Origin: Phaffia rhodozyma | Lineage: Eukaryota > Basidiomycota > Tremellomycetes > Cystofilobasidiales > Mrakiaceae | Direction: 5' to 3' | DNA length: 64,000 nt | Assembly (NCBI GenBank): GCA_014706385.1 | Contig: JACGZH010000001.1 | Span: forward strand, 1-64,000 | Shown here: in pieces, positions 1-64,000 of the stretch | How the letters are laid out: each line of letters begins with the position of its first letter | Position numbering within the stretch: the stretch's first letter is position 1 | Notes under the pieces: model-generated | What the model saw: the letters and a program-made list of their open reading frames with translations, nothing else | Told to the model about the DNA's origin: nothing | Database searches by the model: none | Position numbers and translations under genes: made by a program

Positions 1-13
1 CCCTAACCCTAAC
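1..13. repeat. Terminal telomere repeat (CCCTAA)2
   Basis: CCCTAACCCTAAC at the left edge is the C-rich telomere strand read toward the centromere, i.e. TTAGGG on the G-strand. Only two repeats are present, so either the true end lies beyond the window or the assembly stops short. It is followed at once by a short element stub (about 14-123). Confidence 0.85.
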
Positions 14-123
14 ATTCTCTACCTCCCCTTAGCGTACACCTCCTACACCTGTCGGTCCTCTTTTTTCTTCTTTCTGCTCGCTACAACCAGACCTTGCTAA
101 AAGAACTATCTATGAATCTAAGA
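14..123 (+). mobile_element. Short 3' stub of the element (most distal)
   Basis: This 3'-terminal fragment matches the roughly 112 bp TTCCTCC-type stubs found between long copies, with several single-base differences at its start. It ends GAATCTAAGA and abuts CCCTAACCCTAA. Confidence 0.8.
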
Positions 124-135
124 CCCTAACCCTAA

Positions 136-1881
136 GATCCACACGAGCTTGCCATCATCCGGAAACTGCCCAGCCTCCACTACCAGCACGGTCTCTTGCT
201 TCTCCGTCGATGCGTCCAGATGAACCTGCGGCACCTCCAACGAACACTAGACACGTCAGATCTCGATCACCCATGGACTGCACTAGACGACGCACTCACC
301 GAGGCGGTTTCCTCATCCGGAACTTCCCCGTCGACTCGACACCGACAGAGCCATCATCCAGCTCCCCACCCGGTTCGGCGGCCTCGGTGTGCTCTCGTTC
401 GCCGACGTCGCCCCACTCGCCTATCAGGCCGCAAACGAGGCAGCAGACACCATCATCGCACCCATCCTCGGCGGCTTTGACATGTCGGACGTCCAGCCAA
501 TGTCCCAAAGGGCTAGAACAAACAGCATGGTCGAACACAAGCTGAGCATTCTCCTTTCTCAGCTCTCACAGCATCAACAGGACTCACTGGCTGAAAACGC
601 GACGTTCCTCGGCCGCAGATGGCTCAACATCATCCCCTTCACCTCCTCGCTCCCTCAGAGACGTCCACATCGCCGCCGGTCTCCACTTCCTCACCTTCTG
701 CCCCGGCCGGTCCGACCTCTGCAACAGCTGCCACCACCAGAACCACTACGGACACGACGAGGTCTGCCACGGCCGCAACCCAGACACCCTCGCTAGACAC
801 GGCAACATCAAGCGGTTAGTACACAAGTCGCTCGCTGCGAACAGCATGTTCAACGTAGAGAACGAACCACTTGTCCCTGGCACCTCCATGCGGACCGATC
901 TCCGGATCACTTCGCCCGACGGTGTCGTCGAGATCGACGTCGCTGTAGTCTCGATCGCATCCGACGCCGCACGAGAGATCGCCAGACGGACCCATCTGTA
1001 CCCACAGGCCGCCAAACAAAACAGATCAGCCTTTGCCACTCGGTTCGCCAGACGGAACGACCGCCCGGTGTCCAGCTCGACCCAGCCCACCAAGCGGTCG
1101 TCGCGATCCTGGACGGGAAAGCAAAAGAAAAGGTACAGACCTATGCGAACCGGATCTATCTTCCCTTCGAGCCCTTCATCCTCACCACCGGCGGGGCGAT
1201 CGACTGCCGGGCGAACGAGCTGATCGACCGGTGGACCAAGCACCTCGGTCCGTCTGCCGCTGGCCGTCTTCTCAGTCATCTTGCTGTCGTCCTGTTGTCT
1301 GCCAGGGCTGCCCACTGGCAGTCTGAACAAAGTCGAGGTGGACGGAAGTGGATGGAAGTGGATGGAAGTGGACGGAAGTGATAGAGAATGGATGGAAGCG
1401 AGAAGGAGTCGTTCTGTTGCGTGTTTCGTTGTGAGATTTACTTCATGATGATGGTGGTCGATGATCAACTTGCAGTTTGCATCTCTTTCTCTTTCTTCTT
1501 TCTTTCTTTTCTCTTCTATCTTATCTTCTTTTCTTCTTCTTTCTTTCCATCTTATCTCGTTTTCTTTTCGTCTTATCTGTTTCCTTCCATCTTACTCTAT
1601 TCTCTCTTTCTACTTCTACTTCTGTTTCTACTTCTGTTTCGATCTCTTTACTTCCTTCTTCTTCATTTTATCCTACTTTATTCTTTACCTCTTTCTCTAT
1701 TTCTTCCTTTACTTCTACTTCCATTTCTACTTCTTCCCCTCTTCCTCCTACCTCCCCTTACCTCCCTTAGCGTACACCTCCTACACCTCCTACACCTCCT
1801 ACACCTGTCGGTCCTCTTTCTTTCTTCTTCCTGCTCGCTACAACCAGACCTTGCTAAAAGAAACTATCTATGAATCTAAAA
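136..1881 (+). mobile_element. Long element copy 1 (frameshifted)
   Basis: The copy begins GATCCACACG with one base missing against the consensus. The C-terminal ORF is broken by several single-base indels (around 312 and 650). Its 3' region has the c-t-t-c minisatellite pattern (c=GTGGACGGAA, t=GTGGATGGAA) and a deletion of about 48 bp in the pyrimidine tract. Both traits recur only in the copy at 16566, which marks the start of a higher-order duplicate. It is followed by CCCTAACCCTAACC and the medium copy at 1894. Confidence 0.85.
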
Positions 1882-1893
1882 CCCTAACCCTAA

Positions 1894-2801
1894 CCGCCAA
1901 ACAAAACAGATCAGCCTTTGCCACTCGGTTCGCCAGACGGAACGACCCGCCCGGTGTCCAGCTCGACCCAGCCCACCAAGCGGTCGTCGCGATCCTGGAC
2001 GGGAAAGCAAAAGAAAAGGTACAGACCTATGCGAACCGGATCTATCTTCCCTTCGAGCCCTTCATCCTCACCACCGGCGGGGCGATCGACTGCCGGGCGA
2101 ACGAGCTGATCGACCGGTGGACCAAGCACCTCGGTCGTCTGCCGCTGGCCGTCTTCTCAGTCATCTTGCTGTCGTCCTGTTGTCTGCCAGGGGCTGCCCA
2201 CTGGCAGTTCTGAACAAAGTCGAGGTGGACGGAAGTGACGGAAGTGATAGAGAATGGATGGAAGCGAGAAGGAGTCGTTCTGTTGGTGTTTTCGTTGTGA
2301 GATTTACTTCATGATGATGGTGGTCGATGATCAACTTGCAGTTTGCATCTCTTTCTCTTTCTTCTTTCTTTCTTTCTTTTCTTTCTATCTTATCTTCTTT
2401 TCTTTCTTTCTTTCTTTCCATCTTATCTCGTTTTCTTTCGTCTTATCTTGTTTCCTTCCATCTTACTCTATTTCTCTCTTTCTACTTCTACTTCTGTTTC
2501 TACTTCTGTTTCGATCTCTTTACTTCCTTCTTCTTCATTTTATCCTACTTTATTCTTTACCTCTTTCTCTATTTCTATCTTTACTTCTACTTCTATTTCT
2601 ATCCTTACTTCTACTTCTATTTCTTCCTTTACTTCTACTTCCATTTCTACTTCTTCCCCTCTTCCTCCTACCTCCCCTTACCTCCCCTTAGCGTACACCT
2701 CCTACACCTCCTACACCTCCTACACCTGTCGGTCCTCTTTCTTTCTTCTTCCTGCTCGCTACAACCAGACCTTGCTAAAAGAACTATCTATGAATCTAAA
2801 A
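1894..2801 (+). mobile_element. Medium element copy, 5' truncation inside ORF
   Basis: The telomere tract joins the element at CCGCCAAAC, inside the endonuclease ORF. The two C residues are shared by telomere and element, so the exact junction is ambiguous (microhomology). Only the last ~100 codons of the ORF remain, and the frame is lost near the 3' end. An independent 5' truncation point like this is what incomplete reverse transcription leaves. The same junction occurs at 18338. Confidence 0.88.
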
Positions 2802-2821
2802 CCCTAACCCTAACCCTAACC

Positions 2822-2933
2822 TTCCTCCTACCTCCCCTTAGCGTACACCTCCTACACCTGTCGGTCCTCTTTCTTTCTTCTTTCTGCTCGCTACAACCAG
2901 ACCTTGCTAAAAGAACTATCTATGAATCTAAGA
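2822..2933 (+). mobile_element. Short 3' stub, TTCCTCC type (representative)
   Basis: This ~112 bp 3'-terminal fragment sits between two telomere tracts. It has one CTACACCTC unit and the TTTCTGC variant, whereas most long copies have three units and TTCCTGC, so it derives from a different source subfamily. Equivalent stubs precede almost every long copy, for example at 12578-12689 and 36762-36873. Confidence 0.85.
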
Positions 2934-2945
2934 CCCTAACCCTAA

Positions 2946-4731
2946 GATCCACCACGAGCTTGCCATCATCCGGAAACTGCCCAGCCTCCACTACCAGCAC
3001 GGTCTCTTGCTTCTCCGTCGATGCGTCCAGATGAACCTGCGGCACCTCCAACGAACACTAGACACGTCAGATCTCGATCACCCATGGACTGCACTAGACG
3101 ACGCACTCACCGAGGCGGTTCTCCTCATCCGGAACTCTCCCCGTCGACTCGACACCGACAGAGCCATCATCCAGCTCCCCACCCGGTTCGGCGGCCTCGG
3201 TGTGCTCTCGTTCGCCGACGTCGCCCCACTCGCCTATCAGGCCGCAAACGAGGCAGCAGACACCATCATCGCACCCATCCTCGGCGGCTTTGACATGTCG
3301 GACGTCCAGCCAATGTCCCAAAGGGCTAGAACAAACAGCATGGTCGAACACAAGCTGAGCATTCTCCTTTCTCAGCTCTCACAGCATCAACAGGACTCAC
3401 TGGCTGAAAAACGCGACGTTCCTCGGCCGCAGATGGCTCAACATCATCCCCTTCACCTCCTCGCTCTCCCTCAGAGACGTCCACATCGCCGCCGGTCTCC
3501 ACTTCCTCACCTCTGCCCCGGCCGGTCCGACCTCTGCAACAGCTGCCACCACCAGAACCACTACGGACACGACGAGGTCTGCCACGGCCGCAACCCAGAC
3601 ACCCTCGCTAGACACGGCAACATCAAGCGGTTAGTACACAAGTCGCTCGCTGCGAACAGCATGTTCAACGTAGAGAACGAACCACTTGTCCCTGGCACCT
3701 CCATGCGGACCGATCTCCGGATCACTTCGCCCGACGGTGTCGTCGAGATCGACGTCGCTGTAGTCTCGATCGCATCCGACGCCGCACGAGAGATCGCCAG
3801 ACGGACCCATCTGTACCCACAGGGCCGCCAAACAAAACAGATCAGCCTTTGCCACTCGGTTCGCCAGACGGAACGACCCGCCCGGTGTCCAGCTCGACCC
3901 AGCCCACCAAGCGGTCGTCGCGATCCTGGACGGGAAAGCAAAAGAAAAGGTACAGACCTATGCGAACCGGATCTATCTTCCCTTCGAGCCCTTCATCCTC
4001 ACCACCGGCGGGGCGATCGACTGCCGGGCGAACGAGCTGATCGACCGGTGGACCAAGCACCTCGGTCCGTCTGCCGCTGGCCGTCTTCTCAGTCATCTTG
4101 CTGTCGTCCTGTTGTCTGCCAGGGCTGCCCACTGGCAGTTCTGAACAAAGTCGAGGTGGACGGAAGTGGACGGAAGTGATAGAGAATGGATGGAAGCGAG
4201 AAGGAGTCGTTCTGTTGTGTGTTTCGTTGTGAGATTTACTTCATGATGATGGTGGTCGATGATCAACTTGCAGTTTGCATCTCTTTCTCTTTCTTCTTTC
4301 TTTCTTTCTTTTCTTCTATCTTATCTTCTTTCTTCTTTCTTTCTTTCCATCTTATCTCGTTTCTTTTCGTCTTATCTTGTTTCCTTCCATCTTACTCTAT
4401 TTCTCTCTTCTACTTCTACTTCTGTTTCTACTTCTGGTTTCGATCTCTTTACTTCCTTCTTCTTCATGTTTATCCTACTTTATTCTTAAACCTCTTTCTC
4501 TATTTCTATCTGTACTTCTACTCTATTTCTATCCTTACTCTACTTCTATTTCTTCCTTTACGTTCTACTTCCATTTCTACTTCTTCCCCTCTTCCTCCTA
4601 CCTCCCCTTACCTCCCCTTAGCGTACACCTCCTACACCTCCTACACCTCCTACACCTGTCGGTCCTCTTTCTTTCTTCTTCCTGCTCGCTACAACCAGAC
4701 CTTGCTAAAAGAACTATCTATGAATCTAAAA
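2946..4731 (+). mobile_element. Long element copy 2 (frameshifted)
   Basis: The frame is open from the 5' end to about 3410 and is then shifted by an extra A in the Lys/Asn region, with further indels downstream and in the pyrimidine tract. The minisatellite pattern is c-c, matching its partner at 19392. Confidence 0.85.
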
Positions 4732-4876
4732 CCCTAACCCTACCCTAACCTTCCTCCTACCTCCCCTTAGCGTACACCTCCTACACCTGTCGGCTCCTCT
4801 TTCTTTCTTCTTTCTGCTCGCTACAACCAGACCTTTGCTAAAAGAACTATCTATGAATCTAAGACCCTAACCCTAA

Positions 4877-6653
4877 GATCCACCACGAGCTTGCCATCAT
4901 CCGGAAACTGCCCAGCCTCCACTACCAGCACGGTCTCTTGCTTCTCCGTCGATGCGTCCAGAATGAACCTGCGGGCACCTCCAACGAACACTAGACACGT
5001 CAGATCTCGATCACCCATGGACTGCACTAGACGACGCACTCACCGAGGCGGTTCTCCTCATCCGGAACTCTCCCCGTCGACTCGACACCGACAGAGCCAT
5101 CATCCAGCTCCCCACCCGGTTCGGCGGCCTCGGTGTGCTCTCGTTCGCCGACGTCGCCCCACTCGCCTATCAGGCCGCAAACGAGGGCAGCAGACACCAT
5201 CATCGCACCCATCCTCGGCGGCTTTGACATGTCGGACGTCCAGCCAATGTCCCAAAGGGCTAGAACAAACAGCATGGTCGAACACAAGCTGAGCATTCTC
5301 CTTTCTCAGCTCTCACAGCATCAACAGGACTCACTGGCTGAAAACGCGACGTTCCTCGGCCGCAGATGGCTCAACATCATCCCCTTCACCTCCTCGCTCT
5401 CCCTCAGAGACGTCCACATCGCCGCCGGTCTCCACTTCCTCACCTTCTGCCCCGGCCGGTCCGACCTCTGCAACAGCTGCCACCACCAGAACCACTACGG
5501 ACACGACGAGGTCTGCCACGGCCGCAACCCAGACACCCTCGCTAGACACGGCAACATCAAGCGGTTAGTACACAAGTCGCTCGCTGCGAACAGCATGTTC
5601 AACGTAGAGAACGAACCACTTGTCCCTGGCACCTCCATGCGGACCGATCTCCGGATCACTTCGCCCGACGGTGTCGTCGAGATCGACGTCGCTGTAGTCT
5701 CGATCGCATCCGACGCCGCACGAGAGATCGCCAGACGGACCCATCTGTACCCACAGGCCGCCAAACAAAACAGATCAGCCTTTGCCACTCGGTTCGCCAG
5801 ACGGAACGACCCGCCCGGTGTCCAGCTCGACCCAGCCCACCAAGCGGTCGTCGCGATCCTGGACGGGAAAGCAAAAGAAAAGGTACAGACCTATGCGAAC
5901 CGGATCTATCTTCCCTTCGAGCCCTTCATCCTCACCACCGGCGGGGCGATCGACTGCCGGGCGAACGAGCTGATCGACCGGTGGACCAAGCACCTCGGTC
6001 CGTCTGCCGCTGGCCGTCTCTCAGTTCATCTTGCTGTCGTTCCTGTTGTCTGCCAGGGCTGCCCACTGGCAGTTCTGAACAAAGTCGAGGTGGACGGAAG
6101 TGGATGGAAGTGGACGGAAGTGATAGAGAATGGATGGAAGCGAGAAGGAATGTCGTTCTTGTTGCGTGTTTCGTTGTGAGATTTACTTCATGATGATGGT
6201 GGTCGATGATCAACTTGCAGTTTGCATCTCTTTCTCTTTCTTCTTTCTTCTTTCTTTTCTTTCTATCTTATCTTCTTTTCTTTCTTTCTTTCTTTCCATC
6301 TTATCTCGTTTTCTTTTCGTCTTATCTTGTTTCCTTCCATCTTACTCTATTTCTCTCTTTCTACTTCTACTTCTGTTTCTACTTCTGTTTCGATCTCTTT
6401 ACTTCCTTCTTCTTCATTTATACCTACTTCATTCTTTACCTCTTTCTCTATTTCTATCCTTACTTCTACTTCTATTTCTATCCTTACTTTCTACTTCTAT
6501 TTCTTTCTTTACTTCTACTTCCATTTCTACTTCTTCCCCTCTTCTTCCTACCTCCCCTTAGCGTACACCTCGTACACCTGTCGGTCCTCTTTCTTTCTTC
6601 TTTCTGCTCGCTACAACCAGACCTTGCTAAAAGAACTATCTATGAATCTAAGA
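4877..6653 (+). mobile_element. Long element copy 3 (frameshifted)
   Basis: Indels near 4963 and 5186 break the ORF; from about 5190 onward it is intact. Its 3' end is a distinct variant with CGTACACCTG, and is followed by extra stubs at 6669-6744 and 6753-6863. The same variant and stub pair recur at 21324-23303. Confidence 0.85.
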
Positions 6654-6668
6654 CCCTAACCCTAACCC

Positions 6669-6744
6669 TGTCGGTTCCTCTTTCTTTCTTCTTCTGCTCG
6701 CTACAACCAGACCTTGCTAAAAGAACTATCTATGAATCTAAGGA
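6669..6744 (+). mobile_element. Shortest 3' stub (TGTCGGTCC type)
   Basis: This ~75 bp 3'-terminal fragment lies between telomere repeats, with CC at the junction shared by telomere and element. The counterpart lies at 23109-23183. It is the fourth distinct 5' truncation point seen in the array. Confidence 0.8.
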
Positions 6745-6875
6745 CCCTAACCTTCCTCCTACCTCCCCTTAGCGTACACCTCCTACACCTGTCGGTCCTC
6801 TTCTTTCTTCTTTCTGCTCGCTACAACCAGACCTTGCTAAAAGAACTATCTATGAATCTAAGACCCTAACCCTAA

Positions 6876-8680
6876 GATCCACACGAGCTTGCCATCATCC
6901 GGAAACTGCCCAGCCTCCACTACCCAGCACGGTCTCTTGCTTCTCCGTCGATCGGTCCAGATTGAACCTGCGGCACCTCCAACGAAACACTAGACACGTC
7001 AGATCTCGATCACCCATGGACTGCACTAGACGACGCACTCACCGAGGCGGTTCTCCTCATCCGGAACTCTCCCCGTCGACTCGACAACCGACAGAGCATC
7101 ATCCAGCTCCCCACCCGGTTCGGCGGCCTCGGTGTTGCTCTCGTTCGCCGACGTCGCCCCACTCCGCCTATCAGGCCGCAAACGAGGCAGCAGACACCAT
7201 CATCGCACCCATCCTCGGCGGCTTTTGACATGTCGGACGTCCAGCCAATGTCCCAAAGGGCTAGAACAAACAGCATGGTCGAACACAAGCTGAGCATTCT
7301 CCTTTCTCAGCTCTCACAGCATCAACAGGACTCACTGCTGAAAACGCGACGTTCTCGGCCGCAGATGGCTCAACATCATCCCCTTCACCTCCTCTCGTCT
7401 CCCTCAGAGACGTCCACATCGCCGCCGGTCTCCACTTCCTCACCTTCTGCCCCGGGCCGGTCCGACCTCTGCAACAGCTGCCACCACCAGAACCACTACG
7501 GACACGACGAGGTCTGCCACGGGCCGCAACCCAGACACCCTCGCTAGACACGGCAACATCAAGCGGTTAGTACACAAGTCGCTCGCTGCGAACAGCATGT
7601 TCAACGTAGAGAACGAACCACTTGTCCCTGGCACCTCCATGCGGACCGATCTCCGGATCACTTCGCCCGACGGTGTCGTCGAGATCGACGTCGCTTGTAG
7701 TCTCGATCGCATCCGACGCCGCACGAGAGATCGCCAGACGGACCCATCTGTACCCACAGGCCGCCAAACAAAACAGATCAGCCTTTGCCACTCGGTTCGC
7801 CAGACGGAACGACCCGCCCGGTGTCCAGCTCGACCCAGCCCACCAAGCGGTCGTCGCGATCCTGGACGGGAAAGCAAAAGAAAAGGTACAGACCTATGCG
7901 AACCGGATCTATCTTCCCTTCGAGCCCTTCATCCTCACCACCGGCGGGGCGATCGACTGCCGGGGCGAACGAGCTGATCGACCGGTGGACCAAGCACCTC
8001 GGTCCGTCTGCCGCTGGCCGTCTTCTCAGTCATCTTGCTGTCGTCCTGTTGTCTGCCAGGGCTGCCCACTGGCAGTTCTGAACAAAGTCGAGGTGGACGG
8101 AAGTGGAGGAAGTGGACGGAAGTGATAGAGAATGGATGGAAGCGAGAAGGAGTCGTTCTGTTGCGTGTTTCGTTGTGAGATTTACTTCATGATGATGGTG
8201 GTCGATGATCAACTTGCAGTTTGCATCTCTTTCTCTTCTTCTTTCTTTCTTTCTTTTCTTTCTATCTTATCTTCTTTTCTTTCTTTCTTTCTTTCCATCG
8301 TATCTCGTTTTTCTTTTCGTCGTATCTTGTTTCCTTCCATCTTACTCTATTTCTCTCTTTCTACTTCTACTTCTGTTTCTACTTCTGTTTCGATCTCTTT
8401 ACTTCCTTCTTCTTCATTTTATCCTACTTTATTCTTTACCTCTTTCTCTATTTCTATCTTTACTTCTACTTCTATTTCTATCCTTACTTCTACTTCTATT
8501 TCTTCCTTTACTTCTACTTCCATTTCTACTTCTTCCCCTCTTCCTCCTACCTCCCTTACCTCCCCTTAGCGTACACCTCCTACACCCTCCTACACCTCCT
8601 ACACCTGTCGGTCCTCTTTCTTTCTTCTTCCTGCTCGCTACAACCAGACCTTGCTAAAAGAACTATCTATGAATCTAAAA
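6876..8680 (+). mobile_element. Long element copy 4 (heavily frameshifted)
   Basis: This is the most error-dense copy, with about ten single-base indels across the ORF (for example near 6955, 7085, 7134, 7225, 7336 and 7695). The indels are mostly lost or gained bases in short runs, a pattern typical of uncorrected long-read sequence, though genuine decay is possible. The minisatellite is c-t-c like the copy at 23316. Confidence 0.83.
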
Positions 8681-8825
8681 CCCTAACCCTAACCCCTAAC
8701 CTTCCTCCTACCTCCCCTTAGCGTACACCTCCTACACCTGTCGGTCCTCTTTCTTTCTTCTTTCTGCTCGCTACAACCAGACCTTGCTAAAAGAACTATC
8801 TATGAATCTAAGACCCTAACCCTAA

Positions 8826-10615
8826 GATCCACCACGAGCTTGCCATCATCCGGAAACTGCCCAGCCTCCACTACCAGCACGGTCTCTTGCTTCTCCGTCG
8901 ATGCGTCAGATGAACCTGCGGCACCTCCAACGAACACTAGACACGTCAGATCTCGATCACCCATGGACTGCACTAGACGACGCACTCACCGAGGCGGTTC
9001 TCCTCATCCGGAACTCTCCCCGTCGACTCGACACCGACAGAGCCATCATCCAGCTCCCCACCCGGTTCGGCGGCCTCGGTGTGCTCTCGTTCGCCGACGT
9101 CGCCCCACTCGCCTATCAGGCCGCAAACGAGGCAGCAGACACCATCATCGCACCCATCCTCGGCGGCTTTGACATGTCGGACGTCCAGCCAATGTCCCAA
9201 AGGGCTAGAACAAACAGCATGGTCGAACACAAGCTGAGCATTCTCCTTTCTCAGCTCTCACAGCATCAACAGGACTCACTGGCTGAAAACGCGACGTTCC
9301 TCGGCCGCAGATGGCTCAACATCATCCCCTTCACCTCCTCGCTCTCCCTCAGAGACGTCCACATCGCCGCCGGTCTCCACTTCCTCACCTTCTGCCCCGG
9401 CCGGTCCGACCTCTGCAACAGCTGCCACCACCAGAACCACTACGGACACGACGAGGTCTGCCACGGCCGCAACCCAGACACCCTCGCTAGACACGGCAAC
9501 ATCAAGCGGTTAGTACACAAGTCGCTCGCTGCGAACAGCATGTTCAACGTAGAGAACGAACCACTTGTCCCTGGCACCTCCATGCGGACCGATCTCCGGA
9601 TCACTTCGCCCGACGGTGTCGTCGAGATCGACGTCGCTGTAGTCTCGATCGCATCCGACGCCGCACGAGAGATCGCCAGACGGACCCATCTGTACCCACA
9701 GGCCGCCAAACAAAACAGATCAGCCTTTGCCACTCGGTTCGCCAGACGGAACGACCCGCCCGGTGTCCAGCTCGACCCAGCCCACCAAGCGGTCGTCGCG
9801 ATCCTGGACGGGAAAGCAAAAGAAAAGGTACAGACCTATGCGAACCGGATCTATCTTCCCTTCGAGCCCTTCATCCTCACCACCGGCGGGGCGATCGACT
9901 GCCGGGCGAACGAGCTGATCGACCGGTGGACCAAGCACCTCGGTCCGTCTGCCGCTGGCCGTCTTCTCAGTCATCTTGCTGTCGTCCTGTTGTCTGCCAG
10001 GGCTGCCCACTGGCAGTTCTGAACAAAGTCGAGGTGGACGAAGGAAGTGGACGGAAGTGATAGAGAATGGATGGAAGCGAGAAGGAGTCGTTCTGTGCGT
10101 GTTTCGTTGTGAGATTTACTTCATGATGATGGTGGTCGATGATCAACTTGCAGTTTGCATCTCTTTCTCTTTCTTCTTTCTTTCTTTCTTTTCTTTCTAT
10201 CTTATCTTCTTTTCTTTCTTTCTTTCTTTCCATCTTATCTCGTTTTCTTTTCGTCTTATCTTGTTTCCTTCCATCTTACTCTATTTCTCTCTTTCTACTT
10301 CTACTTCTGTTTCTACTTCTGTTTCGATCTCTTTACTTCCTTCTTCTTCATTTTATCCTACTTTATTCTTTACCTCTTTCTCTATTTCTATCTTTACTTC
10401 TACTTCTATTTCTATCCTTACTTCTACTTCTATTTCTTCCTTTACTTCTACTTCCATTTCTACTTCTTCCCCTCTTCCTCCTACCTCCCCTTACCTCCCC
10501 TTAGCGTACACCTCCTACACCTCCTACACCTCCTACACCTGTCGGTCCTCTTTCTTTCTTCTTCCTGCTCGCTACAACCAGACCTTGCTAAAAGAACTAT
10601 CTATGAATCTAAAAA
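8826..10615 (+). mobile_element. Long element copy 5 (ORF intact from first ATG)
   Basis: One base is missing upstream of the first in-frame ATG (GCGTCAGATG for GCGTCCAGATG). From that ATG to the stop at 10020-10022 the frame is open and matches the consensus. The linker after the stop is slightly rearranged. Confidence 0.88.
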
Positions 10616-10759
10616 CCCTAACCCTAACCCTAACCTTCCTCCTACCTCCCCTTAGCGTACACCTCCTACACCTGTCGGTCCTCTTTCTTTCTTCTTTCTG
10701 CTCGCTACAACCAGACCTTGCTAAAAGAACTATCTATGAATCTAAGACCCTAACCCTAA

Positions 10760-12557
10760 GATCCACCACGAGCTTGCCATCATCCGGAAACTGCCCAGCC
10801 TCCACTACCAGCACGGTCTCTTGCTTCTCCGTCGATGCGTCCAGATGAACCTGCGGCACCTCCAACGAACACTAGACACGTCAGATCTCGATCACCCATG
10901 GACTGCACTAGACGACGCACTCACCGAGGCGGTTCTCCTCATCCGGAACTCTCCCCGTCGACTCGACACCGACAGAGCCATCATCCAGCTCCCCACCCGG
11001 TTCGGCGGCCTCGGTGTGCTCTCGTTCGCCGACGTCGCCCCACTCGCCTATCAGGCCGCAAACGAGGCAGCAGACACCATCATCGCACCCATCCTCGGCG
11101 GCTTTGACATGTCGGACGTCCAGCCAATGTCCCAAAGGGCTAGAACAAACAGCATGGTCGAACACAAGCTGAGCATTCTCCTTTCTCAGCTCTCACAGCA
11201 TCAACAGGACTCACTGGCTGAAAACGCGACGTTCCTCGGCCGCAGATGGCTCAACATCATCCCCTTCACCTCCTCGCTCTCCCTCAGAGACGTCCACATC
11301 GCCGCCGGTCTCCACTTCCTCACCTTCTGCCCCGGCCGGTCCGACCTCTGCAACAGCTGCCACCACCAGAACCACTACGGACACGACGAGGTCTGCCACG
11401 GCCGCAACCCAGACACCCTCGCTAGACACGGCAACATCAAGCGGTTAGTACACAAGTCGCTCGCTGCGAACAGCATGTTCAACGTAGAGAACGAACCACT
11501 TGTCCCTGGCACCTCCATGCGGACCGATCTCCGGATCACTTCGCCCGACGGTGTCGTCGAGATCGACGTCGCTGTAGTCTCGATCGCATCCGACGCCGCA
11601 CGAGAGATCGCCAGACGGACCCATCTGTACCCACAGGCCGCCAAACAAAACAGATCAGCCTTTGCCACTCGGTTCGCCAGACGGAACGACCCGCCCGGTG
11701 TCCAGCTCGACCCAGCCCACCAAGCGGTCGTCGCGATCCTGGACGGGAAAGCAAAAGAAAAGGTACAGACCTATGCGAACCGGATCTATCTTCCCTTCGA
11801 GCCCTTCATCCTCACCACCGGCGGGGCGATCGACTGCCGGGCGAACGAGCTGATCGACCGGTGGACCAAGCACCTCGGTCCGTCTGCCGCTGGCCGTCTT
11901 CTCAGTCATCTTGCTGTCGTCCTGTTGTCTGCCAGGGCTGCCCACTGGCAGTTCTGAACAAAGTCGAGGTGGACGGAAGTGGATGGAAGTGGACGGAAGT
12001 GATAGAGAATGGATGGAAGCGAGAAGGAGTCGTTCTGTTGCGTGTTTCGTTGTGAGATTTACTTCATGATGATGGTGGTCGATGATCAACTTGCAGTTTG
12101 CATCTCTTTCTCTTTCTTCTTTCTTTCTTTCTTTTCTTTCTATCTTATCTTCTTTTCTTTCTTTCTTTCTTTCCATCTTATCTCGTTTTCTTTTCGTCTT
12201 ATCTTGTTTCCTTCCATCTTACTCTATTTCTCTCTTTCTACTTCTACTTCTGTTTCTACTTCTGTTTCGATCTCTTTACTTCCTTCTTCTTCATTTTATC
12301 CTACTTTATTCTTTACCTCTTTCTCTATTTCTATCTTTACTTCTACTTCTATTTCTATCCTTACTTCTACTTCTATTTCTTCCTTTACTTCTACTTCCAT
12401 TTCTACTTCTTCCCCTCTTCCTCCTACCTCCCCTTACCTCCCCTTAGCGTACACCTCCTACACCTCCTACACCTCCTACACCTGTCGGTCCTCTTTCTTT
12501 CTTCTTCCTGCTCGCTACAACCAGACCTTGCTAAAAGAACTATCTATGAATCTAAAA
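10760..12557 (+). mobile_element. Long element copy 6 (reference copy)
   Basis: This is an intact example of the long copy. CCCTAACCCTAA joins directly to GATCCACCACG, inside the element's coding region and just after where the reverse transcriptase thumb would end. The C-terminal ORF follows, with its stop at 11955-11957. Next come a 10-bp minisatellite (c-t-c), about 330 bp of CTTT/CTTCTA-rich sequence and (CTACACCTC)3. The copy ends in GAATCTAAAA before CCCTAA repeats. No poly(A) tail is present. Confidence 0.92.
10845..11957 (+). CDS. C-terminal fragment of LINE ORF: zinc cluster + restriction-like endonuclease
   Basis: This is the C-terminal third of a non-LTR retrotransposon polyprotein; the frame stays open back to the truncation at 10760. 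From the first in-frame ATG it is 370 codons. Using numbering from the TTG 8 codons upstream, it has a LP-TRFGGLGV block (58-66) typical of the post-RT region. A C170/C177/C180/H188/C192 zinc-knuckle-like cluster follows, then RHGN (202-205), then D236 and an E-I-D-V motif with D249. That order, cluster then RHxN then PD-(D/E)xK-like acids, is the REL-ENDO layout of R2/CRE-type elements, whose endonuclease nicks the target DNA. Reverse transcriptase is absent. ORFs with the same sequence end at 10022, 13899, 15831, 17763, 20589, 22521, 24513, 26455, 28397, 30339, 32251, 34183 and 38083; the one ending at 36125 has a single Lys-to-Asn change. Whether any is translated is unknown. Confidence 0.75.
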   Translation: MNLRHLQRTLDTSDLDHPWTALDDALTEAVLLIRNSPRRLDTDRAIIQLPTRFGGLGVLSFADVAPLAYQAANEAADTIIAPILGGFDMSDVQPMSQRARTNSMVEHKLSILLSQLSQHQQDSLAENATFLGRRWLNIIPFTSSLSLRDVHIAAGLHFLTFCPGRSDLCNSCHHQNHYGHDEVCHGRNPDTLARHGNIKRLVHKSLAANSMFNVENEPLVPGTSMRTDLRITSPDGVVEIDVAVVSIASDAAREIARRTHLYPQAAKQNRSAFATRFARRNDPPGVQLDPAHQAVVAILDGKAKEKVQTYANRIYLPFEPFILTTGGAIDCRANELIDRWTKHLGPSAAGRLLSHLAVVLLSARAAHWQF

Positions 12558-12701
12558 CCCTAACCCTAACCCTAACCTTCCTCCTACCTCCCCTTAGCGT
12601 ACACCTCCTACACCTGTCGGTCCTCTTTCTTTCTTCTTTCTGCTCGCTACAACCAGACCTTGCTAAAAGAACTATCTATGAATCTAAGACCCTAACCCTA
12701 A

Positions 12702-14489
12702 GATCCACCACGAGCTTGCCATCATCCGGAAACTGCCCAGCCTCCACTACCAGCACGGTCTCTTGCTTCTCCGTCGATGCGTCCAGATGAACCTGCGGCA
12801 CCTCCAACGAACACTAGACACGTCAGATCTCGATCACCCATGGACTGCACTAGACGACGCACTCACCGAGGCGGTTCTCCTCATCCGGAACTCTCCCCGT
12901 CGACTCGACACCGACAGAGCCATCATCCAGCTCCCCACCCGGTTCGGCGGCCTCGGTGTGCTCTCGTTCGCCGACGTCGCCCCACTCGCCTATCAGGCCG
13001 CAAACGAGGCAGCAGACACCATCATCGCACCCATCCTCGGCGGCTTTGACATGTCGGACGTCCAGCCAATGTCCCAAAGGGCTAGAACAAACAGCATGGT
13101 CGAACACAAGCTGAGCATTCTCCTTTCTCAGCTCTCACAGCATCAACAGGACTCACTGGCTGAAAACGCGACGTTCCTCGGCCGCAGATGGCTCAACATC
13201 ATCCCCTTCACCTCCTCGCTCTCCCTCAGAGACGTCCACATCGCCGCCGGTCTCCACTTCCTCACCTTCTGCCCCGGCCGGTCCGACCTCTGCAACAGCT
13301 GCCACCACCAGAACCACTACGGACACGACGAGGTCTGCCACGGCCGCAACCCAGACACCCTCGCTAGACACGGCAACATCAAGCGGTTAGTACACAAGTC
13401 GCTCGCTGCGAACAGCATGTTCAACGTAGAGAACGAACCACTTGTCCCTGGCACCTCCATGCGGACCGATCTCCGGATCACTTCGCCCGACGGTGTCGTC
13501 GAGATCGACGTCGCTGTAGTCTCGATCGCATCCGACGCCGCACGAGAGATCGCCAGACGGACCCATCTGTACCCACAGGCCGCCAAACAAAACAGATCAG
13601 CCTTTGCCACTCGGTTCGCCAGACGGAACGACCCGCCCGGTGTCCAGCTCGACCCAGCCCACCAAGCGGTCGTCGCGATCCTGGACGGGAAAGCAAAAGA
13701 AAAGGTACAGACCTATGCGAACCGGATCTATCTTCCCTTCGAGCCCTTCATCCTCACCACCGGCGGGGCGATCGACTGCCGGGCGAACGAGCTGATCGAC
13801 CGGTGGACCAAGCACCTCGGTCCGTCTGCCGCTGGCCGTCTTCTCAGTCATCTTGCTGTCGTCCTGTTGTCTGCCAGGGCTGCCCACTGGCAGTTCTGAA
13901 CAAAGTCGAGGTGGACGGAAGTGGACGGAAGTGATAGAGAATGGATGGAAGCGAGAAGGAGTCGTTCTGTTGTGTGTTTCGTTGTGAGATTTACTTCATG
14001 ATGATGGTGGTCGATGATCAACTTGCAGTTTGCATCTCTTTCTCTTTCTTCTTTCTTTCTTTCTTTTCTTTCTATCTTATCTTCTTTTCTTTCTTTCTTT
14101 CTTTCCATCTTATCTCGTTTTCTTTTCGTCTTATCTTGTTTCCTTCCATCTTACTCTATTTCTCTCTTTCTACTTCTACTTCTGTTTCTACTTCTGTTTC
14201 GATCTCTTTACTTCCTTCTTCTTCATTTTATCCTACTTTATTCTTTACCTCTTTCTCTATTTCTATCTTTACTTCTACTTCTATTTCTATCCTTACTTCT
14301 ACTTCTATTTCTTCCTTTACTTCTACTTCCATTTCTACTTCTTCCCCTCTTCCTCCTACCTCCCCTTACCTCCCCTTAGCGTACACCTCCTACACCTCCT
14401 ACACCTCCTACACCTGTCGGTCCTCTTTCTTTCTTCTTCCTGCTCGCTACAACCAGACCTTGCTAAAAGAACTATCTATGAATCTAAAA
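12702..14489 (+). mobile_element. Long element copy 7
   Basis: The ORF is intact to 13899 and the minisatellite is c-c, giving a 1,932-bp unit. The 3' end is of the standard TTCCTGC subtype. Confidence 0.9.
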
Positions 14490-14633
14490 CCCTAACCCTA
14501 ACCCTAACCTTCCTCCTACCTCCCCTTAGCGTACACCTCCTACACCTGTCGGTCCTCTTTCTTTCTTCTTTCTGCTCGCTACAACCAGACCTTGCTAAAA
14601 GAACTATCTATGAATCTAAGACCCTAACCCTAA

Positions 14634-16421
14634 GATCCACCACGAGCTTGCCATCATCCGGAAACTGCCCAGCCTCCACTACCAGCACGGTCTCTTGCTT
14701 CTCCGTCGATGCGTCCAGATGAACCTGCGGCACCTCCAACGAACACTAGACACGTCAGATCTCGATCACCCATGGACTGCACTAGACGACGCACTCACCG
14801 AGGCGGTTCTCCTCATCCGGAACTCTCCCCGTCGACTCGACACCGACAGAGCCATCATCCAGCTCCCCACCCGGTTCGGCGGCCTCGGTGTGCTCTCGTT
14901 CGCCGACGTCGCCCCACTCGCCTATCAGGCCGCAAACGAGGCAGCAGACACCATCATCGCACCCATCCTCGGCGGCTTTGACATGTCGGACGTCCAGCCA
15001 ATGTCCCAAAGGGCTAGAACAAACAGCATGGTCGAACACAAGCTGAGCATTCTCCTTTCTCAGCTCTCACAGCATCAACAGGACTCACTGGCTGAAAACG
15101 CGACGTTCCTCGGCCGCAGATGGCTCAACATCATCCCCTTCACCTCCTCGCTCTCCCTCAGAGACGTCCACATCGCCGCCGGTCTCCACTTCCTCACCTT
15201 CTGCCCCGGCCGGTCCGACCTCTGCAACAGCTGCCACCACCAGAACCACTACGGACACGACGAGGTCTGCCACGGCCGCAACCCAGACACCCTCGCTAGA
15301 CACGGCAACATCAAGCGGTTAGTACACAAGTCGCTCGCTGCGAACAGCATGTTCAACGTAGAGAACGAACCACTTGTCCCTGGCACCTCCATGCGGACCG
15401 ATCTCCGGATCACTTCGCCCGACGGTGTCGTCGAGATCGACGTCGCTGTAGTCTCGATCGCATCCGACGCCGCACGAGAGATCGCCAGACGGACCCATCT
15501 GTACCCACAGGCCGCCAAACAAAACAGATCAGCCTTTGCCACTCGGTTCGCCAGACGGAACGACCCGCCCGGTGTCCAGCTCGACCCAGCCCACCAAGCG
15601 GTCGTCGCGATCCTGGACGGGAAAGCAAAAGAAAAGGTACAGACCTATGCGAACCGGATCTATCTTCCCTTCGAGCCCTTCATCCTCACCACCGGCGGGG
15701 CGATCGACTGCCGGGCGAACGAGCTGATCGACCGGTGGACCAAGCACCTCGGTCCGTCTGCCGCTGGCCGTCTTCTCAGTCATCTTGCTGTCGTCCTGTT
15801 GTCTGCCAGGGCTGCCCACTGGCAGTTCTGAACAAAGTCGAGGTGGACGGAAGTGGACGGAAGTGATAGAGAATGGATGGAAGCGAGAAGGAGTCGTTCT
15901 GTTGTGTGTTTCGTTGTGAGATTTACTTCATGATGATGGTGGTCGATGATCAACTTGCAGTTTGCATCTCTTTCTCTTTCTTCTTTCTTTCTTTCTTTTC
16001 TTTCTATCTTATCTTCTTTTCTTTCTTTCTTTCTTTCCATCTTATCTCGTTTTCTTTTCGTCTTATCTTGTTTCCTTCCATCTTACTCTATTTCTCTCTT
16101 TCTACTTCTACTTCTGTTTCTACTTCTGTTTCGATCTCTTTACTTCCTTCTTCTTCATTTTATCCTACTTTATTCTTTACCTCTTTCTCTATTTCTATCT
16201 TTACTTCTACTTCTATTTCTATCCTTACTTCTACTTCTATTTCTTCCTTTACTTCTACTTCCATTTCTACTTCTTCCCCTCTTCCTCCTACCTCCCCTTA
16301 CCTCCCCTTAGCGTACACCTCCTACACCTCCTACACCTCCTACACCTGTCGGTCCTCTTTCTTTCTTCTTCCTGCTCGCTACAACCAGACCTTGCTAAAA
16401 GAACTATCTATGAATCTAAAA
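14634..16421 (+). mobile_element. Long element copy 8
   Basis: The ORF is intact to 15831 and the minisatellite is c-c. By eye it matches copy 7, which suggests a recent tandem duplication of one unit. Confidence 0.9.
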
Positions 16422-16565
16422 CCCTAACCCTAACCCTAACCTTCCTCCTACCTCCCCTTAGCGTACACCTCCTACACCTGTCGGTCCTCTTTCTTTCTTC
16501 TTTCTGCTCGCTACAACCAGACCTTGCTAAAAGAACTATCTATGAATCTAAGACCCTAACCCTAA

Positions 16566-18325
16566 GATCCACCACGAGCTTGCCATCATCCGGAAACTGC
16601 CCAGCCTCCACTACCAGCACGGTCTCTTGCTTCTCCGTCGATGCGTCCAGATGAACCTGCGGCACCTCCAACGAACACTAGACACGTCAGATCTCGATCA
16701 CCCATGGACTGCACTAGACGACGCACTCACCGAGGCGGTTCTCCTCATCCGGAACTCTCCCCGTCGACTCGACACCGACAGAGCCATCATCCAGCTCCCC
16801 ACCCGGTTCGGCGGCCTCGGTGTGCTCTCGTTCGCCGACGTCGCCCCACTCGCCTATCAGGCCGCAAACGAGGCAGCAGACACCATCATCGCACCCATCC
16901 TCGGCGGCTTTGACATGTCGGACGTCCAGCCAATGTCCCAAAGGGCTAGAACAAACAGCATGGTCGAACACAAGCTGAGCATTCTCCTTTCTCAGCTCTC
17001 ACAGCATCAACAGGACTCACTGGCTGAAAACGCGACGTTCCTCGGCCGCAGATGGCTCAACATCATCCCCTTCACCTCCTCGCTCTCCCTCAGAGACGTC
17101 CACATCGCCGCCGGTCTCCACTTCCTCACCTTCTGCCCCGGCCGGTCCGACCTCTGCAACAGCTGCCACCACCAGAACCACTACGGACACGACGAGGTCT
17201 GCCACGGCCGCAACCCAGACACCCTCGCTAGACACGGCAACATCAAGCGGTTAGTACACAAGTCGCTCGCTGCGAACAGCATGTTCAACGTAGAGAACGA
17301 ACCACTTGTCCCTGGCACCTCCATGCGGACCGATCTCCGGATCACTTCGCCCGACGGTGTCGTCGAGATCGACGTCGCTGTAGTCTCGATCGCATCCGAC
17401 GCCGCACGAGAGATCGCCAGACGGACCCATCTGTACCCACAGGCCGCCAAACAAAACAGATCAGCCTTTGCCACTCGGTTCGCCAGACGGAACGACCCGC
17501 CCGGTGTCCAGCTCGACCCAGCCCACCAAGCGGTCGTCGCGATCCTGGACGGGAAAGCAAAAGAAAAGGTACAGACCTATGCGAACCGGATCTATCTTCC
17601 CTTCGAGCCCTTCATCCTCACCACCGGCGGGGCGATCGACTGCCGGGCGAACGAGCTGATCGACCGGTGGACCAAGCACCTCGGTCCGTCTGCCGCTGGC
17701 CGTCTTCTCAGTCATCTTGCTGTCGTCCTGTTGTCTGCCAGGGCTGCCCACTGGCAGTTCTGAACAAAGTCGAGGTGGACGGAAGTGGATGGAAGTGGAT
17801 GGAAGTGGACGGAAGTGATAGAGAATGGATGGAAGCGAGAAGGAGTCGTTCTGTTGCGTGTTTCGTTGTGAGATTTACTTCATGATGATGGTGGTCGATG
17901 ATCAACTTGCAGTTTGCATCTCTTTCTCTTTCTTCTTTCTTTCTTTCTTTTCTTTCTATCTTATCTTCTTTTCTTTCTTTCTTTCTTTCCATCTTATCTC
18001 GTTTTCTTTTCGTCTTATCTTGTTTCCTTCCATCTTACTCTATTTCTCTCTTTCTACTTCTACTTCTGTTTCTACTTCTGTTTCGATCTCTTTACTTCCT
18101 TCTTCTTCATTTTATCCTACTTTATTCTTTACCTCTTTCTCTATTTCTTCCTTTACTTCTACTTCCATTTCTACTTCTTCCCCTCTTCCTCCTACCTCCC
18201 CTTACCTCCCCTTAGCGTACACCTCCTACACCTCCTACACCTCCTACACCTGTCGGTCCTCTTTCTTTCTTCTTCCTGCTCGCTACAACCAGACCTTGCT
18301 AAAAGAACTATCTATGAATCTAAAA
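16566..18325 (+). mobile_element. Long element copy 9 (short pyrimidine tract)
   Basis: The ORF is intact to 17763. The minisatellite is c-t-t-c and the pyrimidine tract has the ~48 bp deletion otherwise seen only in copy 1. It is followed directly by the medium copy at 18338, as copy 1 is by 1894. Confidence 0.9.
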
Positions 18326-18337
18326 CCCTAACCCTAA

Positions 18338-19247
18338 CCGCCAAACAAAACAGATCAGCCTTTGCCACTCGGTTCGCCAGACGGAACGACCCGCCCGGTG
18401 TCCAGCTCGACCCAGCCCACCAAGCGGTCGTCGCGATCCTGGACGGGAAAGCAAAAGAAAAGGTACAGACCTATGCGAACCGGATCTATCTTCCCTTCGA
18501 GCCCTTCATCCTCACCACCGGCGGGGCGATCGACTGCCGGGCGAACGAGCTGATCGACCGGTGGACCAAGCACCTCGGTCCGTCTGCCGCTGGCCGTCTT
18601 CTCAGTCATCTTGCTGTCGTCCTGTTGTCTGCCAGGGCTGCCCACTGGCAGTTCTGAACAAAGTCGAGGTGGACGGAAGTGGACGGAAGTGATAGAGAAT
18701 GGATGGAAGCGAGAAGGAGTCGTTCTGTTGTGTGTTTCGTTGTGAGATTTACTTCATGATGATGGTGGTCGATGATCAACTTGCAGTTTGCATCTCTTTC
18801 TCTTTCTTCTTTCTTTCTTTCTTTTCTTTCTATCTTATCTTCTTTTCTTTCTTTCTTTCTTTCCATCTTATCTCGTTTTCTTTTCGTCTTATCTTGTTTC
18901 CTTCCATCTTACTCTATTTCTCTCTTTCTACTTCTACTTCTGTTTCTACTTCTGTTTCGATCTCTTTACTTCCTTCTTCTTCATTTTATCCTACTTTATT
19001 CTTTACCTCTTTCTCTATTTCTATCTTTACTTCTACTTCTATTTCTATCCTTACTTCTACTTCTATTTCTTCCTTTACTTCTACTTCCATTTCTACTTCT
19101 TCCCCTCTTCCTCCTACCTCCCCTTACCTCCCCTTAGCGTACACCTCCTACACCTCCTACACCTCCTACACCTGTCGGTCCTCTTTCTTTCTTCTTCCTG
19201 CTCGCTACAACCAGACCTTGCTAAAAGAACTATCTATGAATCTAAAA
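18338..19247 (+). mobile_element. Medium element copy, same truncation as 1894
   Basis: CCCTAACC joins GCCAAACAAAAC inside the endonuclease ORF, and the frame then runs to the stop at 18655-18657. The junction is the same as at 1894, so the two arose by duplication rather than by two independent insertions. Confidence 0.9.
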
Positions 19248-19391
19248 CCCTAACCCTAACCCTAACCTTCCTCCTACCTCCCCTTAGCGTACACCTCCTA
19301 CACCTGTCGGTCCTCTTTCTTTCTTCTTTCTGCTCGCTACAACCAGACCTTGCTAAAAGAACTATCTATGAATCTAAGACCCTAACCCTAA

Positions 19392-21179
19392 GATCCACCA
19401 CGAGCTTGCCATCATCCGGAAACTGCCCAGCCTCCACTACCAGCACGGTCTCTTGCTTCTCCGTCGATGCGTCCAGATGAACCTGCGGCACCTCCAACGA
19501 ACACTAGACACGTCAGATCTCGATCACCCATGGACTGCACTAGACGACGCACTCACCGAGGCGGTTCTCCTCATCCGGAACTCTCCCCGTCGACTCGACA
19601 CCGACAGAGCCATCATCCAGCTCCCCACCCGGTTCGGCGGCCTCGGTGTGCTCTCGTTCGCCGACGTCGCCCCACTCGCCTATCAGGCCGCAAACGAGGC
19701 AGCAGACACCATCATCGCACCCATCCTCGGCGGCTTTGACATGTCGGACGTCCAGCCAATGTCCCAAAGGGCTAGAACAAACAGCATGGTCGAACACAAG
19801 CTGAGCATTCTCCTTTCTCAGCTCTCACAGCATCAACAGGACTCACTGGCTGAAAACGCGACGTTCCTCGGCCGCAGATGGCTCAACATCATCCCCTTCA
19901 CCTCCTCGCTCTCCCTCAGAGACGTCCACATCGCCGCCGGTCTCCACTTCCTCACCTTCTGCCCCGGCCGGTCCGACCTCTGCAACAGCTGCCACCACCA
20001 GAACCACTACGGACACGACGAGGTCTGCCACGGCCGCAACCCAGACACCCTCGCTAGACACGGCAACATCAAGCGGTTAGTACACAAGTCGCTCGCTGCG
20101 AACAGCATGTTCAACGTAGAGAACGAACCACTTGTCCCTGGCACCTCCATGCGGACCGATCTCCGGATCACTTCGCCCGACGGTGTCGTCGAGATCGACG
20201 TCGCTGTAGTCTCGATCGCATCCGACGCCGCACGAGAGATCGCCAGACGGACCCATCTGTACCCACAGGCCGCCAAACAAAACAGATCAGCCTTTGCCAC
20301 TCGGTTCGCCAGACGGAACGACCCGCCCGGTGTCCAGCTCGACCCAGCCCACCAAGCGGTCGTCGCGATCCTGGACGGGAAAGCAAAAGAAAAGGTACAG
20401 ACCTATGCGAACCGGATCTATCTTCCCTTCGAGCCCTTCATCCTCACCACCGGCGGGGCGATCGACTGCCGGGCGAACGAGCTGATCGACCGGTGGACCA
20501 AGCACCTCGGTCCGTCTGCCGCTGGCCGTCTTCTCAGTCATCTTGCTGTCGTCCTGTTGTCTGCCAGGGCTGCCCACTGGCAGTTCTGAACAAAGTCGAG
20601 GTGGACGGAAGTGGACGGAAGTGATAGAGAATGGATGGAAGCGAGAAGGAGTCGTTCTGTTGTGTGTTTCGTTGTGAGATTTACTTCATGATGATGGTGG
20701 TCGATGATCAACTTGCAGTTTGCATCTCTTTCTCTTTCTTCTTTCTTTCTTTCTTTTCTTTCTATCTTATCTTCTTTTCTTTCTTTCTTTCTTTCCATCT
20801 TATCTCGTTTTCTTTTCGTCTTATCTTGTTTCCTTCCATCTTACTCTATTTCTCTCTTTCTACTTCTACTTCTGTTTCTACTTCTGTTTCGATCTCTTTA
20901 CTTCCTTCTTCTTCATTTTATCCTACTTTATTCTTTACCTCTTTCTCTATTTCTATCTTTACTTCTACTTCTATTTCTATCCTTACTTCTACTTCTATTT
21001 CTTCCTTTACTTCTACTTCCATTTCTACTTCTTCCCCTCTTCCTCCTACCTCCCCTTACCTCCCCTTAGCGTACACCTCCTACACCTCCTACACCTCCTA
21101 CACCTGTCGGTCCTCTTTCTTTCTTCTTCCTGCTCGCTACAACCAGACCTTGCTAAAAGAACTATCTATGAATCTAAAA
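19392..21179 (+). mobile_element. Long element copy 10
   Basis: The ORF is intact to 20589 and the minisatellite is c-c. It is the counterpart of copy 2 in the higher-order duplication. Confidence 0.9.
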
Positions 21180-21323
21180 CCCTAACCCTAACCCTAACCT
21201 TCCTCCTACCTCCCCTTAGCGTACACCTCCTACACCTGTCGGTCCTCTTTCTTTCTTCTTTCTGCTCGCTACAACCAGACCTTGCTAAAAGAACTATCTA
21301 TGAATCTAAGACCCTAACCCTAA

Positions 21324-23093
21324 GATCCACCACGAGCTTGCCATCATCCGGAAACTGCCCAGCCTCCACTACCAGCACGGTCTCTTGCTTCTCCGTCGAT
21401 GCGTCCAGATGAACCTGCGGCACCTCCAACGAACACTAGACACGTCAGATCTCGATCACCCATGGACTGCACTAGACGACGCACTCACCGAGGCGGTTCT
21501 CCTCATCCGGAACTCTCCCCGTCGACTCGACACCGACAGAGCCATCATCCAGCTCCCCACCCGGTTCGGCGGCCTCGGTGTGCTCTCGTTCGCCGACGTC
21601 GCCCCACTCGCCTATCAGGCCGCAAACGAGGCAGCAGACACCATCATCGCACCCATCCTCGGCGGCTTTGACATGTCGGACGTCCAGCCAATGTCCCAAA
21701 GGGCTAGAACAAACAGCATGGTCGAACACAAGCTGAGCATTCTCCTTTCTCAGCTCTCACAGCATCAACAGGACTCACTGGCTGAAAACGCGACGTTCCT
21801 CGGCCGCAGATGGCTCAACATCATCCCCTTCACCTCCTCGCTCTCCCTCAGAGACGTCCACATCGCCGCCGGTCTCCACTTCCTCACCTTCTGCCCCGGC
21901 CGGTCCGACCTCTGCAACAGCTGCCACCACCAGAACCACTACGGACACGACGAGGTCTGCCACGGCCGCAACCCAGACACCCTCGCTAGACACGGCAACA
22001 TCAAGCGGTTAGTACACAAGTCGCTCGCTGCGAACAGCATGTTCAACGTAGAGAACGAACCACTTGTCCCTGGCACCTCCATGCGGACCGATCTCCGGAT
22101 CACTTCGCCCGACGGTGTCGTCGAGATCGACGTCGCTGTAGTCTCGATCGCATCCGACGCCGCACGAGAGATCGCCAGACGGACCCATCTGTACCCACAG
22201 GCCGCCAAACAAAACAGATCAGCCTTTGCCACTCGGTTCGCCAGACGGAACGACCCGCCCGGTGTCCAGCTCGACCCAGCCCACCAAGCGGTCGTCGCGA
22301 TCCTGGACGGGAAAGCAAAAGAAAAGGTACAGACCTATGCGAACCGGATCTATCTTCCCTTCGAGCCCTTCATCCTCACCACCGGCGGGGCGATCGACTG
22401 CCGGGCGAACGAGCTGATCGACCGGTGGACCAAGCACCTCGGTCCGTCTGCCGCTGGCCGTCTTCTCAGTCATCTTGCTGTCGTCCTGTTGTCTGCCAGG
22501 GCTGCCCACTGGCAGTTCTGAACAAAGTCGAGGTGGACGGAAGTGGATGGAAGTGGACGGAAGTGATAGAGAATGGATGGAAGCGAGAAGGAGTCGTTCT
22601 GTTGCGTGTTTCGTTGTGAGATTTACTTCATGATGATGGTGGTCGATGATCAACTTGCAGTTTGCATCTCTTTCTCTTTCTTCTTTCTTTCTTTCTTTTC
22701 TTTCTATCTTATCTTCTTTTCTTTCTTTCTTTCTTTCCATCTTATCTCGTTTTCTTTTCGTCTTATCTTGTTTCCTTCCATCTTACTCTATTTCTCTCTT
22801 TCTACTTCTACTTCTGTTTCTACTTCTGTTTCGATCTCTTTACTTCCTTCTTCTTCATTTTATCCTACTTCATTCTTTACCTCTTTCTCTATTTCTATCC
22901 TTACTTCTACTTCTATTTCTATCCTTACTTCTACTTCTATTTCTTTCTTTACTTCTACTTCCATTTCTACTTCTTCCCCTCTTCTTCCTACCTCCCCTTA
23001 GCGTACACCTCGTACACCTGTCGGTCCTCTTTCTTTCTTCTTTCTGCTCGCTACAACCAGACCTTGCTAAAAGAACTATCTATGAATCTAAGA
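21324..23093 (+). mobile_element. Long element copy 11 (CGTACACC variant)
   Basis: The ORF is intact to 22521 and the minisatellite is c-t-c. It has the distinctive 3' variant CGTACACCTG with TTTCTGC, followed by stubs at 23109-23183 and 23192-23303. It is the counterpart of copy 3. Confidence 0.9.
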
Positions 23094-23315
23094 CCCTAAC
23101 CCTAACCCTGTCGGTCCTCTTTCTTTCTTCTTTCTGCTCGCTACAACCAGACCTTGCTAAAAGAACTATCTATGAATCTAAGACCCTAACCTTCCTCCTA
23201 CCTCCCCTTAGCGTACACCTCCTACACCTGTCGGTCCTCTTTCTTTCTTCTTTCTGCTCGCTACAACCAGACCTTGCTAAAAGAACTATCTATGAATCTA
23301 AGACCCTAACCCTAA

Positions 23316-25113
23316 GATCCACCACGAGCTTGCCATCATCCGGAAACTGCCCAGCCTCCACTACCAGCACGGTCTCTTGCTTCTCCGTCGATGCGTCCAG
23401 ATGAACCTGCGGCACCTCCAACGAACACTAGACACGTCAGATCTCGATCACCCATGGACTGCACTAGACGACGCACTCACCGAGGCGGTTCTCCTCATCC
23501 GGAACTCTCCCCGTCGACTCGACACCGACAGAGCCATCATCCAGCTCCCCACCCGGTTCGGCGGCCTCGGTGTGCTCTCGTTCGCCGACGTCGCCCCACT
23601 CGCCTATCAGGCCGCAAACGAGGCAGCAGACACCATCATCGCACCCATCCTCGGCGGCTTTGACATGTCGGACGTCCAGCCAATGTCCCAAAGGGCTAGA
23701 ACAAACAGCATGGTCGAACACAAGCTGAGCATTCTCCTTTCTCAGCTCTCACAGCATCAACAGGACTCACTGGCTGAAAACGCGACGTTCCTCGGCCGCA
23801 GATGGCTCAACATCATCCCCTTCACCTCCTCGCTCTCCCTCAGAGACGTCCACATCGCCGCCGGTCTCCACTTCCTCACCTTCTGCCCCGGCCGGTCCGA
23901 CCTCTGCAACAGCTGCCACCACCAGAACCACTACGGACACGACGAGGTCTGCCACGGCCGCAACCCAGACACCCTCGCTAGACACGGCAACATCAAGCGG
24001 TTAGTACACAAGTCGCTCGCTGCGAACAGCATGTTCAACGTAGAGAACGAACCACTTGTCCCTGGCACCTCCATGCGGACCGATCTCCGGATCACTTCGC
24101 CCGACGGTGTCGTCGAGATCGACGTCGCTGTAGTCTCGATCGCATCCGACGCCGCACGAGAGATCGCCAGACGGACCCATCTGTACCCACAGGCCGCCAA
24201 ACAAAACAGATCAGCCTTTGCCACTCGGTTCGCCAGACGGAACGACCCGCCCGGTGTCCAGCTCGACCCAGCCCACCAAGCGGTCGTCGCGATCCTGGAC
24301 GGGAAAGCAAAAGAAAAGGTACAGACCTATGCGAACCGGATCTATCTTCCCTTCGAGCCCTTCATCCTCACCACCGGCGGGGCGATCGACTGCCGGGCGA
24401 ACGAGCTGATCGACCGGTGGACCAAGCACCTCGGTCCGTCTGCCGCTGGCCGTCTTCTCAGTCATCTTGCTGTCGTCCTGTTGTCTGCCAGGGCTGCCCA
24501 CTGGCAGTTCTGAACAAAGTCGAGGTGGACGGAAGTGGATGGAAGTGGACGGAAGTGATAGAGAATGGATGGAAGCGAGAAGGAGTCGTTCTGTTGCGTG
24601 TTTCGTTGTGAGATTTACTTCATGATGATGGTGGTCGATGATCAACTTGCAGTTTGCATCTCTTTCTCTTTCTTCTTTCTTTCTTTCTTTTCTTTCTATC
24701 TTATCTTCTTTTCTTTCTTTCTTTCTTTCCATCTTATCTCGTTTTCTTTTCGTCTTATCTTGTTTCCTTCCATCTTACTCTATTTCTCTCTTTCTACTTC
24801 TACTTCTGTTTCTACTTCTGTTTCGATCTCTTTACTTCCTTCTTCTTCATTTTATCCTACTTTATTCTTTACCTCTTTCTCTATTTCTATCTTTACTTCT
24901 ACTTCTATTTCTATCCTTACTTCTACTTCTATTTCTTCCTTTACTTCTACTTCCATTTCTACTTCTTCCCCTCTTCCTCCTACCTCCCCTTACCTCCCCT
25001 TAGCGTACACCTCCTACACCTCCTACACCTCCTACACCTGTCGGTCCTCTTTCTTTCTTCTTCCTGCTCGCTACAACCAGACCTTGCTAAAAGAACTATC
25101 TATGAATCTAAAA
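23316..25113 (+). mobile_element. Long element copy 12
   Basis: The ORF is intact to 24513 and the minisatellite is c-t-c. It is the undamaged counterpart of the error-dense copy 4. Confidence 0.9.
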
Positions 25114-25257
25114 CCCTAACCCTAACCCTAACCTTCCTCCTACCTCCCCTTAGCGTACACCTCCTACACCTGTCGGTCCTCTTTCTTTCTTCTTTCTGCT
25201 CGCTACAACCAGACCTTGCTAAAAGAACTATCTATGAATCTAAGACCCTAACCCTAA

Positions 25258-27055
25258 GATCCACCACGAGCTTGCCATCATCCGGAAACTGCCCAGCCTC
25301 CACTACCAGCACGGTCTCTTGCTTCTCCGTCGATGCGTCCAGATGAACCTGCGGCACCTCCAACGAACACTAGACACGTCAGATCTCGATCACCCATGGA
25401 CTGCACTAGACGACGCACTCACCGAGGCGGTTCTCCTCATCCGGAACTCTCCCCGTCGACTCGACACCGACAGAGCCATCATCCAGCTCCCCACCCGGTT
25501 CGGCGGCCTCGGTGTGCTCTCGTTCGCCGACGTCGCCCCACTCGCCTATCAGGCCGCAAACGAGGCAGCAGACACCATCATCGCACCCATCCTCGGCGGC
25601 TTTGACATGTCGGACGTCCAGCCAATGTCCCAAAGGGCTAGAACAAACAGCATGGTCGAACACAAGCTGAGCATTCTCCTTTCTCAGCTCTCACAGCATC
25701 AACAGGACTCACTGGCTGAAAACGCGACGTTCCTCGGCCGCAGATGGCTCAACATCATCCCCTTCACCTCCTCGCTCTCCCTCAGAGACGTCCACATCGC
25801 CGCCGGTCTCCACTTCCTCACCTTCTGCCCCGGCCGGTCCGACCTCTGCAACAGCTGCCACCACCAGAACCACTACGGACACGACGAGGTCTGCCACGGC
25901 CGCAACCCAGACACCCTCGCTAGACACGGCAACATCAAGCGGTTAGTACACAAGTCGCTCGCTGCGAACAGCATGTTCAACGTAGAGAACGAACCACTTG
26001 TCCCTGGCACCTCCATGCGGACCGATCTCCGGATCACTTCGCCCGACGGTGTCGTCGAGATCGACGTCGCTGTAGTCTCGATCGCATCCGACGCCGCACG
26101 AGAGATCGCCAGACGGACCCATCTGTACCCACAGGCCGCCAAACAAAACAGATCAGCCTTTGCCACTCGGTTCGCCAGACGGAACGACCCGCCCGGTGTC
26201 CAGCTCGACCCAGCCCACCAAGCGGTCGTCGCGATCCTGGACGGGAAAGCAAAAGAAAAGGTACAGACCTATGCGAACCGGATCTATCTTCCCTTCGAGC
26301 CCTTCATCCTCACCACCGGCGGGGCGATCGACTGCCGGGCGAACGAGCTGATCGACCGGTGGACCAAGCACCTCGGTCCGTCTGCCGCTGGCCGTCTTCT
26401 CAGTCATCTTGCTGTCGTCCTGTTGTCTGCCAGGGCTGCCCACTGGCAGTTCTGAACAAAGTCGAGGTGGACGGAAGTGGATGGAAGTGGACGGAAGTGA
26501 TAGAGAATGGATGGAAGCGAGAAGGAGTCGTTCTGTTGCGTGTTTCGTTGTGAGATTTACTTCATGATGATGGTGGTCGATGATCAACTTGCAGTTTGCA
26601 TCTCTTTCTCTTTCTTCTTTCTTTCTTTCTTTTCTTTCTATCTTATCTTCTTTTCTTTCTTTCTTTCTTTCCATCTTATCTCGTTTTCTTTTCGTCTTAT
26701 CTTGTTTCCTTCCATCTTACTCTATTTCTCTCTTTCTACTTCTACTTCTGTTTCTACTTCTGTTTCGATCTCTTTACTTCCTTCTTCTTCATTTTATCCT
26801 ACTTTATTCTTTACCTCTTTCTCTATTTCTATCTTTACTTCTACTTCTATTTCTATCCTTACTTCTACTTCTATTTCTTCCTTTACTTCTACTTCCATTT
26901 CTACTTCTTCCCCTCTTCCTCCTACCTCCCCTTACCTCCCCTTAGCGTACACCTCCTACACCTCCTACACCTCCTACACCTGTCGGTCCTCTTTCTTTCT
27001 TCTTCCTGCTCGCTACAACCAGACCTTGCTAAAAGAACTATCTATGAATCTAAAA
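25258..27055 (+). mobile_element. Long element copy 13
   Basis: The ORF is intact to 26455, with a c-t-c minisatellite and a standard 3' end. Confidence 0.9.
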
Positions 27056-27199
27056 CCCTAACCCTAACCCTAACCTTCCTCCTACCTCCCCTTAGCGTAC
27101 ACCTCCTACACCTGTCGGTCCTCTTTCTTTCTTCTTTCTGCTCGCTACAACCAGACCTTGCTAAAAGAACTATCTATGAATCTAAGACCCTAACCCTAA

Positions 27200-28997
27200 G
27201 ATCCACCACGAGCTTGCCATCATCCGGAAACTGCCCAGCCTCCACTACCAGCACGGTCTCTTGCTTCTCCGTCGATGCGTCCAGATGAACCTGCGGCACC
27301 TCCAACGAACACTAGACACGTCAGATCTCGATCACCCATGGACTGCACTAGACGACGCACTCACCGAGGCGGTTCTCCTCATCCGGAACTCTCCCCGTCG
27401 ACTCGACACCGACAGAGCCATCATCCAGCTCCCCACCCGGTTCGGCGGCCTCGGTGTGCTCTCGTTCGCCGACGTCGCCCCACTCGCCTATCAGGCCGCA
27501 AACGAGGCAGCAGACACCATCATCGCACCCATCCTCGGCGGCTTTGACATGTCGGACGTCCAGCCAATGTCCCAAAGGGCTAGAACAAACAGCATGGTCG
27601 AACACAAGCTGAGCATTCTCCTTTCTCAGCTCTCACAGCATCAACAGGACTCACTGGCTGAAAACGCGACGTTCCTCGGCCGCAGATGGCTCAACATCAT
27701 CCCCTTCACCTCCTCGCTCTCCCTCAGAGACGTCCACATCGCCGCCGGTCTCCACTTCCTCACCTTCTGCCCCGGCCGGTCCGACCTCTGCAACAGCTGC
27801 CACCACCAGAACCACTACGGACACGACGAGGTCTGCCACGGCCGCAACCCAGACACCCTCGCTAGACACGGCAACATCAAGCGGTTAGTACACAAGTCGC
27901 TCGCTGCGAACAGCATGTTCAACGTAGAGAACGAACCACTTGTCCCTGGCACCTCCATGCGGACCGATCTCCGGATCACTTCGCCCGACGGTGTCGTCGA
28001 GATCGACGTCGCTGTAGTCTCGATCGCATCCGACGCCGCACGAGAGATCGCCAGACGGACCCATCTGTACCCACAGGCCGCCAAACAAAACAGATCAGCC
28101 TTTGCCACTCGGTTCGCCAGACGGAACGACCCGCCCGGTGTCCAGCTCGACCCAGCCCACCAAGCGGTCGTCGCGATCCTGGACGGGAAAGCAAAAGAAA
28201 AGGTACAGACCTATGCGAACCGGATCTATCTTCCCTTCGAGCCCTTCATCCTCACCACCGGCGGGGCGATCGACTGCCGGGCGAACGAGCTGATCGACCG
28301 GTGGACCAAGCACCTCGGTCCGTCTGCCGCTGGCCGTCTTCTCAGTCATCTTGCTGTCGTCCTGTTGTCTGCCAGGGCTGCCCACTGGCAGTTCTGAACA
28401 AAGTCGAGGTGGACGGAAGTGGATGGAAGTGGACGGAAGTGATAGAGAATGGATGGAAGCGAGAAGGAGTCGTTCTGTTGCGTGTTTCGTTGTGAGATTT
28501 ACTTCATGATGATGGTGGTCGATGATCAACTTGCAGTTTGCATCTCTTTCTCTTTCTTCTTTCTTTCTTTCTTTTCTTTCTATCTTATCTTCTTTTCTTT
28601 CTTTCTTTCTTTCCATCTTATCTCGTTTTCTTTTCGTCTTATCTTGTTTCCTTCCATCTTACTCTATTTCTCTCTTTCTACTTCTACTTCTGTTTCTACT
28701 TCTGTTTCGATCTCTTTACTTCCTTCTTCTTCATTTTATCCTACTTTATTCTTTACCTCTTTCTCTATTTCTATCTTTACTTCTACTTCTATTTCTATCC
28801 TTACTTCTACTTCTATTTCTTCCTTTACTTCTACTTCCATTTCTACTTCTTCCCCTCTTCCTCCTACCTCCCCTTACCTCCCCTTAGCGTACACCTCCTA
28901 CACCTCCTACACCTCCTACACCTGTCGGTCCTCTTTCTTTCTTCTTCCTGCTCGCTACAACCAGACCTTGCTAAAAGAACTATCTATGAATCTAAAA
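27200..28997 (+). mobile_element. Long element copy 14
   Basis: The ORF is intact to 28397, with a c-t-c minisatellite. It is the counterpart of copy 6. Confidence 0.9.
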
Positions 28998-29141
28998 CCC
29001 TAACCCTAACCCTAACCTTCCTCCTACCTCCCCTTAGCGTACACCTCCTACACCTGTCGGTCCTCTTTCTTTCTTCTTTCTGCTCGCTACAACCAGACCT
29101 TGCTAAAAGAACTATCTATGAATCTAAGACCCTAACCCTAA

Positions 29142-30909
29142 GATCCACCACGAGCTTGCCATCATCCGGAAACTGCCCAGCCTCCACTACCAGCACGGTC
29201 TCTTGCTTCTCCGTCGATGCGTCCAGATGAACCTGCGGCACCTCCAACGAACACTAGACACGTCAGATCTCGATCACCCATGGACTGCACTAGACGACGC
29301 ACTCACCGAGGCGGTTCTCCTCATCCGGAACTCTCCCCGTCGACTCGACACCGACAGAGCCATCATCCAGCTCCCCACCCGGTTCGGCGGCCTCGGTGTG
29401 CTCTCGTTCGCCGACGTCGCCCCACTCGCCTATCAGGCCGCAAACGAGGCAGCAGACACCATCATCGCACCCATCCTCGGCGGCTTTGACATGTCGGACG
29501 TCCAGCCAATGTCCCAAAGGGCTAGAACAAACAGCATGGTCGAACACAAGCTGAGCATTCTCCTTTCTCAGCTCTCACAGCATCAACAGGACTCACTGGC
29601 TGAAAACGCGACGTTCCTCGGCCGCAGATGGCTCAACATCATCCCCTTCACCTCCTCGCTCTCCCTCAGAGACGTCCACATCGCCGCCGGTCTCCACTTC
29701 CTCACCTTCTGCCCCGGCCGGTCCGACCTCTGCAACAGCTGCCACCACCAGAACCACTACGGACACGACGAGGTCTGCCACGGCCGCAACCCAGACACCC
29801 TCGCTAGACACGGCAACATCAAGCGGTTAGTACACAAGTCGCTCGCTGCGAACAGCATGTTCAACGTAGAGAACGAACCACTTGTCCCTGGCACCTCCAT
29901 GCGGACCGATCTCCGGATCACTTCGCCCGACGGTGTCGTCGAGATCGACGTCGCTGTAGTCTCGATCGCATCCGACGCCGCACGAGAGATCGCCAGACGG
30001 ACCCATCTGTACCCACAGGCCGCCAAACAAAACAGATCAGCCTTTGCCACTCGGTTCGCCAGACGGAACGACCCGCCCGGTGTCCAGCTCGACCCAGCCC
30101 ACCAAGCGGTCGTCGCGATCCTGGACGGGAAAGCAAAAGAAAAGGTACAGACCTATGCGAACCGGATCTATCTTCCCTTCGAGCCCTTCATCCTCACCAC
30201 CGGCGGGGCGATCGACTGCCGGGCGAACGAGCTGATCGACCGGTGGACCAAGCACCTCGGTCCGTCTGCCGCTGGCCGTCTTCTCAGTCATCTTGCTGTC
30301 GTCCTGTTGTCTGCCAGGGCTGCCCACTGGCAGTTCTGAACAAAGTCGAGGTGGACGGAAGTGGATGGAAGCGAGAAGGAGTCGTTCTGTTGCGTGTTTC
30401 GTTGTGAGATTTACTTCATGATGATGGTTGTTGATGATCAACTTGCAGTTTGCATCTCTTTCTCTTTCTTCTTTCTTTCTTTCTTTTCTTTCTATCTTAT
30501 CTTCTTTTCTTTCTTTCTTTCTTTCCATCTTATCTCGTTTTCTTTTCGTCTTATCTTGTTTCCTTCCATCTTACTCTATTTCTCTCTTTCTACTTCTACT
30601 TCTGTTTCTACTTCTGTTTCGATCTCTTTACTTCCTTCTTCTTCATTTTATCCTACTTTATTCTTTACCTCTTTCTCTATTTCTATCTTTACTTCTACTT
30701 CTATTTCTATCCTTACTTCTACTTCTATTTCTTCCTTTACTTCTACTTCCATTTCTACTTCTTCCCCTCTTCCTCCTACCTCCCCTTACCTCCCCTTAGC
30801 GTACACCTCCTACACCTCCTACACCTCCTACACCTGTCGGTCCTCTTTCTTTCTTCTTCCTGCTCGCTACAACCAGACCTTGCTAAAAGAACTATCTATG
30901 AATCTAAAA
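29142..30909 (+). mobile_element. Long element copy 15 (linker deletion)
   Basis: The ORF is intact to 30339. The 3' linker lacks the last minisatellite unit and the GATAGAGAATGG segment. It carries the variant GGTTGTTGATG (near 30426) that is shared only with the innermost copy at 36886. Confidence 0.9.
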
Positions 30910-31053
30910 CCCTAACCCTAACCCTAACCTTCCTCCTACCTCCCCTTAGCGTACACCTCCTACACCTGTCGGTCCTCTTTCTTTCTTCTTTCTGCTCGCT
31001 ACAACCAGACCTTGCTAAAAGAACTATCTATGAATCTAAGACCCTAACCCTAA

Positions 31054-32841
31054 GATCCACCACGAGCTTGCCATCATCCGGAAACTGCCCAGCCTCCACT
31101 ACCAGCACGGTCTCTTGCTTCTCCGTCGATGCGTCCAGATGAACCTGCGGCACCTCCAACGAACACTAGACACGTCAGATCTCGATCACCCATGGACTGC
31201 ACTAGACGACGCACTCACCGAGGCGGTTCTCCTCATCCGGAACTCTCCCCGTCGACTCGACACCGACAGAGCCATCATCCAGCTCCCCACCCGGTTCGGC
31301 GGCCTCGGTGTGCTCTCGTTCGCCGACGTCGCCCCACTCGCCTATCAGGCCGCAAACGAGGCAGCAGACACCATCATCGCACCCATCCTCGGCGGCTTTG
31401 ACATGTCGGACGTCCAGCCAATGTCCCAAAGGGCTAGAACAAACAGCATGGTCGAACACAAGCTGAGCATTCTCCTTTCTCAGCTCTCACAGCATCAACA
31501 GGACTCACTGGCTGAAAACGCGACGTTCCTCGGCCGCAGATGGCTCAACATCATCCCCTTCACCTCCTCGCTCTCCCTCAGAGACGTCCACATCGCCGCC
31601 GGTCTCCACTTCCTCACCTTCTGCCCCGGCCGGTCCGACCTCTGCAACAGCTGCCACCACCAGAACCACTACGGACACGACGAGGTCTGCCACGGCCGCA
31701 ACCCAGACACCCTCGCTAGACACGGCAACATCAAGCGGTTAGTACACAAGTCGCTCGCTGCGAACAGCATGTTCAACGTAGAGAACGAACCACTTGTCCC
31801 TGGCACCTCCATGCGGACCGATCTCCGGATCACTTCGCCCGACGGTGTCGTCGAGATCGACGTCGCTGTAGTCTCGATCGCATCCGACGCCGCACGAGAG
31901 ATCGCCAGACGGACCCATCTGTACCCACAGGCCGCCAAACAAAACAGATCAGCCTTTGCCACTCGGTTCGCCAGACGGAACGACCCGCCCGGTGTCCAGC
32001 TCGACCCAGCCCACCAAGCGGTCGTCGCGATCCTGGACGGGAAAGCAAAAGAAAAGGTACAGACCTATGCGAACCGGATCTATCTTCCCTTCGAGCCCTT
32101 CATCCTCACCACCGGCGGGGCGATCGACTGCCGGGCGAACGAGCTGATCGACCGGTGGACCAAGCACCTCGGTCCGTCTGCCGCTGGCCGTCTTCTCAGT
32201 CATCTTGCTGTCGTCCTGTTGTCTGCCAGGGCTGCCCACTGGCAGTTCTGAACAAAGTCGAGGTGGACGGAAGTGGACGGAAGTGATAGAGAATGGATGG
32301 AAGCGAGAAGGAGTCGTTCTGTTGTGTGTTTCGTTGTGAGATTTACTTCATGATGATGGTGGTCGATGATCAACTTGCAGTTTGCATCTCTTTCTCTTTC
32401 TTCTTTCTTTCTTTCTTTTCTTTCTATCTTATCTTCTTTTCTTTCTTTCTTTCTTTCCATCTTATCTCGTTTTCTTTTCGTCTTATCTTGTTTCCTTCCA
32501 TCTTACTCTATTTCTCTCTTTCTACTTCTACTTCTGTTTCTACTTCTGTTTCGATCTCTTTACTTCCTTCTTCTTCATTTTATCCTACTTTATTCTTTAC
32601 CTCTTTCTCTATTTCTATCTTTACTTCTACTTCTATTTCTATCCTTACTTCTACTTCTATTTCTTCCTTTACTTCTACTTCCATTTCTACTTCTTCCCCT
32701 CTTCCTCCTACCTCCCCTTACCTCCCCTTAGCGTACACCTCCTACACCTCCTACACCTCCTACACCTGTCGGTCCTCTTTCTTTCTTCTTCCTGCTCGCT
32801 ACAACCAGACCTTGCTAAAAGAACTATCTATGAATCTAAAA
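31054..32841 (+). mobile_element. Long element copy 16
   Basis: The ORF is intact to 32251, with a c-c minisatellite and a standard 3' end. Confidence 0.9.
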
Positions 32842-32985
32842 CCCTAACCCTAACCCTAACCTTCCTCCTACCTCCCCTTAGCGTACACCTCCTACACCTG
32901 TCGGTCCTCTTTCTTTCTTCTTTCTGCTCGCTACAACCAGACCTTGCTAAAAGAACTATCTATGAATCTAAGACCCTAACCCTAA

Positions 32986-34783
32986 GATCCACCACGAGCT
33001 TGCCATCATCCGGAAACTGCCCAGCCTCCACTACCAGCACGGTCTCTTGCTTCTCCGTCGATGCGTCCAGATGAACCTGCGGCACCTCCAACGAACACTA
33101 GACACGTCAGATCTCGATCACCCATGGACTGCACTAGACGACGCACTCACCGAGGCGGTTCTCCTCATCCGGAACTCTCCCCGTCGACTCGACACCGACA
33201 GAGCCATCATCCAGCTCCCCACCCGGTTCGGCGGCCTCGGTGTGCTCTCGTTCGCCGACGTCGCCCCACTCGCCTATCAGGCCGCAAACGAGGCAGCAGA
33301 CACCATCATCGCACCCATCCTCGGCGGCTTTGACATGTCGGACGTCCAGCCAATGTCCCAAAGGGCTAGAACAAACAGCATGGTCGAACACAAGCTGAGC
33401 ATTCTCCTTTCTCAGCTCTCACAGCATCAACAGGACTCACTGGCTGAAAACGCGACGTTCCTCGGCCGCAGATGGCTCAACATCATCCCCTTCACCTCCT
33501 CGCTCTCCCTCAGAGACGTCCACATCGCCGCCGGTCTCCACTTCCTCACCTTCTGCCCCGGCCGGTCCGACCTCTGCAACAGCTGCCACCACCAGAACCA
33601 CTACGGACACGACGAGGTCTGCCACGGCCGCAACCCAGACACCCTCGCTAGACACGGCAACATCAAGCGGTTAGTACACAAGTCGCTCGCTGCGAACAGC
33701 ATGTTCAACGTAGAGAACGAACCACTTGTCCCTGGCACCTCCATGCGGACCGATCTCCGGATCACTTCGCCCGACGGTGTCGTCGAGATCGACGTCGCTG
33801 TAGTCTCGATCGCATCCGACGCCGCACGAGAGATCGCCAGACGGACCCATCTGTACCCACAGGCCGCCAAACAAAACAGATCAGCCTTTGCCACTCGGTT
33901 CGCCAGACGGAACGACCCGCCCGGTGTCCAGCTCGACCCAGCCCACCAAGCGGTCGTCGCGATCCTGGACGGGAAAGCAAAAGAAAAGGTACAGACCTAT
34001 GCGAACCGGATCTATCTTCCCTTCGAGCCCTTCATCCTCACCACCGGCGGGGCGATCGACTGCCGGGCGAACGAGCTGATCGACCGGTGGACCAAGCACC
34101 TCGGTCCGTCTGCCGCTGGCCGTCTTCTCAGTCATCTTGCTGTCGTCCTGTTGTCTGCCAGGGCTGCCCACTGGCAGTTCTGAACAAAGTCGAGGTGGAC
34201 GGAAGTGGATGGAAGTGGACGGAAGTGATAGAGAATGGATGGAAGCGAGAAGGAGTCGTTCTGTTGCGTGTTTCGTTGTGAGATTTACTTCATGATGATG
34301 GTGGTCGATGATCAACTTGCAGTTTGCATCTCTTTCTCTTTCTTCTTTCTTTCTTTCTTTTCTTTCTATCTTATCTTCTTTTCTTTCTTTCTTTCTTTCC
34401 ATCTTATCTCGTTTTCTTTTCGTCTTATCTTGTTTCCTTCCATCTTACTCTATTTCTCTCTTTCTACTTCTACTTCTGTTTCTACTTCTGTTTCGATCTC
34501 TTTACTTCCTTCTTCTTCATTTTATCCTACTTTATTCTTTACCTCTTTCTCTATTTCTATCTTTACTTCTACTTCTATTTCTATCCTTACTTCTACTTCT
34601 ATTTCTTCCTTTACTTCTACTTCCATTTCTACTTCTTCCCCTCTTCCTCCTACCTCCCCTTACCTCCCCTTAGCGTACACCTCCTACACCTCCTACACCT
34701 CCTACACCTGTCGGTCCTCTTTCTTTCTTCTTCCTGCTCGCTACAACCAGACCTTGCTAAAAGAACTATCTATGAATCTAAAA
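32986..34783 (+). mobile_element. Long element copy 17
   Basis: The ORF is intact to 34183, with a c-t-c minisatellite and a standard 3' end. Confidence 0.9.
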
Positions 34784-34927
34784 CCCTAACCCTAACCCTA
34801 ACCTTCCTCCTACCTCCCCTTAGCGTACACCTCCTACACCTGTCGGTCCTCTTTCTTTCTTCTTTCTGCTCGCTACAACCAGACCTTGCTAAAAGAACTA
34901 TCTATGAATCTAAGACCCTAACCCTAA

Positions 34928-36753
34928 GATCCACCACGAGCTTGCCATCATCCGGAAACTGCCCAGCCTCCACTACCAGCACGGTCTCTTGCTTCTCCGT
35001 CGATGCGTCCAGATGAACCTGCGGCACCTCCAACGAACACTAGACACGTCAGATCTCGATCACCCATGGACTGCACTAGACGACGCACTCACCGAGGCGG
35101 TTCTCCTCATCCGGAACTCTCCCCGTCGACTCGACACCGACAGAGCCATCATCCAGCTCCCCACCCGGTTCGGCGGCCTCGGTGTGCTCTCGTTCGCCGA
35201 CGTCGCCCCACTCGCCTATCAGGCCGCAAACGAGGCAGCAGACACCATCATCGCACCCATCCTCGGCGGCTTTGACATGTCGGACGTCCAGCCAATGTCC
35301 CAAAGGGCTAGAACAAACAGCATGGTCGAACACAAGCTGAGCATTCTCCTTTCTCAGCTCTCACAGCATCAACAGGACTCACTGGCTGAAAACGCGACGT
35401 TCCTCGGCCGCAGATGGCTCAACATCATCCCCTTCACCTCCTCGCTCTCCCTCAGAGACGTCCACATCGCCGCCGGTCTCCACTTCCTCACCTTCTGCCC
35501 CGGCCGGTCCGACCTCTGCAACAGCTGCCACCACCAGAACCACTACGGACACGACGAGGTCTGCCACGGCCGCAACCCAGACACCCTCGCTAGACACGGC
35601 AACATCAAGCGGTTAGTACACAAGTCGCTCGCTGCGAACAGCATGTTCAACGTAGAGAACGAACCACTTGTCCCTGGCACCTCCATGCGGACCGATCTCC
35701 GGATCACTTCGCCCGACGGTGTCGTCGAGATCGACGTCGCTGTAGTCTCGATCGCATCCGACGCCGCACGAGAGATCGCCAGACGGACCCATCTGTACCC
35801 ACAGGCCGCCAAACAAAACAGATCAGCCTTTGCCACTCGGTTCGCCAGACGGAACGACCCGCCCGGTGTCCAGCTCGACCCAGCCCACCAAGCGGTCGTC
35901 GCGATCCTGGACGGGAAAGCAAATGAAAAGGTACAGACCTATGCGAACCGGATCTATCTTCCCTTCGAGCCCTTCATCCTCACCACCGGCGGGGCGATCG
36001 ACTGCCGGGCGAACGAGCTGATCGACCGGTGGACCAAGCACCTCGGTCCGTCTGCCGCTGGCCGTCTTCTCAGTCATCTTGCTGTCGTCCTGTTGTCTGC
36101 CAGGGCTGCCCACTGGCAGTTCTGAACAAAGTCGAGGTGGACGGAAGTGGATGGAAGTGGATGGAAGTGGACGGAAGTGATAGAGAATGGATGGAAGCGA
36201 GAAGGAGTCGTTCTGTTGCGTGTTTCGTTGTGAGATTTACTTCATGATGATGGTGGTCGATGATCAACTTGCAGTTTGCATCTCTTTCTCTTTCTTCTTT
36301 CTTTCTTTCTTTTCTTTCTATCTTATCTTCTTTTCTTTCTTTCTTTCTTTCCATCTTATCTCGTTTTCTTTTCGTCTTATCTTGTTTCCTTCCATCTTAC
36401 TCTATTTCTCTCTTTCTACTTCTACTTCTGTTTCTACTTCTGTTTCGATCTCTTTACTTCCTTCTTCTTCATTTTATCCTACTTTATTCTTTACCTCTTT
36501 CTCTATTTCTATCTTTACTTCTACTTCTATTTCTATCCTTACTTCTACTTCTATTTCTTCCTTTACTTCTACTTCCATTTCTACTTCTTCCCCTCTTCCT
36601 CCTACCTCCCCTTACCTCCCCTTAGCGTACACCTCCTACACCTCCTACACCTCCTACACCTCCTACACCTCCTACACCTGTCGGTCCTCTTTCTTTCTTC
36701 TTTCTGCTCGCTACAACCAGACCTTGCTAAAAGAACTATCTATGAATCTAAGA
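34928..36753 (+). mobile_element. Long element copy 18 (one amino-acid change)
   Basis: The ORF is intact to 36125. It has a unique AAA-to-AAT change (Lys to Asn) in the Gly-Lys-Ala-Lys segment. The minisatellite is c-t-t-c, and the CTACACCTC repeat is expanded to five units near 36630-36680. The 3' end is of the TTTCTGC subtype. Confidence 0.9.
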
Positions 36754-36885
36754 CCCTAACCTTCCTCCTACCTCCCCTTAGCGTACACCTCCTACACCTG
36801 TCGGTCCTCTTTCTTTCTTCTTTCTGCTCGCTACAACCAGACCTTGCTAAAAGAACTATCTATGAATCTAAGACCCTAACCCTAA

Positions 36886-38276
36886 GATCCACCACGAGCT
36901 TGCCATCATCCGGAAACTGCCCAGCCTCCACTACCAGCACGGTCTCTTGCTTCTCCGTCGATGCGTCCAGATGAACCTGCGGCACCTCCAACGAACACTA
37001 GACACGTCAGATCTCGATCACCCATGGACTGCACTAGACGACGCACTCACCGAGGCGGTTCTCCTCATCCGGAACTCTCCCCGTCGACTCGACACCGACA
37101 GAGCCATCATCCAGCTCCCCACCCGGTTCGGCGGCCTCGGTGTGCTCTCGTTCGCCGACGTCGCCCCACTCGCCTATCAGGCCGCAAACGAGGCAGCAGA
37201 CACCATCATCGCACCCATCCTCGGCGGCTTTGACATGTCGGACGTCCAGCCAATGTCCCAAAGGGCTAGAACAAACAGCATGGTCGAACACAAGCTGAGC
37301 ATTCTCCTTTCTCAGCTCTCACAGCATCAACAGGACTCACTGGCTGAAAACGCGACGTTCCTCGGCCGCAGATGGCTCAACATCATCCCCTTCACCTCCT
37401 CGCTCTCCCTCAGAGACGTCCACATCGCCGCCGGTCTCCACTTCCTCACCTTCTGCCCCGGCCGGTCCGACCTCTGCAACAGCTGCCACCACCAGAACCA
37501 CTACGGACACGACGAGGTCTGCCACGGCCGCAACCCAGACACCCTCGCTAGACACGGCAACATCAAGCGGTTAGTACACAAGTCGCTCGCTGCGAACAGC
37601 ATGTTCAACGTAGAGAACGAACCACTTGTCCCTGGCACCTCCATGCGGACCGATCTCCGGATCACTTCGCCCGACGGTGTCGTCGAGATCGACGTCGCTG
37701 TAGTCTCGATCGCATCCGACGCCGCACGAGAGATCGCCAGACGGACCCATCTGTACCCACAGGCCGCCAAACAAAACAGATCAGCCTTTGCCACTCGGTT
37801 CGCCAGACGGAACGACCCGCCCGGTGTCCAGCTCGACCCAGCCCACCAAGCGGTCGTCGCGATCCTGGACGGGAAAGCAAAAGAAAAGGTACAGACCTAT
37901 GCGAACCGGATCTATCTTCCCTTCGAGCCCTTCATCCTCACCACCGGCGGGGCGATCGACTGCCGGGCGAACGAGCTGATCGACCGGTGGACCAAGCACC
38001 TCGGTCCGTCTGCCGCTGGCCGTCTTCTCAGTCATCTTGCTGTCGTCCTGTTGTCTGCCAGGGCTGCCCACTGGCAGTTCTGAACAAAGTCGAGGTGGAC
38101 GGAAGTGGACGGAAGTGGATGGAAGTGGATGGAAGTGGATGGAAGTGGACGGAAGTGGACGGAAGTGATAGAGAATGGATGGAAGCGAGAAGGAGTCGTT
38201 CTGTTGCGTGTTTCGTTGTGAGATTTACTTCATGATGATGGTTGTTGATGATCAACTTGCAGTTTGCATCTCTTTC

Positions 38277-38311
<35 letters not shown>

Positions 38312-38667
38312 ATCTTATCTTCTTTCCTTTCCATCTTATCTCGTTTTCTTTTCGTCTTATCTTGTTTCCTTCCATCTTACTCTATTTCTCTCTTTCTACT
38401 TCTACTTCTGTTTCTACTTCTGTTTCGATCTCTTTACTTCCTTCTTCTTCATTTTATCCTACTTTATTCTTTACCTCTTTCTCTATTTCTATCCTTACTT
38501 CTACTTCCATTTCTACTTCTTCCCCTCTTCCTCCTACCTCCCCTTACCTCCCCTTAGCGTACACCTCCTACACCTCCTACACCTCCTACACCTGTCGGTC
38601 CTCTTTCTTTCTTCTTTCTGCTCGCTACAACCAGACCTTGCTAAAAGAACTATCTATGAATCTAAAA
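36886..38667 (+). mobile_element. Long element copy 19 (innermost, divergent 3' UTR)
   Basis: The ORF is intact to 38083 and identical in protein to the others. The 3' region is the most divergent in the array: seven minisatellite units (c-c-t-t-t-c-c), the GGTTGTTGATG variant, a longer TTTC run and a shorter CTTCTA tract. This would fit the oldest, centromere-proximal position. Confidence 0.9.
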
Positions 38668-38699
38668 CCCTAACCCTAACCCAACCCTAACCCCCTAAC
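38668..38699. repeat. Degenerate interstitial telomere tract at array base
   Basis: The tract contains CCCTAA units mixed with CCCAA and CCCCCTAA variants. It is the only irregular telomere tract in the array and the boundary with unique chromosome, as expected for an old healed end. Confidence 0.85.
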
Positions 38700-39041
38700 A
38701 TCGACAGAGCCTCCTTCAGGTACAACAAGCACACCCATGACTCGGGCGGTGGTGCGCCGACCGAAGACGGCGGTGTGAGAAGAGCAGTCCACCTGAACAT
38801 CCCAACCGGGGTCTCTCTCAAGAACCATCTGGCGGTCCGAAGGGTGTTGCTGACTGACCGAGACCTTCTCGAAGAGTACGCTGCCGTCAAGAAGACACTA
38901 GCGAACGGCGAGTTTGACCACATCAGCGACTATGGGTCGGCAAAAGCTCCCGTGCTGAGAAAGATACTTGCCAAGAGTGATCTGGCCGATTCCGACCATG
39001 AGGAGATCGCGAGGTTCAATGGTGTGTCATCAATGAAATGA
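38700..39041 (+). pseudogene. 5'-truncated GrpB/UPF0157-like gene
   Basis: The reading frame is open from the first base after the telomere tract to TGA at 39039-39041, with no start codon at the junction. The translation has the pattern of the C-terminal half of GrpB (UPF0157) proteins, a nucleotidyltransferase-fold family of unclear function. It has a H-L-N-I core strand, R-R-V-L-L, then E-Y-A-A-V-K-K and a D-Y-G-S-A-K-A motif before a final helix. The N-terminal half is missing, replaced by telomere sequence. A donor near 39020 (GTGTGTC) and an acceptor near 39115 could add a second exon to about 39258, which I could not confirm. The family assignment is from remembered signatures. Confidence 0.6.
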
Positions 39042-39855
39042 GTCAGTCCCTTCTTCGAGCACGGTCCATCTCCACCCGTCCACCGAGTACCTGTAGGACA
39101 CTGACTGACTGCACAGGCTACTTGTCGACGATTATGCTAGTACAGCTCGGTCAGGTCTTAGAAGGATGGTGTTCGCAGCGGGGCAATGGACAGACCGGAT
39201 GCGAGCGCCGAGAGAATCAGATAGGTATGAGCCTTGTCTACCACCACAACACTTGCGTTGATACCGACAAAGAGACTGGCTCGCACATGTACAGTGTAGA
39301 AAAGGGCTGAGTGAGGGGTGTTGAGTTAAAATCGAAGAGAGTGAGCAAAGAAAAGAAAAATGAAATGAAATGAAATGAAATGAAATAAAATGAAATAAAA
39401 TGAAATAAAATGAAATAAAATGAAATAAAATGAAATAAAATGAAATAAAATGAAATAAAACGAAATAAAATGAAACAAAATGAAGAGACAGATCACAAAA
39501 GCCTTGTAGGAGTTTCACTGAGATAGAAGGATAAAAATGGACTTTTCGTTCTGGCACGCGTTCGAAGCCACGTCCTCATTGATACCTCAAAAACGCATAC
39601 ATACCACCCAGCTGTCTCAGTGAGGACGGATCGTGAAACCAGGGAAATAGAGGAAAACGAGTTAGAAAGCCTATAGCTTTGCGGAGAGAGACCCTGGGAA
39701 CACTGCGCAGAAAGAAACGGAGGGTGTTGCCTGATAGAAAGGGGGATTAACAAATTACAGATAATAGAATGTCAAGACTGCTGAACACCCAACATCCAAC
39801 AAGCGATCTCTCGCAAGCTGCCGTTGTTGCATGCAAGCGCCGACCTTCACAACAA
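39042..39855. other. Gene-poor stretch with decamer repeat
   Basis: Apart from a possible last exon of the GrpB remnant, I see no gene here. The open frames are short and show no recognisable family. The stretch contains the (TGAAATAAAA)n tract listed separately. Confidence 0.5.
39361..39484. repeat. (TGAAATAAAA)n tandem repeat
   Basis: Twelve 10-bp periods of TGAAATAAAA occur, the first two as TGAAATGAAA, with two other single-base variants. The reverse strand gives a Phe/Ile/Ser-rich open frame that is an artefact of the repeat. Confidence 0.95.
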
Positions 39856-39949
39856 GATCGTATAGTATAGTGGTTAGTACTTCCGCTTGTGGTTCTTCAA
39901 CCGAAACGCAAAGTCGCGGACGACGGGTGTTCAATTCACCCTACGGTCA
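39856..39949 (+). tRNA. tRNA-His (GTG) with a 22-nt intron
   Basis: The acceptor stem GATCGTA pairs with TACGGTC (one G-T wobble), with discriminator A at 39949. The D arm is GTAT/GTAC with loop AGTGGTTA. The anticodon stem TCCGC/GCGGA carries loop TTGTGG-C with anticodon GTG. The T arm is GGGTG/CACCC with loop TTCAATT. The intron at 39893-39914 lies between positions 37 and 38, the canonical site. Exons are 39856-39892 and 39915-39949. The D-arm stretch AGTATAGTGGTTAGTAC matches what I recall of yeast tRNA-His. No encoded G-1 is needed in eukaryotes. A T6 run at 39952-39957 is the Pol III terminator. Confidence 0.93.
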
Positions 39950-39951
39950 GA

Positions 39952-39957
39952 TTTTTT
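39952..39957 (+). terminator. RNA polymerase III terminator
   Basis: Six T residues start 3 nt after the tRNA-His discriminator base. Confidence 0.85.
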
Positions 39958-40190
39958 GGTGTCCTGTTCTTGCGCCCTTTCGTTTCTGCTTTTCTTGCTC
40001 AACATATTCACTCCATCCGAGCAGTGTTCACAGGCAGACACTGAGGCAAAAAAGTGTATGACCACACATTTGTGCCCGGACACATAGGGAGACGCCGAAC
40101 GACACGAAGACATAGTGACTCAGTGGCACGGTGATACAGAAGCACAAAGCTACTGAAAGATATCGATACAAGGATAGAAGGATACAGAGA

Positions 40191-40302
40191 TACACACACA
40201 CACACACACACTCACACACACTCACACACTCACACACACTCACACACACTCACACACACACACACTCACACACACACACACACTCACACACACACACACA
40301 CA
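40191..40302. repeat. (CA)n microsatellite with CT interruptions
   Basis: About 110 bp of ACACAC with regularly spaced ACTCAC interruptions. It lies in the ~470 bp gene-free stretch between the tRNA and the 3' end of the gene on the minus strand. Confidence 0.95.
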
Positions 40303-40425
40303 TGTAGACGCCGTCCACCTCGACTGGCGACATGGCCGGGCGGACGACAAACGCTCGCTGTGATCTGGATGAGAGTGTCCACAGACAGTCAAGCTGTCTG
40401 ACTCAGGCCGTCCGACGCAGGCTCA

Positions 40426-42123
40426 TCAGGCTGATGGATCGAGATAGGCATCGAAAGCCTCCCGAGTGAGCACGACACCCCCTATGGAGACGGCCAGACA
40501 CATCCTGTCAGCCATGGCCGGTATGCAGAGGAGCTTACACAAGAGTCTCGAGGCAGCAGGCACTCACAGTGTTGCAGCGTCTGCCTCAGGATGGGTGCGA
40601 TCTCGGGATCATCCCATGCATCGTCATGTTGGGAGTGGGATGCGGCTGTCGACAAGGCCAGGTGTTGTATGAGTACCAAGAACAGACATGTCAAGTTGTG
40701 GAACAAACCAGACGACCAGCAGACCGGTGGATCAGCGTGAGAGGAGATGGATATCAGACAAGTAGGTCGTGTTGGTCTACCTACCTTTTCTCACCAGACT
40801 CGTCTTGAACCGGCCTCTGGGGCCTGCGCACCCATTCCATCGGCCTATCTGACGCACGTCATCGGCGGTCCGACGTCCTAGGAAGAAACGGCAGTACCAC
40901 TAAGATGTTCAGCGAGGCAACCATTGGGGTCATCAGCATGTACTAAAGGCAAAACGCGATGTACTGGAAGAAAGACGCGATGCACATCGGGAGCAGTTGG
41001 GCTCACCTGAAACCAGCCACGAGGGTCTTGAGGTCGGATCCATCTGTTATAGACGTGACATGACATGGCATAGCATGACAAGGCAAAACTCAGCTCACCT
41101 TCCGACAACGAACACAAAGAAAGCAGGAGGACTGACCCTTGCTTTTCCCAGTCTTCTATTGACTGTGATGCTTTCACGCCGTACTTGTTTACTTCTGGAC
41201 GGTATGTTTGCGAACAAAGAAGCTGGTCAGCTGTCACAACAAGTGAGCCGTCCGGTCGAATCAGTTGAAATCAGGACGAATCAGATCGGGTCACATCATC
41301 AGATCGCAAATATAAACACACGTCAGATCACATACTATACACACTGCCATATCTATGATGCTTGCTTTCTCACCATCGAGGCCTTCATACCATTCGTCCG
41401 GAAGCGAGTCGTAGTCCGCCGGTACGGTTCGCCGAAGGACGGATGAGTAGAACTCTCTTTGTAGAATAGAGGAAAGCTTGAGACAGACATCGACCAAAGC
41501 ACGGTAGTCTGAGTAGTACAGAACTTACCTCCAGTAAGATCCACCAAAGCTTCCCTCTCGAAGCATCTCCCACGGAGCCATGTTTGGTGTGAAGCCTTCG
41601 TAGCCAGCCTCGAAACGGAATGTCCCGTCGTCGTCTCTCGCAGGTTGAGGCGCGACGATCGAGTAGTCGACATCGTCCTCAACATACGGAGAAGGCGCTC
41701 GAGGTAGCTGCCGGATCGCCTTTCTTACTGCAGGAGGTGAGTCTGAGTAAACCCGGCGAATACTGCCCTGCTTGTCATCCATCGATGCAGCGATAGAAAG
41801 GTGGTCTGAGTATATAGGCGCATCGAGAGCAGATATTCGGGCTGACTGTCGAATGGGGACTGCTCGAGCTCGCTCATACGGCTTGGATCGAGCCGGCCTT
41901 CGGTTCTTTGGTTTTCCATCAGGCTCAGCCTTCGGTGTTGGAGCTGGCTTCGTCTGATGATCGAGCCGTATGCAGCATGGGAAGCGAGAGATCAGCAACA
42001 TAGACGATTACGGGAACGACACAAAATAGCAGCATCTACCTGAACGGGATCTATACCTAGCGACGCTAGCAGAAGCTGGTTGGCTCTGATGTTTTCCTGT
42101 CTAGCTAGCTCATATTCGGACAT
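40426..42123 (-). CDS. Conserved fungal protein of unknown function
   Basis: The model has eight exons (42123-42040, 41953-41529, 41456-41374, 41230-41137, 41043-41007, 40899-40785, 40645-40568, 40481-40426), phases agree throughout, and it encodes 323 residues. The N-terminus has a MSEYELARQENIRANQ block. A basic, low-complexity linker follows, and then a conserved C-terminal module. Its landmarks are FTPNMAP...GSFGGSYWR, YRPEVNKYGV, DPRGWFQ-WYCRFFLGRR and DDPEIAPILRQTLQHW. I recall this signature set from fungal hypothetical proteins with no assigned biochemical function. The start is the ATG just before the MSEYE block; a longer N-terminal open frame exists upstream. It is divergent from the PSD gene, 244 bp apart. 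Confidence 0.78.
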
Positions 42124-42367
42124 CGCTTCCGGTGCAACAGTGTACAGATGTTCGGGCAGAAACTGAGACAGAATGTGTTTTCTACTAGATAGAAAACCAA
42201 GTCGAAGGAGTTGAGTAGAAAAACAGGCGAACTTCATCCGTCGCGACTGGCATGAAGCGTATCTCGGTTGACGTCACTATTGCATTCGCCGCGACCGGTC
42301 AACATCGCCAGACCGAGATGGCCTCTGGCACTCGCTGTTGTTCACGCCTGAACAATCATCTCGCAAG

Positions 42368-44489
42368 ATGCACATCCCAAGCTTCGGCCAACCTAAATCC
42401 TCTCCAAACTCGGTTTCTCATGAGACCGTCAAGACGGCCAACAAAGACGAGAACCCGGTCAAACTACAAGCAGCCCTCGAGGATCTTGTCCAGCCGGGCA
42501 GTGTGCAGAGCGTTGAGCAAGGTGTGTTCTCGCGTTGCCCAAGACCGCCTATCTTCGTACCGTCAGATCGATCTCGACCGAGTTCTGACCGGCTGGTGGC
42601 TGGATCTGTGACTTGTGTCGATATCCTGGCCAACATCTGGACTAGCCGGCAAGACAGACTCCTGCGAGTCCGATGCTCATTCGTATCAGTCTCAAGAAGG
42701 AGGCTCGAAGCGAGGCTGGCTTGCCAAGTTCTTTGACCAGGACGATATGAACAAGGTGAGAAGGACCCCATAAGGCGTCTGTCGCCTGCTATAGCTTCTG
42801 TACTGGCGGTCTTTTGGTCCCTTGTGCTGGCTGCTGATGAGACTTTGTGTTTCCCAGCTTTTTGCTTCTGAACATATGGGAAAGTAAGCCTGTCTTGCAA
42901 GGACATAGCGACCGTGCTCGACCGGACGCCGGCGTAGCTGATCTGCCGCTGGTTGTCCACCCTTGTAGCTTTGTGATCGTCCGGTCGACAGGAGAGAGGA
43001 TCTTTGAAGAGATGCCGATCTATGTCCGGATGTGAGTGATATGTCTCGAGTTTCTATATACATCCTCTCGCTCTACTCGGCCCATTTGCCTTGAAAGCGT
43101 TCGACTGAGCCATGACTCTATGGAACCCAACTGTGGTCCCTCCAGTGGCATGCATCTACTCTTCGTGACTGGCCATCCGTTGATGTCTCAGGCCAAGATC
43201 GAAAAGCTGCTACTCGCTCAGAGTGTGAAACAAGGCCAGACGTTCGATGCCATGGGTCCCCAGGTGAGTCAAGCCGGACAGACACCTGCTCGTCTTGTCA
43301 GACGTGACTAGAAGCTGATGATTCTCGATCTTCCAGGTTCTTCCTCACATACAATCGTTTGTCGATCAGTTTGGACTGCCGCTTTCTGATCTTTTGGAAC
43401 CTGATCTGAGCAAGTACAATGTATGTCATCTGTCTGACTGATTGAGAGGACTGTCAAGCTCAGCGTTTTGACACGTGGTCTGACATACCTTGTTCCCAGA
43501 CGTTCAACGAGTTCTTCTACCGGAAGCTCAGAGCGGATGCTCGACCTATCGCTTCGCCTTCCGACCCGGCAGTGGTAGTCTCCCAGGCGGACTGCCGACT
43601 GACTGTTTGGCAGTGTGTTGAGGATGCCACCCGGATATGGTAAGCATGGATCTCGCGATGGGTGATGCATCTCACTAGATGTCCTCTGTCTCAAGATGTT
43701 TGCGACTGGACGTCTGTCTTTGGTTGATGTCGATACCTAGGATCAAAGGAAAGCAGTTTACTATCCCTGCGCTACTGGGGAGCGAGGCCTTTGCCTCCAC
43801 TCTCGGCCCCAGTCCTGCTGTTGCAGTCTTCCGGCTGGCCCCACAGGACTACCATCGGTTCCATACGCCAGTGTCTGGAACGCTTGGAAAGAGCATAAAC
43901 ATCCCAGGGAAGCTGTACACTGTAAACCCGGTGCGTCCTGCTGTGGTCGACTGCGTGTGTTTCGCCGTTCAGACCGTCTAGGAGGTGGCTACGTGGGCTG
44001 ATATGTGCTGTTGTGTGGGGCCATCTTCTGAAACGCAGCAAGCGATTAACGAGGACCTGGATGTCTTTACTGAGAACTCGAGATCGGTCCTTCCTATCCA
44101 TCTTCCTTCGGGCCAAACTGTGTACGTCGTTGCCGTCGGGGCCATGCTGGTTGGTTCGATTAACTGGACGCACACCCAGGAAGGGACGAAGGTAGAGAAA
44201 GGAGACGAGCTTGGTTGGTTCGCGTACGTACCGAGCTTCTGTGCTGCCTTGATCGTTTGCCCTGATCGCTGCTCAGGTCTAGAAGGGTAAACGAGATATG
44301 CTTAGCCAGCATAGACTGACATGGATCGTCTCGTTTTGAGATCTCGACGTCAACAGGTACGGTGGGAGCACGGTGATCCTTGTGACGCCCACAGGAAGTA
44401 CGACCTGGGATGAAGACATCAGAAGATCAAGCGAGCAAGCCATGGAAACCCTGGTCCGGGTGGGCGAGAGGATAGGAGGGCTCAACTGA
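42368..44489 (+). CDS. Phosphatidylserine decarboxylase proenzyme
   Basis: Converts phosphatidylserine to phosphatidylethanolamine using a self-generated pyruvoyl group. The ten exons (42368-42521, 42646-42755, 42858-42883, 42969-43031, 43146-43263, 43337-43420, 43500-43639, 43741-43930, 44039-44223, 44357-44489) keep frame and give 400 residues. Family landmarks are FNEFFYRKLR, the VVSQADCRLT strand, DYHRFHTPVSG with the catalytic histidine region, and YGGST near the C-terminus. The GGST serine (about residue 361) is the autocleavage site, which yields the pyruvoyl alpha chain. The short N-terminus has no C2 domain and no clear mitochondrial presequence or membrane helix, so this is the small, cytosol- or peripheral-type fungal PSD rather than the inner-membrane enzyme. 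The first exon start is less certain than the rest. Confidence 0.9.
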
Positions 44490-44989
44490 GAGCGTGTAGT
44501 ACAGGTCTCGGTAGCTAGATATGTCTTTGCCAGCTTTGTGTATCGTATCATGAGGTCAGAATGATATGTATTTTGCAGAAAAATCACACATACTGCATTT
44601 GCTCGGACTCGTGATGTGTGTTTTTGAAGGCATGAAATCCGGTGGGTTGTCTCTGCTGGCGGTGTTCCAAAGCGGCCACAGCTTGAATGAAAAAAGAATT
44701 TGGAAGGATAGGCTACTCTAAAGACACTGGCCGTTGTTAGATTCTAGTCCAAGGAAACCTAAGACCAAGAAGGACCATGTATCGACCGTTGTTGGTTGAG
44801 GTTGAGCTCATCAAACCCAATATCTGCGACTGTATGAAATTTAGTGCTGAATCTGGGTGATGTCCTAGCTTGTTGAACTATTTGCTCGTAAAATCATGAA
44901 TAACTATCTATCTCTATAAACGAGACCAAAAGGGAATAGCAGTATTTATGCAGGCTCAGTGGAGCGAGGAAAGGCAGGGGAAAATATGT
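44490..44989. other. Intergenic, convergent 3' flanks
   Basis: About 500 bp lies between two convergent gene ends. I see no coding or RNA feature. Confidence 0.6.
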
Positions 44990-45700
44990 TTAAACACGGG
45001 ATGGATGGTTCGCATAGGTCGGGTTGACCACAACCTGATGGCCATAGTTCTTCGTTATCATTGGGGTCGACCCATCAGAGCTCGAATCGTCATTGATTTG
45101 ATACTGATTCTTGTTTCGGTTCATGAAGTGTTTTATAGAGAGGTACGCCATCGGCAGGGCCAAAGCTCTGTTAGAAGGTGAGAGATGATCGTCAGCTCAT
45201 GATGATCGACAATCGCATGCATTCGAATATAATAAGACCGCTCACGCAAGCAAGGATCCGATGGCAATGGCGGCGTATGTTGTTCCACAGCCGACTCCTG
45301 CCGCACATCCTCCATTGATCAATCCCATGGTTGTTAGAACGATGGCGGCGATCCAAAAGACGGCTTCCAAGATGTTGAGTATCATGTTTGCCTTCAAACT
45401 GGCCCATCGATGGAAGTAGGACACGTTCTCGCTCAACACTATGTATGCCAGTGTGATCAGAGACTTGGCAGACTATATACAAGCGATAAGGATATCAGTG
45501 TCGGCTTCTGGACAGTCCGTCCTATCAAGAATAGAACATCAGTCAATGCTTACCACACTGAGCAACCATCTGGAGCTTGATGTTCTCGGTTTGATGATAA
45601 ACATCTTGACCAGACCGATGGCGAGGACAGCGACAGTAAGAACGAATTGGATAGCATGGATGATGTTAATCAGCCTGATCTCGGCCTTGTGAGAGGGCAT
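44990..45700 (-). CDS. Tetraspan MARVEL-like membrane protein
   Basis: Three exons (45700-45554, 45472-45246, 45167-44990) encode 183 residues. Four hydrophobic segments lie at about residues 9-32, 46-63, 77-101 and 113-136, with a basic N-terminal start (MPSHKAEIRL) and a hydrophilic cytosolic-type tail of about 45 residues. A Cys-containing loop (GGCAAGVGCG) sits between segments 3 and 4. The size and topology fit fungal MARVEL/Nce102-like proteins, which sit in plasma-membrane domains and vesicles. No catalytic motif is visible, and the family name rests on topology only. Confidence 0.72.
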
Positions 45701-46507
45701 CTTCGAGATTGAGGTATCTGTTTCTTCCTGTTCAAGTATGTGCCGAGGTGAGCTGAATTGCGAGCGAGTGTCAATGAGAATCGGAGGGAAGGTAAGTTGC
45801 TTCTTCCATGCTCTCTACTAGACACCTCATTTTTAAGCAAGTCGGAGAGAAGGGATGCTCAACAGAAAGATGTTAGTGTTGCGCCCTCACGGCCGCCGTC
45901 AGTACCGCTCATTAGTCAAAGCTCAAGTGGCTCATTACGGATTGGAGATGAGGTAGCGGTGTTCCTAGCTCGATGTTGTAATATAATTCATTTGACCCCT
46001 GCACCGCCTTGAAGTGCGGTAAGTTGGCATTCGCTCGACGGCCGCCGTTCAACGCCACAGAAAGTTTTGGTGGAAAAGGATGGCACAGCCATTGTGTAAA
46101 ACACTTTTTTGCCAAGTATATCTGTCGGGGCTGTGGATAATAAGCAAAGTGCGTATCGTCAAAATCTTCCCTCCAGATCCGACAGTCGAACTGTGCGAAA
46201 CAACTGGAGATACAACCCCATACAGTCCTGAAAGATTTTACCGGAATAAGGCTATGTTGAGCAAATTCAGTTGAAATCGTGTTCGAGAGCGCCAAACGAG
46301 ATGGGGTAGCTAGCTATGTGGATGGTAAATGTATCTCTAAAAGAGTCCGTGTGTTCGATATAGTGTCCAGAGGTATGTTCTCGGCAAGATGAAACGCGAT
46401 GATAGGCAGAAAGATCGAGTGGTAGTGAAAAAGGAGAGTGAAATGCAATAAAGTAGAGAATAACGAGTGGATCGATCGAGCCCGCGTTGCTGGAAGATTG
46501 CGCATGC
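45701..46507. other. Intergenic, no gene recognised
   Basis: The stretch contains the 5' flank of the MARVEL-like gene and the 3' flank of the glucanase. A 127-codon minus-strand open frame at 45912-46295 has no recognisable features and is probably chance. Confidence 0.5.
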
Positions 46508-48805
46508 TCAGAGAAGGAGTGTGGCCAGTCCCATGCTGAGACTCAAGACGGTAGACAGTCCCGCACCCAGCTGAGTTCCGCTCCTAGAGGCAGAGCTTGC
46601 GTCTGTGGAGCTGGTCGACGAGGGAGACGCTCCAGACGAGGTCTGAGCTGCCGTAGATCCAGATGAGGGGAAGACAAGCTGAGCGACCGTTCCATTCAGT
46701 GGGGAGCTCACTTCACACTCTGGGATCTATGTCCAGGAACGAAACAAGAGTCGGCATGAGCACAAGCACGAGATGGCAAAAAAGAAGACGGCAAAACGGA
46801 CGGTGATAGCCTTGAGAGTTCGGTTCCTGTTCAAATCCAAGTTGTCTCCATCGTTTTTAGCTAAACTGACTTCGGACATTTGGGATATGGGCCATCAGAG
46901 TAGAACGGATAACGCACGGGTAGAAGAGTCCCCAGTGGGGTTCGACACCACCGTAGATCTCTTTCCAGGTCTCGTCCTTGAACTCGAAGAAGAAGCTGAA
47001 CAAAAAGCGGAAGCCAAGCAAGGTGCATGAGCATCGCTGGCACTGTGATGATTGGGATGCAGGCCTCTACAGTTAACATAGCCAACGAACTATTCGGTGT
47101 TGTTCGCGTTAGCTTGGCAGTTGAATTCGTCCATGAAGGTTTGAAGTCCAACGATCGAAGCGGGCGAACCTGCCCCGTTGGTCGCCTGTATTCCAGGATG
47201 ACGACAGATCAGATAGTCAGCCAAACAAACGTAGAGGATCAGGTGTCTGACCAAGCAAAATGAGTGAAGGACTGACGTCGGAAGCGTTGTCCGAAGACTA
47301 TATCAAAAAGATTCAAGATCATACTGATATGTCAGATGGAGGCAAACAGCGGTGAAATAAGTCAAAAGACGTAACTAACCGTCGGCCATCCGGTCTCTGC
47401 GATGTACATAGTACTGGAGTCGACGAACACGAAGAAGAGTGTGTGGCTGATCAGTCATCTACCTTTTCGATTCAGAGGCTCGCGATGACAGCACACTCAC
47501 GGATTGTTAGAAGCGGGAGCGCAAACTTCGACATCAAACTTCTCGAAAAAGTTGAAAGTCCATGCTGCAGCACCACGGTAGTCAACCGAGCCAAACCTGC
47601 ACAGCGACACAGAAGATCAAAGACGAGGGTAAGCAGATGTTGGGAAAGCCCACAGCTCGGACCAAAGGCAGCAATGAGCGTACCAAGGATGAACGTTGGC
47701 CTGATAGTAATCGACGCCTTCACAAAGAGCCAGCGTTGCGGCAGACCCGGCATCAGACGTTCCCACAGGGATCGTCACATTCAGGTCTAGGGCACTCAAT
47801 GCAGCTGTATATGCCAACGAGAGATGTTTAATCATTTGTCGGAGTTTCTAAGCTCCTAGCATAGGTCGAGTCGTACAAAAAAAAATACCTTTGGCTTTGG
47901 TCACGTAGCTCAGCAACGTAGTTCTGGCGGCGACTCCAGTGGCATCAGTTGCAGTGCCGTCACCGTAAGAGAGCAAGAGGAACTCGTTTCCGACGGTGAT
48001 TCCACCGATGTTTTTTGTTCCGTACTCATTGATGACTGACTCGATCGCAGTCCATTGGCGTTCGTAGACGGTATCGATATCGGTACCTGTGGAGAGGTAG
48101 ATGCCGATCCATACCATGAGATCTGCGTTTGTCTGCCGGATGGCTTCAAAGATGTAGAGCGTCTGGTTGCAGTCGGAGGCGCTAAGAGGAATAGCGCCAA
48201 GCATCAGTTGCGTACGAGCTGCAAAGGAGAGGTAGGAAGGGGGATGGAGTAGGACTTACTATGTACGAATTCGAGGGGTCAGCTGAGCGAGCAGGAGAAC
48301 ATCATTCGTGACGGCTTCCTGGGTAGCACCACCTATGGAGACAAAGAAGTCGTCAATGATGCTGTATAGTTGTGTATACAAGTAAATGAGAACGTTGACA
48401 TACAATTTGGAAGAATCACACCTGACATGTCATTTACAACAAAATAGGAAGCCACAGAGGTGTGTTAGCAAGAGAATAGAATACATAGCTTTGGACTCGG
48501 CGCCAAGAACTTTACTGTTAATTCGATGTTTGAATGAACAGGAGAAATCAAACCTGATGGGGAGTAAGCTATCCCATGAAAAGACTATATGGCCAAAAAA
48601 AATTCAAAGAAAGTTGCAACAACATTCAGTAAGATGGACATAGTTAGGAACGATCAATGAAAACAACAAATATTCATCGTACTCTTGTAAGATTGGGGTC
48701 TAGCGCGGTCGCTGTCACTGAGCCATCCGAGAGTGTAGAGGCTAAACCGAAGCTCGCAGCGACGAAGCTAATGAGCGCTCCTGAAAAAATCGAAGAAAAC
48801 CTCAT
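46508..48805 (-). pseudogene. GH17 glucan beta-glucosidase, GPI type, apparent +1 frameshift
   Basis: This is a cell-wall beta-1,3-glucan hydrolase/transferase of the EglC/Scw-like GH17 family. Thirteen exons (48805-48683, 48584-48554, 48421-48404, 48333-48260, 48181-47889, 47804-47684, 47596-47501, 47413-47380, 47297-47277, 47185-47091, 46995-46918, 46826-46802, 46726-46508) cover about 408 residues. A signal peptide comes first, then the GIAYSPSG entry motif. Acid/base Glu lies in TVGNEF and nucleophile Glu in IAETGWPT. The C-terminus is Ser/Thr-rich and ends in a hydrophobic GPI-anchor signal (LGAGLSTVLSLSMGLATLLL). In exon 4 the family reading VTND-VLLLAQLTPRIRTY is split by one extra G at 48299-48300. 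The summed exon length is 1 mod 3. This is either a true null allele or a base-call error; every other exon is clean. Confidence 0.8.
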
Positions 48806-50190
48806 TACAACAAAAGAGTAAAAGAAGCTTGAAGAGAACGGAATGAAAGAATGAACGGAGTGGAGGTCAAAGTATCGAAAATGAATTGGTAGGAAGGAAC
48901 AGTACAAGGAGTGTACTTTGGTTACTAACCGGTGACTAACAACAACAACGATGATATGTTCGCGTGAGTTCTGTGATACGCTTACAGTTCGATAAAGTCA
49001 ATGCGCTCGTTTTGTCCATCGCAGGGTGGTACACTGTACATTTACAAACATATATCGTATGGCTTTGGCCACAAGTAAGTGACCTCAACTGACAGTGGTC
49101 GATACATAGCTATATCGAACTTGGGTATCTCGAGACCTTAGACAATCAAAACTCCCATGAGTCATAGATGTAGTCTGGTTCCTGTCAACAGGGCGGCAGC
49201 AGCTGTAAGAGCAGCAGAAGCAGCAGTGATAATTACCAGCACCGCTGATGAGTGTTCAAGGCGGACGATTGTCCTCATTGCCTCCGACATTTTTTTGTCT
49301 CTACCAGCTGTTAAGCTTGGTGCCTGTTTGTTCGCAACGAATCCCTCTTGATCGGTTCGACTGGCTTTGGGTTATGATGAACGACCTGGTGAAGGCTGCG
49401 CAGCTCACAGACAAAGAGATAGAGAACTGGATAAGTAGAAGGATGAGAAAAACCAGAGACCGAGAGAAACAAAGAGACAAACTTGTGATCCTTATGAAGA
49501 AGATCCTTCTTTACTCTACTACCTCCTTGTCTATTAGTCTTTCTGTTCATTTGTCTCTTTTTCTGATGATTTCCTTTCATGTTCGTCTCTGTTTTAGGAC
49601 AAAATGTCGAGTTCTCATTCTTTCTCTGCTTGCTCTCAGACTTGGTGAAATATGAGTGTCGATGCATCCCGCTACATACTCCACCTAACCCTGCACCAGG
49701 TGGACAACGAGGGGTCGAGAGTATTGGTGTTTGACGACACAGCTGCTGCTTTGAATGTTGAGGATCATGTTGAGGTTGTCACTGAAGCTAACACTAGCTC
49801 ATCAAGAAGGCAAACCAGACCCATGACCAACGGGGATTTGGTGGTCTGTGGACTGAGGGCACCCAAGTCCAGAAAAGTCACGTATCGACCACCATCGGCT
49901 GAGGTTACTCTCTAGTAGCCAAAGCCACAGATTCTTTTTTCTACTTGTTTCTGCGCCGAGTTCCAAGGGTTTCTCTCCAATGAGCTATAGACTTTCTAGC
50001 TGGCTCTCCTCTGTTTTCCTGGTTTCTCGATGCATTTGGCTGAGACAGCTGGGTAGTGTGTACATGGTTGTTGGAAACAAATTTGAGAAACCAGTGAGGA
50101 GATGACTGGGAACGAGTGCCAGAACGAAGAGTTCCTTTTCGTCATCGTATCTTGGTAAATATATTACAGTCAGAAGCAGGCGGCTTGGGA
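48806..50190. other. Long intergenic stretch, no gene recognised
   Basis: About 1.4 kb between the divergent glucanase and ankyrin genes. An 87-codon ATG-initiated frame at 49652-49915 and an overlapping minus-strand frame at 49311-49667 show no motifs or convincing splice partners. A poorly conserved or lineage-specific gene cannot be excluded. Confidence 0.5.
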
Positions 50191-51448
50191 ATGTCGTCGG
50201 CCAACTGCGGCTGTGAGTACAACAAAACGATACGCCCACTTTAACAATCATTCTGATCATCTTGGGCACTCATCAGACATCGCAATTGAGGCTTTCAGAT
50301 TTCATCTCCAGTCTAACTCTCTTATGATCTCACTCATGCAGGACCAAGGTGCATCACCCAGTGAGTCTATCACTTATGAAGTGTCGAAGTTTTCTTTCTT
50401 TCAGTGATCGCTTCCTGCGAAACCCTTACCTCAAAACATGCTGATACGGACTATCTGTATTACCAGATGAGCAGCTTCTCAATGCAGCCAAGACGGATAA
50501 TGAAGAACTTTTGTGTCAGTTCCTTTCATTGTCTCAACGAGAGTCGCCTTGTATTTCTCATCAACTTACGATTGGGGTCCCTATCCCTGAATTTTCTGTT
50601 GTAATCACAAATGATCAGTATCCGTCTTGTCTCTGACGGGCCGTTTTGACATCAATCATCAAGATGGGTCAGTGTCCATTATTCATTTCCGCATCATCAG
50701 GATAGAAGTTTTGGAGATGAAATTTCATCTGACAAAGATAAACATGATCATAAACACTCACTCTTAGTCTAGGCTTTACTGCTCTTCACTACGCTGTTCA
50801 ACGAGGATCAACTGACTGGTAAGGCCAGATCACGCTCTTTCAACTCTTTGGATCTTTTCTAAAGCCCGAGCACATCTTATTTTTACTTCTCACCTACTGT
50901 GTTCTACTCGGCCCTGACGATATGTAGCTTGGATCACATTCTGGAAGAAGATGATTGCGATGTCGATCTGCAGACAAGATTGGAGGGCTTGACTCCCATT
51001 CATCTCGCTATGCAAGTTCAAGATCAAGAACTGAGAATATATCTTGGTTTGTCCTCATCCACTGCTTCCGTATTCAGTTCCAAGCACTTACAGTCACCCT
51101 CTACTTCACCATCTCGGTTCTCCTAAGTGCGCTCGCTTCTTGAAGCCGGATCTTCTACGCAGATACCGAATAAATATAGGCAGCTTCCAGTTGATCTACT
51201 GTCACCTTCCCGACCGTCCGACGTGGAGATCATAGAGATCATGAAAGAACAACAGGAGGAGGACGAGGCACGAGGGGAGGAAGGAGGCATTGATATGTTT
51301 GATTCTGGCGATCTCGCAGAAGAGGACGATGGACCAGGTAACTATTCTCTGGACCGGGGTATCTCTTGCATACCGTCCTGACTAGACTAACATGATTTCT
51401 TATTCTTTCTTTTCTGTAGGAACGGGATCTGGAAGTGATAGCGACTGA
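50191..51448 (+). CDS. Small ankyrin-repeat protein (YCR051W-like)
   Basis: Seven exons (50191-50212, 50467-50514, 50619-50667, 50768-50818, 50928-51046, 51128-51337, 51420-51448) keep phase and encode 175 residues. After a short MSSANCG start comes EQLLNAAKTDNEELL. Two to three ankyrin units follow, with the consensus fragments LGFTALHYAV, GLTPIHLAM and a third repeat containing SLLEAGSSTQI. The tail is acidic and ends GSGSDSD. The layout matches small fungal ankyrin proteins of the YCR051W type, whose role is unclear. The first intron is about 250 nt, longer than the others, so a missed small exon is possible. Confidence 0.82.
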
Positions 51449-52138
51449 TTGACGTTGACAAATCACCCGAGTCCATCGTCAATCTTTTCTCCTCACCACG
51501 GCTTCAGATTAAATTAGACTCTACTGTCTTCTATCTTTACAACTCTCTTCTTTTTCTTCATCACATCCGGACCACGCATCTCTCGATTAAACAACCGGCA
51601 AAGACCAGCCGATAGATTGCATCCAGCCAACAGATACACGTAGCAAACCAAGCACAAATTGAGGGTCAATGGAAAAACATTTTTCGAATAAGGAAGAATA
51701 AACATGGCATCGTCGGACGTATTAACCCTTAGCAAACTAGGAACAGATCATTAACGGAGGTGGTTGTATTTTTTGAATTCTGGATTGGGTGAGTTTGACG
51801 GAGGGAAAGAGGGAAAAAATAACACAGGAGCAGAGCAAAAAGTTAGAAAAAGGATTAGATTTGCAGAAGCAAGAGGAAAACTAGTCCCTTCTAATGATTC
51901 AGAACGGCAACAGGTCTGATGGCAGAACCAAAGGAGAGTTGACGATCAAAACGAATTCGACAAGGACGATAGAGAGAATGAGAGATAGACGTCACTAACG
52001 AGATGAAAAATGAGAAGGGATGTTTCCGAAAGGCAACCGAGAGGCAAAAGAAAACAGGTATGGACAAGTATGTGAGAGCTACAGACAGGTAGAATAAGAA
52101 ATCAAAAGATTGGATATGAAAGAGGGAAGAAGAGGTAT
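51449..52138. other. Intergenic, convergent 3' flanks
   Basis: About 690 bp between the ends of the ankyrin and Ras genes. It is AT-rich and purine-biased on the + strand near the Ras 3' end; no gene is seen. Confidence 0.6.
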
Positions 52139-53924
52139 CTATAAGATAACGCAGCATCCACTACTATGGGAATCTTTTCCGCCCGATGATTTGGACCTGG
52201 CTTTGGACGACGACGCAGCGGCGGGATCTGTCTTGCGGCCCGTTTCTACCGGCTAGACGAAGGTGATTGCAAGGAAAGTCATGACAACAGTCAATTACAT
52301 CATCCTAAATAGCCGGCTCATAAATGCTGGAAGACAGACCTTGTTGTGCTTTCGGATGCTTCGAACGAGCTCCAGGAAAGCCTCATCAACGTTCACACGC
52401 TGCTTAGCCGAGGTCTCGATGCAAATCGTTCGCAATTGCTGGGCAAGACGCCGTCCCTCTGATTGAAGAATGGCGCAGATGAGGTGAGGGGTAATCGTCG
52501 TATTTAGCATACGACACAACCAAAGGGGCTAGACTATGGTTTGAAATGTAACAACCTTGAGCATCGACTTGTCTCTCGTATTCCAGGTCACTCTTGTTAG
52601 CCACAATCACACAAGGCACATCCTTAGAGCGGTGGCGTTCCATAGACAGGGTATTTATGAGCACATTTGCGGAAGAAAACCCAACTCCGAGAAACTACAA
52701 ATTATTACAACTCACATCTTTATCCTTTACTCTGAGTATCTGAGCGTGGAACTGAGAGATCTCTTCAAATGAGTTTCTGGAAGTGATGGAGTAAACCAAC
52801 ATGAACCCTTCGCCTGTCCGCATATATCTGGTCAGAGTGTGAAAGAGAAGACCATTGGCCCAAAAATCATATTCCATTAGATCGATAACCGCAAGGAAGA
52901 TATACAATATTGCACAAATACGTACTGTTCACGCATAGCACTGTGACAAACATATAGAATTTGAATCGGAGTGAGAATCAGAAAACATGAGCATCAACGT
53001 CAGATAGAGCGCCATATGTCCAGAAAGTTGACACGCAGTGTTCTTTGAGTGGCAAAGACTTGTGGTCTTATACAAGCTTGAGAAGTACGGGACGAATTCC
53101 TCGAGCATACAGTCAAGAATTGACTGGAACTTCTTCCCCTCAAAGGATTAAATTGAGAACAATCAACCACGTACCCATACTCTTCTTGACCGGCGGTATC
53201 TAACACGTCGAGTAATGCAATCTCGTCATCAATCGTTGTTTGTTTACGATATGAGTCTTCGATTGTGGGATCATACTCGTCAACGAAATGCGACTGGATG
53301 AATTGAATGGCTGGACGTTGTAACATAAGAGATGGGTCGCATGATATTTGAAGAACATGTTCACGATCACGCAGGAAGATATGTCCGGTCAAAGCATCGA
53401 CCGTGGTCCAGGCGAGGGAGATTGATACGACGGGCATGTAGTTGACACGACGTCACAGATACACAAATTAATTGATGAGGAGAAGGAAGAGCGGAAAGTA
53501 TGAGAAACGTTCAGGCTTGAAGTAAAGTTATCCTGACGCGTGCAAGAATTGCGAAATGAAGACATCAGGACTGACTGAGGGCCGACTTTCCCACACCTAG
53601 GGCGAGTACAGCACGTTCCGTAATCGAGCGAATCATGAGATGACCATCCAGCACACAAAAGACGGAAATTAATTGGTAAGATGGTGACCGATGCAATGAT
53701 GCGAGACAGGATGACAGACATACCTCCTCCACCGACGACGACGAGTTTATATTCTCTGAGGAACGTAGCCTATGTCGGCCCGGATGAAGGACAAGGTGAG
53801 AGAACAGAAAGTGATCAGATGCTTGATAGGTCTCGTAGGAATGATCCAGGCTAAGAACTAGGAAAGAGATCTGATCAGGTCAGCCATGTGTACAAAAGAG
53901 CGGACAGACCTTGTTCGTGCTCAT
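52139..53924 (-). CDS. RAS1: Ras-family small GTPase
   Basis: Nine exons (53924-53910, 53769-53724, 53596-53576, 53310-53175, 52940-52926, 52827-52716, 52622-52556, 52458-52340, 52252-52139) encode 214 residues. All GTPase boxes are present: G1 GGGGVGKS (18-25), switch [10 protein letters not shown] with Thr43, G3 DTAGQEE (65-71), NKSD, and ETSAK. A Lys/Ser-rich hypervariable tail ends CCVIL, a CAAX box with an upstream Cys for palmitoylation, so the protein should be farnesylated or geranylgeranylated and membrane-bound. The first box begins at residue 18, after an N-terminal extension, as in other fungal Ras1 proteins. Ras1 acts upstream of adenylate cyclase and Cdc42-type morphogenesis pathways in basidiomycetes (family knowledge). 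It is divergent from the hydrolase gene at 54578. Confidence 0.95.
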
Positions 53925-54577
53925 AATGGAAACCTGATGGTGATGTTGTAGAGTTTACAGAAGGCGCAAGGAAAACAGAGCGCCCGAAGAGGAAAAGAAG
54001 AAAAAAGAAACAACCGACACTGGCACGCGCACAACACGTACAACAACGCTCTCGATATTGGACTGTAAGATCAAGAGTACGAGTCAAGACGGACGAGCGA
54101 AAGGAGAAGATGGGATGGCGGACGATCTGAGAAGGAGCAAAAAGAAAAGGATGGAGAGAACGAGCGAACCCCGGCAAACGATGAGAGAGGATTGATGGAG
54201 GGGCGTGAAGTGTAAGGATAGCGTAACTTTGATTACATCATGTGGCTGTGTATGACTCTATTTCGACATCGAACCTGCCTGAACCCAGATGAACCCTTGT
54301 GAACCTGTGTGAACCTGTGTGAACCCCCGGCTATCTGGCCGGTTCGGCTGGATGGGTTACAATAACAACACGACGTAATCGGTCTCGAGTTTCACCCTCA
54401 ATCCTCTTCTCAACACACCTTCTCTTATTCAGCCGCTTCTTGCCGTTTCGGTCATCCAACCTTTTCTTATATACACTCATACTCGCTTGTTCGCTCTGCT
54501 TCTCTCGGTCACCTGAATCTCGTTCTCCTCTCCCCACGCTCGTCGGTTCTCTTCTGGGTATTTCTCGTTTCCCCAGC
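53925..54577. promoter_or_regulatory. Shared promoter region, Ras / hydrolase
   Basis: This is a 653-bp bidirectional region between divergent starts. It contains a short direct-repeat cluster of TGAACC words (about 54278-54328), including tandem CCTGTGTGAA. I do not recognise a known factor site in it. The pyrimidine-rich stretch just before 54578 is typical of a fungal 5' leader. Confidence 0.45.
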
Positions 54578-57500
54578 ATGGGTTGGTTCTTTCGCAAACC
54601 GCCGGCGAATTCTGCCACGCCGTCTAGCACGTCGTCGGCAACTCCCGTCGGCTCAACAGCCGACCTTCCTTCCGACCTGTACCAAAGGTTGGCTCACTAC
54701 TCGTCTCCAGACACACCAGCATCTGCTAGAATAGATAATAGTCTGGTACAAAGGCAAGGCAAGCGCTTCCTCACCGGCTGGGGTGTGGGTGAGGTCTTCA
54801 AGCTCGCTGGTTTCGTCGTCGCCAAAGGTAAGTCACATGTTTATTTATCAGCCCTTGCACTCTGCAAGATAAAGATTCCAACGATTGCATGGCCATGTGT
54901 CCATGTATTTTGAAATCTTTCTCCTGGTAAAATCCTAGAGGCTATGTTCTGATCCTTCTTGTGACAAATATTGACGGCCATAGCTAGTCATCTGGCAACC
55001 GAACTCGCAACCCATACCATATATGGACCTCGTAAGAAATCTTGGGGATTAGAGTAAGGCTTTTTACCCCGGCTTATCTTAAAGGTCTTCTTTCATGCCA
55101 TGTATCTTCATCGTCAATTCTTCCTCGTTTGTCTAGCCTAGTCCTTCATTAACCTTGCCTGAATTTATTGTACCTTTGTTGCTCCTCGAAAAAGGATGAC
55201 TATCATCACATCCATGATGCGGGATGTTGGTGCACATTCTCATCTGGCAGACATAGTCCGTGAAAGATTTTTCCCTAATCAACCATTCACTTTGCATGAA
55301 ATCTCAAGTTTAGTCTGACCCCCGTTTGTTATGACTTATATCTTTACCTTCTTCACCGCAACCTGGGATGTGGAACAACCGCCGATCTCGACCTCAGCCG
55401 TTTATTCGTGGCCTCGTCTCGCTGTCTACTTTAGCCCCTCTTCCTTCTTCTGCCATTGTCACTCCGTTTTCGTTCCGTGTAAAGTCTCGCGGATTGAGAG
55501 GTCTCTTAGCCGACTTCGATTCTTACGAACTGGGAGGTGAAAACTATGACCCTTATTCAATCGAGGGTGGTTTCGGCAGCGGAAGAGAAGTTGGAGGTGA
55601 ATGGGTCGTCGACAAGGTACTCTGGGCAAAATGGCAAAGAGAGTGGAAAGAGAGGAGAAAAGGCGGAAAGGGTGGAGAGCGCATTGTGCTCTATCTGCAC
55701 GGAGGTATGTTTGGTTTGTTTGATACATGCTCAGAAGCCTGATTACAAACCCCATGATATCCTCTTAATCTCCTTGATCTAAACACTTCCTTGCTTGTTT
55801 TTTGGTTTCTTTCTTTCTCGTTTTTTTTTTGGTGTTGATCGTTCATTCGCTGTCGTATCATCCGTTAAGGTGCCTACTACGTATTCTCAGCGGCAACCCA
55901 TCGATCTATCACCACACAGATCTCGTCTCAATGTCAGGCCAGAGTGTACGCAATTAACTACCGACTTGCTCCGGAAACTCGGTTTCCGGGTCCCCTACAC
56001 GACGCCGTTAGCGCATATTTCAGACTCACAGACGAGCTCGGTGTAAAGCCGGAAAATATTCTTTTCGCCGGTGACTCTGCCGGTGGAGGGTTGGTACTGG
56101 GTACGTTACTGTACTTGAGAGACAATGGTAAGTTGTTTGTCCCTTTCTGTTGCATGACTTTCTTTGACCTCATACACAGCCTGAACCTCTCGGCTTCTAT
56201 CACGATTCTCTCTACTCAGGATATCCGCTTCCATCGGGAGCTATATTGATGTCTCCTTGGGTGGATTTGACCATGTCGTGCGATTCATGGGATTCAAATG
56301 GTCAGTATTTTGCGGAAGATTTTCCTCTATGCCGCCTGTTCATGACCGACATGTATCCTTTATGTTTCGCGCAGCTCCTTTCGATATTGTTCCCAGACCT
56401 GGGCTCGATGATCACTTGAATCCGGTATACTGCTATCTGGGTGAAGAAGGGGTGAAAAAATACCTCACTCATCCTTAGTAGGTTCTGAAGTCCATCACAC
56501 CCTTTGCTTGGCCGTAACTAAGATGTTCTCATTTTACAAATTGACTTTACACTCAACAGCGCATCTCCTCTCTTCGGTGATTTCAAAGGACTCCCTCCTT
56601 TGCTCATTCAATCTGGTGAAGCCGAAGTTCTAAGGGACGAGATCACTTTGTTAGCGCACAAGGCTACCTTGAGCGGTACAGTGGTGAGACATGAGGTCTT
56701 TGAGGATTGCGTCCATGTATTCCAAACGTTTCCTTTCCTCGAGGCGTGAGTGATTTTTCTTCCTGGTACTGTTCCTTTTTGTATTGTGATTCTCAATCGA
56801 TATGTTGGTCTGTGATTCTTTTTTCAATATTTGACCACAAACAGTACCAAAATCGCGTTCGAGTCCCAGCGCGACTTTGTTTTAAACTTTCTCCCTGCGC
56901 TTCCCAATCAATTCTCGCGATCCTCTTCATCAGAACGGAACGATAGACCAAATCTTCTCGACAGCGAATTGTCTACATCCCAATCGAAGCTTGTCAATAC
57001 TGACCGTCAGGAAGTCCCTCTACCGGAAGAGACCAACTATATGGAATCGTCCGATGGAGAAAATGACGCCAAGATGCAGAACGAGACGCCCAAAGATAAA
57101 TTCAGCTCTGAAACGACTAGTCTTCCCGATGTCTTCACGACTATATTCACCGAGCGGGTAACCCCTCAACGAACAAATTCGACGGCTCAGAGTGACATTA
57201 CTGTTGATGATGGCGAGCTTCATACTCCTTTGGAAGGACATGAGATCAAGGACGAAAGCTTGCAAATTGCTGACCCCTGTGAAAGCTTGCCTCGGTCCCG
57301 TCAGGCCAGCGCCTCTTTTAGCTCGCCGGCTGAAAAACAAGCTGTTTCTTCCATACTTTCGTCCTCGTCCATCTCCAAGCCCATTCGCCCTTCCGGTTTG
57401 CTCAGGTTCTCAACCACGTCCTACCTTCCCACTATCTCATCACCTTCGGAGCCATTCTCAAGTCAACCCTCGTCCTCCTCTTCGGTTGTTCTTTCACCTC

Positions 57501-57751
57501 TGAGCCGAAGATCGAGATTACCTTTCAGTCTCTCATCTTCTCCCAGCAAAACTCTGAACAGGTTGACCACTTCTCACGCGACGATCAATCAGTTGCCTCC
57601 CACTCCACCGAAAACAAGATCAAGAAGCGCCAGTCATCCCGAGATCGCCGATCTTGTACGAAGTTTCGAGACAGGGGCAGGAGACGGATATGCTATACGA
57701 AGATTTGGTCCTCAGGATCTGTCAGTAGCAACAGAGACTTTGGCACGTTGA
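54578..57751 (+). CDS. HSL-type alpha/beta hydrolase with long disordered tail
   Basis: A serine esterase/lipase of the hormone-sensitive-lipase (alpha/beta-hydrolase-3) class. Nine exons (54578-54827, 54984-55053, 55195-55255, 55398-55704, 55870-56127, 56220-56300, 56375-56477, 56560-56745, 56845-57751) give 740 residues with continuous phase. The oxyanion motif HGG is at 228-230 and the nucleophile is Ser299 in GDSAGG. The likely acid is Asp403 (VLRDE) and the likely base is His429 (DCVHVFQ). YRLAPETRFPGPLHD is the usual HSL core strand. The catalytic part ends near residue 450. The last ~290 residues, in the last exon, are Ser/Pro/Thr-rich low-complexity sequence with no domain, probably a regulatory tail. 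Substrate cannot be read from sequence. Confidence 0.88.
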
Positions 57752-58355
57752 TTAAGACCCTTCTTTCATTTGGTCCATTTAGTAGTAGTTTTCTACCTTG
57801 TTCCACAAGGCTGGTCATTTTTTCCTTCATGTATTCAATAATCCATCTGTACAACACTCATTCAATTACTCTTCTCTACCCGTCGCGTCTAAGTCTTATG
57901 CTTCTTGGATCCGTCACGAAACCTGTTTTTCGCAACATCCGATCAATATACATTCTCCCTCAGTCTCTAGCTATGAGCGGTTTACACAAGAACTTTCTTG
58001 GCGTTCGTTGATTCTTTTCTCTATGTAGGACTGTTCCAACCAAAACATCGTATAGCTATTCTTTTTCTTGCGGGCATTCTGCCTATACATTCTTTCTTGT
58101 CAAGTGTATTCCTATCGTATCTTGTCGCGTTTTCCACACCCTCACTTCCGTCTGTGTACCATGGTGAATTTTCTCATCGGATAAATTATCCTTGAAATCC
58201 TATCGGTCTTGTGTCTTTATTCATGGATGTTTCAGCCTTTCGTCTTCTTTCTTACTCTTTTTGCTTGACACGTTTTTTCTTTTTTTTCTTTTTGAATACA
58301 GAGACCGCATCGACTCCGACAACATGTTCGTACACGTTTTATGAATTTTAATTTT
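57752..58355. other. Intergenic, convergent 3' flanks
   Basis: About 600 bp, T-rich, between the hydrolase and JmjC gene ends. Short frames only; no gene recognised. Confidence 0.6.
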
Positions 58356-60060
58356 TCAATACCAAAAAGAGACTCCCCATCCTCTTCCTTCCTGTCTCAT
58401 TGCATGCCACCACCCAGGGCTTGAACAGAAGAAAAGGACAGGGAGTTTGGTATCAAAGATTTGTTAGCTTTGGTGTGTATATCTGCAGAAGAAAATTGTT
58501 TAGAGTGACTTAAGGACGAACGGCATGACTAGCATATCACCCTCATTCAGCACACCTTCCAAGCTGCATCCCAGCGCGTCCGAATAGAATTTTGGATAAG
58601 TATCTCGATCTGGAGGTCGATTATCCGGTGTGAAGATAGGTACTTGAGAGGTGTTGGATAGTAGATGAGCTGTGAACGATGTGGATTCGGTCGAAGAAGA
58701 GTCCGACAAAGCAGACGACGTAGATGAGGAGAAAGGGTACATGGCGTCTGATTGAGTAGGAGGAGTAAGAAATATTCGTTTCTGGCCGACAACTTGCGCT
58801 ATCAACAGAAAATTGGTGATTCAATCATGTCATTATGCATCCTTGTTGATTAATAAGATATCGATAAAGAATCGACCAACCATAACAATTGTAGAATGGA
58901 TCCTATTCAAAGCCCGTATAAAACAAAATCAACTCGGAGAAATGAGCGGTCTTCAGATCAGCTGCATCTGGAAGTAGGGAGCAGAGACTAACCGTATGCG
59001 ATGGACTAGACCTTCCATTCCCTCCAACCCAGACATTAATTACTAGCGCCTCTTCGTTTGAGGGAGGCTTGTATCCTTTTGGAACGTCTTCCTCCGGTCC
59101 AGAAAAGACATAATCTGGCAAAAGAATATCTTTTCTAAGAACTGGGAATTGGTTGAGCAGAGAATGCTGAGCCAAGTATAGAGCTGGTTCCTTCGATGCT
59201 TCTTGATCGCTTTCATATCTCTCGGACCAGGCAGCACAACTGCCCCATCCTACCCGATCCAAAAACTGCTCAAAAGGGACCATCCCTTGTCCCCACCCTT
59301 CGCTCGTATACTCCCCTCCTATCTCAACTGGGACAATTCTGCCTCTACCGACTGCTTTAACCAGATAAGTTTTATCCTTCCAGGTTGAATCTTGTTCGCA
59401 TATAGCAGGCCAACCTGTTTCAATCAAATGAGAACGGACGATGAACGGTGTTTGAGAATATTTGTTCAGATAGGCCGAAAGTGAAGGAGCGTGATCGAAG
59501 GACAAGATTGGATTGGGCGCTAGTAGGAGCTGATGTTCTTCCGAAGGAGAATCGTGCGTAAACTTCGTCCGTTTGTTTCGAGGCTCAGCAGGTAAAGATG
59601 ACGTCCTAACAGATGGAGGAAGATAATTCCTTTGGATAAACTCGATAAGAGTATGAATAGTCTCCTCTCGATTGGGTGCGCCAGCAACAATAAGTGTCAT
59701 GTCGAGCCTAGCCACAGCAGTCTCCCAGTGCTCGTCATCTGTGGGTTTGCCCGAAGAATACAGAAGGTCATGGATAGTCCATACTATTATCACCTCTGTA
59801 TAGAAACACCTAGAAGAGAGTGTAACTTGACTGTAGGGAACGGATGAAATCTTGGTTTGGGCCAGAGTGAGGAGGGCTGCGAAGAAAACGGAGTTGAACC
59901 GACGTTCTTCGACATCAGGCAAGCTAAACAAAGCGTCTCTGAGCTGACTGAGAGGGGAGTGACCGACAGGCTGAAGAATGAGCTGTGTTCGATATGGCCA
60001 ATCTTTCTGGAGTTCGATAGCCAGAGATACTGGCAAGGAGGAAGAGGACAGATGGACCAT
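58356..60060 (-). CDS. JmjC (cupin_8) protein, JMJD5-like
   Basis: Four exons (60060-58993, 58902-58881, 58798-58522, 58419-58356) encode 476 residues. The helical N-terminal half resembles the non-catalytic domain of JMJD5/KDM8-type proteins. The JmjC core begins with PFIVRSHLIETGWPA. The Fe(II)-binding His355-Thr-Asp357 spans the exon 1/2 junction (SHT|DPFYNCY). The second iron ligand His461 is in PGWWHAM within the last 64-nt exon, and the protein ends SFWY. The acidic and serine-rich insert after MYPFSSS is variable in the family. Members are 2-oxoglutarate/Fe(II) oxygenases acting on protein or histone residues; the substrate here is unknown. The exon 3 donor is GTTCGT. It is divergent from PTPA with 135 bp between starts. 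Confidence 0.86.
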
Positions 60061-60195
60061 GGATGTTGTGGTCTCTAGGTGAACTCGAATTTGGGATCCT
60101 TCGCCAGATAAGATAAACACTATTTCTCTTTTACTCTTCAACCTCCATCACACTTCGCTTTTTTATCAAACACTATCATCACTATCATCATCAGC
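60061..60195. promoter_or_regulatory. Compact divergent promoter, JmjC / PTPA
   Basis: Only 135 bp separate the two start codons. It contains an ATCATC-rich stretch just upstream of PTPA (about 60176-60194). The two genes are likely to share regulatory DNA. Confidence 0.55.
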
Positions 60196-61999
60196 ATGGT
60201 ATTCATTGCTCCCCAGAAATATATTGTCACTCAGTCCCATCTAGAAAAGTTCGGTCAATCGACTGTTCATTCTGATCTTCTCGAATTCATCCAGAATCTC
60301 AACGATGCAATAGTCGGTGTGAAACTGACTGAGCCAATTCCTTGTTCACCTGTTCGTCCTCTTTTCCTTGCTTAAACAACCCTTTTTTTCCTTTTTCTCT
60401 TGTTCTTCAAGCTCTGTGATGGATTTCTGACATTTTCAGACTGTTTCTTTGCGACGTATCGCAGGCGGTGGAGGCTGCTCTCCTCATACTTGATCAAGTT
60501 GAATCATTAGCACGATCCACTCCACCGGTGGACAACAAAATGTCTAGATTTGGAAACCCGGCCTTTCGAGACTTTTACGACAAGATTCAACAAGTTCGAG
60601 CAAACATACCATCACTTATACCGATAATCGATAGCTGACTTTTCTTTTCTCATTAACGCCAACAAGAACTCGGCCGATCTTATTTCAACTCTACCAAACG
60701 TACCGTCGAAGGCTATCCCTGAGCTTGCTGGATATTTCAACGAAAGTTGGGGAAACCGAACAAGGGTCGATTACGGAAGTGGGATGGAACTAAACTTTGT
60801 TTGCTGGCTGTTTGTTCCTTTACTGTTTTCCTGTCCCTGAAATTTGCTGATTACTTCTTCTTGGATAGGTTATGTCTTCGAAAATTGAACGTTTTCTTCG
60901 TTGAAGATTCGAGAGCTCTCGTCATTCGGGTCTTTTGGAGGTACGTGCCATTCTCTGCTTGATATTGGCTTAGGTCACCTCCCATTGTTCTTCATGTTCA
61001 AACCCTTTCTTCCCATTTCGATCAACAGATACACTCAAACTATGCGACATCTCCAGAAATCTTACTGGCTTGAGCCAGCAGGGTCGCACGGAGTTTGGGG
61101 TTTGGACGAGTAATTCCTTTTATACGATTTATTTGAGTTTATAAAGCAGCAACAAAGATAGTAACGACTTCCTGCTCAATCTGGTTCTGAATCAAAACAG
61201 CTATCACTTCCTGCCATTCTTATGGGGCGCAGGACAATTGAAAGGTAATGTCTGTCTTTCAGCTCCTTTCTCTGGGTTAGTATAACATATCGTCCCGAAA
61301 GATGAATCAAGAACGATTCGTTCAACCATTCAGCACACAAATATCTACGACCCAAGTCAATTCATGATCCCGAGATTTTGGAGCAGTTCTCTCCGGATTA
61401 TATGTATCTTGCATGTATCCAGTTTATCAACTCTGTATGTCTTATTCAGATTGCATCGTTTTGTGACGGAGACAACGACAAATGTTCGAACTTGCTCTTT
61501 CTTCTGTCCTTAGATCAAAACTGCGACTCTTCGGTGGCATTCGCCCATGCTTGACGATATCTCCGCCGTCAAGACCTGGTCAAAGGTGAACGAAGGGATG
61601 ATCAAAATGTTCACTGCTGAGGTACTCGGTCGATTACCTGTCATGCAGCACTTTCTGTTTGGCTCTCTTTTACCTATGCCTGAGGGAATGGATGATGTTA
61701 CCGAGGGGGATGTGGTTGACCATGGTGATCACAAGCATGTGAGGACGGTAGGAGATATCAAGGCCGAAGGGTTTGGGGACTGCTGTGGAATTCTTGTTCC
61801 TGTGAGTATTTCAACTTTGAGATATTGAACGGATAAATATTCTCTAATCTTGCATCTGATCATACATGGCTTTTTTTTTCTTTCTTTTAAAAAAAAAAAG
61901 TCTGCATTCGCTGCAGGGATGGAAGAGCGCAAGAACGAACGGTTGGGAAGTCTGGCTTTTGTGTCGGATGGGAAACCTAGGTTGTTGCCTGTAGACTGA
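60196..61999 (+). CDS. PP2A phosphatase activator (PTPA/Rrd family)
   Basis: A peptidyl-prolyl isomerase-like chaperone that activates PP2A-type phosphatases. Nine exons (60196-60351, 60465-60593, 60667-60809, 60869-60940, 61029-61109, 61201-61244, 61334-61434, 61514-61801, 61901-61999) encode 370 residues. Landmarks are [34 protein letters not shown], the [29 protein letters not shown] block, [10 protein letters not shown], and the C-terminal [10 protein letters not shown]. These cover the whole PTPA fold, and length is normal for the fungal Rrd1/Rrd2 proteins. The last acceptor (61899-61900) follows a run of A residues instead of the usual pyrimidines, but the frame supports it. Between paralogues Rrd1 and Rrd2 I cannot decide. 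Confidence 0.93.
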
Positions 62000-62326
62000 G
62001 AGTAGATGATGATACTAGAATTTGACCTGAAACATAGCCACCGTCTTGCAGACAACATGATCAATGATATAAGGAAGAGAAGGCCACTATAAAAAGAAAG
62101 CTCTGTAACAACGCCAGAAATGCCGGAGAATATCCACGGCAAGGTAAAACCTTCCGAGCCGTGAGGCTTCAAGTGACGTCACTCGGGACGTCGCTTAAGC
62201 CGTTTTACCCTCAAGTCTTTTTCTCTCTCCGTAAAAGGTTTCAACTTGATCAGTCGAAAAGTCTTTTCTTTATTCAAACATCCATCTTAAGAGGAAAAAG
62301 ATTCTACTTTGTACTAGCTCAAGGTC
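62000..62326. other. Intergenic, upstream of acid phosphatase
   Basis: About 330 bp between two co-oriented genes. A GTGACGTCAC palindrome (62173-62182; CRE/ATF-like core TGACGTCA) lies about 145 bp before the ATG and is a candidate bZIP site. Confidence 0.5.
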
Positions 62327-64000
62327 ATGTCGTCTTGTATCGTCCTGCTTGCCGTTCTATCATCATTCAGCTCTTTTGCGCTTGGAGGCCCTACTCCCAA
62401 CCTTCGGGGACTACCAATTGCTCGTAGACCAGAAATTTCCACGTTCTTTCACAATACCCAGAACGCAAGTGATCCAGAGTTTTATCCTCTTCATCATCTG
62501 GCTGGAATCGCTCCATATTTCATCGTACGCTATCTTTCACCGATACAGTCGCCGTTTCCATAGCGCAGAAGCTTATTCATTCTATTCACAGTCTCCAGGA
62601 GTCGAGCTAAACCCCTCCCCTCCCGAGGGTTGCATGATTGAGAGTGCTTCGTATCTGTTCCGACACACCGATATGTGAGTCTTCGTTGAGCGAGTCATAT
62701 AACATACCCAGCCTCTTCTGATGCCATGCTTCACTCGTTGTTCCTTCTCTGTCTTACAGTTATGCCAACGAGTGAGCTCGGTAGCTTGGAGTATCAGTTT
62801 CTACAATGTATACTGAAGTTATCGCTCTCATCTTTCATACAGTTATGACTACGAATATTATCTCGAGCCTTTCCTATCGAAGCTTCTCAACTTCACGGCC
62901 AGAGCAGACTTCGCCAATACATCTCTATCCCTCCTCTCCGATTACGTGCCTTTGCTAAACATTACAAATGCAACCTCCCAAGTTTCCGAGGTTACCCCCA
63001 TCGGTCTTGTGAGTATAGACATCACTGTTCAGACTTCCTTAGCGTATTCTGACCTTTGAATTCTACCTTCAAACAGAGCGACGCGGCTGATTTGGGCCGT
63101 ATGTTCTCGTCGTATATTCCCCACCTGGTTCCGACCGACAACTTGACCGCGTTCAAGGTTTGTTCATATATGTTCTTCAATCAAAGCGATAGAAACTATT
63201 GTTCTCACGCCATGATGTGTGCTCGGCTTAGGTCTGGACTGCCTCTGCCGATCGAGACGAAGACACGACTCGAGCTTTTATCTCTGGCTTCGTCAATGAC
63301 ACTTCCTTGATTGAGGTCGTGACTGTAGCCGAAGGCGAGCTACAGGCCGCACAAACTTTGACTCCTCATGTGAGTCCCATAGTTTCAGAGTGACCTCCTG
63401 TGAAATGCAACGATTGAGAAGAGTTATGCCCCTTTCGTTACCGGTAGGATTCCTGCGAGACTTATGATGCTACATCTGAAACGAACGAGTCGACCACTTG
63501 GTTGAACAAGTACGCCTCGCCGATTGTTCAACGACTGAACGCCGAGATACCTGCTTTCAATTTTACTGTTGACGACGTGTACGCGATGCAGCAGCTTTGC
63601 GGTAAGTCTTTGTTTGTCTTGCGTGTCTAAAAGGTTGTCTGACTCAACCTCTGCGCACGTATAGGTTATGATACCGTTATCGGAAACGATACCTCTCCGT
63701 TCTGCACCACCGATGCTTTCACCAATGAGGACTGGCTCGGATTTGAATACGCTAATGAGTGAGTGTTCATTTCTATATCGTTTGGTTTCCACCATGCAAG
63801 GTTATTTTATCGATAGCCCGCTGATCAGAATTGTCGTCTCAGCTTAAAGTACCATTATTCTTTGGGTTACGGTTATCCCGAGTCTCCTTCCCTAGGACTT
63901 CCTTGGGTACTAGCCTCTGTTGACCAGCTCCTCAACATCACGCTATCCTCACCTCTCGCTCCATCCAATACATCGACTACCAACACGACTATTGACATCG
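62327..64000 (+). CDS. Secreted histidine acid phosphatase (3' end outside window)
   Basis: Exons 62327-62524, 62592-62674, 62760-62771, 62843-63008, 63077-63157, 63232-63369, 63448-63601, 63665-63758 and 63843->64000 keep phase. The N-terminal 20 residues (SSCIVLLAVLSSFSSFALG) are a signal peptide. The histidine-phosphatase motif appears as YLFRHTDIYANDYDYE, with the RH nucleophile pair but Thr where branch-2 enzymes usually have Gly (RHG). Many N-x-S/T sites (for example NFT, NTS, NIT, NDT) support secretion. The distal HD/HE proton-donor motif would lie beyond the right edge. Exon 3 is a 12-nt micro-exon coding part of the IYAND segment. Substrate (phytate or other phosphomonoester) cannot be told. 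Confidence 0.82.

Follow-up and report, generated by a model that had tools for sequence, protein, structure and literature searches.

A probable tandem array of a telomere-dedicated non-LTR retrotransposon at a contig end of Phaffia rhodozyma

The window analyzed here, a 64,000-nucleotide stretch at the left end of a Phaffia rhodozyma contig (C1), is filled from 1 to 38,699 by copies of one element, all on the forward strand and all sharing a single 3' end. We count 19 long copies (~1.8 kb), 2 medium copies, and 21 short pieces, with CCCTAA directly after the 3' end in 42 of 42. The 20-mer at that end has 41 exact occurrences and a further one, near 1869, that contains an inserted base; the same interval has 39 CCCTAA runs of at least two units. 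These counts bear out an earlier, sequence-only reading, which had CCCTAA-flanked copies with one 3' end filling this interval. At the inner edge, a degenerate CCCTAA tract (38668-38699) gives way to unique sequence. The first letters of the contig already belong to the array, no terminal cap preceding them, and 38,699 nt is the part of the array that the contig contains.

The long copies have a common 5' breakpoint (element nt 2433 in 19 of 19), and RT is missing from all copies in the window. Counting from the contig start, the first copy (136-1881), truncated at that nucleotide, the third (4877-6653), and the fourth (6876-8680) lack an intact 403-codon frame; the second (2946-4731) has an indel-shifted frame, yet 415 codons are open, and the fifth (8826-10615), also without the intact frame, has 398 codons open in a different register. 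The 403-codon frame is open in the sixth (10760-12557) and in the seventh (12702-14489), where it runs from 12688 to 13899 and includes a CCHC and REL endonuclease signature at 13291-13509 (residues 202-274 of window protein P0001). It is likewise open in the copies at 14634-16421, 16566-18325, 19392-21179, 21324-23093, 23316-25113, 25258-27055, 27200-28997, 29142-30909, 31054-32841, 32986-34783, and 34928-36753 and in the innermost, at 36886-38667. The two medium copies, 5'-truncated at element nt 3313, lie at 1896-2801 and 18340-19247 and share a 5' junction that is also found at the right end of contig C14.

The full frame is thus unbroken in 14 of the 19 long copies, and the five without it are those closest to the contig start. 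Seventeen of the 19 have no substitutions across 1,197 coding nt; compared with a reference copy, four of the five outermost carry indels only and one carries indels plus three substitutions. Because indels stand nearly alone in these five, sequencing error is a likelier cause of their broken frames than decay. The "21 ORF-bearing copies" reported earlier correspond to the 19 long and 2 medium copies.

The short 3'-end pieces, absent from the earlier list, begin at element nt 4069 in the outermost case (19-123) and at nt 4062 in those at 2821-2933, 4750-4864, 6752-6863, 8701-8813, 10635-10747, 12577-12689, 14509-14621, 16441-16553, 19267-19379, 21199-21311, 23191-23303, 25133-25245, 27075-27187, 29017-29129, 30929-31041, 32861-32973, 34803-34915, and 36761-36873. 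Two extra pieces, at 6670-6751 and 23110-23190, each form the first half of a double piece. A short piece, two CCCTAA units, a truncated copy, and three CCCTAA units make up a composite unit that is repeated in tandem, and a 16.4-kb block of nine long or medium units is itself repeated, at 19-16443 and 16448-32863. The two blocks are 99.27% identical, with 11 mismatches and 109 gap letters, and differ at a clean unit: the minisatellite measures 38 nt in the unit at 12702 and 18 nt in its counterpart at 29142, and a downstream motif is also different (the unit at 4877 was left out of this comparison). Array length and block repetition come from a single assembly that appears to be prone to error in the first 10 kb of this stretch.

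Complete copies, ~4.17 kb long with a single ORF, are present at chromosome ends other than that of the window, where the sequence-only reading had proposed looking for RT-bearing relatives. Those with a leader and start codon have an unbroken frame of 1,174 to 1,194 codons stop to stop (1,181 in copy L031), and translation of one copy, begun at its first ATG, gives a protein of 1,159 aa. The protein comprises, in order, N-terminal zinc-finger-like motifs, an RT with YLDD, a C-terminal CCHC, and a REL endonuclease. The RT is R2-like, R2 being the best PDB match of the element protein, and RVT_1 is its sole Pfam domain up to E = 1; the window ORF by itself has zero Pfam matches and no convincing match in a PDB sequence search. 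The C-terminal signature reads C[x2]C[x7]H[x3]C[x9]RHG.x20.E.x8.RTD.x12.D, in which E is the invariant E250; a REL regular expression, which chose an E earlier than E250, matches 83 among 120 homologues listed. The fold of the C-terminal domain also matches R2. The element's C terminus is a REL endonuclease, as its REL-ENDO-type appearance had indicated. TRAS and SART are APE-type telomeric LINEs with the APE endonuclease at the N terminus, and a relationship to them was rejected on the grounds that RVT_1 is the only Pfam match and that the endonuclease is REL. In an unrooted RT tree of 74 homologues, made without MoTeR, FoTeR, CRE, or R2 rows, the element shares a group (21 rows, SH-aLRT 97) with metagenomic sequences and with those of Wallemia and Tilletia, and the Cryptococcus and Filobasidium rows lie outside this group.

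The 3' end occurs at 102 places across the genome, of which 100 were listed, every one of them at a contig end; one of the remaining two is probably that at 1863 in the window. Among the 100, 12 of 30 contig ends are occupied, with the element's 5' end toward the terminus in 12 of 12. Genome searches listing 55, 37, 95, and 100 of 102 places include no interior copy, so that scattered nontelomeric relatives are not seen among them. A longer 3' end gave 95 exact matches, each followed by CCCTAA, and the 5' flank of the C11 copy consists of only CCCTAACCC. The REL endonuclease, R2-like RT, and contig-end places together uphold the proposal of a REL-ENDO, R2/CRE-type LINE living in telomere repeats of another fungal lineage. 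Six interior RVT_1 matches score above the element (C1, C2, C9, C14, and C11 twice); two of these, L032 and L034, were discarded as relatives, their frames looking by eye like Ty3/gypsy pol. Two further interior matches, C14:567133 and C2:2097390, are weak. C1/C3 haplotypes were also dropped as the source of shared subtelomere because 54,700-64,000 is single copy, with 48,000-54,700 outside that test.

We consider it highly probable that the left end of the window is a telomere-proximal array derived from a telomere-dedicated non-LTR retrotransposon and amplified in tandem. A single shared 5' breakpoint and near-identical bodies point to one amplified composite unit, not to 21 separate insertions, and the earlier view of 21 retrotransposition events gives way to tandem amplification of one truncated unit. 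In the proposed mechanism, REL would nick the telomere repeat and the RNA 3' end would be copied into it by target-primed reverse transcription; insertion at such a nick would place the 3' end of copies centromere-ward and the 5' end terminus-ward, often with 5' truncation. Amplification would start when an interstitial telomere tract breaks; the broken end would invade a neighboring unit, or copying would go round a circle, and telomerase would then cap the new end. Such growth by break-induced or rolling-circle copying at the chromosome tip appears the most likely route in our analysis, and it is the one put forward for Magnaporthe MoTeR arrays.

Copies at other ends have many 5' start points, among them 881, 1009, 2080, 2165, 3302, and 3424, which is the pattern that separate truncated insertions would leave. 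The window differs in that the breakpoint recurs in all 19 long copies, with fixed spacers and near-identical bodies, and the nine-unit order occurs twice; we therefore regard 21 separate retrotranspositions into a single telomere as extremely improbable, the common breakpoint contradicting an origin by independent insertion. Gene conversion following separate insertions could have made the copies alike, but this is contrived given a single shared breakpoint. Another explanation is that the assembler unrolled or looped a shorter array, making the copy number and the 16.4-kb block unreal. The uncapped contig start, the indels in the five outermost long copies, and the likeness of the blocks would suit such an artefact; a simple loop, however, would not yield the clean difference between the units at 12702 and 29142, and analogous tandem units occur at four other contig ends, making an artefact unlikely.

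The 5' ends of complete copies bear on a further alternative, co-transposition as in HeT-A, whereby the 3' UTR of the distal neighbor starts transcription and the 3'-end piece, two CCCTAA units, and the next copy move as one RNA that is repeatedly reinserted. A telomere-like CCCTACCCTACCC-type 5' UTR is found in complete copies (9 places read of 11), and in some the initial 39 nt duplicate a 3'-UTR stretch (31 nt exact; many 37- to 39-nt matches at 100%). The short pieces of the window begin within ~2 nt of this repeat point, and short 3'-end pieces, ~12 to 120 nt in length, precede several long copies, all of which fits co-transposition. Yet just four of the nine complete 5' ends read have a long leader, three having an 18-nt remnant and two none; other short pieces start at different points (such as 4055, 4114, 4136, and 4152); leaders end TACACCT-ACCCT, whereas tags from a neighbor would end at the element's 3' terminus; and identical inter-unit spacers suit amplification better. 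We find co-transposition improbable enough to retain tandem amplification as our reading. A broader idea, which we offer tentatively and hold to be doubtful, is that telomerase-positive yeast ends grow retrotransposon-seeded satellites, in which truncated telomere-LINE units would be copied from circles or breaks and capped by telomerase as an ALT-like buffer layer, together with a HeT-A/TART-like element architecture whose 5' leader would be rebuilt from its own 3' UTR and telomere repeats as a nested series of ever shorter pieces. Leader pieces of that nested, shortening form are present at C2 ~40,060-40,180.

Phaffia rhodozyma is a red, astaxanthin-making, industrial yeast. Gypsy and copia lead its repeats in abundance according to the 2015 genome paper (PMC4393869), and a literature search, with most subscription papers outside its scope, found no published record of a LINE in Phaffia among the papers listed. 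The element is apparently undescribed, with the way of life of Cnl1, MoTeR, and FoTeR; as to the suggestion of an undescribed family, protein and literature searches, within their reach, gave no earlier description, but the kind is known from these three. In Drosophila, the Perfect Non-Terminal Repeats of TART are located in both UTRs, and the 5'/3' repeat of the Phaffia element may be compared with them. Drosophila HeT-A, TART, and TAHRE also form head-to-tail arrays of one orientation at chromosome ends; sense promoters lie in both UTRs of HeT-A and of TAHRE, and "Perfect Non-Terminal Repeats" are a feature of TART (PMC5537684). Phaffia differs in its telomerase, CCCTAA caps, and REL endonuclease; a Telomerase_RBD gene and caps at eight contig ends led us to reject HeT-A/TART-type maintenance in place of telomerase.

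Cnl1 has an R2-superfamily RT near that of MoTeR and full-length copies in subtelomeric arrays with telomere repeats externally; in one patient, its copy number increased from 16 in one isolate to 39 in another, and it also inserts into a reporter gene (PMC12810828). On this description it shares an R2-type RT and telomere-flanked arrays with the Phaffia element, but it enters a reporter gene, whereas the Phaffia element has no interior copy among the places listed. Telomere repeats differ as well, being TAACCCCC-like in Cryptococcus and CCCTAA in Phaffia. The REL motif also occurs in C. neoformans proteins P0019 and P0061, annotated as hypothetical proteins, which we take to be Cnl1; a protein so read is 36% identical to the Phaffia element protein.

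MoTeR is a REL-ENDO element in TTAGGG with head-to-tail arrays, a terminal telomere-like run, and truncated copies; its TEL-D array has 18 copies with identical truncation points and spacers, for which D-loop or rolling-circle copying was invoked (PMC7367193). MoTeR1 and MoTeR2, so described, resemble the Phaffia element in all these features, including REL and the uniform truncation points and spacers. Their host, Magnaporthe oryzae, is an ascomycete, unlike Phaffia; we saw no MoTeR2-like partner here, and, compared by that description, the Phaffia unit differs in joining a 3'-end piece to a truncated copy within a block that is repeated again. FoTeR of Fusarium oxysporum (November 2025) encodes CCHC and REL in a single RT ORF, and several of its proteins have zinc fingers at the N terminus; it is located at chromosome ends only, its 5' end terminus-ward, and full-length copies are bounded by telomere repeats at either end (PMC12857005). 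By that description, ORF layout, end-only location, orientation, and telomere-repeat flanks are alike, but FoTeR belongs to another phylum, measures 4.3 to 7.3 kb with 5' VNTRs against ~4.17 kb, has a printed CCHC/REL consensus from which the Phaffia signature departs at RHG, at RTD, and in its x8 spacer, and is not mentioned in the portion of the source used here as amplifying truncated units in tandem (PMC12857005). The Phaffia element extends the telomere habit of Cnl1, MoTeR, and FoTeR to Cystofilobasidiales, a second order of Tremellomycetes after the one that includes Cryptococcus. It also brings this habit into an industrial yeast, where the insertion of telomere LINEs and the growth of arrays driven by transposons could be followed outside a pathogen; with fixed-junction units at several ends, rolling-circle and break-induced copying could be told apart by long reads.

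Pieces of the element fill the window from 1 to 38,699. As the sequence-only reading had claimed, they are separated by CCCTAA repeats and share one 3′ end, which occurs 42 times in the array and is directly followed by CCCTAA in 42 of 42 cases. Unique sequence begins at 38,700, directly after the innermost CCCTAA tract. Mapped on a 4,174-nt complete copy from contig C2 (L031:246-4419), the pieces comprise 19 long copies, each starting at element nucleotide 2433, 2 medium copies starting at 3313, and 21 short 3′-end pieces (19 start at 4062 to 4069, and the 2 others are part of double pieces). The usual unit consists, in order, of a short piece, CCCTAACCCTAA, a long copy and CCCTAAx3. Counted between successive long copies, the period is 1,912 to 1,958 nt for most units; off-size units lie next to medium copies and double pieces and at the inner end of the array. 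The earlier figure of at least 21 ORF-bearing copies corresponds to the 19 long and 2 medium copies, but the 403-codon frame is fully open in only 14 of the 19 long copies, with indels in the five outermost.

To the claim that the element is dedicated to telomeres, a genome search with its 3′ 20-mer adds support. Allowing at most one mismatch, the search gave 102 matches (91 forward, 11 reverse), against zero for a reversed-pattern control. Nonterminal copies were looked for, and none was found among the 100 of 102 places listed: every one lies within ~53 kb of a contig end, the element 5′ end always points to the terminus, and 12 of 30 contig ends are occupied (left ends of C1, the contig of the window, and of C2, C8, C9, C10, C12, C13 and C14; right ends of C3, C8, C11 and C14). 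The longer 3′ end is exact, with CCCTAA directly after it, at 95 places.

Dissecting how the array arose means asking whether its long copies were inserted separately. All 19 share the 5′ junction AAGACCCTAACCCTAA|GATCC, which over 44 nt is letter-identical in 17 and lacks one base ~10 nt inside in 2. Of 15 inter-unit spacers matched by the pattern, 12 are letter-identical and 3 differ by one base. Relative to copy 12702 (copies are named by window start), 17 of the 19, the reference counted, show zero substitutions over 1,197 nt of coding sequence; copy 6876 has three and copy 34928 has one. When units were scored on minisatellite length, 3′-UTR length and following spacer (unit 4877 in part only), the nine-unit order from 136 was repeated from 16,566, if small indels in the outermost 10 kb are disregarded, with one clear unit difference (12702 versus 29142). 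At 99.27% identity, the two blocks differ by 11 mismatches and 109 gap letters. The common junction, near-invariant spacers, near-identical coding parts and repeated unit order contradict separate insertions, and tandem copying in several rounds explains the array most simply.

Full-length copies at other ends, envisaged in the sequence-only reading, do exist, with eleven complete 5′ ends. All nine that were read carry a telomere-like 5′ UTR (CCCTACCCTACCC...). A leader matching the 3′ UTR is also present in four of the nine (in the C2 reference copy the match is exact over 31 nt), an 18-nt remnant of it in three, and two have no leader. The copy at C2 ~40,060-40,180 has nested leader pieces, progressively shorter, most ending in CCCTAA. 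We read the leaders and their nested pieces as marks left by erosion, healing and recombination.

Eight contig ends are capped by CCCTAA runs of 27 nt or more, and the genome holds a telomerase RNA-binding-domain gene. Five caps (C8 left and right, and C9, C10 and C13 left) all join element nucleotide 1009, although the 3′ parts of the element at these ends differ in part; the C3 right cap joins a ~50-nt element 3′ piece, and the C2 right and C15 left caps meet sequence unrelated to the element. A TTAGGG run also lies mid-contig in the 38-kb C5 (L044, C5:22899-22949), without a junction to the element.

Further sharing between ends is apparent. The 3313 junction is found on both C1 left and C14 right, and runs of 3,466- and 3,486-bp units on C2 left recur on C14 left. 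Window 43,464-48,000 has a 100% copy at the C3 right end (C3:1023868-1028404; compared inward as far as 48,000), which stops at 43,464 under a cap made of this element 3′ piece and CCCTAA repeats. Window 39,427-44,576 has a 98% duplicate ~32 kb inside C10 (C10:31892-36974), and 54,700-64,000 is single copy. Chromosome ends exchange sequence, in a pattern that fits break-induced copying between them. The C11 right (L042) and C12 left (L043) ends carry the same element insertion and a common distal flank, past which lie, on C11, a further TTTCCCTAA-like repeat and, on C12, a stretch of N.

Inward of the array, a tRNA gene lies at 39849-39958 (Rfam match 39856-39949), with 11 more genome places at 93 to 99%, several close to contig ends. 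By eye, the same tRNA-like sequence stands just inside the element array at C10 left (L001, after 3275) and C13 left (L002, after 4225). Close to the tRNA gene is a dispersed repeat (39517-39794; 68 to 75% identity at ~20 places), which may be a solo LTR. A JmjC-like ORF (58,903-60,126, minus strand) shares 249 consecutive identical residues with a Phaffia rhodozyma protein, and on that single gene P. rhodozyma is assigned as the host.

The element protein has 170 homologues. Among the 120 listed, the best reaches 52%, named sources include Filobasidium, Cryptococcus, Wallemia, Tilletia, Rhynchosporium and Cladobotryum, and no Phaffia protein appears. A homologue tree of 74 rows, without an outgroup, has many open forks. 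The element works in the same way as Cnl1, MoTeR and FoTeR and shows each of their defining features that could be checked; we group it with them by those features. The inferred route of array formation matches the one described for MoTeR TEL3 and TEL-D of Magnaporthe (PMC7367193). Beyond these systems, our data add a host order not represented before, a composite unit of which a single array holds 19 long copies, a block that is itself repeated, and, at several further chromosome ends, units specific to the end.
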